Shown in pieces: positions 1 through 64,000 of a DNA stretch of 64,000 nucleotides. The stretch's first letter is position 1; each line of letters begins with the position of its first letter. This DNA is from Mesostigma viride (taxonomy: Eukaryota; Streptophyta; Mesostigmatophyceae; Mesostigmatales; Mesostigmataceae). The notes under the pieces are model-generated. The model was not told where the DNA came from. It did no database searches and saw nothing but the letters and a program-made list of their open reading frames with translations. Location of the stretch: the NCBI GenBank assembly GCA_009746045.1, contig RPFO01000072.1:528105-592104 (forward strand), read 5' to 3'. The position numbers and the translations under genes are program-made.

Positions 1-256
1 TCAGTTCAGTTCAGTTCAGTTCAGTTCAGTTCAGTTCAGTTCAGTTCAGTTCAGTTCAGTTCAGTTCAGTTCAGTTCAGTTCAGTTCAGTTCAGTTCAGT
101 TCAGTTCAGTTCAGTTCAGTTCAGTTCAGTTCAGTTCAGTTCAGTTCAGTTCAGTTCAGTTCAGTTCAGTTCAGTTCAGTTCAGTTCAGTTCAGTTCAGT
201 TCAGTTCAGTTCAGTTCAGTTCAGTTCAGTTCAGTTCAGTTCAGTTCAGTTCAGTT
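1..256. repeat. (TCAGT)n pentanucleotide microsatellite
   Basis: About 51 near-perfect copies of a 5-bp unit run from the window edge to about base 256, so the true array extends beyond the window. Nothing coding is visible in it. Confidence 0.98.
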
Positions 257-1421
257 GCGCCTGAGAAGTTCATTTTTCTCCCCCAGCGCAACAGTAGCCT
301 GGCACTCGCTATGTTCTATGTTCCCTGTTCCCTGCCGAGCTCGGCCACTAAAGTGAACTGGAGCATTCAGCATGGTATTTTCCCACCTAATAAAACATCG
401 CATGTCTAGTAAGATACAGTCGTGAGTCGTCTCAATTTTAGCTATTAGCATAGCGGGTCCCCTAGTCCGTAGTCCAGACGTCTGGACTTTGCCATAAATG
501 GCCTCCTCTGCGGCCAAAAGTAGCCGGACGCCTACAGTTTGGCTCAATGCCGCGTTAAGTTACGATAGCACCCAAGCTTAAGTTACGGTCGCCCCCAGCA
601 CTTCGGCGTCGTAACTTACCGCGGGAACGTAACCTTAAGAATGGTAACTTAATGCGGGAATGACTGTATGTTGACCGCGCTGCTGCTGGTGAGGAGAGGA
701 GTTAAAGGGGCTGGGCCCTGCGGTGGCGTAACAGGCACGCTCCTGCTGCACTATAGTGACCACACACAGACACGCGTACATGCACGCAGAGATACGTTGC
801 CATGGGGCTGGTTCCTGCCACGCAGTCGAAGCACGCCCCTGGTCCAGCGTGCGGGCAGGCTGCTGGGCTGGTTGAGATCAACGCTGCCCCCGTTTGCCTG
901 CACTCGGTCGTCGGACGAGCACCCGCCCCTTGCCTGCATTCTCACATCCTCCTACGCCGCATGCCGCGTGCCCGCATCTACCTAGGGAGACCCCACACAG
1001 ATCCGGTGCCCCACACGTGAGGCAAATCCTTACAAGCACGTGGGTAGAGGATGCCCCACACCCGCCTCTCGATTTGTGGCATCCTTTGTCGTGTTGCATG
1101 GATCGCGTGCTGGAATAACACTATTGTGGTATTATCCACTACAGTATCATCTATTGAGTGTTACGCAGTTGAGGGCATCATCACGCCGCCAGGACTGCGT
1201 TCCACGAGGGTGACCCCCAACGCGTTTGGGGTCAGCTGGCTGGGGCGTAGGAGCGCGGCGTGGAGCAGCCACCCCTTGACGCTTTGTGCTGAATGCTCTG
1301 CGCCGTCGCTTGTGGCCTTGTCTTTTCCCTTCACCGGGACCCTTGAGTCTTGGAGCACGCCTTGCCAGTCACATGATGTGTCATATTTCTGCTGTTTATT
1401 GATGCTGTTTCACGTCCCCAG
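257..1421. other. No recognisable gene; probably upstream/intron of VPS33
   Basis: Short open frames exist on both strands, but none resembles a known protein. The first VPS33 exon found starts at 1422 and lacks roughly the first 55-60 residues of the family. The N-terminal exon could therefore lie here unrecognised, or upstream of the window. Confidence 0.5.
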
Positions 1422-4400
1422 GAGCACGGAGTGGAGCAGCTCTTCCGCCTTGACGCCAACTTGCGCGCGGATGGTCTGCCAGGCAGTGTGCTCTTCCTGG
1501 TGCAGCCGTCGGTGGCGCACATGCGGTCGGTGGCCGCGCTGGTGCGGGAGCTGGTGGTGAAGGACACGCGGGACGCCAAGGCCAGGGGGGGGGGGGGGGG
1601 AGCCGCCGCGCGCTATTTCTGTCGTCTGCGTACCGCGCCGCACCATGGTCTGCGACAAGGTAGGCACCAGTGATTAAGGACGGGGGGGGGGTCTGGAGGA
1701 GGTATTGGCCACGTGACACTTGGGCGTCGTAGGGCACTTGTAGGGTCCTACTCGTATTGTAGGGTCCTACGGTAGGGTTCGCGCACATGTCATGCCTTGC
1801 TTTGACAAGAACAGCTTTACGGTGCCTGTGTCTGATCCTGATCCGTAGACCAAAAAGGTGGCCCGTGTAAGGCATTCTCCATGACAATATTTGCATGCTA
1901 CGATACGGTGGTGCTTATGTCACCAGCTGAGCGTTCTGGGGGGCGGGGGCGGAAAAGGAATCTGCTCCCTTGTGGTCCCAGTTATCGTGACGGCCTTTGT
2001 GGTCACGGTCGCCTTCACTGCCCTTGCGGTCACCATTACGGCCTTTCTAGTGACTGCGCGCCTCCAAGGACGTTTGCGACCCTGGGATGGGCTATGGTTT
2101 CTGGCTGCGTGTTTTACCTTGGCTTGACCTGTTGCTGGGTTAGTGCTGCGTTGGCGCGCTCTCCCTCGTACGGCTCCCCACTGGGCTGTGAGGGCACCCC
2201 TGTCCCATGCCCCGCGCGATCCACCTGTCCCCAGCACGCTGTTCCCAACGACCGATGCGGGCTACGGGACCAATGGCTGAGAGTGTCGCAAGGAGAGGAT
2301 GTTTGTGCGCTTGTAATTTTCGTGCGCTTGTTTTCCCGTAGTTCACGTTAGGTAAACCAGCGCGACGTCATGCCCAGGGCAACAGGAGGCACAGCAGTGC
2401 AATATCGGGCACTGGCACGAGAATGGCTGCCCTTGGGCTTGTGGCCAGTGATCCTGTTCTAAATTAAGACACCCCCGCCCTGTCCAACATGAGCTGAAAC
2501 AACAAGGGTCTCGTTGGCTGCCTATGTGGCAAGCCTCACCGTCCTTGGTTAGCCTGGACCTGTGGAACTCATTCCCCTGTCTGCCCCCCATCAGGTGCTG
2601 AACGACGAGGGTGTGATGGGTGACGTGAGCGTGCGCGAGTACAACCTGGAGCTCATCCCGCTGGAGGACGACGTCGTGTCCATGGAGCTGGCCGACACGC
2701 TGCGCGGGTGTGCGGTCGATGGGGACCGGTCGCCGCTCTTCTACACGGCGCGCGCACTGCTGCAGCTGCAGGTGTGGGGAAGGGGAGGGGGAGGCGCGCG
2801 CACTGCTGCAGCTGCAGGTGTGGGGAAGGGGAGGGGGAGGCGCGCGCACTGCTGCAGCTGCAGGTGTGGGGAAGGGGAGGGGGAGGGGCGCGCACTGCTG
2901 CAGCTGCAGGTGTGGGGAAGGGGAGGGGGAGGGGAGGGGAGGGGGAGGGGGAGGGGGAGGGGAGGGGGAGGGGGAGGGGAGGGGGAGGGGAGGGGAGGGG
3001 GAGGGGAGGGGAGGGGGAGGGGAGGGAGGGGAGGGGGAGGGGGAGGGGGAGGGGGAGGGAGGGGAGGGGGAGGGGGAGGGGGAGGGGGAGGGAGGGATCG
3101 GACATGTTCGGGTGTGGGGGGGAAACGGGAGAAGAAAATCGCGTGTGCGCTCATCTTTGGTTGTAGGTTTGGCAGCGAGACTATGTCGAGCGAGGAGGAG
3201 CCACCCTGTGGATCCACAGCCGGTCCTATGCAGCGGGTCCTATGCAGCATGTGTGGACCTATGGTTCGGCTCCTTGTTCATTTTGTTGTGGGTGCTGTGG
3301 TTCCGCTCTTTGTTCATTTAGTTGTGGGTCCTATGCTTCCGCTCCTTGGTCATTTTGTTGTGGGTCCTGTGGTTCCGCTCCTTGGTCATTTTGTTGTGGG
3401 TCCTGTGGTTCCGCTCCTTGTTCATTTTGTTGTGGGTCCTGTGGTTCCGCTCCTTGTTCATTTTGTTGTGGGTCCTGTGGTTCCGCTCCTTGTTCATTTT
3501 GTTGTGGGTCCTGTGGTTCCGCTCCTTGTTCATTTTGTTGTGGGTCCTGTGGTTCCGCTCCTTGTTCATTTTGTTGTGGGTCCTGTGGTTCCGCTCCTTG
3601 TTCATTTTGTTGTGGGTCCTGTGGTTCCGCTCCTTGTTCATTTTGTTGTGGGTCCTGGGGTTCCGCTCCTTGGTCATTTTGCTGTGGGTCCTGTGGTTCC
3701 GCTCCTTGGTCATTTAGTTGTGGGTCCTGTGGTTCCGCTCCTTGTTCATTTTGTTGTGGGTCCTGTGGTTCCGCTCCTTGTTCATTTTGTTGTGGGTCCT
3801 GTGGTTCCGCTCCTTGTTCATTTTGCTGTGGGTCCTGTGGTTCCGCTCCTTGTTCATTTTGCTGTGGGTCCTGGGGTTCCGCTCCTTGTTCATTTAGTTG
3901 TGGGTCCTATGGTTCCGCTCCTTGTTCATTTTGCTGTGGGTCCTGTGGTTCCGCTCCTTGTTCATTTTGTTGTGGGTCCTGTGGTTCCGCTCCTTGTTCA
4001 TTTTGTTGTGGGTCCTATGCCTGCGCTCCTTGTTCATTTTGTTGTGGGTCCTATGGTTCCGCTCCTTGTTCATTTTGCTGTCATAAAAATCATTCCCAAT
4101 GAACTCGGACTTTGCCCCCCTTTCCTGTCCTCCCCACTGCTTTCCCATCTTTTTACAAAACTCAAGCATGCTGTGAAGTCCAAAAGGCAGTTTATAGCCC
4201 ACCTCCCCTGGCGCTTGATACCCTACTGCCGGGTCTCTGTTCCAAACTGGGCAGGCACGTGAGGCTGTCATGGTTTACGCGGCATGCGCCCCATTTTGCA
4301 ACATTACATACAGAGTGCTAAAAGTGCTGGAACAGTGTACATCGCAAGTGCGGCGGTGTCTGATGCACCATCCCAAGTGTTGGTCTCGAGGCACACCCAC

Positions 4401-7400
4401 GGCAGCGTTGCGTCTCACTTCGTCCAAGTCGCAAGGCTTCCCACGCCTCCCTTTGCATCAACGGCCTATCGGGCACTGTGCTTGCGCGTCCTGTCTGCTT
4501 CGGGTCGCCCACACAGAAACGATTTGGCCGCTTCCCCCGCATCCTGGGCAAGGGCCACGCGGCGTACGCGGTCGCCGACATCATGACGCGGCTTGAGCAA
4601 GAGGCGCCTCCAACGCGGGGGGCTGAGCAACCGTCCGGCTTCAGCTGTGCCATTTTCTTAGACCGCGCGGTGAGGGGGGGGGAGGGGGGGGGGCGGGGCT
4701 CCATGGCCTGTGGATGGGCCAGGAGCCTTTCTTCTTCTTCTTCTTCTTCTTCTTCTTCTTCTTCTTCTTCTTCTTCTTCTTCTTCTTCTTCTTCTTCTTC
4801 TTCTTCTTCTTCTTCTTCTTCTTCTTCTTCTTCTTCTTCTTCTTCTTCTTCTTCTTCTTCTTCTTCTTCTTCTTCTTCTTCTTCTTCTTCTTCTTCTTCT
4901 TCTTCTTCTTCTCTTTCTTCTTCAGCTTGTCACAGGCTGTCGCAAGGCCACCCCCAACCAAGAGCTGCGCTGCTGTATTTGCGAATTCTGTGCTGTTGGG
5001 GCCAAGATGGCTCCCATGGCGCCGCTGGCATCATGTTCCCTATGTTTCAGTTACAGGGCAACTGCTGGGCACGGCCACCCACGCGTCGAAAGTCGGTTAT
5101 GTCTTCTTTGGCCTTGTCTCCCTTGGCATGGCCCTGTGCTCCCCGCCGCCACAAGGCAAAATAAATGGTTTCTTTCAACCAGCGTGATGTGGCCAGTTTT
5201 GGGAGGGTTGTCAGTATCTGTTGGATCAGAAAAATAAATAGAAATGCGTGAATGTTAGAATATGTATCGTGTTGGGTCGAGAATGTTAGAATATGTATCG
5301 TGTTGGGTTGTGAATGTTAGAATATGTATCGTGTTGGGTCGTGAATGTTAGAATATGTATCGTGTTGGGTCGTGAATGTTAGAATATGCATCGTGTTGGG
5401 TCGTGAATGTTAGAATATGTATCATGTTGGGTCGTGAATGTTAGAATATGTATCGTGTTGGGTCGTGAATGTTAGAATATGTATCGTGTTGGGTCGTGAA
5501 TGTTAGAATATGTATCGTGTTGGGTCGTGAATGTTAGAATATGTATCGTGTTGGGTCGAGAATGTTAGAATATGTATCGTGTTGGGTCGTGAATGTTAGA
5601 ATATGTATCGTGTTGGGTCGTGAATGTTAGAATATGTATCGTGTTGGGTCGTGAATGTTAGAATATGTATCGTGTTGGGTCGTGAATGTTAGAATATGTA
5701 TCGTGTTGGGTCGTGAATGTTAGAATATGTATCGTGTTGGGTCGTGAATGTTAGAATATGTATCGTGTTGGGTCGTGAATGTTAGAATATGTATCGTGTT
5801 GGGTCGTGAATGTTAGAATATTTATCGTGTTGGGTTGTGAATGTTGAATATGTATCGTGTTGGGTCGTGAATGTTAGAATATGTATCGTGTTGGGTCGTG
5901 AATGTTAGAATATGTATCGTGTTGGGTTGTGAATGTTGAATATGTATCGTGTTGGGTCGTGAATGTTAGAATATGTATCGTGTTGGGTCGTGAATGTTAG
6001 AATATGTATCGTGTTGGGTCGTGAATGTTAGAATATGTATCGTGTTGGGTCGTGAATGTTAGAATATGTATCGTGTTGGGTCGTGAATGTTAGAATATGT
6101 ATCGTGTTGGGTCCTCGTCTGGCACACCCTCCCGTTTGTGCGGTGGTCCCCACCCCTTACTCTCGCACTCATCCGCCCTTGCTGGTGTCCCCCCCCCCCC
6201 CCTCCCCCCAACCCCCGCATTTGTCCAGGTGGACCTGGTCACACCCATGTGCACGCAGATGACGTACGAGGGCCTGATCGACGAGGTCATCGGCGTCCAC
6301 AACAGCACGGTGGAGGTGGAGGCCCCGCCGCCGCCCACACCACCAGGGACAGGCGGCGCGTCTGGGACAACGGGGGCGGCTGGTTCATCCTCTTCCGCCC
6401 CTGCCCCCCCCAAGAAGGTCAAGGTGCTGCTGAGCGCGCAGGACGCACTGTTCAGCGAGCTAAGGGACATGTCGTTCGGCGCAGTGGGCGACGTGCTGCG
6501 GGAGCGGGCCGTGGCAATGCAGAGCGAGTACAAGGGCCTGTCGGCGCCCAGCGGGGCAGGGGGCGGAAGCGTGAGCGAGCTCCACCGGTTTGTGCGCAAG
6601 CTCAACACGTTGCCGGAGATCCAGCGGCACACGCAGCTGGCCGAGACCATCGCAAAGGCGGCGCGGTCGCCGTCGTTTGCTGAGCGGATATCGACGGAGC
6701 AGAGCCTGTTGGACTCGGTGGATTTCGACGCGGCGTGCGTGGCGGTCGAGGACTGTGTGGCGCGGCAGGAGCCGATGCACCTCGCCCTGCGGCTGCTGTG
6801 CCTCGCATCGCTCACCAACGGGGGCCTGCCAAAGCGGTTCTTTGACGCCATTCGGTGGGTTGAGGGAGGGGAGGGGAGGGGAGGGGAATTCCTCTGCTAC
6901 TTGATGGGAGTGGAAAACATCGGGTAACTTGCCGCAAAGTTTTGTCACGTGGTCCTGTGCCTCCTCGTGCAAGGAAATTCCCTGCACTTGTACTTGATGG
7001 GAGCAGTGCTTGAAGACCCGGCACGGTGGTAGTTTTGCGGCGCCGTATTCCAGCACGCCACTGTGCAGTGTCTACCATGGAGAGGAGGAGGTAAATGGGC
7101 ACGGAGAAGTCTCCCACGCAACAAGTGGAAGCTGCGTGGGAGCTGACATACTGCCACAACCGTTTGTTTCTGCTGGCGGCCACAGCTTCCTCCATTCGGC
7201 TGCTTGTTTCCCCCGGCAGGCACACATGTTCCCATGGGGGCGCATGCTCACGGGAGCCTCGTGCCCCACCCCCAACCACCCCATGTCCCCGCTTCCCCCC
7301 CCAACCTTATTACCCCCCCACCACGCACACACGGAAAACCACCTACACATCCCCTCGCACGCTCATAGTTGCGTTCCGAACGTTTATGTTTGCATGCTGA

Positions 7401-10400
7401 ACACCACCACGTATGTATCTGCCCAACCTTGCATCTCGGCACAAACACACACGCGGCTGCACCCACCCCCCAGTCGCGAGCTGCTTCAGGCGTATGGCTA
7501 CGGCCACCTGGTGGCGCTCACCAACCTGGAGAGAGCAGGGCTGCTGGTCAAACAGGTAATGCTCGCACACGCACCCACGTGCCCATGCGTTGTGACCCAC
7601 ACACCCATGCAGCCATGCACCCATACCCGTATGCCTTTGCACCCACACACCCATGCAGAGATGCCGTTGGTTTTGGAATCTTGTCGTGCGGGATCCACGT
7701 GTATAGCTAATTCTCTGGTCTTGCTGTCGCTTCATCACTAGTCACAGTAGCCCTTTACATCTGCTTGCTGCCAGCCGTACCTCCCACTCATGGCTGCTGC
7801 ACTAGCCCTGCCTTGCTGGACATGGACGAAAATTCTGCTGCCTGCTCAACACTGTCACATGTTGCTCTGGCGTGTTTCCTCCACCCACCACCGTGCCTGC
7901 CACCCACCAACACTGCCATCAACGACAATGACTGTTCCTGCCGCACGCAGGAGACGCGTCCGGCATTCCCCCTCGTCCGGCGTGCGCTGAACCTGCTGGT
8001 GGAGGGCATCGACTCGCAGAATCCAGACGACTTTGCCTTCACGCACGCGGGGTGAGTTATAGGTAGCACGAGATGCAGGATGCAGCGCGAGAAGCAAGAT
8101 GCAGCGCCAGAAGTAAGATGCAGCGCGAGAACATGCAGCGCGAGAAGTAAGATACAGCGCGAGAAAGCAAGATGCAGCGCGAGAAGTAAGATGCAGCGCC
8201 AGAAGTAAGATGCAGCGCCAGAAGTAAGATGCAGCGCGAGAAGTAAGATGCAGCGCGAGAAGTAAGATGCAGCGAGAGAAGTAAGATGCAGCGCGAGAAG
8301 CAAGATGCAGCGCGAGAAGCAAGATGCAGCGCGAGAAGTAAGATGCAGCGCGAGAAGCAAGATGCAGCGCGAGAAGCAAGATGCAGCGCGAGAAGCAAGA
8401 TGCAGCGCGAGAAGCAAGATGCAGCGCCAGAAGTAAGATGCAGCGCGAGAAGCAAGATGCAGCGCCAGAAGTAAGATGCAGCGCGAGAAGTAAGATGCAG
8501 CGCGAGAAGTAAGATGCAGCGCGAGAAGTAAGATGCAGCGCGAGAAGTAAGATGCAGCGCGAGAAGCAAGATGCAGCGCGAGAAGCAAGATGCAGCGCGA
8601 GAAGCAAGATGCAGCGCGAGAAGTAAGATGCAGCGCGAGAAGCAAGATGCAGCGCGAGAAGCAAGATGCAGCGCGAGAAGCAAGATGCAGCGCCAGAAGC
8701 AAGATGCAGCGCCAGAAGTAAGATGCAGCGCGAGCAGCAAGATGCAGCGCCAGAAGTAAGATGCAGCGCGAGAAGCAAGATGCAGCGCCAGAAGTAAGAT
8801 GCAGCGCGAGAAGTAAGATGCAGCGCGAGAAGTAAGATGCAGCGCGAGAAGTAAGATGCAGCGCGAGAAGCAAGATGCAGCGCGAGAAGTAAGATGCAGC
8901 GCGAGAAGTAAGATGCAGCGCGAGAAGTAAGATGCAGCGCCAGAAGTAAGATACAGCGCGAGAAGTAAGATGCAGCGCGAGAAGCAAGATGCAGCGCCAG
9001 AAGTAAGATGCAGCGCGAGAAGCAAGATGCAGCGCGAGAAAGTAAGATGCATCCGCCATGCGCCATCCGCCATGCGCCATGCGCCATGCGCCATGCGCCA
9101 TGCGCCATGCGCCATGCGCCATGCGCCATGCGCCATGCGCCATGCGCCATGCGCCATGCGCCATGCGCCATGCGCCATGCGCCATGCGCCATGCGCCATG
9201 CGCCATGCGCCATGCGCCATGCGCCATGCGCCATGCGCCATGCGCCATGCGCCATGCGCCATGCGCCATGCGCCATGCGCCATGCGCCATGCGCCATGCG
9301 CCATGCGCCATGCGGCGCCATGGCAATGCGCCATGCACCATGGGCCATGGCAATGCGCCATGCGCCATGTCTGGGGGGTGGGGGGCGGCGGCATTGTGGC
9401 TCCTTGGAGCGGCAGGTGGGGGGGGATTCCTGGGGTACTGGGCTATGCCAGCGCAAGTAAATAATGCAATTAGCTGTCTAGTGGACTGAACGCCGCGCCC
9501 TGCTTGTGTACGTTTCTACTCACAAGTTTGCTTGCAAGGTTGGGTGCAGCGTGTTGGATGTCACATGTCGTCTCTTCCGTGTCAGCTCTTGGCTGCCGCT
9601 TCCCCCCCTGGTTGTATCACAAAGTGTGTAGGACATTTTACCTCATGTAGTCCTGCATGTATTGTAAAGTGCTTATCGTGGCAGGTGGTGTTGCTGCCAC
9701 CAACATGCCTTTTCCACTCACTCTCAATTGCCCTGTTGTGTGCATCCTTGTTTGTGAGTGGCAGCTATGCGCCGCTCAGCATCCGCCTGGTGCAGCAAGT
9801 GGTGGACGTGCACGGCAGCTGGTAGGTTGCCACCTGGCACATTTGCACCTTGAGGTGGCATGCCAGGGCAGGATGTTCCCATCACGAGTTTTGCATGGGC
9901 AGGAGCAAAGGCAGCGTGTTAATTCTAACGCGTCACTGTCTGCTTCATCTCACTTTCTCACCAGCAGGGATGCTCAGGTTTGTTAGCATCCTGTAGTTCT
10001 CTCGTGCTTGTTGCGGGGAGGGAGGATGGTGCTCCTTTCGCTGGGGATGGACCCCAGTAAATATGTGGGATGCTCTCGTCCTGTGGTAGACGTAGGGTCA
10101 TTTGTGCCTTATGGGTCCGACTATGATCCTTATCTGGGGACTCCTTTGGGGAATCCCATGAACCTTGGCTTTGATCCTTTATCTTTATGGGGTGAAGAGG
10201 GGTGATGATAACTAGCCATTGTCCACTTGCAAGCAGCCATGCAGCACTAGTACTATCTGGGCATCTGGAATAGGCATGCATGCTGGGACTGGTGGCTCAA
10301 GACTGCCCGTCTCCCATAACGTTTTGGCTGCCCGTCTCCCACGAGCGAGGTATGCTGCCACTGTGGTGGCAGTGCGAGGTATGTTGTCAAGACATTCGCG

Positions 10401-10970
10401 ATCAGTGCAGGAGAAAACGACCAGATTAATAGACATGAAACTAGCTTTAAGGGAATCAGCAGGACTCGATGTAAGAAAAATGGAATCATGGCCTGACCCT
10501 GCCTACGTCGACATCTTTTGATGGTTGTACTGTGTACGCATTTTCGGTTGGAAATGAGGGCAGTGATGCATGGAATGGCCTTAGGTCTTGCAAGAAGAAA
10601 TCGCCTATGGCTGAACTTCTGTTTTTGGGATAAATCCTGTTTGTCGTTGACCCTAAATTTCCACACGGCACCCAGGCAACCGATGGAGGAGTACCTGCGG
10701 TTGCTCCCTGGGCCTCATTTTGATCTGGACGTTGACAGGCAGGCCCAGCAGGGATTCCAAGGAGGACAGGCAGTAAGTTCCCTGCCATCATCCGGCGTGG
10801 CAGGGACGGCTCCACGGGGAACAATCCTCGTTGTTTTTATTGGAGGTGTCACCTTCTCGGAAATCGCCTCGCTCAGGTTCCTCAACGCAAAATCGTCACG
10901 GTTTCAGTTCGTCATTGCGACAACAAAAATTGTGAATGGAAACACCCTATTACAAACGTTAATAGAATAA
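1422..10970 (+). CDS. VPS33: VPS33, Sec1/Munc18-family vacuolar sorting protein (5' end missing)
   Basis: VPS33 is the SM-family subunit of the HOPS and CORVET tethering complexes and chaperones SNARE assembly at endosome/vacuole membranes. Exons read by splice consensus and continuous phase: 1422-1659, 2595-2771, 4517-4669, 6229-6854, 7474-7555, 7951-8051, 9765-9821, 10676-10970 (stop TAA 10968-10970). These give about 575 residues; the family is about 600-620, so some 55-60 N-terminal residues are absent. Family blocks appear in the expected order: EHGVEQLF at the start, VPRR (about 1630), FLDRA|VDLVTPMCTQMTYEGL across the 4669/6229 junction, QAYGYGHLVALTNLERAGLL, GYAPLSIRL across 8051/9765, LLPGPHF and FIGGVTFSEIASLRFL near the C-terminus, then IATTKIVNG. 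A 16-G run at 1585-1600 shifts the frame by one base inside the first exon; 15 Gs would restore it. The introns are filled with tandem repeats. Boundaries are inferred, but the protein identity is firm. Confidence 0.93.
1585..1600. repeat. Poly-G tract inside a VPS33 exon
   Basis: Sixteen consecutive G within the exon 1422-1659. The reading frame before the tract (EHGVEQLF...) and after it (AISVVCVPRR...) differ by one base, so tract length decides whether this allele is functional. It may be a homopolymer sequencing error. Confidence 0.9.
2750..2933 (+). repeat. 46-bp tandem repeat containing the VPS33 exon end and 5' splice site (4 copies)
   Basis: The last 22 bases of the exon ending at 2771 plus the first 24 bases of the intron are repeated four times at a 46-bp period. 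CTGCAG|GTGTGG junctions occur at 2772, 2818, 2864 and 2910. The fourth junction is in frame with the first (138 bp), so its use would add 46 Gly/Arg/Ala-rich residues. Confidence 0.93.
2925..3095. repeat. G-rich (GGGGAG/GGGGA)n tract in VPS33 intron
   Basis: About 170 bp of GGGGAGGG-type repeats on the + (transcribed sense) strand, continuing directly from the 46-bp repeat. It contains many G4 runs and is a plausible quadruplex former. Confidence 0.95.
3236..4082. repeat. 36-bp minisatellite in VPS33 intron
   Basis: About 23 copies of a 36-bp unit around GTGGGTCCTGTGGTTCCGCT with a T-rich second half. The long open frames through it are artefacts of a period divisible by three. Confidence 0.96.
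4728..4920. repeat. (TTC)n trinucleotide microsatellite
   Basis: More than 60 TTC triplets in the VPS33 intron 4670-6228, pyrimidine on the sense strand. The poly-Ser/Phe/Leu frames are not genes. Confidence 0.98.
5243..6112. repeat. 31-bp minisatellite in VPS33 intron
   Basis: About 28 copies of a 31-bp unit beginning GAATGTTAGAATATGTATCG. A few copies are shortened by one base (near 5840 and 5935). Confidence 0.97.
8073..9050. repeat. 19-bp minisatellite in VPS33 intron
   Basis: About 50 copies of a 19-bp unit (AGATGCAGCGCGAGAAGTA) with interspersed C/T and G/C variants, in the intron 8052-9764. All frames stay open for long stretches, so minus-strand ORFs of over 400 codons here are artefacts. 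Confidence 0.97.
9053..9330. repeat. 7-bp (CATGCGC)n satellite
   Basis: Roughly 37 copies of a heptamer directly abutting the 19-bp array; the period and sequence change abruptly near 9055. Confidence 0.97.
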
Positions 10971-11466
10971 TATATCCTTGAATATAAGAGTCTCACTTCA
11001 TAAAAGTATCCCAGTTGTCCTTTGATGTACCAGGAAAAGAAGCAAGGCCGCTCTGGCATGTAGGTTCACATCCTTGCGTCACACAACATTTGTACTAGGC
11101 CTATCATCATGATTTAGAACTGGCGATTACTCTAGCTCCGGCGAATACTCGTCGATCGCACGTGAGTTACTCGTCGAGTTCGCTGACGAGACTCCAAAGT
11201 CAATCATGCCGGTTGTCTCTTTGATCAATGCATGCAGCCCTCCATCCCGGCCCATCTCACTTCTGGGGGCATGCAGGCTGAAGGTACTGCATATGCTGCC
11301 GGCCTGAAGCAGGGGCATGCATGTGCAGATGTGGGATAACGCAATTCTTTTGCCCACCTAACTAAGCAGGTACGTGTGTGCCTTGCGCGGGGGCATGCAT
11401 GTCACGGAAGGCACTACGGTAGCCTCAGCATACAATAATCACAATAATTAATTGACATAAAAATAA
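10971..11466. other. Intergenic, no gene seen
   Basis: Follows the VPS33 stop codon. AT-rich sequence without a recognisable gene; a short minus-strand open frame (11127-11357) shows no family features. Confidence 0.5.
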
Positions 11467-11907
11467 TCAAAGTAAGTTTAAGTACTTGCGTGTCATACTC
11501 AACAGGTCTTCTATTTCGTTAAAATCCGTTAACACGCGCTTGACCTTAGTTGCATTTTCCTTGAAGTTGCCATCGCACCTTCCCTGCGGCTGATCGGCTG
11601 CGCCCTCCCCTACGTGCTTGAACATTGTATCAAATGCCTCACGGGGGCAAGGAGAGATAACAAAATATTTGTTCGCAAACGGTTTCCATCCCATGGCAGC
11701 AGCCGCCTTAAGATTGTACAAGACCTGCCACGGGCGGACGTTGACAGCGCAAAAATTCTGCAGCTTTAAGGGGTCCGGACGGACCTGCCCCCCCCCAAAT
11801 TGAATACACATGTTTTGCAATTCAATACCCATGCTGGCAATGCAAATTATGATGGGGGACCATAAATATGACCCTTGGGCATGCATCTGGCTACTTTTTG
11901 AGTTCAA
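11467..11907 (-). CDS. Hypothetical 146-residue ORF
   Basis: An open frame of 146 codons on the minus strand that I do not recognise. It starts near a Ser/Lys-rich stretch, has a short hydrophobic segment (IIICIASMG), and ends in a charged region with EIEDLLSMTRKYLNLL that could be helical. It lies between VPS33 and a retrotransposon remnant. A 20-bp stretch around 11767-11786 recurs in reverse complement near 18585-18605 inside the zinc-ribbon ORF, so it may be part of the mobile-element landscape. It could also be non-coding. Confidence 0.3.
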   Translation of the reverse strand: MNSKSSQMHAQGSYLWSPIIICIASMGIELQNMCIQFGGGQVRPDPLKLQNFCAVNVRPWQVLYNLKAAAAMGWKPFANKYFVISPCPREAFDTMFKHVGEGAADQPQGRCDGNFKENATKVKRVLTDFNEIEDLLSMTRKYLNLL

Positions 11908-12150
11908 GGCCCATCACAATACATGTGCAGGGAGCTTTTTTTGGCGCGCACACCCCCTAAAAGCACGGATTGCCTAGGACAACCCCCCCACACTTGTGTA
12001 CCAAACACCATATTCCAGTCAAATCCCCACCCAGACCAAGGAATGGAGCTAATTTGCAGCACCAAAATCGCACGTCTGGGCATACTTTTGCAGTTTACCG
12101 AAAAATACGTCTTTTTTGTGACTAAAAAAAAAAAATCAAATCAAATACGC

Positions 12151-12732
12151 ATGGGTTGGGCCCAGGGAGATATAGATAACTTCCACAGGGTGGGAATATC
12201 AATGTATGAGGGGTCGACCACTTCGGTGCGCACTCAACACGGCATTACCCCACCATGCCCACTGCAGACCGGCGTCTGGCAGGGTTGCGTCCTGTCGCCG
12301 TACCTGTTAATTATTGTCGTGGATTATGTTATGCGCCAGGCACGTGCTCGCTTTGCTAGCATTGCAGGCCGTGCCCCTGGCCTAGCGATCACGAACGAGC
12401 TTGGGGAAGGGGGGCCGACTAACAAGCAGAATTTACTAGCTGACCTCATTTATGCCGACGACATCACGCTCATCGAGAAGCCGGAGTCTGCCCAACTTTG
12501 GCTGGACTGCCTGGCGCTCGAGGCTCGGGCGGTTGGTCTAGAAATCAGCCCCAAAACGGAGGCCCTGGCCCTCGGCATGGCAGGGCCCCCACCCACACTC
12601 CGCCTCTTAGACGATGCGGAGGTCAACTACCCTCCTTCAGGCCGCTTCCAGCTGCTCGGCAGTTGGCTTCCCGACTGCGAGGACGACATGACGACACGGA
12701 TCGGCATGCATGGCGTGGGCGCACCTCCATGA
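12151..12732 (+). pseudogene. Reverse transcriptase domain fragment (non-LTR type)
   Basis: Palm-domain fragment of about 190 residues with GVWQGC and the YADD catalytic box. It lacks fingers and endonuclease, and its coding continuation is frameshifted near 12712. It catalysed target-primed reverse transcription in the ancestral element; here it is a relic. Confidence 0.85.
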
Positions 12733-13399
12733 CCACCGCCGCTGGTGGAGCAACCCCGCCCTACCCCGGATCGTCAAGCGTGACCTCTTCAAGGTCGTCA
12801 TTCTGACGATCTTGACCTACGGCGCCGAGACGTGGGCACTGACGCAGGAGCTGGAGTAACGACTCGACGGCGCCGTCACCAAGATGCTGCGCCAGGCCCT
12901 TAACATCCCCTTTGGTTTGCACATTAGTAATGAGGATTTGTACGCTGATTTGCCCTATGTTTCCCACATTCTTAGGCACAGGCGCCTGGGCCTAGCCGGG
13001 CACCTGGCCCGCACAGATCAGGTGGATACATCAGATAGACTAGCTGGCACCAAGCCCGCCCAGCCTGGGCGTTATGTCCTCACCTGGCGTGCCCCCGCGG
13101 CCGCGCGCGGCAGGGCCGCTACCCGTGGACTTTTCGTGATAGACTCGGCATGGACATGTGCTACACTAGACGTGACGGGCTCACCCCCGGGCAGCCTCCT
13201 GGTTTGTCTGTAATATGGAGGCAGATGGTGCGCAAGGATAGATGGCAAGTAGTGATGAAGGAGACCACCCCCAAGCCTGTGGGGGCTCCGCGTGTGACCA
13301 AGTGTGGCATTCATAGCGATTCGGGCCGCGGTGCCCACACCCCTGTAACTAGGACCTAGATAGCTTATACCATCCATTCCATCCCATGTTCCCCTCCCA

Positions 13400-13456
13400 C
13401 TGAGGACTTATGCTCACGTGACGCAGTCACGTGTCTATTAATTAATTAATTAATCA
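13400..13456 (+). promoter_or_regulatory. LINE 3' hairpin plus (TTAA)n tail
   Basis: The last bases of the element contain CACGTGAC-GCA-GTCACGTG, a perfect 8-bp stem with a 3-base loop, followed within a few bases by (TTAA)n. The same hairpin recurs at 25.1 and 37.98 kb. In non-LTR elements such 3' structures can be recognised by the reverse transcriptase, but that role is inferred here. Confidence 0.6.
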
Positions 13457-13862
13457 ATGGGACCAATTTTCAGCTCATTCTGACCACGTATGTGAACAGC
13501 CATCACTTTTGTATGAAAAAAAAAATGCACGAAAATACGGTTTTATTCCAAATGGCTGCACCAATCACAACCTTGCCCACCACCAAGTGGGGCAAACAAG
13601 GTGCCAGCACGTCACTGATTATGCAAACTATCATGGTCTCAAAATTCAGGTCATTCTAAGATTGAATCATGGCATAAACTACTGCCATCAACTACCACCC
13701 TGTAAGCCATGCAACATGCAGGCAAAGGGGTTCCACCAATACATGCATAGACAATCCCCCTGCTGGGGCAGGGCAGAGTCAATAAACATCATGAAAGTAA
13801 AAATAAACAACACCATGGTCCTACCATGCAACACCCATGATGGCATGAGGCACCTAATAACA
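13457..13862. other. No gene seen
   Basis: AT-rich spacer between the retrotransposon tail and the PHD-finger ORF. A 121-codon open frame at 13509-13874 has no recognisable features. Confidence 0.4.
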
Positions 13863-13876
13863 CATGGCGGCTAGGA

Positions 13877-14772
13877 CTAGTCCTCATCTGAGCTGTCACC
13901 CTCCCCACAGCAGTTGGGGCAAAACCACGGTTCCCGTTCCTGGGGCAGGGTCTTGAGGGTGAGACCAACGCACAGCATGTGAGCCCCATGCCCATCCACA
14001 TCCGGGTAGTCGCACAGCAGGAAGGGGTTGGCGTCAGTGCTAGCCGCCCCCATGCATTTGATGCACAACACCCTGTCCACGCCATCATCAGAGCTGGTAC
14101 TGCTGGCATCTCCCCCCTCGTCCTCCCCGCTGGCCACATCCTCATAGCCGCATCCATGCTCGTACTTGGCGGCTGCCTCCTTCTCCTTGGACCAGTTCAG
14201 CCCCTTTGCAATCCGCGACCGCTTCTGCTGCCGTCTCTTGAAGTTAGGGTCCCGCTTGGTTTCCTGCTTCAGGGTGCGCTCCTTCCGCAACGTCTCCAGC
14301 TGGTCCGTCACCGCCTTGGTCACCGCTATGCCCAGCTTGGCCGCCAGCACTGACCACCAATCTTCTCCATCACGGGCCTTGAGCACGCCCATCATGCAGG
14401 CATACGGCCAACGCAAACCCGCAAAGCCCCCCTTGCCCCCTGGCACAAAGCCGATCTGCACGGAGTGGTGGAATTCATTCATGTTGGACGAGGCATCATG
14501 GTTGCAGCGGTCAAGCAGTGCAGGGTTCACATACTTCTCAACGGCGTTGTCCACCACACCACGCACGTCCACAATCACCCCCTTGCTGGTAGCCTCGGCA
14601 GGCGGCAGCCAGCGTCCTCCCTTCCAGCCCGGCCTGTTGCTGGTTCCCTTTGCCACGCCACACCAATCCTCCTTCGTCACCTCCTTAGTCTCCTTGTCCT
14701 TGTGGTGGTTGCAGTACGTCTCACACCCGTCGTGCTTGTTGAAACAGTGGTCTATCAGGTTGTGCACCCAAA
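13877..14772 (-). pseudogene. C-terminal half of Mutator-like transposase with PHD finger (split gene)
   Basis: About 296 codons continuing the ORF at 18094-16496. It opens with HNLIDHCFNKHDGCETYC and then EDWCGV, followed by VEKYVNPALLDRCNHDASSNMNEFHHSVQ. This is the region that, in Mutator-like transposase domains as I know them, follows the second catalytic Asp (CP..DSWCK..., LL.RC.H..TQN.NES.N). The C-terminal 65 residues hold a C4HC3 pattern: CIKC, LLCD, HMLC, WFCPNC, which is a PHD finger (histone-tail reader fold). An acidic tail (GEGDSSDED) ends it. No normal start codon is visible; the upstream frame runs into the palindrome at 14779, so this is the 3' half of an interrupted gene. 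Confidence 0.7.
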
Positions 14773-14778
14773 CTCACA

Positions 14779-16511
14779 TGTCCTCAATTGAGGACAAAAT
14801 CCTCCCAATAAGGACAGCACCTTCAGCAGCAGGTATTGGCGCGAAACCTTGGTCCCAACGGTCATCTGACCCTTTTCCCGCGAAAATGGACTCGGTACCC
14901 GGCGCGGCGCGGTACTGGGGTCGACAGGACCCGTCCGTACCTGTAAATTATGTGGTGGAGAAAAGTACCTATTTTGGTGGGAACGTTGCAATGCGTGCGT
15001 GTGTTCCCGCAAATTGCGGCTATGGGGTCGAGCCAGGTCCGAGGCTTGCCTGAACTATACAGGCGATCGTTTTGCCCCGGACCAAGACAGAATTATAGAT
15101 CGACATCTAGAGCTTCCGCCCAAGCTGTTTTTGGGGGGCATTCGCTTTTTATTCTCTAAAAAATTCTTTGATGAACGGAATTTGTCTAGTTTGCAGAAAA
15201 ACGGGAGGCGGCGTAGATTGCATGACAAGCCGGTATACTGCTCTGTGATGCGCGCTTTTTTCTTGACATTAGCAACGGATACCGTGAGGGTGGGTATTGT
15301 TACGCTTTCGGGTTCAAGGGCGAGTTCTGGGTACAAGTATTTTGGGCGGTTGGAAGCGTTAAATATACCCAGTTTTTATGTCGTCAGATCGTCGTTGCGC
15401 CTGGCGACGACGGCGGTGGGCGCGAGCCATAGATTTCATTTGCCGCAAGACTGGGTGCTGCCCGCGCGTCCCCATGCTTTCTTTTATAATTTTCGAGCCT
15501 TTCCGCGCATCTGGCCGGCTGGGAGCACGTCGAGAAGCCGTCTCCGGACATCATCCGCACCCGTTTCTTCATATAAATTGCGACAACACATGTCGTAGGT
15601 TGTTATTCGATTAAATTGTATGATTTCGATTGTGTATTATGCCCAGCCCCTTCATTTTCATGCCGCTGTTGAATGGGGAGAGGCGAGTGTTAGCTGGCCA
15701 CCGTTTTTTCCTTCCGTTCCGTCAATGCAAAGGTAATCGTTATCTGCATGGCCAACGCTGGCGTTAAAAGCAATGCCTTGCTTGCTATGGTAAGCGTAGT
15801 GTGGATAGTTTCTTGTTGCTGCCTTGTTGCTGAAAGTTTTTCCCAGGCTTTCTGGGATCTTGCCTATATGGTTTCTGACATATAACCCTTTTTCTAGAGG
15901 GAGCTAGGTAGAGGAGTTGACCTTGTCATGTTGGCATTCTGCTGCTGTGATAGCCTCTTCGTCTTTGCAATACCTATAATGAGCCCTTTATATTGCATGC
16001 ATGGCTCTAGTAAGGGTGCTAAAGCACCATGGTGTCACCTAAGCGTCCTACGAAGACCTAGGACCTTACTTGGCCACTGAAAACCTGTCCTTACCCTAGT
16101 TTGGCTTAGCTAGCTTTCCTTGTGCTCTGCCAAGTGCAATTGCTCGTATCGGGGTCCTGGCCGTCTGTCATAGCTTTCCGTGGGGTGGCCAAGCATGGGC
16201 AGCCCCGGGGTGGCTGCCACATGTTAGGGAGGTGTCCTATGGGTTTGGTGACCGCTTGTGGTCCTTGGAAGCATGGTCTTTATGTCTCATTCTCTCGTGC
16301 ATTCTAGTGGAGGGTTTTCCTTGGTTGCCGATGCAGGCCCCCCTGCACCTAACAATTCATAATTAAACTGGAAATGCGCACATATGGATGATGTTAAGCA
16401 TTGGAACTCTCAAACACATCATAAATGATCATGGTTCAAAGCCCCATGCTTACTTTTTTGTGTGTGAGAGAGTTATTAACAGTATTGCACTGTCCTCAAT
16501 TGAGGACAAAA
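14779..16511. mobile_element. 1.7-kb insertion flanked by 21-bp palindromic direct repeats
   Basis: Two identical 21-bp copies, at 14779-14799 and 16491-16511, contain the perfect palindrome TGTCCTCAATTGAGGACA. They bound the sequence that separates the two halves of the transposase ORF. The repeats could be a target-site duplication or the product of recombination between palindromes. The interior holds a hypothetical + strand ORF and otherwise no recognisable gene, so a non-autonomous element is possible. Confidence 0.6.
14999..15598 (+). CDS. Hypothetical 199-residue ORF inside the insertion
   Basis: An open frame without close similarity that I recognise. It is basic (KNGRRRRLHDK near the middle) and has a hydrophobic stretch AFFLTLATDTVRVGIVTL. 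Its first codons may be spurious. It is the only long plausible frame of the 1.7-kb insert, so if the insert is mobile it may be that element's product. It could equally be non-coding. Confidence 0.25.
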   Translation: MCSRKLRLWGRARSEACLNYTGDRFAPDQDRIIDRHLELPPKLFLGGIRFLFSKKFFDERNLSSLQKNGRRRRLHDKPVYCSVMRAFFLTLATDTVRVGIVTLSGSRASSGYKYFGRLEALNIPSFYVVRSSLRLATTAVGASHRFHLPQDWVLPARPHAFFYNFRAFPRIWPAGSTSRSRLRTSSAPVSSYKLRQHMS

Positions 16512-18094
16512 CTGTTGGGTGTCATTGCCTGTGACAGCCACTCCCCCTTCATGTGCCCATTAATGCGAATGCACCACCTGAAACTGGTACATATGTGGGT
16601 GATGACATCATCTGTGAGAACCTTGGGCAGCTTGGACAAGTGCTCCTTCCTTGCTTTCAGAAGTGAACCATACAGGCAGTTGCCTAATTTGTTCAGATCT
16701 TCCTGCTTGGCTGGCACGTGCTCCGTGAGCTTCTCCTGCACCACAGCGTACCAGGATGTGTCACCATCGCTGACCACCTCTGCTGCGTACAGGCGCTGCT
16801 GCCTTGGCTTAGCAGAATCCCCCCCCTCCCCTCCCTCCCCTCTCTCCTTGCACACCATGCCAATGTTGAGGCCATCCTGCAGTGACATGAGGTCATTTAA
16901 GAGGGCTACCGCCCCCCATGCCTCCATGCTCTTGCTGGACCCACCGTGATTCCGCCAGCACACGTGCTCAGCCACCTCATCATTGCTACCCCTTGGTTGC
17001 TCACACGTGGGGCACCACCTACCTGAGATGTGGATACCAACAACCTTCTTGCTGGGGCTATGGATCAAAAGCTGCTGCCCCCACAAACTCTTGAACCCCC
17101 TATTGGCCCAGCTCCCATCAAAGCTCACCCTGCAGCCCTGCCTACCCTTCCCATCCATCTTGAACCGCTTGCACTTCATCTCCATCTCTCGTACCGCCAC
17201 TCTGTTCTCCTTGATCACCTCAATCAGATGCTCCATGACCACCTGCTCCACAGCACGCACATCCTTATCCCACGTGTCGTGCCCACGTGGGAACCTAATG
17301 CCAAGCACGACGGAGAGACGCACAAGCTGTTGGCGGGACAAGCCAAAGAGCACACCTGCACACGCCAGCAGGCTGCTACAAGCATTGCGCCTCACACCCA
17401 GCCTCAAATCTGAGTTGGGCTGAAGAAGGGGAAAAGGCTGCCACCACGGCTCATTCTCATCACCCGCACCCTTTCCCCTCCCATCCGGGGCCGTGCTCAG
17501 CCTGGGCTTGCAAAAGGGATTGGTGCACCACAGCACAACATCCGAGCAGCTGCCCGCATCACGCTTTGGCTTCTCCAGCATGCCCAGCTTGAGAGTGAAC
17601 CCTAAACAGCATGGGCACGGGAGGGCGGCAGCCATGGCCTCCAGCCCACAAGAATCCACAATAAGCCGGGGCATATCAAAAGGCAAGCCCTTGTCCTCGA
17701 CAACGGGAGGCAGCACGACAGCATCTCTGACTTGTTTACCATGCGGCAGCACTTTCTTGGGCGACGGCCGGTAGTGTTGTGGAGGATTCCTCGCTCGCTC
17801 CGCACCGGGCAGCACTCCCTCGTCCTCGACAGATGGAGCACCACCCGAATCGCCACCAGCTGTCGCCGTCAGCCCTTCCACCACCGCGCTAGCAACCCAT
17901 TCTACCCGAGTCTGCTCATCCGCGGACTTACGAGGCCGCCCACCACGACGTTTGGCCTCATTTGTAGTCCCCGGCGGCCTGCCTCGACCCCTGCGCTCCT
18001 CAACAGGCGCAGGCAGCTCCACCCCGGATTCGTGTGCTGCGCGTTCTTTCTCCCTACGCTCACGTTGAGCTAGCGCGCGTCTATTTCTGGCCAT
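16496..18094 (-). pseudogene. N-terminal part of Mutator-like transposase with AT-hooks (interrupted)
   Basis: 532 codons from ATG at 18094. The N-terminus is basic and carries two AT-hook-like motifs (RGRGRPPG and RGGRPRKS), a minor-groove DNA-binding element. The middle has cysteine pairs (CPCC and CTNPFCK). The core then follows the Mutator-like transposase domain order: VSFDGSWANRG (first catalytic Asp), GRWCPTCEQ, CWRNHGGSSKSMEAWGA, VVSDGDTSWYAVV (second Asp), LGNCLYGSLLKAR, RWCIRINGHMKGEW. It stops at SFVLN exactly where the palindromic repeat at 16491 begins, and the rest of the protein resumes at 14772. Domain assignment is from recalled family features; a profile search would test it. 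Confidence 0.7.
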
Positions 18095-18136
18095 GATATT
18101 GCGCTAATGCTCTGACGTGCTGGCCGGGGTCAAAAT

Positions 18137-18736
18137 CTACTTGCGAGCCCTAGACGGTTTGAAGCCGGTGTATTCCCCCCTGGCGTCGGGCCAGCGCTCA
18201 TGAATGATCGTCTCTACCTCTTCGGGCAACTTTTTCGCTCCGCCCTTCTCGTCAAACCATTTCATTTCTTTGGCAAAATGCCGGTATGCGCCGTGCCTGA
18301 ATGCTTTGTTAGAGGCGTCCACCGTTTGCGGGGGGCGGTGATCCTCTGCAGCTGGGCGATTAATAAGCCATTTCCTACCCAGAATTGGGATTAGCGGGAC
18401 GTGCAACAATTTATTTTTACGCATCCACACGTACAGCTTCAATTGACAATCAACTTCCAGCTCTACGTCCGCGCAACTGTCCGCCATTTCCACCCCGCAC
18501 ACACTTTCCATTTCGCATTGCGAATTTCTGTGGTCCGGAGTCACTTTCGGTACCGGCGGGAATTTTTTGGCGCGAAATAATTCCGGTCCGTCCGGACCCC
18601 TTAAGCCGCAGTTTACGCACTTGCTGGTGTGAATCGTGCGGGGCAGGCCGCCATACGTGAGATCGCCATCTGAGGTGCGCCGTCGTAGCTTGTCACACCG
18701 GTAGCAATAGCGCAGGTTGCCTTCCGTCGAATTCAT
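18137..18736 (-). CDS. Zinc-ribbon protein, probable partner ORF of the transposon
   Basis: 199 codons beginning at ATG 18736, ending 42 bp before the transposase start, same strand. The N-terminus has two cysteine pairs, CYRC and CVNC, spaced about 30 residues apart, the pattern of a zinc ribbon or treble clef. The middle contains LKLYVWMRKNKLLHVPLIP and the C-terminus is basic (KPSRARK). I do not recognise the family. Tight spacing and shared orientation suggest a two-gene mobile element; the role (DNA or RNA binding) is inference. Confidence 0.5.
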   Translation of the reverse strand: MNSTEGNLRYCYRCDKLRRRTSDGDLTYGGLPRTIHTSKCVNCGLRGPDGPELFRAKKFPPVPKVTPDHRNSQCEMESVCGVEMADSCADVELEVDCQLKLYVWMRKNKLLHVPLIPILGRKWLINRPAAEDHRPPQTVDASNKAFRHGAYRHFAKEMKWFDEKGGAKKLPEEVETIIHERWPDARGEYTGFKPSRARK

Positions 18737-19188
18737 GATGATCTGAGCAATAAACAGTGAGCATCGGGGGCAGGGGGGGGGCGGTGGATTTCAGGGTTTT
18801 TAGAGCTCCGAAGCACCCACTAGCAGATTTAACGAGGAAATAAACCGAACTGAAAATTTTTCGGGAAAAGCTCGTGGTAATGCTAAAATAGACTTACCAA
18901 AGAAGAGAAATTCGCTCTCATCGCACGCGAACCCAGTGGTGGCTGGGCTCCCGCGATGGTGTGCTTTTTTGCATCTGCAGACAGCAGCCCGCAAAAGCCG
19001 GGTCGGCAGGCTCGTACCCACCCCCGCGCGAATTTTTTTTTCAGCTTGTAGCACGTCGGTAAAATAGAAAAAAAAATATCATGAGCGATCGCACATCTCG
19101 GAGCATGTGCAGCAAAATTTTCCAGTGTTAATGCTTAAATGCCTCCATCAAGGTCACCGCCATTAATTAAATCAGCCGACATAGCTTT
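18737..19188. other. Spacer upstream of zinc-ribbon ORF; no gene seen
   Basis: Contains a G-rich run (18769-18781) and short unremarkable frames. If the zinc-ribbon and transposase ORFs form a DNA transposon, one terminus should lie here, but I did not find a clear inverted repeat. Confidence 0.35.
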
Positions 19189-21035
19189 TTGGCCTCAATT
19201 TGCACCGAAATTTGGTCCGTACCGTCCAGCTCAGTCGGGCAAGTCGGAAAGAATTTTCCGGCCGGCTCTCCGCGGGAAAAGTTTGATGTGTCTCCAGAGC
19301 TGACCCTGGACCAAGCAATGGCCGTCCCTGGGCTCGGACTCCAGGTGTTGTCCGCGGTCCCCGTGCTTGACCGCGTGCGGCTGCGACACACATGCCGCAC
19401 TTGGCTAGCCGCAATCGACGAATCCTTCCTGGGTTTGACCGACATCTTTGCCGAAGATGCCGCCGGGATGGGTTGCGGGCCAGACATGAATGGGCTGGCT
19501 TGGCTGATGGACAAATGCCGCAAACTGACGGCGATAAGCGTGTCGGCGCGGGCGGATCACGAGGAACCCTGGGGCGAAAGGGACCGCATTTCCCTCACAT
19601 GGCCATGGGCTGCGGCAGACCGGTATGAGGGCAGAATCCGCGAAGGCTTGGTGGCCCTGGAGGACATCGCCCGCAAGTACCAGGGGCTCAAGTACCTCAA
19701 CCTGGCCGGATGCATGGACGTGACAGATGCCGGCTGAAGCGCGCTCGCGCGGCTGTGCTGTGGTGTGGAAGAACTGGATGTTGCCGGCTGCAAGTACGTC
19801 GGGGATGCTGGCATTACCGCCATGGCCGCGTCCTGCCCCGGGCTGCGGCGCTTGGCCACGATCTCCTCTTGCTATATGGTCGAAGACGCCGGCCTGATAT
19901 TTGTGAGCGAGCACTGCATGCAGCTGGAGGTCTTGTACGCCGACCGGCCGTACGTGCGGAGAGGACGATGGCGTGGTCGCCATCGCACACAACTGCCCCC
20001 TCCTGCGCCGCCTCACGGTGCCTAGTAGCGTGACGGACACTGGAATAATTGCGGTGGCGGAGCACTGTCCGCTGCTGGAGCACCTGCATGGGCATCCATG
20101 GTGGCGAAGCCACAGATAATGCCATCCAGCGGATCGTGGCTGGCTGCCCCCATCTGTCGCGGCTGGATGCCAACCATATTTATATACGAGACGAAAGCCT
20201 TTCCGAGCTCACAGAGAAGTGCCCTGGTTTGCGCCATCTAAACCTGGACAACTCCGATGTATCCGACATCGGCGTTGCAGCCGTGGGAAGGAACTGCCCA
20301 CAGCTGGAGTACCTGGCTCTCAAGTGGTGCAAGCAGGTTTCAGATGCCGGTATATTGGAGAAGTGGTGAGAAATTGGAAGAAAATGCGGCATCTGTACGT
20401 CCGGCCATTGGCGGCTGCTACTTGGTGACAGATGCTAGCATCTGCCGGTTGGCTGAGAACTGCTCAGGGCTGGAGGTGCTCCGCATCAGGGAAGCCAGCA
20501 TCACTCCAGCGAGTGTGGAGGCCATCGCGGCTCATTGCCCTGACTTGCGAGAGCTGGACATTGCCCACTGCATTGAAGGTCAAATGAGCCTTGCGGCCAT
20601 TGCTAGGGGGTGCAGGAAGCTGCAGTACCTGGACATCACAGCACCGCATGGTGTGACTGAAGAGGCGGTGCTTGCGGTCAGCCGGTACTGCACGCAGCTA
20701 GCTGCATTTCTTCTCAGCAGGACACCACCAGTTCTCCGAGAATTAAGACACTGCTGACGCTGATCGAGGAGAGGGGCCGCCAGCTACGTGTGTTGGACCT
20801 GGTGGAGGGCCTCACCACGGACAAAATCATTGCTTCTGTGGCGAAGTGGTGCCCCCAATTGAGAACGCTTTTGCTTTGCAACTGCCCCCACGTAACAGTC
20901 GAGAGCATAAAGCTTATTTTGCAGCACTGCTGCAAGGCACTGTGGCTGCTGGATATTGAAGGGTGTGGAGTGTCCTGTGCCACCGCTAGAATGCTGGACA
21001 GTAGCAAGTGCAGGGTCCAGTGGTCTGATGAATAA
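19189..21035 (+). pseudogene. F-box/leucine-rich-repeat (FBXL-type) protein, degraded
   Basis: An F-box-like segment (QVLSAVPVLDRVRLRHTCRTWLAAI, about 19340-19420) precedes at least ten cysteine-type LRRs with the form CP.LR.L.....(V)TD.G(I). Examples are LKYLNLAGCMDVTDAG, CPGLRHLNLDNSDVSDIG, CPQLEYLALKWCKQVSDAG and CPQLRTLLLCNCPHVT. FBXL proteins select substrates for SCF ubiquitin ligases. The frame is interrupted by TGA at 19735-19737, and frame changes occur near 19955, 20090, 20350 and 20745; the last frame stops at 21033-21035. No splice sites explain these breaks, and the neighbouring genes are heavily intronic, so an intron-poor (perhaps retro-copied) decaying gene is likeliest. Low-quality sequence is the alternative. 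Confidence 0.75.
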
Positions 21036-21199
21036 CCTTGCAGTGGTGCTCAAGCAATTTCTTCGCAGTGGGTGTGAAGCACTACACGCGGTTTGGTGTC
21101 ACAGCCGCCAGGTCTCTTAGGTAGACAGCTTGACAAACTGCATATTGATTGACATTACCCATTGATAGTAGCTCCGTTGAGGGTGAATCTTAGTGTTAA

Positions 21200-22400
21200 A
21201 TTAACTAATTAAAAACATAACTCCGTTGGGAGTACATGTAGCACATATCCCTGAGAAGGGGCTTATGGCTTCAGGCTTGTAATACCGACAGTCGAGGCTA
21301 CTTCCTGCAAGGGTAGGGTGTAAACTACACAAGCTCTGGGTGCACAAAGTGCACCTGCACCACCATGATGTATCAGAGCTCAAAGGCCTGGCATGGATGG
21401 GGTGGAAGATCATCATGGCTATACGTACAATGGCTACATAGGGCATGGCTTCTCAGCAGAAAGTAGCTCTCTGCATGAGCACAGCATAACTACTAAACAA
21501 AGCTAGGCATCATTTGGTGTGTGGCGCATCATAGGCACACATGTACATAGCTAAATAATGCAAAGTCATCAGCTAGTAGGGGGCCGGTAATAGGCGTACA
21601 TGTACAAGGCCACGGTGGCTACTAGGCCTAAGTACTATTCTACACTAGCTTCCACTGCTGTATTCCCCTATAAGCTGGGGTGGCTGAAGGTGCTGGGGCA
21701 GCGGGGGTCGCTTGCCAGGGCTTGTGGCCGACGTAGATGGCCGCCTCCTTCCAGTACACCGGCTTCCCCGCCGCGGTCTGCCGAAGCTGGAGGTAGGTCG
21801 GCCATAGCTCCCGTCGCCGTTGTTGCTGCGCCAGGGTCAAGTCGTCGTCCAGGGTGAAGTGAGTCTCCTCGAGCCGCTTGCGGCGTCTGAGAAACAAAAT
21901 CTTGTCCGCCGGGTTCTCAAAGATGAGTGCTCAGAAGCGGAGGCGCCCCCGCCTTAATACCCCGCGAGCGGGGAAGGCGGTGGGCCTCCACGGCTTGATC
22001 TCACCAATGAGGCACATGCGGCCAATTAAGGATTTCTCTCTCAAACGCCTGTGCAAGCTTCACGGAATTCTCACCTTCCACCAGGTCGAAGTTCTTGACG
22101 ATGACGTTATAAGGCTGCGCTTGTCGAGCTCGGCCTCCTCGCGGAGGTCGAGCGTCTGCTGCTTGAGCTGTGCTGGGACGGCGGAGGTGGTGTGTTGCTT
22201 GAGCATGTCCGCCCAGGTCTGGGTGGGAGGAGCATCGCCAGCTGCCAGGGCCAGCGGGGGATGCCGGCTTGGCGGCAATGTCCTTCACCGCCTGGGCGGT
22301 GAGGCCTGCGGTGCAGGCACTCGACGGCGATGGCGTTATCCTGGAGGCGCTTGTCGATGTCGCGGAGCTGGCCGGGCGGTGATGGGGTCGTAGTGTTAAA
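21200..22400 (-). mobile_element. LINE remnant with ORF1-like coding segments
   Basis: Minus-strand frames at 22288-22001 (NVIVKNFDLVEGENSVKLA) and 21897-21640 (FLRRRKRLEETHFTLDDDLT then QQQRRRELWPTYLQLR and GKPVYWKEAAIYV) look like the C-terminal part of a LINE ORF1/transposase-22-type nucleic-acid chaperone. The two parts are in different frames. At 21225-21265 is a motif (CTCCGT-GGGAG...ACACATATCCCTGAGAAGGGG) that recurs near 38335 and, diverged, at 23645, suggesting a shared 3' UTR. Non-functional. Confidence 0.55.
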
Positions 22401-22617
22401 TGGAGGGTGCTTATTCCATAAATTTAGGGTGATTCGTCATACAAACGGCGGGAAGCTATCGCAGTGCTCAGTGGTGCTTACAACTGGACACTCATGGCCG
22501 CTAGTAACAAAGCACGGATCAAGCGATTTTTTTCCAGCTAAGCGGACTACTGATTCCTGGAATTACAGCATGTAACTACCAGTGAACATTAATTGATCAA
22601 TTTAATTACATGGCCCA

Positions 22618-23358
22618 TGTAGACGGATCGGCATGCAGGCTTGGGCGCAACTCCATGACCACCGCCGCTGGTGGAGCAACCCCGCCCTACCCTGGATCGT
22701 CAAGCGGGACCTCTTCAAGGTCGTCATTCTGACGATCCTGACCTACGGCGCCGAGACCTGGACACTGACGCAGGAGCTAGGGAGCAAGGACTCGACGGCA
22801 ACGTCACCAAGATGCTGCGCAAGGCCCTTCACATGCATCCCAATGATTTGGTTTGCACATTAGTAATGAGGATTTGTACGCTGATTTGCCCTATGTTTCC
22901 CACATTATTAGGCACAGGCGCCTGGGCCTAGCCGGGCACCTGGCCCGCACAGATCAGGTAGACACATCAGATAGCCACTAGTTGGCACCAAGCCCGCCCA
23001 GCCTGGGCGTTATGTCCTCACCTGGCGTGCCCTAGGCCGCGTGCAGCAGGGCCGCTACCCGTGGACTTTTCGTGATAGACTCGGCATGGACATGTGCTAC
23101 ACTAGACGTGACGGGCTCACACCCGGGCAGCCTCCTGGTTTGTCTGTAATATGGAGGCAGATGGTACGCAAGGATACATGGCAAGTAGTGATGAAGAAGG
23201 AGACCATCCCCAAGTCTGTGGGGGCTCCGCCGCCTCCGCGTGTGACCGCGTATGGCATTCATAGCGATTCGGGCCGTGGTGCCCTGACAACCCTGTAACT
23301 AGGACATAGATCAATTAATTAATTAATTAATTAATTAATTAATTAATTAATTAATTAG
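22618..23358 (+). mobile_element. 5'-truncated LINE copy (same family as 12.15-13.46 kb)
   Basis: Starts with the sequence found at 12705 of the first copy and carries the RT C-terminal segment (LFKVVILTILTYGAETW, HRRLGLAGHLARTDQVDTS). Small indels break the frame. It ends in a long (TTAA)n tail at 23310-23357. Unlike the other copies, it lacks most of the hairpin region. Confidence 0.85.
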
Positions 23359-23619
23359 ACTTGTGCTCCCGTTGGGGAGTCACGGAGCATTAACCCCGAT
23401 GGATGCATGGATGGATGCAAACAGTCCTACCGGTCTAATCTATCTACAACATGTATCTACAACATCTATCTACAACATCAAAAGCCAACTGGTCTAAGCT
23501 CGCTACCCTAGGGGACCTGTCTGGCGTGCTTCCCGTATGTTTGCACACCCGGGCGCTTCCCCACGGGAGGGGAGTTCGTTGTCCTCTATGACCTGGGCTC
23601 ACTTGGCCTTGTCCATCAT

Positions 23620-24411
23620 TAAATTATAAATTAAATTAAATTATAACATGCCTCCGTGGGGGGGTCATGTAGCACATATTTCATGATGGATGGGGTGGAG
23701 GAAGCCGCGTGATCGAACTATCCTAACTCTATCTAGAAAATCCTAACTGCACTACTCATCAAAACGCCTCCTCCGCTTGGGGGGAGGTGGCTTGCCCACA
23801 GGGTCGGGCGTGTGCGCCTTGACGATCTTCTTCCACCGCGTCTTGTCCTGCATGGCAGTCCAAAGACGGGAGAGAGAGTGGATGCGGTGCTCAAACTGGG
23901 CTGGGACCACTAGGTCGTCCAGCAACATCTGAACGTAGTTCGTGACAGGTTTCCCTACCCTTTTGGGAATGTCCTTGGGGCCAGGCCAGGTCAGAATGTG
24001 CCGCCCTGGCTGTCCAAGCCGCTGGGGGCCGGCCAGACCGAGGGTGGTGTCGACCTGGCTGGTGCGTGCAAGGTGTCCTACAAATGCTATCCTACGCTGC
24101 CTAATCTCGTCCGAAACACGAGGCATGCCATGATACAAAGACTCTGATGACGGACGCTCGGAAAAACCTGCATTAAGGACCTGCCGGAGCATCCTGTAAA
24201 CTGTGCCGTCGAGCCGAGCTGCCAGTTTGGGTGGGAGGGTCCACGCCTCGGCGCCATACGTGAGCACCGTGAGGACGAGGACCTTGAAGAGCATGCGCTT
24301 GCGGTGCCCGTTAAGGCCCTTCGAGCGCCAGTAGGGTGTGAGCGAACGGAGCTTGGCCCAGGCAAGGCCGATGCGGGTGTCCACATCGTCGGGGGGTGTC
24401 CACATCGTCAT
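23620..24411 (-). mobile_element. LINE fragment of a second subfamily, minus strand
   Basis: A 219-codon intact frame (24411-23752) encodes the region downstream of the RT palm: LFKVLVLTVLTYGAEAWTLP, RLDGTVYRMLRQVLNAGF, RRIAFVGHLARTSQVDTTLGLAG, then a basic C-terminus (KPPPPKRRRRFDE). It is clearly diverged from the copies at 12 and 22 kb. Its 3' UTR contains CACGGAGGCATG and runs into an AT-rich tail (TTATAATTTAATTTA) near 23620-23650. Confidence 0.8.
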
Positions 24412-24439
24412 TGTCCATCATCTTGTTCCAAATCACGGA

Positions 24440-24535
24440 GGACCAAGATAACTTACCTCATCCATTCCATCCCATGTTCCCCTCCCACTGAGGACTTCTG
24501 CTCATGTGACGCAGTGTAGAAGTTAATTAATTAAT
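24440..24535 (+). mobile_element. LINE 3'-end fragment, plus orientation
   Basis: Matches the CATCCATTCCATCCCATGTT...GAGGACTT 3' segment of the 12-13 kb element and ends in (TTAA)n at about 24517-24533. Confidence 0.7.
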
Positions 24536-24719
24536 GTAGGAGGATGTGCAACAAATCTTACTATACTGAGACTCTGCATGAGACTCTGCATGCGACTCTG
24601 CAATGCATGAGACTATACTGAGACTCTGCATGCCGAAATACAATGCCCCGATTATAATAGCTACCCCCGGTCCCGTAATTGGGGAGCCGCGGCCGAGCAT
24701 GCACAAAAAACTCGGATTG
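24536..24719. other. Short spacer with GAGACTCTGCATG repeats
   Basis: Four imperfect copies of a GAGACTCTGCATG-like motif lie at 24577-24635. No gene is seen. Confidence 0.5.
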
Positions 24720-24721
24720 AT

Positions 24722-24912
24722 GTGAAAAATTAATTAATTAATTAATTAATAGACACGTGGCTGCGTCACATGAGCATAAGTCCTCAGTGGAAGGGGAACA
24801 TGGGATGGAATGGATGGTGTAAGTGATCTAGCTAGGTCCTAGTTACAGGTTTGTGGGCACCGCGGCTCGAATCGCTATATGAATGCCATACGCCGTCACA
24901 CGGATGTGAAGA
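24722..24912 (-). mobile_element. LINE 3'-end copy, minus orientation
   Basis: Begins with (TTAA)n, then a diverged hairpin region (CACGTGGCTGCGTCACATG) and the conserved 3' segment, truncated after about 190 bp. Confidence 0.75.
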
Positions 24913-25069
24913 AGCCTAAAATAATCAAACTGATTACATGATTGCCTATAGCGTAGTCTAGGGGGCAGGACCCTGATTGCAGCTAGCACAATTGCGGCCA
25001 TGGTTTCGTGAGCCAGCGGCCAGCCATAACTTCAATGAACAAGGCTAAACGTTTCCATCTCAATTAATT

Positions 25070-25430
25070 CATATTAATTAATTAATTAATTAATAGACAC
25101 GTGACTGCGTCACGTGAGCATAAGTCCTCAGTGGGAGGGGAACATGGGATGGAATGGATGGTATAAGCTATCTAGGTCCTAGTTACAGGGGTGTGGGGCT
25201 GTGGGCACCGCGGCCCGAATCGCTATGAATGCCATACTTGGTCACACGCGGAGCCCCCACAGGCTTGGGGGTGGTCTCCTTCATCACTACTTGCCATCTA
25301 TCCTTTCGCACCATCTGCCTCCATATTACAGACAATCCAGGAGGCTGCCCGGGGGTGAGCCCATCACGTCTAGTGTAGCACATGTCCATGCCGAGTCTAT
25401 CACGAAAAGTCCACATGATCAATATTAATT
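25070..25430 (-). mobile_element. LINE 3'-end copy, minus orientation
   Basis: (TTAA)n at 25072-25092, the perfect hairpin CACGTGAC-TGC-GTCACGTG at about 25098-25116, then the 3' coding end in reverse. Truncated near 25415. Confidence 0.85.
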
Positions 25431-26613
25431 CATATTGATCATCCTGAACGACTCGAAAACGCGGAAATGATAACGGCAGGCTCGAGCTACCATGGTCCGG
25501 ATTCTCCCGATTTCTGGCCTGCGCTTGTTGTCTCCTTGATGGTGCATGGATGCACCAATTAACCCTATACCGCGGAGGGGCCCTTGTCATGGCCTTCGCT
25601 ACCTGCATGATACCAAGCCAGCTTGTACATGCATCTTTTTCCATAGCTCAATGAGTGGCCTTGGCCCCCCATGTACGTCTGCCATGCACGGTCTTTCCCG
25701 GAACGTGCGGGGTCCCTTCACCCTTGTGGCATTTGGCTTATAGCTGGGTCGCCCCGGCCACGTGAGTGGCCGGGTGGCAGCCAGGCTAGGCAGACCGCAG
25801 CCCTGCGCTGGGGCCACGGGTGCGCTGGAGCCGCAGTTAATAATATAGAAGTAAAATAATACTACTAATACAATAATACTAGGAGACAACTATTCTAATA
25901 CATAGCAATATAATAACTCATTAGTAAACTAAAGCGCACGACTGTGCCACGTGCAAGTTTTTAATCGGTCCCAATAAATGAACCGCCAGCCCCAAATACA
26001 CAACAAGGAGGTAGGGCGCCCTAGGTTCTCTTACTGCCTGGGGGCCAAGCCACATAGTACTCTCTCTGCATCAAGGTGCTGGCAGAACTGCGGATGCAAT
26101 AAGACCCTGCGCTGGCAACACGTGGCGGATGCTTCACCATTGGGGGGGGCAAGCTCGCACTTTCAGCCTTAAAAAAAAAAATGGCGAAGAGAGCGGTCTT
26201 GTAGTATTCCAAGCTTTGCATTATATTCATGGCGATGCCTCCAGAGACAACTCATTTGGCTTCGAGCAGTTGATCAAACCATACGGTCATGGTTAGGTTG
26301 CTCATAAACTGCACATGGGTAACTAAACTAAGATAATCATAGTAGGAACCCAGATGTAACGCAAGCTGGGTTGGCTTACATAGCACCAATAGAGTAATTA
26401 CACAACATGGCTCTGCAGAAAAGTGCGACTCTCCCCATGCAAATGTCTCCCCACTGGGTTAAGCTATTGATAACACAACCAGCGCAGGCCTGAAATTGTG
26501 TGGACCCAGACCATAGGAACTAGGAAGGTCAAGACTGCCGCTGTATTAGCAGCATTGTCTAGAGAGCTTTCCCTTGTTTGATGCCATACGTATCCTGGAC
26601 GCACATCCCCTGC
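25431..26613. other. Intergenic; no gene seen
   Basis: Mixed sequence with short frames on both strands and an A-run at 26170-26180. Nothing resembles a known protein or RNA. It lies downstream of the SPPL3 stop codon. Confidence 0.4.
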
Positions 26614-29600
26614 TCACGGCTCCTCCATGCCTGGTTTGGGCACGAAGAGAATTGGCCGCGGCCCGTCCCACAGCTCCCTCAGCTCGCTGCGCGCGTACCC
26701 TAGTGCGCCCAAGGGGAGGAGGGTCATCGGGACCTGCAAACGATGGGATAAGGCAACGGGTAACGAACCAGTTTGTCATTATGCAGGGGCCGTCATGGGG
26801 TGCAGCTTGGGCGGAGCAGCAGCACAAGGACCAGCCGTGCTTGTCTTCAGCCATGCCGACACCGCGCGGTCAACACGTGCCGACTACGGACCAGAGGCAA
26901 GACAGGGGTCAGCAGATGCCGGACCCATGCTCATGCCGGTATGCCGGATGCCAGCACACTGTAGACAATGCAACGTCCATAGATAGCCAGTCCACACAGA
27001 GTGCAGACGTCCATGCTGATGATGGAGGCACATGCAGCCGTCATACACATGTTGGCATATGTGATGGCATCCTTGAATCAAACTAAGAAATAAAGTGTCA
27101 TCTTTTGTGCTACCGCCCATGTGTGCATGCACACGTGCATGTGGCAACGTGCCTGCGTGTGCCGTGTGCATGTGCATATTGCGTGCGGGCAGGTGTCGGA
27201 ACAGGACGCCCTCACCAGGCAAATGAAATGTGTGTGCATGCGTTTGGTGCGCGCCCTCACCAGGTACATTAGCGCGGGCTGGGGCGACCGCGTCAAGATG
27301 CCCGCAGCCAGCGCGGCCAGCAGGCCTACCGTGTAGCCGACGCACGTACACCCCATGTAGCTGGGGGTGAACCAGGACCCCAGGCCAGTCGGGTGAGTAC
27401 CGGCCCCAATGCCCCCACTGGACATTGGCAGCGCTTGTTGTGCGCTCGTTGGCGAGGAGCTAGCGCCTGTAACGCTGCCCCCCGCCGCGCCCCCCATCTG
27501 TGTCAGCTTGCTCCCGCTTGCGTGCCGGTCTAGCAGGCCGGCATGATGACTCGCTTGCGTGCCGGTCGCAAGAACAACGCTCTCTAGCCGGATGGTTGAC
27601 TCGTAGCCCGCACCATGACTGCTGGCACCTGCACTGGCCGTATACCCCTCCTCCTCTGCCTCCGCATCTCTCTTCTTGCGGTGGTCAAAGCAGAGGGCCA
27701 GCGCAAGAAGCATGCCCGGGAGTGCCTACGAGCATGGCAGGGTGTTTTAAGGGATATGAGAGGATGCACATGACAACTTTGAGGAGGCTACCAGCAGGCA
27801 TACTGTGTTCATCGGGGGCTCCACCATGAAGGCAAAAATGCAAAATCTCATGTAATGCGATGAGGAATGCGATGAGGAATGCGGTGAGGATGAGGATGAG
27901 GATGAGGATGAGGATGAGGATGAGGATGAGGATGAGGATGAGGATGAGGATGAGGATGAGGATGAGGATGAGGATGAGGATGAGGATGAGGATGAGGATG
28001 AGGATGAGGATGAGGATGAGGATGAGGATGAGGATGAGGATGAGGATGAGGATGAGGATGAGGATGAGGATGAGGATGAGGATGAGGATGAGGATGAGGA
28101 TGAGGATGAGGATGAGGATGAGGATGAGGATGAGGATGAGGATGAGGATGAGGATGAGGATGAGGATGAGGATGAGGATGAGGATGAGGATGAGGATGAA
28201 GATGATGATGCTGACAACGACAATAATGTTCTTGAAATCTCCTAAAAAATGACTAGGAGGACCAGGAATGGGATACAAGATTGTCAAGAAAACGGCCTCA
28301 CCATGTCACCTAGGCCCAGAATAAGGAAGCCGCCCGGTGGTTCCGCGCCTGCTGGATTGGCCGCCAGGTGGCTGAAGAGCAGGCGAGGGAACATGAGCTT
28401 TACAGGGATGTCCAGCTGGCCGGTGACGTACACCTGCAGGGATGCATGCAAGGGTGCGGGAGCTTCTTTTGCTTCAGCAGTAAAGGAGTGTAATGCAGAG
28501 GTAATGGCAGCAAAGTGCGCTGGCCAAGACAATAAGGAAGTATGGTAAAGCCAGGTATTAATCTAAGGTACTGTCGATGAGACAGGCAGCGCAGGCAACA
28601 GGCCAGAAATCTGGTGAACTACATTTGCATCACTCGCCTTACTCCGCAAGTTTAAGTGGTCAATCCTTGGCAGCTACCCACAGCCTCGCGAGATGGGTGG
28701 AATAAAACCCCCATGCTTGGCCCCCCGCGCAATCTCACCGCCCCAAGGCAAGCACCAGCTATCGCCTGGCAGTGGAGGGACTGGGACTGTGTTCTTTGCA
28801 GATCCAGCAAGGTTAGCCCCTGCATTGCGCTGCAGAGAAACGTCACCAACCATGGGTCATGCACCGGTCAAACCGCCACCAAGACTTTGGGGGGCCGAAT
28901 TCTGCCCTCATTTCCCCCCTCCCTCCTCCCCCCAAACCTGATGCTTTACGCACAAGCACGCGCGTGATTGCATACCACCCACTAGGCGCTCATCTGTCCT
29001 CATACCCCCCACCATCCCATCCTCCTCCCTCCCTCCCTGTCTCCGCTCATCCCTCCCTCCCCGCCCTTGCCTGCGAGAGTGGCACGTGCAGGCTGCGGGA
29101 GAGCGTGTGGATCGGGTTGGCGCCGCGCCGCGTGGCCACGGAGACCATCACGTTGTCCCCGAACACGCGCGCGGAGAGGAACACCCAGAAGACGTCGTAC
29201 AGGAAGAGGGCGCACAGAAGCAGCGTGCACACCTGGGGGGTGGGGTGGTGGGCAGGTTGGGGGGTATGGGCAGGTTGGGGGGTTGGGAGGATCAAGTTGG
29301 GAGCGGAGGGCATGACATGGGGTGATGGCGTCAGCCGATTCTGGAGGCCAGATAGGAGCGTGGTAGAAGTGTGGTCGGCACGACCGCCGTCTTTGGCTTC
29401 TCATGTCCTTTCTAGTCCATGCGCGAAACAACGTGAACCCAACACACCCACACAAGCAGCCAGCAACCCACGCACGTGGCGCACGCACCTTCATGTTGGG
29501 TAGGCGGATATGGCTCATGAAGCCGATGCAGAGCGATATTCCCAGCACATTGTTGAGCACCCAGTGGCCCGTGACCAGCCAGGATAGGGCGATACCAATG

Positions 29601-30557
29601 CTGAGCGCCACCAGCAGCAGCTGTGGGGGCAGCAACCATGTGGTTTAAAGCAACCGTGCGGTCAAGCAACCACAAGGAGGGGGGGGGGGGCAGGTGGATG
29701 GCCCAGATGGGGTCCAAGGTGTCAGCGCAGCCCCGTGTTTGATGCCGCACGCTGCGGCCAGAATTAGTTAATTAATCGACGAAGCAACTGACTCATGCAG
29801 CAACAAGCGTGAGTGACCATGGAGAGGGAGGGATGGGGGGCAGCAGGGTACAGCAGAAGAGGAGAGGGAGGGGGAAGGGAGGGAGGGGAGAGGGGGATTA
29901 CCTGGGGCAACGGTCCAGGCAGGCCGCGAGAGAAAGCAAGGTACCTTAACTACAACCACACTACAGAGAAAGCAAGGTACAACCATCAATATTACGGTGC
30001 CTTACCCACAACCATCAATAGCGTGCAGAAAAAGGAGTATCACAGGACATGGGCAGTGGGAAACCGTAGGCCTGTTCTTAAACCTCCATGCACCCAAAAG
30101 GCTTTAATACTAGCTGTTGAGCATGCAGCAACCAGCGAGAGCAAAGGATGGCGTGGCCATTTAATGGACCACCAAGGCAGCGGGGACGGACCTGGGAGCG
30201 ATGCGTCTGCCACGCCTCATTGAGCCCGAGCAGGGATGCCGCCTTGCTCACCACGGGTTGTGCGGCAAACACGAACGAGGCGGCGGAGATTACGCAGCTG
30301 CTGATGACGAGGAGCTGCGAAATGGCGGAGAAGAAGTAGAAGAGGAGCAGCAGCGAGCAGGAACTGGCGATGGGTACCAGGAGCGCCTGCCGTTTGTCCA
30401 GAGTGACCGCGCTTTCGGCTCGGTCTCTCCACCCGGAGTTTCGCTCATGGGACAGCGCGCGATAGGCCCCTCCCACAACCACGGCGGTGGCCGTCGCCAC
30501 AAGCAAGATGCAGGAAGGCTCGACCAAATGGCGGAGTTCCCATAAAGGAAACGTCAT
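26614..30557 (-). CDS. SPPL3: Signal-peptide-peptidase-like intramembrane aspartyl protease (SPPL3 type)
   Basis: A GxGD-type aspartyl protease that cleaves type II membrane proteins within the bilayer; SPPL3 works in the Golgi on glycosyltransferases. Exons on the minus strand, each ending on a codon boundary: 30557-30192, 29620-29489, 29232-29071, 28433-28302, 27725-27261, 26733-26614 (stop TGA 26616-26614). Total 458 residues. The catalytic aspartates are in FLYDVFWVF (about residue 179) and ILGLGDM (about 263), and the PAL motif is in QPALMYL (about 414). SPPL3-specific order is clear: LLVPIASSCSLLLLFYFF, TGHWVLNN, HIRLPNMK, NVMVSVATRRGANPIHTLSRS, PMTLLPLGALGYARSELRELW. Several hydrophobic segments fit the nine-helix fold. 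After CFDHRKKRD there is an 80-odd-residue Ser/Gly/Ala-rich insert, longer than in animal SPPL3 (384 aa in human). The intron after 29071 begins with GC (CAG|GCAAGG). Confidence 0.93.
27207..27264 (-). repeat. Partial copy of the SPPL3 exon-5 splice donor
   Basis: The 13 bases spanning CCTG|GTGAGGGCG at the end of the exon 27725-27261 recur 45 bp downstream in the intron (27219-27207). It is short, so chance or sequence constraint cannot be excluded. Confidence 0.4.
27880..28200. repeat. (GATGAG)n hexanucleotide repeat in SPPL3 intron
   Basis: About 52 copies of GATGAG in the intron 28301-27726. On the sense (minus) strand it is pyrimidine-rich CTCATC. Confidence 0.98.
29069..29072 (-). other. 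GC splice donor of SPPL3 exon 3
   Basis: Exon 29232-29071 ends CTCTCGCAG and continues GCAAGGGC. Splicing at CAG|GCAAGG keeps phase and joins PLSQ to VYVTGQLDIP as the family alignment requires. The sequence matches the GC-AG donor consensus well. Confidence 0.65.
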
Positions 30558-31979
30558 GCCGACTTCAAATTGATACTTTTAGGATGACGCGACCTTGTGT
30601 TTGGGGTCAGAAGTCGTGCTGCAAGCTACATAATCCAGGTTTTCCGGGGCGAGACTACTTCATAACGGCACCGCCAGATAGATAATGTTTGGGCTTCGAG
30701 CAAACCTTGCGGCTGAACACCCTGCAAGCAGCCCGTATAACTCTTCTTCCCTGATATCAATCCCTGACGCAATTGCCGACTCGGGATGAGCACCCAAAAT
30801 CACGATCGACTCTGACGATCATTACCCCACACAATCACCTCAGGTCCAAAAGTGAAGCACCCACTCAACCAAGCCTTATACGATATCAATGAGGTGGGCT
30901 CAGGCGTCATTGCGTAAGGGCACGTCAGTCGGGACATTTGTATCGCATGGCGGACGCCATTTTGCAATAATGGGGCATCCGCTATCACGCCATTGAGACA
31001 ACCTTGCCAACCTACTGTAATTATGCAGGCGACATGGCAATTTGGCACGGCAAGAGCTGCTTATTTTCCCAGTTAGTGCAGCTGACTAACAAGCCGCGCG
31101 CGCGATCAAGTCCTGATCAAGTCACCAAAAATTTTGGCGGGGCACGTCGCGTCGTACGGACGCAAGTGGCGGACGCACAGTTGGGGAGGTGCCAAGCTGT
31201 GCCAAGCTGGAGGGCGATCTGCGACCGGCGCACCTGGACATGGACACGTGTACACGAACCCACGTGTGGCTCCTTGCCATCCTCGGGCTTGTGCCTTGTA
31301 TGCCAAGGCGACATGAGCGTCCCTTCGAATTGGGAATGTCGGAGGCATTACCAAAACACGAGCATGCTATCGAATAGTTGAAGCCACGGGAATGGCTGAC
31401 GTAATTAAAGCCGGCTGGGATGACTACCGTAATCAGTTGAATTTGCACCCGCTGAGAACCAAGGTTTGTTCTGCCTGATGCTCACTTGGATGATTAGCAA
31501 GTGGCAATGAACTCGTCTATCACCAAGTTGATGCGCGACTTGCCTGTGGTATTTAATACATTGGAATATGAATTAAGTGATCGCTTTCGGCAGACACAAA
31601 CATGGCGGCTTCCCAAGTGCAACTACAGCTCATAAATCCTTACATGTAGTCGCTATCATGACCGTGCCAGAAAGAGCAACCGCGCACTTGCAAGACGCAC
31701 GTTAGGTGCTGGGTTTCCTGGTTCAACGGCTTTAGTTAGTTCAATGGACTGACTCGGCCGAATGTCTCAGTTACGCAACATATTTAATCATGTTAAGATA
31801 TCAGAAATGAAGGGGGAAGCTCAGGCGTGGCTGTGCGGGTGCTGGTTCCTGCTTCGGTGTTTACTTCAAGGATTCATTTTGTTTTCAGCATTGGTACCAC
31901 ACAGATCACTCGTGGGGCACCTGCTGCTGTCCGCTGGTGCACGACATGCTTTCTGCGATAGTGAGCACCACCGCCGCAT
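30558..31979. promoter_or_regulatory. Divergent intergenic region between SPPL3 and MPV17
   Basis: About 1.4 kb between the start codons of two head-to-head genes, so it should contain both promoters and possibly 5' exons. I saw no convincing TATA box or RNA gene. Short frames at 31004-31448 are unremarkable. Confidence 0.45.
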
Positions 31980-32828
31980 ATGAGCTGGCTATTGAATTTC
32001 CCGCTACTTCAGGTTGGCATTTTTGTCAGAGGTAGCTCCGGATACACTGCCCAATTGCATCATTGTCACCCACCAAGTATGTACCAATGGCTGACCGTCG
32101 TGTGTCCCTGTGGCTTGTCTCTCATTGCCCAGGCGGTCACGTCAGGCGTGATAGCAGGGACCAGTGATGTCATCGCCCAAGTCGTGTCGGGTGCGCCATC
32201 GATTCGCTGGCGGCGCACGGCACTCATGGCGGTACGATGAAGAAGGAGATGACGAGTACAACGCCCAACGGTCTTGTATTCTTTCCCTAGTTGTTCCATG
32301 TGTTGCATCCCGTATTGTAGGACCAACCCAGGGCTTGATGGTCGGTAATTCGCAACATTATCGCAAGCCAACCCCCTTCCCCCCCGCCCCCCCGCGTGCG
32401 CTGCCAGCTGGCATGCCCATGCCATGCCCGTGCCAAGTGAGGTGCACACCTCGAAAGCTTGGCACATCGTTTCTCTCGACGCGCCGCCTACCATGACGTT
32501 CCGTGGCCTTGTACTGCCAGTACTGGCTGGGATCAGGTGATGCGCTCCCAATGAATGTTTCCTGGGATGGCAAACCTGGGAAGATGCCGTGTGCTGTGGC
32601 AGGCAGCTTTCCGAACACATTTCAAAGTCATGCGCCATGCCGAAACGCCTGTTGCATCCACGGGTTGTCCGCGGCCTTGCGCTGCGCTGCCCGCTCTGCC
32701 TACCCTCCCCTGACCCTCGCCACCATTCCCCATGTTTTAATCTTCACCCCCATACCCCATGTTTTAATCTTCCCAATTCCTTCATTTCACACACACACAC
32801 ACACTCACACACACACACACACGCACAC

Positions 32829-32864
<36 letters not shown>

Positions 32865-35800
32865 GGTGGGGTGTGGGATTCCCCCCATCGCGGTGCCTGC
32901 GGTCCTCTCCTCCAGATCTTTGGCGTCGTCTGGAGTGGCCCGAGCGCGCACTTCTTCCACACCTTTTTGGACAAGTGGTTTCGGGGCAAGCGCGACACGC
33001 TCACCGCGATTCGAAAGGTGGGGCAGAAGATGGAGCCATGGCTTCTTTGGGAAAGGAAAGGGCGATGGGGCTGTCAGCACAGGGCACAAGGCACAAGGCA
33101 CAAGGCACAAGGCACAGGGCACAAGGCACAAGGCACAAGGCACAAGGCACAAGGCACAAGGCGCAAGGCGCAAGGCACAAGGCACAAGGCGTAAGGCACA
33201 AGGCACAAGGCACAAGGCACAAGGCACAAGGCACAAGGCACAGGGCACAAGGCACAAGGCACAAGGCACAAGGCACAAGGCACAAGGCACAAGGCACAAG
33301 GCACAGGGCACAAGGCACAAGGCACAAGGCACAAGGCACAAGGCACAAGGCACAAGGCACAGGGCACAAGGCACAGGGCACAAGGCACAAGGCACAAGGC
33401 ACAGGGCACAAGGCACAAGGCACAAGGCATGTGGCGCTTGGGGCGAGCATGCACTCTGTAAAGATCGTGTCTACTGCGACCTACAATGGTCCATGTCTAC
33501 TACAACCGTGATGGTCCATGTCTACTGTGACCGTGATGGTCCATGTCTACTACAACCGTGACGGTCCATGTCTACTGTGACCGTGATGGTCCATGTCTAC
33601 TACAACCGTGATGGTCCATGTCTACTGTGACCGTGATGGTCCATGTCTACTACAACCGTGATGGTCCATGTCTACTGTGACCTACAATGGTCCATGTATA
33701 TTAACACGGTGTGGTGGTAGGGTAAGCGGCCAGGCTGTCAACGAACCAGACAACAGCTCTTGAAGCTGCACGTTTCTTGCTGGCATGTAATTGCTTGGTT
33801 AAGCAGTGGCGGCCCATTCTTTGTTGATGTGAGGGTGCCATCTCTGAGGGCCCATTATCTGTCAATGCTGGCGGATGACCCAGACCCCGCTTGGCATGGC
33901 ATCACGGTTGAACGTGCCCTGGCATGGAAGGGTGCCCGACTCTCGTCCGATGCACGCGCGGTGCTTTGGCTACCAGCTCTTCCATTTTTTACTTTGGAAT
34001 GCATTTGCCCCTGATACCGCACGTGTGTCCCTGAGCACGCACGTACCCAACATGCAACCCCTTCTCACCCTCTTGAAGTCCTTCTGTACATTCATCTTGT
34101 GGGATTGTGCAGGTCATCATGGGCCCGCTAAACCCCGCGCTGTTAGCTGCCTTGTTTAACCTCCTTGCAGGTCATCATTGACCAGCTGACCTATGGCCCA
34201 GTCTGCAACAACCTGTTCATGATGTACATCACAATGGTGGTGGAAGGTGAGAGCAGCAGCTTGGGCGCCCCTGGCTAGGGACGTTGTGGGGTGCATGTAA
34301 TTGGGATGGGTGCATGTAAGTGCGATAGCGATATCTGGTGGGTTGCTGTTATCTCATGGCAAAGTGACCCCAAATCAGATAGCAGGTAATGGTGACGAAG
34401 ACCTCACCTTTGCCTCACGCCGGCGACGTCTCTGCTGACTCATTTGTGTGCACCTTTTCTGGCAACGCTTTTTTACCACGCGCCACCGTCCATCGCACTG
34501 CATACCAGCGGGGCCAGCTTGCTCACCTGCATCCTTTCTGTGCATCGCTGTTGCATAGGTGCCTATGTGTGGTAAACCTATGCCATGGCTTTCCGGAGAC
34601 CGTCGCCGGTGGCTTACTTTGACCTCTCCTGTGCTGTGTCGAGTTTTTCTGTTCCTAGTGCTCCAGCTCAGAAGCCTAGGCCCTTTCGCTTCAATTGGTT
34701 TGGTGCTCTGCTGGCTTCTATGTCCCCCTGTCCACAGGGCGGTCATGGGCGTTCGCGCGAGAAAAGTGGCGGAGGGACTACCCGGGTGTGCAGATGAATG
34801 GATGGAAGGTAGGTCGGAAGCACACATATAATACACATATATATAGCATATATACCCGGGTGTGCAGATGAATGGATGGAAGGTAGGTCGGAAGGGGGGA
34901 GGGAGGGAGGGAGGGAGGGAGGGAGGGAGGGAGGGAGGAGGGAGGGAGGGAGGGAGGGAGGGAGGGAGGAGGGAGGGAGGGAGGGAGGGAGGGAGGGAGG
35001 GAGGGAGGAGGGAGGGAGGGAGGGAGGGAGGGAGGGAGGGAGGGAGGGAGGGAGGGAGGGAGGAGGGAGGGAGGGAGGGAGGGAGGGAGGGAGGGAGGGA
35101 GGGAGGGAGGGAGGGAGGGAGGGAGGGAGGGAGGGAGGGAGGAGGGAGGGAGGGAGGGGGAGGGAGGGAGGGAGGGAGGGAGGGAGGGAGGGAGGGAGGG
35201 AGGGAGGGAGGGAGGGAGGGAGGGAGGGAGGGAGGGAGGGAGGGAGGGAGGCCCATCGCGCCCATTCCCAGGTCTGCAACCGTGGGCCTACTCCCTAGTT
35301 GGCCTACTACTATAGTGGGCCTGCTAGAATGGTAAAGAGCACCCATCGCATGTCTCTACTAGTCCAGCGGGCCCTACCTTCCTGCCATCATCCCAGCAGC
35401 GCTGCCGTCTGGGCGCCACTGGCCTGTTTGCTTGCCATCCTGTGTCAACCTCCACCTTGCGACTTGTCATGTTTGTATGGCCCCCTGCGTCCCCTCAAAA
35501 ACCTGCGCTGCTGGTGGTGACATTCTTATCCACCTATTATCTTCTGCTGCCGCCACACCGGCATGCGTGCTGCACCCCTTGTGTGCTCGTTCCTGCCCCC
35601 TCGCAGCTGTGGCCTCTGGCCGGCCTCATCAACTACAAGTTTGTACCGCTACAGCTGAGGGTTCTGTTCGTCAACATGGTCGCTTTCTGCTGGTATGAGT
35701 TGACATTGCTTCATCATGGGTGATGGCCTTCTGCTGGTGCGTGTTATCGTTGTAAATACGGCAAGGGGTGGCCTTGTGGTGGTGCGTGGTGTCATGGATG

Positions 35801-36162
35801 CCTTCACGACCGCTAGTTTGCTTTCACTGTGTCGCTACAAACTTTTCGACATTACAGCACCACCGTGAGTTACAAACTCACGTGACGGATGCAAGAGCTA
35901 CTATTCGGTACTACATTCCGGCACCACAATTGAGGTCAGTGTAGTACCCAGGTGATGGCTCCTAGAGCTAGCTACACTACCTACAGCAGGTTGGTTCCCT
36001 TTGAGCCCGTATCACATGTAAGTAAAAATTGAGCAAAAGTAACGAGCAATCATGCAACTGTGCTTTTTCACGCGTTGTTTCTGCTACCACATGAGCAGGT
36101 CCATCTTCCTCATCCTGCGGACGCAGCGGGGCCTCGCCGCCGCCACGCTGAAGTCCTCATGA
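31980..36162 (+). CDS. MPV17: MPV17/PMP22-family membrane protein
   Basis: Four-helix inner-mitochondrial or peroxisomal membrane proteins of the Mpv17/PMP22/Sym1 family; their exact transport role is unsettled. Exons: 31980-32012, 32133-32231, 32916-33017, 34171-34246, 34738-34808, 35607-35692, 36099-36162 (stop TGA 36160-36162). Codon phase is continuous and the product is 176 residues, the size of human MPV17. Family blocks in order: SWLLNFPLLQ, AVTSGVIAGTSDVIAQ, RRTALMA|IFGVVWSGPSAHFFHTFLDKW, KVIIDQLTYGPVCN, REKWRRDYPGVQMNGWK|LWPLAGLINYKFVPLQLRVLFVN, ending in a Trp at the last junction. The first exon is the least certain: only eleven codons before a GT donor, chosen because it gives the right phase and sequence. 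The introns contain (CA)n, heptamer, 24-bp and (GGGA)n repeats, and exon 5 with its donor is partly duplicated. Confidence 0.92.
32790..32863. repeat. (CA)n dinucleotide repeat
   Basis: About 37 CA units with a few interruptions, in the MPV17 intron 32232-32915. Confidence 0.97.
33078..33428. repeat. 7-bp (GGCACAA)n satellite
   Basis: About 50 heptamers with G/A variants in the MPV17 intron following exon 3. Confidence 0.97.
33480..33700. repeat. 24-bp minisatellite with 48-bp higher-order period
   Basis: Units of about 24 bp built on TGGTCCATGTCTACT alternate between an ACAACCGTGA and a TGTGACCGTGA form, giving an alternating higher-order structure. Confidence 0.9.
34779..34894 (+). repeat. 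Duplicated end of MPV17 exon 5 with its 5' splice site
   Basis: 42 bases (34779-34820) that include the last 30 bases of exon 5 and GTAGGTCGGAAG of the intron are repeated exactly at 34853-34894, 74 bp downstream. An AT-rich spacer lies between, and the (GGGA)n array follows immediately. The second copy is a potential alternative donor at 34883. Confidence 0.95.
34895..35250. repeat. (GGGA)n tetranucleotide array
   Basis: About 355 bp of GGGA with GGA interruptions, beginning at the last base of the duplicated donor. Purine-only on the sense strand. Confidence 0.98.
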
Positions 36163-37240
36163 AGATCATGTCCGGGGGCACTTCTGGAGCCTTTTCAACG
36201 CGTTCACTGGCAACTGTCACCGAGGGTTTCCCCCACCTATCGTCTTGAAACCACCCCGCCCAACTCGTCATGACGCGCCCAGAAAACAAGGGTGGCCTCA
36301 ACCCCTTTCTTTCTAATGTGCAGCGTGTGTAGAACCCATCGGTCTATCGCACCCGGTCCATCGCACGCAGTCACGTGCTCTTCATCGCATCCGCTACCTG
36401 CCGGCACCAGCTCGACTTACGCACTCTTACGGTGCCCAGAAGCCATGGACAAATTCCCCTTGCCTCCAATGTGCAGGCGCCCAGCTTTACATCCCTGGAC
36501 ATGCATACAGGTGCAAATCAAGCATCCTGCTATCGGGCCCGACCGCATTTTCCCAGTTTCATCTTTCCTCTTGTATATAGTAGTATTAACTTTCCGGGTG
36601 CTGATCGGCCTTGCCTTCAATATGCTCGTGCACAGTATCATAGACTGCACCCTGTTCACCAGTGCACCAGCCGCACGATGTGCACCTCTGTGGCTCACAG
36701 GCGACGTGAAAGGCGCCAGAAATTGACGATAAACCCGCAGATGCAAGTTGTGGAGCCTGTAACGAAGATGCTTGAGTAGGCACTGGACAAGTGCGCTAGG
36801 TTGTTTCAAGGATTGTTGAAGTGAGCCAGTGGGCTTTTCAAAAAAGTGCTTGCTCAAACAAAGAGTGATACGTGGAAGTCAACGCGGGGCATAGTGCGCT
36901 GCGTTCTCCCCCTTCCTCTGCTCCAGCCAGCTGCTGTGCCGCAGTGTTTTAGGACCACCCCTGTTAGTTAATTGGCGGGATCGATGCGGTGCATATGAGA
37001 CAGCTATATGTGCTTTAATTGATTCAAGGACCTTATAGGCCAAGCGTGTCCCATGGTTCAGCAATCAGCATGTTACAAATCTAAAACAATTGGATCGCTG
37101 GCCCACCGGCAAGGAAGACCACGTACATGCGACATCATTATAGATATATAGATATTCTGATCAGGCACTCCGCAAAGGTGACAACCTTTGCGTTCAGTGC
37201 CGGGCCGCGGAAAACGCGGAAAACGCGATCTGCAAATGAA
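36163..37240. other. Intergenic; no gene seen
   Basis: Downstream of MPV17. Frames such as 36292-36726 have no family features. An imperfect inverted relation with retroelement sequence begins after 37360. Confidence 0.4.
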
Positions 37241-37297
37241 TCCGACCGGAATCGAACTGGGGACCTCTCGCACCAATTTTGCTGACTATAGGACGGA
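37241..37297 (-). other. Possible tRNA-derived (SINE-like) relic
   Basis: On the minus strand, AGTTCGATTCC resembles the B box of tRNA genes, and the ends TCCGTCC/GGTCGGA can pair with one mismatch. The segment is only 57 nt and has no acceptable anticodon arm, so it is not a working tRNA. Confidence 0.25.
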
Positions 37298-37365
37298 CGT
37301 CTCCGGTTACCATGGCATCGCCAACTTACACCTACAGATATAGACGTATAATTAACCATTCATTG

Positions 37366-37580
37366 ATAGCGATTCGGGCTGTGGTGCCCGCAACCCCATG
37401 TAACTCGGAACTAGATTAATTCATTAATGTACATGTGACTGCGTCACGTGAGCACAAGTCCTCAGTGAGAGAGGAACATGGGATCGGAACTAGATAGCTA
37501 CATCCATCCACCCCATCCCATATTCATTTTGATCGATCCCTGCGGTGTAATGCTCATGTGACGCAGTTACGTGTAAATTA
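37366..37580. mobile_element. Rearranged LINE 3'-end fragments
   Basis: Contains pieces of the conserved 3' segment in both orientations: GCGATTCGGG...GTGCCC, a diverged hairpin region at 37430-37450, and CATCCACCCCATCCCAT with a TTAA-rich tail near 37577. Confidence 0.6.
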
Positions 37581-37784
37581 ATTAAATTAAATAAATGAAA
37601 ATGGGAAGTTTGCTGTATTTTTAATTTCCATTCAGTACTTCGATCACACGGCCCATGACAGCCTACCTATGGTATTGCACTGGTTGTATTGCACCCACAG
37701 TGTTGCGCCCCTGCACCATGCTGTGGAGAGAGAGCTCTGTGGCCTGCCCACTTGCGGCAGTGAGAGAAGCTAGGGCGGCCCGAT

Positions 37785-37938
37785 GGTGTAAGCTATCTAG
37801 GTCCTAGTTACAGGGTTGTGGGCACCACGGCCCGAATCGCTATGAGTGCCATACACGGTCACACGCGGAGCCCCCACAGACTTGGAGGTGGTCTCCTTCA
37901 TCACTACTTGCCATCTATCCTTGCGCACCATCTGCCTC
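37785..37938 (-). mobile_element. LINE 3'-end copy interrupted by another copy
   Basis: Matches the 3' segment from TAAGCTATCTAGGTCCTAG to the CTGCCTCCAT position, where the (TTAA)n tail of the next copy begins at about 37941. Confidence 0.8.
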
Positions 37939-38372
37939 CATTAATTAATTAATTAATTAATTAATAGACACGTGACTGCGTCACGTGAGCATAAGTCCTC
38001 AGTGGGAGGGGAACATGGGATGGAATGGATGGTATAAGCTATCTAGGTCCTAGTTACAGGGGTGTGGGCACCGCGGCCCGAATCGCTATGAATGCCATAC
38101 TTGGTCACACGCGGAGCCCCCACAGGCTTGGGGGTGGTCTCCTTCATCACTACTTGCCATCTATCCTTGCGCACCATCTGCCTCCATATTACAGACAAAC
38201 CAGGAGGCTGCCCGGGGGTGAGCCCGTCACGTCTAGTGTAGCACATGTCCATGCCGAGTCTATCACGAAAAGTCCACGGGTGGCGGCCCTGCCGCGCGCC
38301 GCCTGGGGCGCGCCAGGTTAGGACATCCCGCCCCTTCTCAGGGATATGTGTTACATATCCTCCCCACGGAGG
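37939..38372 (-). mobile_element. LINE 3'-end copy, minus orientation, with hairpin
   Basis: (TTAA)n at 37941-37963, perfect hairpin at about 37970-37988, then the reversed coding end to about 38325. It continues into the ACACATATCC...CACGGAGG motif shared with 21.2 and 23.6 kb. Confidence 0.85.
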
Positions 38373-39148
38373 TATGTTCAATCAATTACCTAATTATTAT
38401 ACCATGACAAAAGATCACAGACAACGTTCCAACAATGGCGACCCAAACGTCCTAACATCAACGTACACGTCTTGCTTGTTCCAAAGTTAGCCTGAAACGG
38501 ACCAAGTCACAGGATCTCAAGATAAGATTCCTCCACCATTCTTACTTAACACACTTACAAGACAGCACATAGGCCAGTCTGGCAGAATCTTTGTGAAGCG
38601 ATACTGAATCTTGCATGGTCCACACTGGCGTTATGAAGGACCTGACTTAGGACTGGAAGGACGGGACCAATCAGCTAACCCCATGTCGACCAGGCCACGA
38701 CCAATAAGGGCACTACCAAGGCTTCGAACAAACATTTCAGGTCGCAATGCCCTCCTCTGTTAGAACCTTCTAATTTCCTCAATACTTGTCCAAAAGACTC
38801 CGAATAAAAGCCAAACTTTCACAACACATTGGATGTAACAACTGAATCACTTTTGGTTGTTACAATAATATCCCCCACTAGTGACTATATGGTTGGGGCA
38901 TGATGCAGGCGATATTTGTAACTTTCGTGAAACTGTTTTTCTAATTAATGAGATTAGCGTAGTACTCCGTGGCATGCCCATACGCATGACACACAAGTAC
39001 TTACTTATTTACTTGTCACCGCTTCGCCCGCTTCACAGCGGCTGCACCATCCAACATGTGCGCTGTGGGCACCGCTGTCCATTCCCTAACCACCTGCGGC
39101 GGGATTGGAACATAGGGATCAGGCGATGCCCGTCACTGGCCATCCACC
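38373..39148. other. Intergenic; no gene seen
   Basis: AT-rich, short frames only; lies just downstream of the CSTF1 stop codon on the opposite strand. Confidence 0.4.
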
Positions 39149-42100
39149 TCACTGGCCATCCAGGAACCATCCTTCCCTTGGCTGCCAAAACCTAATAGTT
39201 CGGTCGTCCGCTGCCGTGAGGAAAACAGGATCTGACGGTGAGTGCGCCAGCACATTGGGCGGCGTGGCCCCGTGCTCCGCGTCAATTCGGTCCACAAGTT
39301 CGCCCGTGCGCGTGTCCCACACAACCACCTGCGCACAGGACAGGTTTTGCACGATGTTGTGAATGAATCAGTCATCGATGAGACAACCAGCGCAGGCCAG
39401 AAATATGTGTTGGCGTTCAGTCATCGTTGGCGGTGAACAAGGGTTACTAAAAGGAAGAATAGCTTATCCATGACCGGTCACTGGCCAGGACGCTGTGTGA
39501 TATCGACAACCTCCGCATCCGATTGTCAGCAAAGGTGGCAACCTTGGCATCCGATCGTCAGCAAAGGTGGCAACCTTGACATCCGATTGTCAGCAAAGGT
39601 GGCAACCTTGGCATCCGATTGTCAGCAAAGCTGGCTCTAGGTCACAGGAGAGCTTTGGGGAAGAAACTGCATGACAATGGAACAAAGCCACATGTATTTG
39701 CAGGCTACTATACGGGCCGGGGGGGAGGGGGGGGGGGGGGGGGCGGGAGCACAAAGCAGTATACTGATGCACTACGCAGCCCAGGTAAGCACGGCGCGGG
39801 CCATGCTGCGCACTCAGCGTTGTGGATAGACGAGGAGCTTCAAGAGCGCTAGCGACAAAATATTACACAATTCATACATGAATGCCATAGCATTTTCTGG
39901 GTACAACTTGAAAAAACTCCGCGCCAACAAGTCAGCATCGGTTCATCCGTGCCATCCTGCCGTGGACAGTGAGCCTTGTGGGGCGATTCCGACAGGAGAA
40001 AACTTGTAACACGAACAAATTCGTCAAATGCATCGCAGCCACCTCCCCTGCAAAACCGTCAGCGGTAGCTACAGCAGGGGCGGCCATGATTTCGTCACAA
40101 CACCCATGGCCAGACAGGGACCGATGCCCAACTATAACGCCTGGCACTGGCGAGAGGAGGATGTAAATAATGCGTGGTACGTGACGAAGTATCAATCGCA
40201 CTACACAGTACGTTGGTACATGAGGTATCATGTAGTCGCACCAGGCAGCCGCCGCCCAAGTTGCCTCACCTGGTTCTGCGGTTCGTCCACCGCCAGAATA
40301 AACTCTTCCTCGTGGCCAAAGATCGCCTGCTCCGCAACGTGTGCCATGTTCACCCAGAGCGGACGTGATACCGCCCCAAGCACAGTGACAGAGGGGGCGC
40401 GTACCCGACGGCGCCCGACATCCGCACGTACGCACATGAGTTATCCACAGGTAATATGGGCATGAGCGGGCATGCAGTAGAGCACACGGGGTACACCGTC
40501 CGCATTAGTAGTTTTATATAAATAATTAGCTTCTGTAAAATGTTACGGCTGAAAACCAGGAAACAAACAAAAGAAAATTAATTAATTAACTCCGGGGGCT
40601 GAGGACTGGACTAAACAAACAAACAAACAAAATTAAATTAATTAACTCCTGTGGGCTCTGGGTATCACTGACCTCCACTGACTCTAGCCTATGGCCGGCG
40701 AAGGGGGGCCGCCGGGCCGGATTGCCGGCTGAATTGGGGACGGCGTGTACGATATCTACCAAACAAACAAAAGAAATTTATTAATGAAATAAGTACCCAT
40801 GTGCCTTGAACGGCTGCAGGACAAACAAACAAACAAAAGGTTTTGATTAAATCATATAGATCCCGGGACTCTAACTGGCTCCCAACAAACAATCCAGGGT
40901 TATTCATAATGCAAATACGGCAAAAATTGACCCCTAATAACAAACTACTAATGCGGACGGTGTACGAAGTGTGAGCTCACACGAGCAGCATGCACTCCGT
41001 AAAATGCATGCAGTTCTATGCCTGGACATGCATCCAGGTTGTGGCAAGGTCGGCAAAGTGGTCTGCCTTGCTTCGGGGTGGATTTACGCCGGGGGGGCTA
41101 CCGTTTTCTCTGTCTTCTGTGGCTAAACTGGCACTCAGGCCAAAGAAAAGACGCTTGCCCACACAGACCACAAGTAATGGATGGTTCCTCTACTAGGAGG
41201 CCCTGCTCAGCACCTGCGCTGGGCGGGTACGACGAGGCCCAGCTCAGCATGCGGGCACCTCCCCCAGCTCAGCACGGGTGCAGGACTAACATAGAAAAGT
41301 TTGCAGGGCAGGGAAGGCCGGTGCGGGGAGAGCCATTGAGTAACAGGACCCAGTTCAAATAGCCGCGCAATACTACAAGCCTGCAACTACAAACCGCGCA
41401 ATCAAGTGGTACGCCTACAACTGCCGTTCACGAGAGCAAGCAAATAGCCACGCAACCCCCCCCTCTCCACCTTTTCCTTTCCCTTCCCCTTACCCCTAGC
41501 CTTTCCATTCCCCGCACCCACCTGCGCAGCAGGCCGTCGGCACACCCCGGCCCCCGTGTAGGCCACCACCATCTTGCCCGTCCCGAGATCCCACAGGGTC
41601 ACGCACGCATCGGTGGTACGCGTGAGCAGGTACCTAGGCGGGGGGGTGGCACAGGGGTGACAGGGTGAGGGTCCAGTGGGGGAGCCACGTTAGAAGGGCT
41701 CCAACCGCCCACGATGCAGAGCAGTGTCACGCATTACCCACCAAGACAACGACAAGAGTTGAACAGCCCACCAAGACAACGACAAGAGTCAATCAGCCCA
41801 CCAAGACAACGACAAGATTTAAACAGCCCACGAAGACAACGACAAGAGTTGAACAGCCCACCAAGAGTTCCCGTCCATGTCAGAGGCTGAAAGCAACCGA
41901 CTCCCACACACGGACGGGTCAGTTAGGAGCTTTCTGGAAAGTTGAAGCAGTTTCTTATGAGCTTTCTTATGAGATTTCTTATGTGCTTTCTTATGAGCTT
42001 TCTGGAACATTGAGGCAGGCGATGTCAGATTGATGAGGGGCGAAACAAGACAATCACTCCTCCCACCACGCCCTTGCCGAACACACCCCTTATCCGCACT

Positions 42101-45100
42101 CACAGCTTTACTTTACATGAAAAGTGTACCAGGACCCAGCAGAAGTGGGAAATGGTTGGCCCTCCATGAACAGTACGGAAGTAGGAAGCACCACCATGAG
42201 CAGTGCCCGGGCCAAACAAAAGAACTAGTCGTCGCAGCCATTTCACCCCCCACCCCCTCCCTTACTTTTGGTTGCGTGAGAAAGTAGCGGACAGGGCCTC
42301 CACCGCGGGTGGTTTCCCTCCACCGGTCGTGACCGGTGCGCCTGTGCCCCCGCGTGTGCTGGCATTGATCACGCGTATGCACTGCCCGCTGACGCCGTCC
42401 CATAGCCGCACGCATCCGTCACGCGAACATGAGGAGTACATGGCCCCGCTGGGCGCAAATTGGACCTGTCGCGGTGGAATCGGTCACGGGTTGGTGACAT
42501 TTGTTAGGCCAAGGGGTGGTGGTGGGATCACTGGAAACCAGGGCGCGGACAAGGGAAGGCGCAAGGTGCGCGCTGCAAAGACAACCGCGTCTGTGTCGCA
42601 TACCCCCCACCAAACCATGACAAGAAAAGACAAAAGGAAAAGTACCCAAAGGCACCCACTGATGCCCATGTTTAGGGTTTAGGGTTTAGGGTTTAGGGTT
42701 TAGGGTAAAAGGAAACGTACCCAAAGGCACCCACTGATGCCCATGTTTAGGGTTTAGGGTTTAGGGTTTAGGGTAAAAGGAAAAGTACCCAAAGGCACCC
42801 ACTGATGCCCATGTTTAGGGTTTAGGGTTTAGGGTTTAGGGTAAAAGGAAACGTACCCAAAGGCACCCACTGATGCTCATGTTTAGGGTTTAGGGTTTAG
42901 GGTTTAGGGTAAAAGGAAACGTACCCAAAGGCACCCACTGATGCCCATGTTGCCCCCCTCGTGCATATGCATACGCATGCATGAAGGTGTACATGCATAT
43001 CGAGCCTATCTCTGCACAGGGGAAGCAGCGATCTGGGCCGTGTGTGGAAGAGTCATTATTCTGTGTGTGTTGCCGAGCGGGCATGTGACAGACGCACACG
43101 CGAGCTCACACGTACGTGGTTGATGGGCCCCCCCTGGTGCTGCTCCTGCAGGTTGGGCGGCAGGAAGCACTGGAACGAATTGACCTCGTAGAAGTGGGGA
43201 ATGCCGTGGTCCGTGCCTGGTGGGGGGGTGTGGCACAAGAAAGCGAACACAACGTGCCAGGTGGCAGCCGATAGGACGGCACCCGGCGGCAGCAGAAAGG
43301 GAAGCGGACGCAGCGTTATGCGATTTGGTACTGATGCGGTCAGGCAGCACGCTATGTTTAGGAGTGTAAATATATCATACAGGCGTTTGCAGTAGAAGTA
43401 TAAACCGTTGCAGGAGCAACTAAAAAAGGATGAAACAAGACACATACACAAATGAATCCATGGTCTGAGACTCGTCCATTACTCCTGTGTGGGAACACAT
43501 CACCCTTTGATTCAAACAGCATTGCTGTGTGCAGAGAGGCAACCGTTTGTTACCCTCTGCCTTCGCCTAATAAGAGCTTTATTTAGTTTTAGTAAAGCCC
43601 CATCTGCATGCCACAGAGGTGCACCCCCTGGGCACATTGATGGAGTAGCAGCCAGCCAACAACTTTACAACCCATGCAAATGACAGGATGCATGTCACTA
43701 TTCGCGCATATGCATCACACACACGCACACGCACTCATGGCCGAGATGTGGCAAGCAGCACGTGCCGTGCAGCGGGCATGCGCAAGGGCACTTGTTCATG
43801 TTCAAACGATATCGCGGAGGTGATGCACCGGACAGGGAAGCAGATGCAACCCATGAGGAGTGGGCAACGGCGGCAGGCGGGGGTGCTCATTCCTTGGCGG
43901 GGCTTTATGAAGATGGGGGCATGAGACATCGGGGGGTGGGGCAGTGATATAGCCGTAAGTCCCCCCCCCCCTACTTGTGGCAGCAGGAACGGGTGTATGC
44001 ATCACCCACGAGAGGCAGGCACTATTTGACACTCCGCGGAGTCCTTATTTTGGGCAGTAAAGGGGAGCGGGCAGGGGCATGCACCGGCGTAGCATATGAG
44101 GACGCGACTGCTGCCTACTGGGGGCATAGGCCACAAGGCGATGAGTGCTGCTGCATGCACCGGCCACGAAGGTGACAGATGCAAGTGCGCGTACCGGCAA
44201 CAAAGTAGTCGCCCGACGGGTGGAAGCTGACGCTGCGCACTGCGTGCGTGTCCTGCACAGCGCACACACAGAGAACGAGAAGAAACAGACAGGTGAGCCT
44301 TAACAGGTGAGTCAAGGCAACGGGGGTGCTTCTCCTGCATGCCCCACATGCATTCTGAGAATCGTCCAAAACGGGCCAGAAGTGAGGGTGGTTTCCAGGG
44401 TTTGGGAAAAAGTGCTGGCACCGGTGGAGTGTGATGATGAACATGGTTGATGGATGACGACAGGGAATGGCATCCGTGGAAGAGGAAAAGAAAGGGGATA
44501 AGTGGAAGAGGAGAAGAAAGGGAGATAAGTGGAAGAGGAGAAGAAAGGGAGATAAGTGGAAGAGGAGAAGAAAGGGAGATAAGTGGAAGAGGAGAAGAAA
44601 GGGAGATAAGTGGAAGAGGAGAAGAAAGGGAGATAAGTGGAAGAGGAGAAGAAAGGGAGACAAGTGGAAGAGGAGAAGAAAGGGAGATAAGTGGAAGAGG
44701 AGAAGAAAGGGAGATAAGTGGAAGAGGAGAAGAAAGGGAGACAAGTGGAAGAGGAGAAGAAAGGGAGATAAGTGGAAGAGGAGAAGAAAGGGAGATAAGT
44801 GGAAGAGGAGAAGAAAGGGAGATAAGTGGAAGAGGAGAAGAAAGGGAGATAAGTGGAAGAGGAGAAGAAAGGGAGATAAGTGGAAGAGGAGAAGAAAGGG
44901 AGATAAGTGGAAGAGGAGAAGAAAGGGAGATAAGCGGAAGAGGAGAAGAAAGGGAGATAAGTGGAAGAGGAGAAGAAAGGGAGATAAGTGGAAGAGGAGA
45001 AGAAAGGGAGATAAGCGGAAGAGGAGAAGAAAGGGAGATAAGTGGAAGAGGAGAAGAAAGGGAGATAAGTGGAAGAGGAGAAGAAAGGGAGATAAGTGGA

Positions 45101-48100
45101 AGAGGAGAAGAAAGGGAGATAAGTGGAAGAGGAGAAGAAAGGGAGATAAGTGGAAGAGGAGAAGAAAGGGAGATAAGTGGAAGAGGAGAAGAAAGGGAGA
45201 TAAGTGGAAGAGGAGAAGAAAGGGAGATAAGTGGAAGAGGAGAAGAAAGGGAGATAAGTGGAAGAGGAGAAGAAAGGGAGATAAGTGGAAGAGGAGAAGA
45301 AAGGGAGATAAGTGGAAGAGGAGAAGAAAGGGAGATAAGTGGAAGAGGAGAAGAAAGGGAGATAAGTGGAAGAGGAGAAGAAAGGGAGATAAGTGGAAGA
45401 GGAGAAGAAAGGGAGATAAGTGGAAGAGGAGAAGAAAGGGAGATAAGTGGAAGAGGAGAAGAAAGGGAGATAAGTGGAAGAGGAGAAGAAAGGGAGATAA
45501 GTGGAAGAGGAGAAGAAAGGGAGATAAGTGGAAGAGGAGAAGAAAGGGAGATAAGTGGAAGAGGAGAAGAAAGGGAGATAAGTGGAAGAGGAGAAGAAAG
45601 GGAGATAAGTGGAAGAGGAGAAGAAAGGGAGATAAGTGGAAGAGGAGAAGAAAGGGAGATAAGTGGAAGAGGAGAAGAAAGGGAGATAAGTGGAAGAGGA
45701 GAAGAAAGGGAGATAAGTGGAAGAGGAGAAGAAAGGGAGATAAGTGGAAGAGGAGAAGAAAGGGAGATAAGTGGAAGAGGAGAAGAAAGGGAGATAAGTG
45801 GAAGAGGAGAAGAAAGGGAGATAAGAGGAAGAGGAGAAGAAAGGGAGATAAGTGGAAGAGGAGAAGAAAGGGAGATAAGTGGAAGAGGAGAAGAAAGGGA
45901 GATAAGTGGAAGAGGAGAAGAAAGGGAGATAAGTGGAAGAGGAGAAGAAAGGGAGATAAGTGGAAGAGGAGAAGAAAGGGAGACAAGTGGAAGAGGAGAA
46001 GAAAGGGAGATAAGTGGAAGAGGAGAAGAAAGGGAGATAAGTGGAAGGGGAGAAGAAAGGGAGATAAGTGGAAGAGGAGAAGAAAGGGAGACAAGTGGAA
46101 GAGGAGAAGAAAGGGAGACAAGTGGAAGAGGAGAAGAAAGGGAGATACGTGGAAGAGAAGAAAGGGAGACAAGTGGAAGAGGAGAAGAAAGGGAGATAAG
46201 TGGAAGAGGAGAAGAAAGGGAGATAAGTGGAAGAGGAGAAGAAAGGGAGACAAGTGGAAGAGGAGAAGAAAGGGAGATAAGTGGAAGAGGAGAAGAAAGG
46301 GAGATAAGTGGAAGAGGAGAAGAAAGGGAGACAAGTGGAAGAGGAGAAGAAAGGGAGATAAGTGGAAGAGGAGAAGAAAGGGAGATAAGTGGAAGGGGAG
46401 AAGAAAGGGAGATAAGTGGAAGAGGAGAAGAAAGGGAGACAAGTGGAAGAGGAGAAGAAAGGGAGACAAGTGGAAGAGGAGAAGAAAGGGAGATACGTGG
46501 AAGAGAAGAAAGGGAGACAAGTGGAAGAGGAGAAGAAAGGGAGATAAGTGGAAGAGGAGAAGAAAGGGAGATAAGTGGAAGAGGAGAAGAAAGGGAGACA
46601 AGTGGAAGAGGAGAAGAAAGGGAGATAAGTGGAAGAGGAGAAGAAAGGGAGACAAGTGGAAGAGGAGAAGAAAGGGAGATAAGTGGAAGAGGAGAAGAAA
46701 GGGAGATAAGTGGAAGAGGAGAAGAAAGGGAGATAAGTGGAAGAGGAGAAGAAAGGGAGATAAGTGGAAGAGGAGAAGAAAGGGAGATAAGTGGAAGAGG
46801 AGAAGAAAGGGAGATAAGTGGAAGAGGAGAAGAAAGGGAGATAAGTGGAAGAGGAGAAGAAAGGGAGATAAGTGGAAGAGGAGAAGAAAGGGAGACAAGT
46901 GGAAGAGGAGAAGAAAGGGAGATAAGTGGAAGAGGAGAAGAAAGGGAGATAAGTGGAAGAGGAGAAGAAAGGGAGATAAGTGGAAGAGGAGAAGAAAGGG
47001 AGATAAGTGGAAGAGGAGAAGAAAGGGAGATAAGTGGAAGGGGAGAAGAAAGGGAGATAAGTGGAAGAGGAGAAGAAAGGGAGATAAGTGGAAGAGGAGA
47101 AGAAAGGGAGATAAGTGGAAGAGGAGAAGAAAGGGAGATAAGTGGAAGAGGAGAAGAAAGGGAGATAAGTGGAAGAGGAGAAGAAAGGGAGATAAGTGGA
47201 AGAGGAGAAGAAAGGGAGATAAGTGGAAGAGGAGAAGAAAGGGAGATAAGTGGAAGAGGAGAAGAAAGGGAGATAAGTGGAAGAGGAGAAGAAAGGGAGA
47301 TAAGTGGAAGAGGAGAAGAAAGGGAGATAAGTGGAAGAGGAGAAGAAAGGGAGATAAGTGGAAGAGGAGAAGAAAGGGAGATAAGTGGAAGAGGAGAAGA
47401 AAGGGAGATAAGTGGAAGGGGAGAAGAAAGGGAGATAAGTGGAAGAGGAGAAGAAAGGGAGATAAGTGGAAGAGGAGAAGAAAGGGAGATAAGTGGAAGA
47501 GGAGAAGAAAGGGAGATAAGTGGAAGGGGAGAAGAAAGGGAGATAAGTGGAAGAGGAGAAGAAAGGGAGATGAGTGGAAGAGGAGAAGAAAGGGAGATAA
47601 GTGGAAGAGGAGAAGAAAGGGAGATAAGTGGAAGAGGAGAAGAAAGGGAGATAAGTGGAAGAGGAGAAGAAAGGGAGATAAGTGGAAGAGGAGAAGAAAG
47701 GGAGATAAGTGGAAGAGGAGAAGAAAGGGAGATAAGTGGAAGGGGAGAAGAAAGGGAGATAAGTGGAAGAGGAGAAGAAAGGGAGATAAGTGGAAGAGGA
47801 GAAGAAAGGGAGATAAGTGGAAGAGGAGAAGAAAGGGAGATAAGTGGAAGAGGAGAAGAAAGGGAGATAAGTGGAAGAGGAGAAGAAAGGGAGATAAGTG
47901 GAAGAGGAGAAGAAAGGGAGATAAGTGGAAGAGGAGAAGAAAGGGAGATAAGTGGAAGAGGAGAAGAAAGGGAGATAAGTGGAAGAGGAGAAGAAAGGGA
48001 GATAAGTGGAAGAGGAGAAGAAAGGGAGATAAGTGGAAGGGGAGAAGAAAGGGAGATAAGTGGAAGAGGAGAAGAAAGGGAGATAAGTGGAAGAGGAGAA

Positions 48101-51100
48101 GAAAGGGAGATAAGTGGAAGAGGAGAAGAAAGGGAGATAAGTGGAAGAGGAGAAGAAAGGGAGATAAGTGGAAGAGGAGAAGAAAGGGAGATAAGTGGAA
48201 GAGGAGAAGAAAGGGAGATAAGTGGAAGAGGAGAAGAAAGGGAGATAAGTGGAAGAGGAGAAGAAAGGGAGATAAGTGGAAGAGGAGAAGAAAGGGAGAT
48301 AAGTGGAAGGGGAGAAGAAAGGGAGATAAGTGGAAGAGGAGAAGAAAGGGAGATAAGTGGAAGAGGAGAAGAAAGGGAGATAAGTGGAAGAGGAGAAGAA
48401 AGGGAGATAAGTGGAAGAGGAGAAGAAAGGGAGATAAGTGGAAGAGGAGAAGAAAGGGAGATAAGCGGAAGAGGAGAAGAAAGGGAGATAAGTGGAAGAG
48501 GAGAAGAAAGGGAGATAAGTGGAAGAGGAGAAGAAAGGGAGATAAGTGGAAGGGGAGAAGAAAGGGAGATAAGTGGAAGAGGAGAAGAAAGGGAGATAAG
48601 TGGAAGAGGAGAAGAAAGGGAGATAAGTGGAAGAGGAGAAGAAAGGGAGATAAGTGGAAGAGGAGAAGAAAGGGAGATAAGTGGAAGAGGAGAAGAAAGG
48701 GAGATAAGTGGAAGAGGAGAAGAAAGGGAGATAAGTGGAAGAGGAGAAGAAAGGGAGATAAGTGGAAGAGGAGAAGAAAGGGAGATAAGGCACTGCCCGA
48801 AAAGGGGGTTCAAGAAAGAAACAACAAACACTTGGCCATTGAATGATCTTGCAAAACAACCACTAACACGACGACGTGCAAGGATGGCATCACCACTATG
48901 ATGGGCAAAAGGTTTGGCGAATACAAAGAGAAGACGTGACCAGTAAATGGTAATAACGAGGGGCATCACGGTGGGATGGGGAGGGCACACCGGGGAGCAA
49001 CACCGACCACAACACACGCGATATCTTGCCAAGACACCAACACGCTCATGCACCCACACTTGCAACACACTAAACTCTCCGCTAATACCTAACGAATACC
49101 CAAGGGATACACCCCTAACGGGTACCCAAAAGATTACTGCCTAACGGATACTTAACCGGTACCCGATGCATAAACACCTAACCGGTACCCGATGCATAAA
49201 CACCTAATCGGTACCGGATGCATAAACACCTAACCGGTACCCAATGCATCAACACCTAACCGGTACCCGATGCACAAACACCTAACCGCTACCCGATGCA
49301 TCAACACCTAACCGGTGCCCAATGCATAAACACCTAACCGCTACCCGATGCATAAACACCTAACCGGTGCCCAATGCATAAACACCTAACGGGTACCCGA
49401 TGCATCAACACCTAACCGGTGCCCAATGCATAAACACCTAACGGGTACCCGATGCACAAACACCTAACCGCTACCCGATGCATCAACACCTAACCGGTGC
49501 CCAATGCATAAACACCTAACCGGTACCCGATGCATCAACACCTAACCGGTACCCAATGCATCAACACCTAACCGGTACCCGATGCACAAACACCTAACCG
49601 CTACCCGATGCATCAACACCTAACCGGTGCCCAATGCATAAACACCTAACCGCTACCCGATGCATCAACACCTAACCGGTGCCCAATGCATAAACACCTA
49701 ACGGGTACCCGATGCACAAACACCTAACCGCTACCCGATGCATCAACACCTAACCGGTGCCCAATGCATAAACACCTAACGGGTACCCGATGCACAAACA
49801 CCTAACCGCTACCCGATGCATCAACACCTAACCGGTGCCCAATGCATAAACACCTAACCGGTACCCAATGCATCAACACCTAACCGGTACCCAATGCATA
49901 AAGCAGTGACGGGCCCTCACATCACTCACACGATGCGGAACGCTCCACTCACCTGCACGATGCGGAACGCTCGCTTGGCCGAGGCCTTGGCATAGTCAAA
50001 GAACCTGCGCAGCCACAACGACCACCGCAGAACAACTCCCCTTCCATTCTCCACGTCAGTATGCCATGCAACATCAACCATAGGTAACTGGATTGTAAAA
50101 ATGTTGTGGTTGCCATGAACATCCTCTCCGCTAACTGAAAAGGAACCCATATGCAAGGAGCCACGACCACACAATCACGCCATGATTTTTGCGGCGATGT
50201 GTGGCCGTGACGGACCTTGGAGCCACCGGAGCAACTGATGCTCGTTCCGTGGCGAAGCTGGCGATACCCTTCCCGATGTTCACAGCCATGCGTGCCGCAA
50301 ACATAGTTCATGGAGGCCTTACCCTATGGATACCCTTCCCGATGTTCACAGCCATGCGTGCCGCAAACATAGTTCATGGAGGCCTCACCCTATGGATACC
50401 CTTCCCGATGTTCACAGCCATGCGTGCCGCAAACATAGTTCATGGAGGCCTTACCCTATGGATACCCTTCCCGATGTTCACAGCCATGCGTGCCGCAAAC
50501 ATAGTTCATGGAGGCCTTACCCTATGGATACCCTTCCCGATGTTCACAGCCATGCGTGCCGCAAACATAGTTCATGGAGGCCTTACCCTATGGATACCCT
50601 TCCCGATGTTCACAGCCATGCGTGCCGCAAACATAGTTCATGGAGGCCTTACCCTATGGATACCCTTCCCGATGTTCACAGCCATGCGTGCCGCAAACAT
50701 AGTTCATGGGGGCCTTACCCTATGGATACCCTTCCCGATGTTCACAGCCATGCGTGCCGCAAACATAGTTCATGGAGGCCTTACCCTATGGATACCCTTC
50801 CCGATGTTCACAGCCATGCGTGCCGCAAACATAGTTCATGGAGGCCTTACCCTATGGATACCCTTCCCGATGTTCACAGCCATGCGTGCCGCAAACATAG
50901 TTCATGGAGGCCTTACCCTATGGATACCCTTCCCGATGTTCACAGCCATGCGTGCCGCAAACATAGTTCATGGAGGCCTTACCCTATGGATACCCTTCCC
51001 GATGTTCACAGCCATGCGTGCCGCAAACATAGTTCATGGAGGCCTCCAATGGAAGACCCTCGGCGCACCGTGCCCACCGCCTTACAGCCCCACAAACGCG

Positions 51101-54100
51101 TTCGCTCCAATGTCCCCCCCACAAGCCCATCCACCAACAAAACCTGCTGCCTTACAGTCGCACTCTTACACTCTCCCCCTGAGTCTACTTACCTCATTAA
51201 ACCCCTATTATAAGCCAGCCCTCCCCCCCCAAACCCCACTCGTCTCTTGCCCGCCCGCCTACCCCCCCACTCACTTGACGGTCATGTCGTCCGCGCCAGA
51301 AATAACGATGGGCGCAGTGGGGTGGAAGTCTAGATCGTTCACAGGCTGGTGACCGCGCGGGCGGTGGTTGGCGCACCAAACAGCGCACCGCAGCCAAGGA
51401 AGGGAAAGGATTCAGAGGAACGCGGGCGGTGGTTGGCACACCAAACAGCACACCGCAGCCAAGGAAGGAAAAGGATTCAGAGGAACGCGGGCGGTGGTTG
51501 GCACACCAAACAGCACACCGCAGCCAAGGAAGGGAAAGGATTCAGAGGAACGCGGGCGGTGGTTGGCACACCAAACAGCACACCGCAGCCAAGGAAGGAA
51601 AAGGATTCAGAGGAACGCGGGCGGTGGTTGGCGCACCAAACAGCACACCGCAGCCAAGGAAGGGAAAGGATTCAGAGGAACGTGGGCGGTGGTTGGCGCA
51701 CCAAACAGCACACCGCAGCCAAGGAAGGGAAAAGATTCAGAGGAACGCGGGCGGTGGTTGGCACACCAAACAGCACACCACAGCCAAGGAAGGGAAAAGA
51801 TTCAGAGGAACGCGGGCGGTGGTTGGCACACCAAACAGCACACCGCAGCCAAGGAAGGAAAAAGATTCAGAGGAACGCGGGCGGTGGTTGGCACACCAAA
51901 CAGCACACCGCAGCCAAGGAAGGGAAAGGATTCAGAGGAACGCGGGCGGTGGTTGGCACACCAAACAGCACACCGCAGCCAAGGAAGGGAAAAGATTCAG
52001 AGGAACGCGGGCGGTGGTTGGCGCACCAAACAGCACACCGCAGCCAAGGAAGGGAAAGGATTCAGAGGAACGCGGGCGGTGGTTGGCACACCAAACAGCA
52101 CACCGCAGCCAAGGAAGGGAAAGGATTCAGAGGAACGCGGGCGGTGGTTGGCGCACCAAACAGCACACCGCAGCCAAGGAAGGGAAAAGATTCAGAGGAA
52201 CGCGGGCGGTGGTTGGCACACCAAACAGCACACCGCAGCCAAGGAAGGGAAAGGATTCAGAGGAACGCGGGCGGTGGTTGGCACACCAAACAGCACACCA
52301 CAGCCAAGGAAGGGAAAAGATTCAGAGGAACGCGGGCGGTGGTTGGCACACCAAACAGCACACCGCAGCCAAGGAAGGGAAAGGATTCAGAGGAACGCGG
52401 GCGGTGGTTGGCGCACCAAACAGCACACCGCGGCCAAGGAAGGAAAAGGATTCAGAGGAACGCGGGCGGTGGTTGGCACACCAAACAGCGCACCGCAGCC
52501 AAGGAAGGAAAAAGATTCAGAGGAACGCGGGCGGTGGTTGGCACACCAAACAGCACACCGCAGCCAAGGAAGGGAAAGGATTCAGAGGAACGCGGGCGGT
52601 GGTTGGCACACCAAACAGCACACCGCAGCCAAGGAAGGAAAAGGATTCAGAGGAACGCGGGCGGTGGTTGGCACACCAAACAGCACACCACAGCCAAGGA
52701 AGGGAAAGGATTCAGAGGAACGCGGGCGGTGGTTGGCACACCAAACAGCACACCACAGCCAAGGAAGGGAAAGGATTCAGAGGAACGCGGGCGGTGGTTG
52801 GCACACCAAACAGCACACCGCAGCCAAGGAAGGGAAAGGATTCAGAGGAACGCGGGCGGTGGTTGGCACACCAAACAGCACACCGCAGCCAAGGAAGGGA
52901 AAAGATTCAGAGGAACGCGGGCGTCGGGTGAATGGGACATGGTGACCCAAACACAGGAACATGCCAGCAGCAATAGGAATGGGAGGCATGGGGCGACCGA
53001 CACGCATGGTGGCCCACGCATCGAGGCACCAAGGCTATTATTGGCCAGGGATAGCTGGGTGTATACGCTCTATCGACAACTTTGCTTTACCAAATCATCA
53101 ATCGCCAGATTGACTGGCGTTGCCCGCCTTCGCCTTTCACGGTCTGGGGACAGTAACCATAACAAACCGTGGCACAGATCACGGCTATTACTGCGGATAC
53201 TTCTTATCTCAGTTTATCGCCGTGCCAGTGGTTGACCCTTCGCGGGTGCAAGGCCCGCAGGACACTTGGGATGTAAAACTGGACTCGGAGGAGTGCCTTG
53301 GGGTGCCAGTGGACAGCTTCTATCAAGCTGAGCGGACAGAGGCAGGCATTGAGCAAGTGCCTAATCATCTCGCAGTACCGGAAGCCCATGACATGCCATG
53401 TCGCCTTGAGGGTATAGAAGGTCCCAGGGGATACCAAAAATGGAACTCCTCCAAGACCAGTTTTATATGCCGAAACACGGTTATGCTGGACCTTGCACCT
53501 GCGAAAGATCACCCACCAGTCCTAACAATGAACCGAGGCAACGGTCGAATCTCTCACAGCGACAAGATTTGCAGAGTTGTCAACATGGTCTCCAGATCAT
53601 GCAATACCAGAGGGCCAAAGTGGGTTTGTTCCAACATCATTATGTGACCAGTATCCATTCATTCTATGAATAGGAGGGATAGGACCTGCCGGACCTCCCA
53701 TGGGGGCCAAGCAGACAATTGTTTCCCACACTTGCCTCCCCCTCCCCTCCCCCTCCCCCTCCCCCTCCCCTCCCCCTCCCCTCCCCCTCCCCTCCCCCTC
53801 CCCTCCCCTCCCCCTCCCCTCCCCTCCCTCCCCCTCCCCTCCCCCTCCCCTCCCCCTCCCTCCCTCCCCTCCCCCCCCTCCCCTCCCCTCCCCCTCCCCT
53901 CCCCTCCCCCTCCCCCTCCCCCTCCCTCCCCTCCCCCTCCCCCTCCCCCTCCCCTCCCCTCCGCCTCCCCTCCCCCTCCCCTCCCCCTCCCCCTCTCTGT
54001 CCCCCTCCCCCTCCCCCTCTCCGTCCCCCTCCTCCTCCCCCTGCCCATGTCCCCCTTAATCCCTCACCCACCTGCACGTGGTCATAAAACATGCGGACGA

Positions 54101-57100
54101 CAGGGGAGGCACGCGCCGCTGCATCCGACGGTTCAGGCGCGCCGCCTTTAGACCGCTGCTTCATCTTGCTGACCTGCAGTTGCAGTTGTGGTTATTTGTA
54201 CAATGTTAGGGTTGGTTCATTCGCCCTTGGCCGGTGATTCATCTTGCTGACCTGCACTTGCAGTTGATAGATTATTTGTACCATGGCATTCGTCGGTCAT
54301 TCATGCCATTGGGCGATTGGAGTTAAAAACATTTGGGAGAACCGGAATGTCACCAGACAGAACATCATTCTGCAGTAGTGGATTAACAGACAAGAAAAAG
54401 CCGGTGGAAATGAATCGTGGAATGAAGGCAGCAGGCAGACATCAAGCAACAAGATGCGGTTCATGTGGGCAGGATTTCCAGCTGAATAAAACTGGACAGG
54501 CAACGAAAGGAAAGTCCTGATATGCGTAGCGTATTAAACTTGACGCAAAAAGATGACATACAACGATGTCATAAAAGCCTCGACCACAGCAGCCTCGATC
54601 ACAACAGCCTCGACCACAGCAGCAGGCGCCAGCACCACGACGAAATGGGAACGCAAGTGGACACACGGAATGGACACAGAAATGGCCACACAAAACGGAC
54701 GAAGAGGCATTCCAACGGATGCATGCAGGCACTCGCTTTACCCCATCTCAAACCGAATGCTGCTTGTGCGCATGTGGCCCCAGGCTTGACCTGCAGCAGC
54801 TGCACCCACATTACACCTAGATTGCGCCCACAGTCCGACAACATGCAGTAATAGCATCCACACCCACCTGCAGCAGCCGCCCACAGCTGCTGCACTTGCA
54901 CCACCCACCTGCAGCAGCCGCACCGAGTTGTCGCTGTTGCCCGTCACCACGTACTGCCCATCGCGGCTGAAGGCGGCGCAGCGGCAGCCGGTCTGTGGTG
55001 CGGCGCAGCATGCCACAGGACCCAAGACACGGGATGGCATGAGACAAGTGGTTTGAGACAAGTGGTTTGAGACAAGTGGTTTGAGACAAGCATCAGCAGC
55101 CGCTGGTATGTGGGGAGGCAGTCATGCGGAATGAAGCATGACACACAAGCCCATGACGATGACATGACGACGACATCAAGTAAGTCAGGCGTGGGTACGA
55201 CAACAACAACATGAGCCATGGAGCCATGGGGCCTGATGCGTCCATGGGACATGTGCCCCCCAAGGGTGGCTGTGGACCGTGTGCCATGACGCACGGGACA
55301 AGGTAATTCCGAGGAAAGTGTCCGCAGCGCACATTATCGATGTGTGGTCAGCGAACCAGGGGTGTACGAACGTTGTAGGGTGGGACACCAGAGAAAATGA
55401 AAGGCCCCCGGGCGGGGAAGAAGAATAGCAGTTACCAGCACCACCTGATGCCCAGGGGTTATGCTCCCTGTGACAACCTGATGCCCAGGAGATGGCACGC
55501 AGGGTTGTCCGTTGCGACTGTGCGCGCCGTACTAGTGGGCCGGATGAGCATGGCAGGAGTGGCAATGAAGAGGACAACTATCAAGACGAGATATCTATCG
55601 AGGTCTCCCATGCTAACTTGTCAAGACACGATATCTATCGAGGTCTCCCATGCTAACTTGTCAAGACACGATATCTATCGAGGTCTCCCATGCTAACTTG
55701 TCCGAATCGGCAGCACTTGCTGAGGCAAATCTTGCGATGGGTGCGCACAGCAGAGCACGGCGCTACGGCGGGGGCATCCAAGACACTCCGACCCATGGCT
55801 ACGACGTTGGGCACCGGAATCCACCGAGATGCTGCGAACGAAATCAGCCGCTTCCTGCGTCAGCGTTGGCACATGTGTGGCAGTCTGACACATGCTTACA
55901 CGGGCATGCTTTCCTTTTGTGTGCAACCCTTCTCCTGACAACTGCAGGAGCTGGCATGCGCCTGTATTGAACACGTCAAACGTAGAGCGCCTTAATTCCA
56001 TCCGTCTCTCTCCCCACCCACCCACCCTCGCACAACCCCCCACCCCCACCCACCTTGGTGTCAGACACCACGCGCGAGGCCAGGGAGGGGAAGATGCGGG
56101 ACCGGGCGCCGCCCTGGTTAGAGCTGGGGGGCCGAGAAAGGGAGGAAGGAACAAAGGGGTCGAGGAAAATTATATGTATACATAGGAAATGGGATGAAGG
56201 GAATGGGGGCAGGTGCAAGGCAAAAGCCGGCGAAAAAAGCGAGGGCAGGCAGGCAGGTCGGCCGCCAGGCGGCCATGCGGTAGTGGGCAAGTAGACGTTG
56301 GGTGGGCACATGCGCAGACAGATGGGCAAGGGCGCCCGGACATACCATCGCTCCTTGCCTGGCCACCGCGGGGACAGGACGGCTTCTCTCACAACATTTC
56401 CCATTTGTTGAATGGGAGCAAACGGTCGGTCGACAAGAGAAACACCCATAATCCTTGACTATCAACCCTCGGCCATGTAGCCGCACACATCTCTCAGCTC
56501 CCAACCGCCCCCACCAAGGATGGCAGCAGCAACCCCCACAAAGCGCTACCCCATCCACCCACCCATGCTCATTCCTCCCCTCATGGCATGCATGCCACCC
56601 CAACATTTATCAGTCCTCACCTCCTCAGCTCGGGCGGGTTGCGGATCTCCTCGGCTGCGGTGAAGCTGACCCCCTCTGCGATGGCCATCGGCTTTGCGAG
56701 TGAGGAGCTGCCCTCAAACGCGAGGCCCTGCGGCGCGAGGTGGTCAGGGCCCGCGTTGAAGGCGCGTGATCAGGGGGTGTGCTCAGGTAGAGTGCGTGGT
56801 CAAGGCACGTGGGTATAGCGAGCATGGGCCGTGCGCATGTTTCACGTTGGGGAAACAGGGGCACCCGCATGGGATGTTTCGCGAACAGCCTGCCGTATAC
56901 CGCCCAACCCATGGTGTATCAGATACAAGGGCAGGCAAGGCAGCACGATGCACACACAATCTCCCTCAAAGGCAGGCGAGGCAGCACGATGCACACACAA
57001 CTCTCCCTCAGGAACATCAAGTTGACGCCCTTCTCTGACAGGGGCATAAAGTTGACACTGTTACATCAAAATTCTTCCATAGCTGACGCGAAAACAGGGA

Positions 57101-58676
57101 ACCCGAGGCAAGCAGAATGCAGCAGTGACGGACCTTGACAGTGGGCTGCGCTGTCAAGGAATATCGTTTCAGGGTTTGATGACCCAAGCTAGCCAGAATT
57201 CACGCCCGTGGCTTTCCAGAGAGCAATGTGTGTGTGTGTGTGTGCGAGTGCGAGTGCGAGTGCGAGTGCGAGTGCGAGTGCGAGTGCGAGTGCGAGTGCG
57301 AGTGCGAGTGCGAGTGCGAGTGCGAGTGCGAGTGCGAGTGCGAGTGCGAGTGCGAGTGCGAGTGCGAGTGCGAGTGCGAGTGCGAGTGCGAGTGCGAGTG
57401 CGAGTGCGAGTGCGAGTGCGAGTGCGAGTCCGAGCGCGAGTCCGAGCGCGAGAGCGAGCGCGAGAGTGAGTGAGTGAGTGAGTGAGTGAGTGAGTGAGTG
57501 AGTGAGTGAGTGAGTGAGTGAGTGAGTGAGTGAGTGAGTGAGTGAGTGAGTGAGTGAGTGAGTGAGTGAGTGAGTGAGTGAGTGAGTGAGTGAGTGAGTG
57601 AGTGAGTGAGTGAGTGAGTGAGTGAGTGAGTGAGTGAGTGAGTGAGTGAGTGAGTGAGTGAGTGAGTGAGTGAGTGAGTGAGTGAGTGAGTGAGTGAGTG
57701 AGTGAGTGAGTGAGTGTGAGTGAGTGGGTGAGTGGGTGAGTGGGTGGGTGGTGGGTGGGTGGGTGGGTGGGTGGGTGGGTGGGTGGTGGGTGGGTGGGTG
57801 GGTGGGTGGGTGGGTGGGTGGGTGGGTGGGTGGGTGGGTGGGTGGGTGGGTGGGTGGGTGGGTGGGTGGGTGGGTGGGTGGGTGGGTGGGTGGGTGGGTG
57901 GGTGGGTGGGTGGGTGGGTGGGTGGGTGGGTGGGTGGGTGGGTGGGTGGGTGGGCGGGCGGGCGGGCGGCGGCGGGCGGGCGGGCGGCGGGCGGGCGGCG
58001 GCGGGCGGCGGGGTGGGTGGGTGGGTGGGTGGGTGGGTGGGTGGGTGGGTGGTGGGTGGGTGGGTGGGTGGGTGGGTGGGTGGGTGGGTGGTGGGTGGGT
58101 GGTGGGTGGGTGGGGTGGGTGGTGGGTGGGTGGGGGTGGGTGGGTGGGTGGGTGGGTGGGTGGGTGGGTGGGTGGGTGGGTGGGTGGGTGGGTGGGTGGG
58201 TGGGTGGGTGGGTGGGTGGGTGAGTGAGTGAGTGAGTGAGTGAGTGAGTGTGCGTGTGCGTGTGTGTTTGTGTGTGTGTGTGTGAAGCACAAGCTGCAAC
58301 CAAGTAGAGGAACCGAATACGACACCGTACCTTGACAATCAGATCCAGCAGGCGGTCGGGTGCGATGTCAGACGTAGAGACAGGCGTCATTGTGGATTCT
58401 GCGACTTCCACCGCAGCCTGGTATTGCATCAAAGCAGCAGTGAAACGGACCAGGCAGGCAGCGAACTGCATTGAAAATTGCTACGACACACTGGTAGCAA
58501 GTGCATCATGCATGCTATAAAATATGAATAACCACCCTTGGATTAGAATAACTGAACACAGCTACCCAATTGGGTTATGGTGGCGACGATACCTGTCGGT
58601 GACCATCTCTGAGGAGCTGGGCCACCACGAGGGCGTACGCCTGTTGTCGCACCCATGGGTCAAAGCTCTTTTCCAT
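39149..58676 (-). CDS. CSTF1: CstF50, cleavage stimulation factor subunit 1 (WD40)
   Basis: CstF50 is the WD40 subunit of the CstF complex in pre-mRNA 3'-end cleavage and polyadenylation in the nucleus. Exons on the minus strand: 58676-58593, 58417-58331, 56727-56621, 56123-56054, 54992-54909, 54173-54072, 51345-51275, 50004-49953, 44252-44195, 43216-43116, 42465-42266, 41633-41522, 40326-40270, 39328-39149 (stop TGA 39151-39149). Phase is continuous and the product is 454 residues; human and plant proteins are about 430. The N-terminal segment (YALVVAQLLRDGHRQ, TMTPVSTSDIAPDRLLDLI) matches the dimerisation domain. WD repeats follow: CAAFSRDGQYVVTGNSDNSV, VVRMFYDHVQPVNDLDFHP, FFDYAKASAKRAFRIVQ, VRSVSFHPSGDYFVAGTDH, FYEVNSFQCFLP, SRDGCVRLWDGVSGQC, CVTLWDLGTGKMVVAYTGAG, IFGHEEEFILAVDEP, VVVWDTRTGELV and DDRTIRFW. 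The acceptors of exons 5 and 13 are the least certain; exon 13 has a poor pyrimidine tract. Over 90% of the gene is intron. Confidence 0.94.
39477..39635. repeat. 33-bp tandem repeat (about 4 copies)
   Basis: Units beginning CATCCGATTGTCAGCAAAGG, found upstream of the last CSTF1 exon in the intron 40269-39329. Confidence 0.9.
39718..39742. repeat. Poly-G tract
   Basis: A near-continuous G run of about 25 bases with single A and C interruptions, within a CSTF1 intron. Confidence 0.9.
40500..40860. repeat. Dispersed AAACAAACAAA and TTAATTAA motifs
   Basis: CSTF1 intron segment with four clusters of (CAAA)n-type runs each beside a TTAATTAA-like sequence. It could be decayed retroelement tails; no coding. 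Confidence 0.4.
41738..41872. repeat. 30-bp tandem repeat (about 4.5 copies)
   Basis: Units of CCCACCAAGACAACGACAAG plus ten bases, in the CSTF1 intron 42265-41634. Confidence 0.93.
41938..42010. repeat. TTTCTTATGAG short tandem repeat
   Basis: Five or so 11- to 12-bp units (CTTTCTTATGAG with G/T variants) bounded by two copies of a CTTTCTGGAA motif. Confidence 0.85.
42625..42955. repeat. 68-bp repeat with interstitial telomeric (TTTAGGG)n blocks
   Basis: Four blocks of four or five TTTAGGG units alternate with a unique spacer (AAAAGGAAACGTACCCAAAG plus CACCCACTGATGCCCATG). The array sits in the CSTF1 intron 43115-42466. TTTAGGG is the Arabidopsis-type telomere unit. Confidence 0.97.
44470..48790. 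repeat. 4.3-kb 27-bp minisatellite in CSTF1 intron
   Basis: About 160 copies of a purine-rich 27-bp unit (AAGTGGAAGAGGAGAAGAAA plus GGGAGAT) with sparse point variants and two 24-bp copies near 46150 and 46500. These two sit in a roughly 350-bp block that is itself duplicated. The period is a multiple of three, so frames of 1400-1690 codons run on both strands; they are not genes. Confidence 0.98.
49140..49905. repeat. 26-bp minisatellite in CSTF1 intron
   Basis: About 29 copies around CACCTAACCGGTACCCGATG with CATAAA/CATCAA/CACAAA endings. Variant types recur in blocks, suggesting segmental amplification. Confidence 0.95.
49923..49972 (-). repeat. Tandem copy of CSTF1 exon-8 end and splice donor
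   Basis: GAGCGTTCCGCATCGTG followed by the GTGAGTG donor is present at 49972-49946. It is repeated immediately downstream at 49945-49923 with four bases (the CAG|G junction region) missing. Confidence 0.88.
50259..51046. repeat. 66-bp minisatellite in CSTF1 intron (12 copies)
   Basis: Nearly identical 66-bp units (GATACCCTTCCCGATGTTCA onward) with only one or two point differences, indicating recent homogenisation. The open frame through it is a period artefact. Confidence 0.96.
51355..52925. repeat. 65-bp minisatellite in CSTF1 intron (about 24 copies)
   Basis: Units begin GCGGGCGGTGGTTGGCACAC. The array starts within ten bases of the 3' splice site of exon 51345-51275. Since 65 is not a multiple of three, all three + strand frames cycle through the same peptides; not a gene. 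Confidence 0.96.
53735..54050. repeat. (CCCCTCC)n pyrimidine tract
   Basis: About 315 bp of C-rich CCCCTCC/CCCCCT repeats, G-rich on the sense strand of CSTF1, ending about 20 bases downstream of the exon 6 donor. Confidence 0.97.
54160..54285 (-). repeat. Duplicated 3' splice site of CSTF1 exon 6
   Basis: The start of exon 6 (GTCAGCAAGATGAA) together with its acceptor (CAACTGCAG) at 54188-54160 is repeated 78 bp upstream in the intron at 54266-54238, with 28 of 29 bases identical. Similarity continues into the flank. Confidence 0.9.
54861..54921 (-). repeat. Duplicated 5' splice site of CSTF1 exon 5
   Basis: GCGGCTGCTGCAG|GTGGGTG at 54921-54902 is repeated exactly (20 bp) at 54880-54861, 41 bp into the intron. 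Confidence 0.9.
55580..55702. repeat. 40-bp tandem repeat (3 copies)
   Basis: Three copies of a unit starting TCAAGACACGATATCTATCG in the CSTF1 intron 56053-54993. Confidence 0.95.
56930..57020. repeat. Short tandem repeat GGCAGCACGATGCACACACA
   Basis: Two copies of a roughly 45-bp unit (AGGCAGCACGATGCACACAC) in the intron 58330-56728; otherwise nothing recognisable. Confidence 0.7.
57229..58284. repeat. Compound microsatellite: (GTGCGA)n, (GAGT)n, (GGGT)n, (GT)n
   Basis: Over 1 kb in the CSTF1 intron 58330-56728. GTGCGA hexamers run from 57240 to 57430, GAGT tetramers to 57725, GGGT to 58225 with a GGGC island at 57953-58010, then GAGT and GT to 58284. The blocks look derived from one another by single-base change followed by expansion. 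Confidence 0.98.
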
Positions 58677-59589
58677 GGGCGCCGGATGACCCAAGGCAGC
58701 AGTGAGGCGAGAATCCTATACACCTTTTTTTTCCTGCACCAACTTGTTGTGACCACAATATGGCAGCGCCACTTCTCGGGCAAAGCAAAAAAGACCGTGT
58801 GCAATACTAACCCCCTGAAATTTCCAAGAGTTTTATCGTCGCATTCACGTTGTCAGGCTAATTGACTTTCCGTCTGCAATTATCTAGAAGCCGACAGTTC
58901 AGGTAAAACCGGTCACAGAAGTGGGGTACGCCTCCTTAAGCAAACGAATGCATGGGCTTTCCCCCCGAATGCAGCGTTTGTGACTTCATGACTACCTAAA
59001 GCGACTGAATTAGTCGCCATTATTCTGGCCACAGACTGCCACGGTGCAACGTGCTGCGTGCTGCACGCAGGGAAGGAAACGTTCGTACCGTGTCCGTATC
59101 TTGCTCGTTTGTCAGGTCGAGCCCCAGCCCCCAGGTCGAAGGCTCGTGCGCGGGAGTGACAGCACTCTACAGTACAGCAGTCTAAGTTTCAGGATGGTAC
59201 GTCCGACAGCATAAAAAAGCATGAAACTGGGATGTAAGGGACGTCACGTGCCCAACAATGGCGACTGCGCACAGGATATTACATACAATCAGCTGTGGCA
59301 TGAAGGGAGGACGAAAGCAAAGCACCAAAAGGCAAAAGCTTACTCTTTGTGATAGATTACGAACATGCGTTATTTAACAGCGTCCCCTTTGAGTATCACC
59401 CCTGATTCGTCGGCGGACATCTAGAAACGTCACACGTTTGAAACTTCATGGGCTAGTTGTAGCTGGGTTCGGAGGCGAAGCTATCCGGCGCGAAAAAGTC
59501 CGTCAAACTCTGTACAAAATACTTGTTCTATCGATGTCTGCCTTGATCAAGTTTCTACCAGTGTGCTTTCAATCGCCTACGTAAAAGCC
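58677..59589. promoter_or_regulatory. Divergent intergenic region between CSTF1 and the 59.6-kb gene
   Basis: About 0.9 kb between two divergent start codons. No RNA gene or clear promoter element recognised. Confidence 0.4.
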
Positions 59590-60043
59590 ATGGCTTCTGC
59601 TACTGATGGTTGCGGGATTACCACGGCTGAAGAACTTAGTGCTTTATGCTTAGACTTGGAGCGAGTTTTTCAGGCTTATTGCGCGACCTTAGCCGAGCTG
59701 CTAAAGGATGCCCAGGACATAACCGTAGTCTTAAGACTATTGGAAGGAGCACGTGTTTTTTTGCTTTCTTCCGTGCGGGAGCTGCACGGACGACCAGACG
59801 ACGATATAGCGGCCTCGCCTGGCACCGTTACAGGTAAACCTGACCACCCTTTCCCGTAAATTGGACAGTAACCGCTTTTGTTTTGACAGAACACGGACAG
59901 CCGGGGCGATGATCATGCCCTCCGCTGTCCTCGTTGGCACTGACCCATATGTGTGCCTGTGGTATTTGCTGATCCACTTGTCCGGGTACCACGTTCCTGA
60001 TGGTGAAGGTGAAGCCAGCCCGAAGCGGCAGCGATTGGATGAG
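59590..60043 (+). CDS. Unrecognised protein, first two exons
   Basis: ATG at 59590 sits in a strong eukaryotic start context (AAAGCCATGGCT). Exon 1 runs to 59833 (ACAG|GTAAAC) and exon 2 is 59901-60043 (CACGGACAG| to GATGAG|GTATGG). With this acceptor the frame is continuous for about 129 codons; an acceptor eleven bases earlier would give a stop. Exon 1 is predicted helical (ELSALCLDLERVFQAYCATL, VVLRLLEGARVFLLSSVREL). Exon 2 ends with a basic SPKRQRLDE that could be a nuclear localisation signal. I do not recognise the family. The gene should continue downstream beyond the 37-bp minisatellite. Confidence 0.55.
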
Positions 60044-60366
60044 GTATGGCATATCCATCGCATAGCTAGCTTTATATAGTTCTCTTACCTTGATACGTGT
60101 ATACGCTTGATCGCCCCATGACACTCGCCGAACATATTACAGCATTGATGACATAGGTAGGAAAACAAGATGCCAAAGCCATTGTTTTACTGGGCAGAGA
60201 GTAATCTAGTTTAACTGTGTGCCGTCGGAATCTGTATCGAAATTGGTAGGAAATGTAATTAATGATGGCCTCCCGGAACTATGTGTGTCCCAAAGGTGGT
60301 TTCATCCCCACGAGGGCGTCCTGTGACGAGGAGTTCTTTGCCAGCAGGGCGCTGGCAGGCCGGGTT
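60044..60366. other. Probable intron of the 59.6-kb gene
   Basis: No coding similarity seen between the exon 2 donor and the minisatellite. Confidence 0.4.
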
Positions 60367-60374
60367 TCAACTAG

Positions 60375-61245
60375 CCGATGTTGAGGCTTGGCAGCTGGTT
60401 GAGAAGCTTGACGGCCGTGGGGGCTTGGCAGCTGGTTGAGAAGCTTGACGGCCGTGGGGGCTTGGCAGCTGGTTGAGAAGCTTGACGGCCGTGGGGGCTT
60501 GGCAGCTGGTTGAGAAGCTTGACGGTCGTGGAGGCTTGGCTGCTGGTTGAGAAGCTTGACGGCCGTGGAGGCTTGGCAGCTGGTTGAGAAGCTTGACGGC
60601 CGTGGGGGCTTGGCAGCTGGTTGAGAAGCTTGACGGCCGTGGGGGCTTGGCAGCTGGTTGAGAAGCTTGACGGCCGTGGGGGCTTGGCAGCTGGTTGAGA
60701 AGCTTGACGGCCGTGGGGGCTTGGCAGCTGGTTGAGAAGCTTGACGGCCGTGGGGGCTTGGCAGCTGGTTGAGAAGCTTGACGGCCGTGGGGGCTTGGCA
60801 GCTGGTTGAGAAGCTTGACGGCCGTGGGGGCTTGGCAGCTGGTTGAGAAGCTTGACGGCCGTGGGGGCTTGGCAGCTGGTTGAGAAGCTTGACGGCCGTG
60901 GGGGCTTGGCAGCTGGTTGAGAAGCTTGACGGCCGTGGGGGCTTGGCAGCTGGTTGAGAAGCTTGACGGTCGTGGAGGCTTGGCAGCTGGTTGAGAAGCT
61001 TGACGGCCGTGGGGGCTTGGCAGCTGGTTGAGAAGCTTGACGGCCGTGGGGGCTTGGCAGCTGGTTGAGAAGCTTGACGGCCGTGGGGGCTTGGCAGCTG
61101 GTTGAGAAGCTTGACGGCCGTGGAGGCTTGGCAGCTGGTTGAGAAGCTTGACGGTCGTGGGGGCTCGGCAGCTGGTTGAGAAGCTTGACGGCCGTGGAGG
61201 CTTGGCAGCTGGTTGAGAAGCTTGACGGCCGTGGGGGCTTTGCAA
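60375..61245. repeat. 37-bp minisatellite (about 24 copies)
   Basis: Units begin CTTGGCAGCTGGTTGAGAAG and vary only at a few sites (C/T in ACGGCC/ACGGTC, G/A in GTGGGG/GTGGAG). The long minus-strand frames are period artefacts. Confidence 0.97.
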
Positions 61246-61948
61246 CTGGGCGTATGGCTGTGTATACAGCGCCCGCGAGCAACATGATGACTCGCCCTCG
61301 CCCTTCTCCTGTCCTGCTGCCTAAGTCTGTCAGGCTGGCGCACTAAGGACAGCTCTATGGGCCATTTTTCTCGTATCAAATGTTTCTTGAATCTAATGTT
61401 TCTTATATCAAATGTTTCTTATATCAAATGTTTCTTATGTCGAATGTTTATAATGTCCAAGTCTCATACACCGTGTTTCTAATATACGGTGTTTCTAATA
61501 CCCATCATTTCTTATATCCCTCCCTTGTTGCCTATTCTTTGGATAACATGCGAGACCTGTTCTCACAAAGTCACCCCCTTGGCCACCCTCACGGCGATCT
61601 GGATGTCAACTGGATCACTATTCCACATCCACTATAGCGCTCCCACTATATTGCAGCCAGAGTACCGCTGCCGCTGTAGCGCGTCAGCAGGTGTTGCCTG
61701 ACGGGCCGTACCATGGATGATGGTGCATGCATGGTACACCGCTGCTGTGCATGCTTGTCGTCGCCGACTGACGTAATGGTATGCACCTGACAACAGAGTA
61801 GTGGCCAGTACAAAGCATCACCCATGCCACATGGTTACTCAACCCATGGCCTCCCCACTCCCTCTCCCCCATTCTCCCCCCACCCCCACTGACACCCCAC
61901 CACCACTCCTGCTGCATCGCTCCTGCTGCGATATTTGTCCTCCCACAC
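61246..61948. other. No gene seen; short ATGTTTCTTATATCAA repeats
   Basis: 61375-61510 has five imperfect 16- to 17-bp repeats (AATGTTTCTTATATCA). The remainder is unremarkable. Confidence 0.5.
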
Positions 61949-62512
61949 GTGTACCCACTTGCGCAGGCGGCCGCCGCTTGCATCCGCCACGCGACAACCC
62001 TCACCAGACTTCTCCTCCAAGCACGGCGACCAGCACCCGCACCGCAGCAAGCATTCGCACAGCAACCATCAACATCAACATCAACATCGAGATCACCAGC
62101 ACCAGCACCAGCACCAGCACCAGCACCAGCACCAGCACCAGCACCAGCACCAGCACCGTCGCTCGGCTCTGAGCTGGCTCTGGCGTCCGACCCCTTGCTG
62201 CGCTGCCACATCAGCGGTGCTGATGAACTGTCCTCCGCAGAGGGGCAGCCAACAGGGCCACCGTGTGGTGTCGACTCCCTAGCGGCTCTGATCCGGACAG
62301 CATCCTGGCTACTGGCGTCTGACCCCAGTGCAAGGTCGCCCTCATCATCGTCCTCCTGTGCGGCCGAGCAGTTGTGGAACTGCCTGCTCTTTGGTGCGTG
62401 CGTTGCTGCACTTGGCCTGCTGTTTGATGAGCACGTGTGTTGTTTTCGGCTGCTGTTTGGTGCTGTGGTGACGCTATCCTTGGCCCCATTTCTAGCGTTC
62501 GCATGGCCGTAG
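61949..62512 (+). CDS. Low-complexity ORF, uncertain
   Basis: 187 open codons with a Pro/Ala repeat generated by (ACCAGC)n at 62094-62157 and a hydrophobic C-terminus (LWNCLLFGACVAALGLLF, FLAFAWP). Another + frame is His/Gln-rich. It may include an exon of the 59.6-kb gene, but I cannot tell which frame, if any, is translated. Confidence 0.2.
   Translation: MYPLAQAAAACIRHATTLTRLLLQARRPAPAPQQAFAQQPSTSTSTSRSPAPAPAPAPAPAPAPAPAPAPSLGSELALASDPLLRCHISGADELSSAEGQPTGPPCGVDSLAALIRTASWLLASDPSARSPSSSSSCAAEQLWNCLLFGACVAALGLLFDEHVCCFRLLFGAVVTLSLAPFLAFAWP
62094..62157. repeat. (ACCAGC)n hexanucleotide repeat
   Basis: About ten perfect units. Confidence 0.95.
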
Positions 62513-63052
62513 TCGCTCGCAGGTCCGTTGTCCGTCGCTTGCATGCACAGTCGGGTCACGGATGCGAGAGGCGGACCGCGAGGGCTGGTAGATAGAGGGC
62601 GGTGCGCTGCGACTGGACACCATTTGTAACCCTTTGTGGCGCAGGGCTGGACGGGGCGTTTGGGCCATGGACACTCCCTCGTTGTCCTACCTCAGGGAGA
62701 CACGCATCGCTGTGCATATCAAAGACTCAGCTTGACCCTATCCGTCACGCATCCCCCCCCATGTGTTGGCAGTGGGGCTTGTGATCCATCGCCCAGGAGG
62801 AGGATGGCATCCCCAGCGGTGCTAGCACAACGGATTGATGAACCCTGTGCACATTATTCACAGTGCTTCAAGGGGATCCTGCCTTGCAGTTGCTTGCGGC
62901 GGTTTCTGGCATGCCCTCACCGTGTTGGCCCCTCATTCCAATTTGCCTTTGTTCCCACTGGCATGGCGGCCCCTTCTCCCGAATCGGTCGCTCGCCTTCC
63001 TCTCTCCTGGTGGCCACCAAACGGTGATGACTGTCCCACCCTTTTCGGAGAG
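62513..63052. other. No gene seen with confidence
   Basis: Open frames on both strands without recognisable features; probably intronic. Confidence 0.35.
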
Positions 63053-63274
63053 CAGTTGTCATGCCCCGCTGGCTGACGTCCCTGCCTGAGGGGAGCCAGG
63101 TGCGCCTGTTCGATGACCTCTTCCGCTGCCAGGGACCCCTGGCCTGCCTGCCAGCCCTCCAGCTGGCCATGCTGTCGTCCCAAGCAGAGGGGGACACGGA
63201 CATGCAGCTGTCGGCATCTGCCACGCGCGCCAAGCCGGCAGAGGGGAGGCTTGCCAGCAGACGCGAGCAGGACA
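63053..63274 (+). CDS. Candidate exon, unknown protein
   Basis: Between a possible acceptor (GGAGAGCAG| at 63054) and a possible donor (GAGCAGGACAG|GTGGGT near 63275). The frame encodes LPEGSQVRLFDDLF, then CQGPLACLPALQLAML and a polar stretch. GC and codon use look like the real exons in this window. Probably belongs to the 59.6-kb gene; unproven. Confidence 0.35.
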
Positions 63275-63409
63275 GGTGGGTCGCCCAGGTGTTTGGCCCC
63301 TTGGATGGTGAGCCTGTCGGCCTTCATCTTAATATTTCCGATCTCAAATAGTTGTTGCTCAACCCCTGGGACTACGGTGCGTTGCGTGCTGCTCGTCTGC
63401 TGGAAGGTA

Positions 63410-63700
63410 CCAGAGGCTCCGTGCATCATGACTTGGAGCAAACTGCCGTATGAGGCTCCATGCATCATGACTCGGAGCAAACTGCCATGTGCGTTGCCGC
63501 GATGCTGCCATGTGGTGGCGTGCGCGGCGGCTGACACACCCAGTTGGAACGGTGTTGTCATGAGCGCCAGGTAGCATGCGGTGGCTTACACACCCAGTTG
63601 GCACGGTGTCGTCATGACCGCTAGGTAGCATGCGGTGGCATACACACCCAGTTGGCACGGTGTCGTCATGAGCGCTAGGTAGCATGCGGTGGCTTAGTCA
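63410..63700. repeat. Two short tandem repeats (39 bp x2 and 54 bp x3)
   Basis: A 39-bp unit (GAGGCTCCGTGCATCATGAC) is doubled at about 63412-63490. A 54-bp unit (CACACCCAGTTGGCACGGTG) is tripled at about 63533-63695. Confidence 0.9.
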
Positions 63701-63883
63701 TCGGGTTGGGTGGGGGCGCGACATGCGCGTTTGGAATAGGAGTGGTTTCCTTTTTTCTAAAGTTCTTGATTTGGTTTCGTTTTTTCTTAAGTTCTTGATT
63801 TGGCTAGGCTGGGTCAACGGGGGGGGCATGTGGAGACCGTGATTGGCTGCTGGCCACACCCAAGGAGTTTCCTTCATGCGCAG

Positions 63884-64000
63884 GAAAAGGTCGCCACATT
63901 CATCTACGGGGGACGTTGCATGTGCCCTGTCCAAGTCCCGCACAACTTCATGCCTCCACCTTCTGCATTCCTTTGCCATGGGTCCCGTTTCCTTGCCGTG
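63884..64000 (+). CDS. Candidate exon running off the window
   Basis: After a good acceptor (CATGCGCAG|GAAAAG) the frame EKVATFIYGGRCMCPVQVPH continues open to the window end. No family recognised; may be a further exon of the 59.6-kb gene. Confidence 0.3.

Follow-up and report, generated by a model that had tools for sequence, protein, structure and literature searches.

Short copies of exon–intron junctions lie inside the adjacent introns of genes in a 64-kb stretch of the Mesostigma viride genome (the window, meaning that whole stretch), and a first-pass annotation attributed them to a mechanism acting at exon edges. This observation raises the question of whether exon ends are singled out for copying or simply share in the duplication of the DNA around them. 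We addressed it in the 264 kb surrounding the window and in 90 kb of Mesostigma dynein genes, the latter comprising nine stretches, one of which (L024) was used in part to train the codon model. A few percent of the sampled Mesostigma exon ends are copied a short distance into the following intron.

Junction copies in the window

Reading and aligning the sequence confirmed junction copies at the positions proposed, four of them strong (Table 1). In MPV17 the copied exon joins 35607-35692 in frame; the 32-nt spacer ahead of the copy is not duplicated (9% identity over 32 nt), and a GGGA array (34893-35251) comes after it. The VPS33 array begins 25 nt within the exon, its first unit crosses the exon end, and the start of its fourth unit differs from those of the other units. 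It falls outside 27207..54921, the interval originally given for the finding. VPS33 matches annotated Mv01717, whose protein joins LQLQ to KRFG at the original donor, and the annotated CSTF1 protein Mv01722 likewise uses the original splice sites, including the exon 6 acceptor. The CSTF1 exon 8 case is short and indel-split, with its copied donor broken by a small deletion.

Table 1. Junction segments and their copies in the window
Feature	Position	Strand	Basis
VPS33 exon, first repeat unit forms its 3′ end, GT of donor at 2772	2595..2771	+	sequence, Mv01717
VPS33 tandem array, 46 bp ×4, 3 copies intronic	2747..2932	+	99% matches
SPPL3 weak donor segment, 4 nt exonic + 9 nt intronic	27252..27264	-	13-nt match
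SPPL3 intronic copy, weak	27207..27219	-	13-nt match
MPV17 acceptor segment (exon at 34171), absent from first-pass annotation	34166..34187	+	score 14.5
Weak copy of MPV17 acceptor segment	34108-34129	+	score 14.5
MPV17 exon (exon 5 of first-pass annotation), donor GT at 34809	34738..34808	+	sequence
Original junction segment of MPV17, 30 nt exonic + 12 nt intronic	34779..34820	+	alignment
MPV17 intronic copy, 42/42 identical	34853..34894	+	alignment
Original segment at end of CSTF1 exon 8, GT of donor at 49952	49956..49967	-	alignment
CSTF1 exon 8 intronic copy, 12 exon nt exact	49929..49940	-	alignment
CSTF1 exon 6 original segment across acceptor	54143..54185	-	score 26.5
CSTF1 exon 6 acceptor-junction copy, upstream within intron	54222..54263	-	score 26.5
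CSTF1 exon 5, intron begins 54908	54909..54992	-	matches Mv01722
Original junction segment of CSTF1 exon 5, 13 nt exonic + 7 nt intronic	54902..54921	-	alignment
CSTF1 exon 5 intronic copy, 20/20 identical, 21-nt spacer	54861..54880	-	alignment

We tested 28 donors and 28 acceptors in the four window genes, three of the 28 'donors' (MPV17 exon 1 and CSTF1 exons 1 and 11) not being credible splice sites in the gene model. At a score of at least 18, junction-spanning copies were found at three donors and one acceptor. None of 200 intron shuffles matched any of these four copies, and the same held for CSTF1 exon 8, SPPL3 and the MPV17 acceptor. No window copy is therefore plain chance when taken singly, although 56 junctions were tried. 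The tally of five in 26 introns stands if CSTF1 exon 8 is included and falls short otherwise; similarly, the claim of four unrelated genes is borne out for three, the fourth (SPPL3) being weak, as the first-pass annotation itself acknowledged.

Donors, acceptors and the duplication background

Junctions outside the window were scanned with exons admitted only at a coding score of at least 8. Gapped matching at a score of at least 18 served as the main threshold and 20 as a stricter one; it replaced ungapped matching because the latter missed indel-split cases, although ungapped matching at 18 pointed in the same direction (donors 6/139 and 8/74, acceptors 2/139 and 2/71). In the gapped scan, 2/74 dynein donors and 2/71 dynein acceptors were removed as too close to a locus end, and the window junctions (33 donors, 32 acceptors) were omitted from the outside-window counts and from the density profile.

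The copies recur beyond the window, at 13/178 donors and 4/176 acceptors. The dynein genes alone gave 10/72 donors and 1/69 acceptors, the ten donor cases coming from five of the nine stretches, whereas the flank alone gave 3/106 and 3/107, with no difference between donors and acceptors (p=0.65). The donor excess and the donor–acceptor asymmetry thus derive almost wholly from the dynein genes. Of the three acceptor cases in the flank, two are doubtful as gene models (77925, which lies inside an array, and 162627).

Tandem repeats are abundant in this DNA, with TRF coverage of 26% in the window and 17% in the 264 kb. Because arrays are long, 12-29% of raw points in intron or noncoding sequence are followed by a copy at a score of 18, above the junction rates. 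As the first unit is the one place in an array where a junction can sit, we dropped raw random intron points as the sole control in favour of first-unit points and event density. First-unit points predicted 2.6-3.9 donor cases compared with the 13 observed. After correction for a 1.48-fold detection bias the excess is 3.4-fold (13 versus 3.87, p=0.0002), and it would persist were the bias 2 (13 versus 5.23, p=0.003). It is also seen among copies of at least 95% identity (5 versus 1.23, p=0.008). Acceptors match the intron background (3 observed, 2.7 expected), which argues against a mechanism at both kinds of exon edge.

Event density was then compared across each junction type. At donors, the last 51 exon nt hold 17 events in 8.7 kb and the first 59 intron nt 14 in 9.4 kb (1.96 versus 1.48 per kb, p=0.48), with no step between them. 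At acceptors, density drops from 20 events in 9.8 kb of adjacent intron to 6 in 8.9 kb on the exon side (2.04 versus 0.68 per kb, p=0.017), a drop that is not significant at threshold 20 (p=0.12). On the exon side, donors exceed acceptors by 17 to 6 events (p=0.021, or p=0.050 at threshold 20). The donor exon side is also denser than deeper intron at 55-275 nt (p=0.009-0.016), whereas at every threshold the acceptor exon side showed no significant deficit relative to deeper intron (p=0.27-0.61). The comparison of junctions with intron positions proposed at the outset is therefore mixed: donors lie above first-unit points and deep intron, level with adjacent intron and below raw points. With density continuous across the donor, these relations do not establish an exon-edge mechanism, although one may exist in view of the excess towards intron 5′ ends.

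These profiles bear on whether the donor edge is itself mutable, with duplication several times more frequent over the final nucleotides of the exon and the first ~150 nt of the intron; G-rich sequence with R-loops, or nicks, at transcribed intron starts may be a cause. Densities falling inward from the donor (1.96, 1.48, 1.18 and 0.56 per kb), the bias-corrected donor excess, the surplus among young copies and the G-richness of intron starts (0.33 at +6..+30 versus 0.27 at +120..+240) speak for such a hotspot. However, flank donors alone are not enriched over first-unit points (3 versus 1.87 expected, p=0.29), the 59 intron nt beside acceptors are equally dense, and there is no jump in density at the donor itself. 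We therefore regard a donor-edge hotspot as rather unlikely to be the main explanation. Nevertheless, because of the deep-intron comparison and the excess at high identity, a mutational excess on the donor side may exist.

Orientation, source and state of the copies

For tests of source and orientation the window junctions were kept and short introns dropped, leaving 192 donors and 191 acceptors. Near donors, copies had a junction-bin source in 15/192 (window included) and an exon-interior source in 1/1,144 bins, and none of the 192 had an inverted copy. Acceptors gave 5/191 direct copies and one inverted match, from an exon-interior source. Rotated-intron controls matched in 1/1,915 pairs. 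The donor-side copies thus have the form of tandem junction duplications, in direct orientation and with the junction included.

Spaced copies make up 8/15 of the donor copies in a scan from which seven dynein donors and three acceptors too close to a locus end had been removed, and two of these eight are multi-copy arrays. The whole unit between copies is duplicated in VPS33, C113:459251 and L027 8242, and in the arrays at C113:485338, L032 1678 and L027 807. VPS33 and the latter three loci are multi-copy, in agreement with the suggestion that junction copies seed minisatellites. The spacer is unduplicated in MPV17, CSTF1 exon 5, L030 3346, L030 8594 and L032 6579, and plain tandem duplication does not predict spaced copies without filler or later change. 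Such spacers, and the inverted copy near an acceptor, would fit templated insertion of the polymerase-theta type, or an introner-like element, delivering junction copies into introns. Free template choice would, however, yield inverted and exon-interior copies, so the donor-side counts oppose templated insertion. An introner-like element would leave similar intron sequence at many loci; a genome search passing over very common words found the MPV17 segment in one place, so that, as far as this search sees, it is no dispersed element. We consider either route improbable.

The copied donors retain GT in 14/17 cases and have lost it in 3/17, and in 9/17 the site score equals that of the original. 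Introns therefore do contain decoy splice sites, as had been suggested; shifted intron boundaries, also suggested, were not seen in annotated VPS33 and CSTF1. Intact, equally scoring sites would be expected if the copies were a functional reserve or regulated alternative donors under selection. Frame bias is absent, however, since the offset d is divisible by three (d mod 3 = 0) in just 6/17, the two annotated genes use the originals only, and GT is gone from some copies. Selected alternative donors are accordingly a very unlikely reading.

Chance, gene-model error or assembly artefact is just as hard to credit. Most junctions come from our own gene finder, with annotation checks covering VPS33 and CSTF1; the finder missed parts of CSTF1 (among them the exon at 42465), took an exon copy for an exon in L026, and produced the two doubtful flank acceptors. 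Against these points, chance is countered by the rotated controls, and the finder agreed exactly with Mv01722 across eight consecutive exons and seven introns. Judged by eye, the dynein translations remain dynein-like as they read across the copied donors. Assembly duplication cannot account for copies that have diverged.

A proposed origin and known systems

The explanation that we favour, and think probable, is that the copies are ordinary short local duplications in a minisatellite-rich genome, with donor copies tolerated and acceptor copies probably often purged. Duplications with offsets of about 25-160 bp would have one breakpoint within the final 8-54 nt of an exon and a second within the intron, leaving the exon intact; with breakpoints so placed, the copy necessarily includes the exon end and its donor. 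The spliceosome would go on using the original upstream donor, as it does in the two annotated genes, and the copy would then be nearly neutral, later growing into an array or decaying. The mirror event at an acceptor would set a decoy upstream of the real site, where it would tend to win, and such events would for that reason probably often be removed. We infer break repair or slippage as the source, and likewise that copies are neutral at donors and purged at acceptors; the donor–acceptor density difference itself is observed in a small sample.

More speculatively, the 5′ ends of Mesostigma introns could be a short-duplication hotspot that peaks across the donors of long transcribed genes (10/72 dynein donors), with acceptors kept clear by selection. 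We hold this to be doubtful. Were it true, introns would be steadily fed with exon-end copies and intact decoy donors at their 5′ ends, a directional route for intron growth and minisatellite birth. If the asymmetry extends across the genome, the duplications amount to natural experiments on splicing that ignores an identical decoy, in which a downstream donor copy appears harmless and an upstream acceptor copy appears to be tolerated less. Such duplications would in addition reveal the origin of some intronic minisatellites and of intron lengthening.

Introns can be gained by tandem genomic duplication, of which potato RdRp is reportedly a case. The process is reviewed in PMC3443670, and Drosophila cases appear in PMC2891723; in these events, duplication of an exonic AGGT segment creates a new intron between the copies. 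Mesostigma shares with them a short, local, intragenic duplication that carries splice-site sequence and can make new splice choices. In Mesostigma, by contrast, the copy of a donor or acceptor lands in an intron that was already there, and no further intron results; in VPS33 and CSTF1 the introns that contain the copies still begin and end at the original sites.

The human CBS exon 13/intron 13 repeat is a minisatellite spanning an exon–intron boundary, and the first unit of the VPS33 array similarly holds an exon end and donor. CBS is a single human locus, whereas in Mesostigma several percent of sampled donors are involved, including spaced single copies. A literature search on exon–intron-boundary minisatellites such as CBS found no paper. 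Gao and Lynch reportedly described duplications internal to genes in which latent splice sites become active. PMC3443670 touches on this topic as well. Those events resemble ours in duplicating exonic and intronic sequence within a gene; they differ in that the two annotated Mesostigma proteins showed no activation of the copied site.

Small tandem duplications through break repair are a described mutation class (PMC8355091) and would by analogy be a plausible source of the short direct duplications in Mesostigma. For human introns, a scanning model expects AGs to be selected against in the stretch from branch point to acceptor, as set out in PMC1431707. In Mesostigma the corresponding effect is suggested by fewer duplications across acceptors, and the AG exclusion zone would thus give a reason for selection against a copy upstream of the true acceptor.

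Junction copies in the window and the splice sites in use

The first-pass annotation had reported six splice junctions with a copy in the adjacent intron, and direct reading and alignment located all six pairs. For each pair, 0 of 200 intron shuffles reached the observed alignment score, with 56 junctions tried.

Copy pairs and repeat features
Feature	Position	Copies or match	Remark
VPS33 array		46-bp x4, 99% matches	exon end within first unit
MPV17 pair		42/42 bases identical	copies 74 nt apart
CSTF1 exon 5 pair		20/20 identical	copies 41 nt apart
CSTF1 exon 6 acceptor copy		score 26.5	
CSTF1 exon 8 pair		12-nt exact exon match	copy's donor disrupted
SPPL3 pair		13-mer	only four exonic bases
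16-G run, VPS33 exon	window 1585-1600		interrupts reading frame
Telomere-like GTTTAGG repeats, CSTF1 intron	window 42632-42951	inside 68-bp tandem unit	
Tandem array, CSTF1 intron	window 44476-48789	27-bp unit x160	five frames, both strands included, stop-free for >1,400 codons
Dispersed repeat	window 13075-13407 (-), 23035-23314 (-), 37995-38318 (+)	at least 3 copies	similar translated sequence
Exon-end copies, dynein intron	L026 (one dynein stretch) 5410-5728	up to three, ~100 nt apart	one apparently called exon by gene finder

VPS33 and CSTF1 in the window match Mv01717 and Mv01722, gene models of Mesostigma viride, a streptophyte alga that is flagellate. The Mv01717 protein joins LQLQ to KRFG, which corresponds to the first VPS33 donor, and eight consecutive exons of the CSTF1 model are exact Mv01722 sequence, including the exon 5 donor and the exon 6 acceptor. 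Because these annotated proteins match the original sites, the copies are unused in both products, and no shift of intron boundaries, which the first-pass annotation had thought possible, was seen in these two genes. For MPV17, the gene model gives an in-frame reading via the first donor into GWK followed by LWPLAGLINYKF. Among copied (decoy) donors, GT is kept in 14 of 17 and frame bias is absent. Past the 16-G run, the conserved VPS33 protein resumes in another frame and annotated Mv01717 begins just downstream (MVCDK); the frame break reflects either a genuine frameshift or a wrongly determined homopolymer length.

Frequency at donors and acceptors

The window is C113:528105-592104 (contig RPFO01000072.1) in the 440-Mb assembly; for negative window coordinates, the C113 position is 528104 + coordinate. 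A gene finder built here from a codon model and a splice matrix was run on 264 kb around the window and on nine 10-kb dynein stretches, picked by matches to the dynein heavy chain family PF12774 (44 matches), independently of the finding. Strongly biased codon use (GC3 0.905 across a 2,417-codon frame at a dynein locus) made gene finding easier; errors seen included the CSTF1 exon at 42465 and a false exon in L026, and junctions other than those of VPS33 and CSTF1 are gene-finder models only. Tandem arrays make up 26% of the window; across the 264 kb their share is 17%. A junction was scored as copied when its flanking sequence (45 bases of exon plus 12 of intron), searched for over 250 nt to the intron side, gave a best local alignment that crossed the junction with at least 5 bases on each side.

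Junction copies recur outside the window, as the first-pass annotation had proposed: at score >=18, 13 of 178 donors and 4 of 176 acceptors were copied (one-sided Fisher test, p=0.023; with thresholds of 16 and 14, p=0.030 and p=0.0023), several tests sharing the same data. The donor excess is carried by the dynein genes (donors 10/72 vs acceptors 1/69, p=0.005), with the ten copied donors spread over five of the nine stretches. The flank alone showed no difference (3/106 vs 3/107, p=0.65); two of its three acceptor cases are doubtful models, at 77925 (inside an array) and 162627. We offer the donor/acceptor asymmetry as a hypothesis that merits a genome-wide count.

Whether junctions exceed random intron positions in the sampled loci depends on the control. 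Between 12% (dynein introns) and 29% (C113 noncoding) of random points have a downstream copy at score 18, above the donor rate, and this raw rate is inflated because arrays are long and a junction is confined to an array's first unit. Restricted to first-unit points, the rate falls to 1.2-2.3%, predicting 2.6 copied donors, or 3.9 after a simulated 1.48-fold detection advantage of junctions, whose copies are easier to detect because the exon half is conserved; 13 were observed (p=0.0002; p=0.003 assuming a two-fold advantage). Thus donors stand above first-unit points and below raw intron points. At >=95% identity, where conservation should count least, 5 donors were copied against 1.23 expected (p=0.008) and 1 acceptor against 1.22. 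Flank donors were not significantly enriched over the first-unit control (3 vs 1.87 expected, p=0.29), and no excess was found for acceptors of all identities (3 vs 2.7 expected).

Density, geometry and source of the copies

As a measure of duplication density, we counted how many duplicated segments per kb had their left edge in a given interval, using a score of 18 and the sampled loci outside the window. The exon side of donors (last 51 exon nt) carries 17 events in 8.7 kb, and the intron side 14 in 9.4 kb (first 59 nt), 18 in 15.3 kb (55-165) and 8 in 14.4 kb (165-275); the exon side exceeds the deeper intron (p=0.016), and no difference was found from the adjacent intron (p=0.48). At acceptors, the exon side (6 in 8.9 kb) lies below the adjacent intron (20 in 9.8 kb; p=0.017, and with scores of 16 and 20, p=0.007 and p=0.12), with no difference from the deeper intron (p=0.27). 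Exon-side events number 17 at donors versus 6 at acceptors (p=0.021; 0.041 at score 16, 0.050 at score 20). From these per-kb counts, donors therefore have no peak above their neighbourhood, density rises towards intron 5′ ends, and acceptors are crossed by fewer events. For the proposed special duplication at the exon edge itself this is a mixed picture, the missing peak at donors counting against it and the rise towards intron 5′ ends in its favour. In flank and dynein introns, the first 59 nt inside acceptors reach 2.04 per kb, as dense as donors, so both intron ends look dense.

With the window included and copies allowed up to 400 nt away, donor-adjacent copies derived from 15 of 192 junction bins and 1 of 1,144 exon-interior bins; pairing exons with other introns gave 1 in 1,915. 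No inverted copies were found near the 192 donors, and acceptors showed 5/191 direct copies and one inverted match. This geometry fits the prediction of contiguous local duplication where exons have to be kept intact. It does not fit free templated insertion, as the donor copies are direct and drawn almost entirely from junctions. In about half of the donor cases (8/15, two of them multi-copy arrays), what looks like an unduplicated stretch separates original and copy, likely because filler sequence was added where the duplication joined or because the stretch changed afterwards. A similarity search found the MPV17 segment at one place in the genome, which gives no indication that it is a dispersed element.

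Proposed mechanism and relation to known systems

From the copies, their orientation and sources, and site use in two genes, we infer that short duplications originate in noncoding DNA through break repair or slippage. Where one overlaps a donor, the original donor would stay first in the transcript and remain in use, making the duplication neutral. One overlapping an acceptor would set a decoy 5′ of the real acceptor, and such events should often be lost by selection, because for human introns the scanning model, as presented in PMC1431707, expects AGs that lie between the branch point and the acceptor to be selected against.

Our literature search found no surveys of junction copies, and among open-licence papers we know of no donor-versus-acceptor comparison. 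Minisatellites spanning an exon-intron boundary presumably have a precedent in human CBS. Intron gain via duplicated exonic AGGT segments is described as an accepted route (PMC3443670; PMC2891723); that process creates an intron, whereas here an existing junction is copied into an existing intron and no intron is created.
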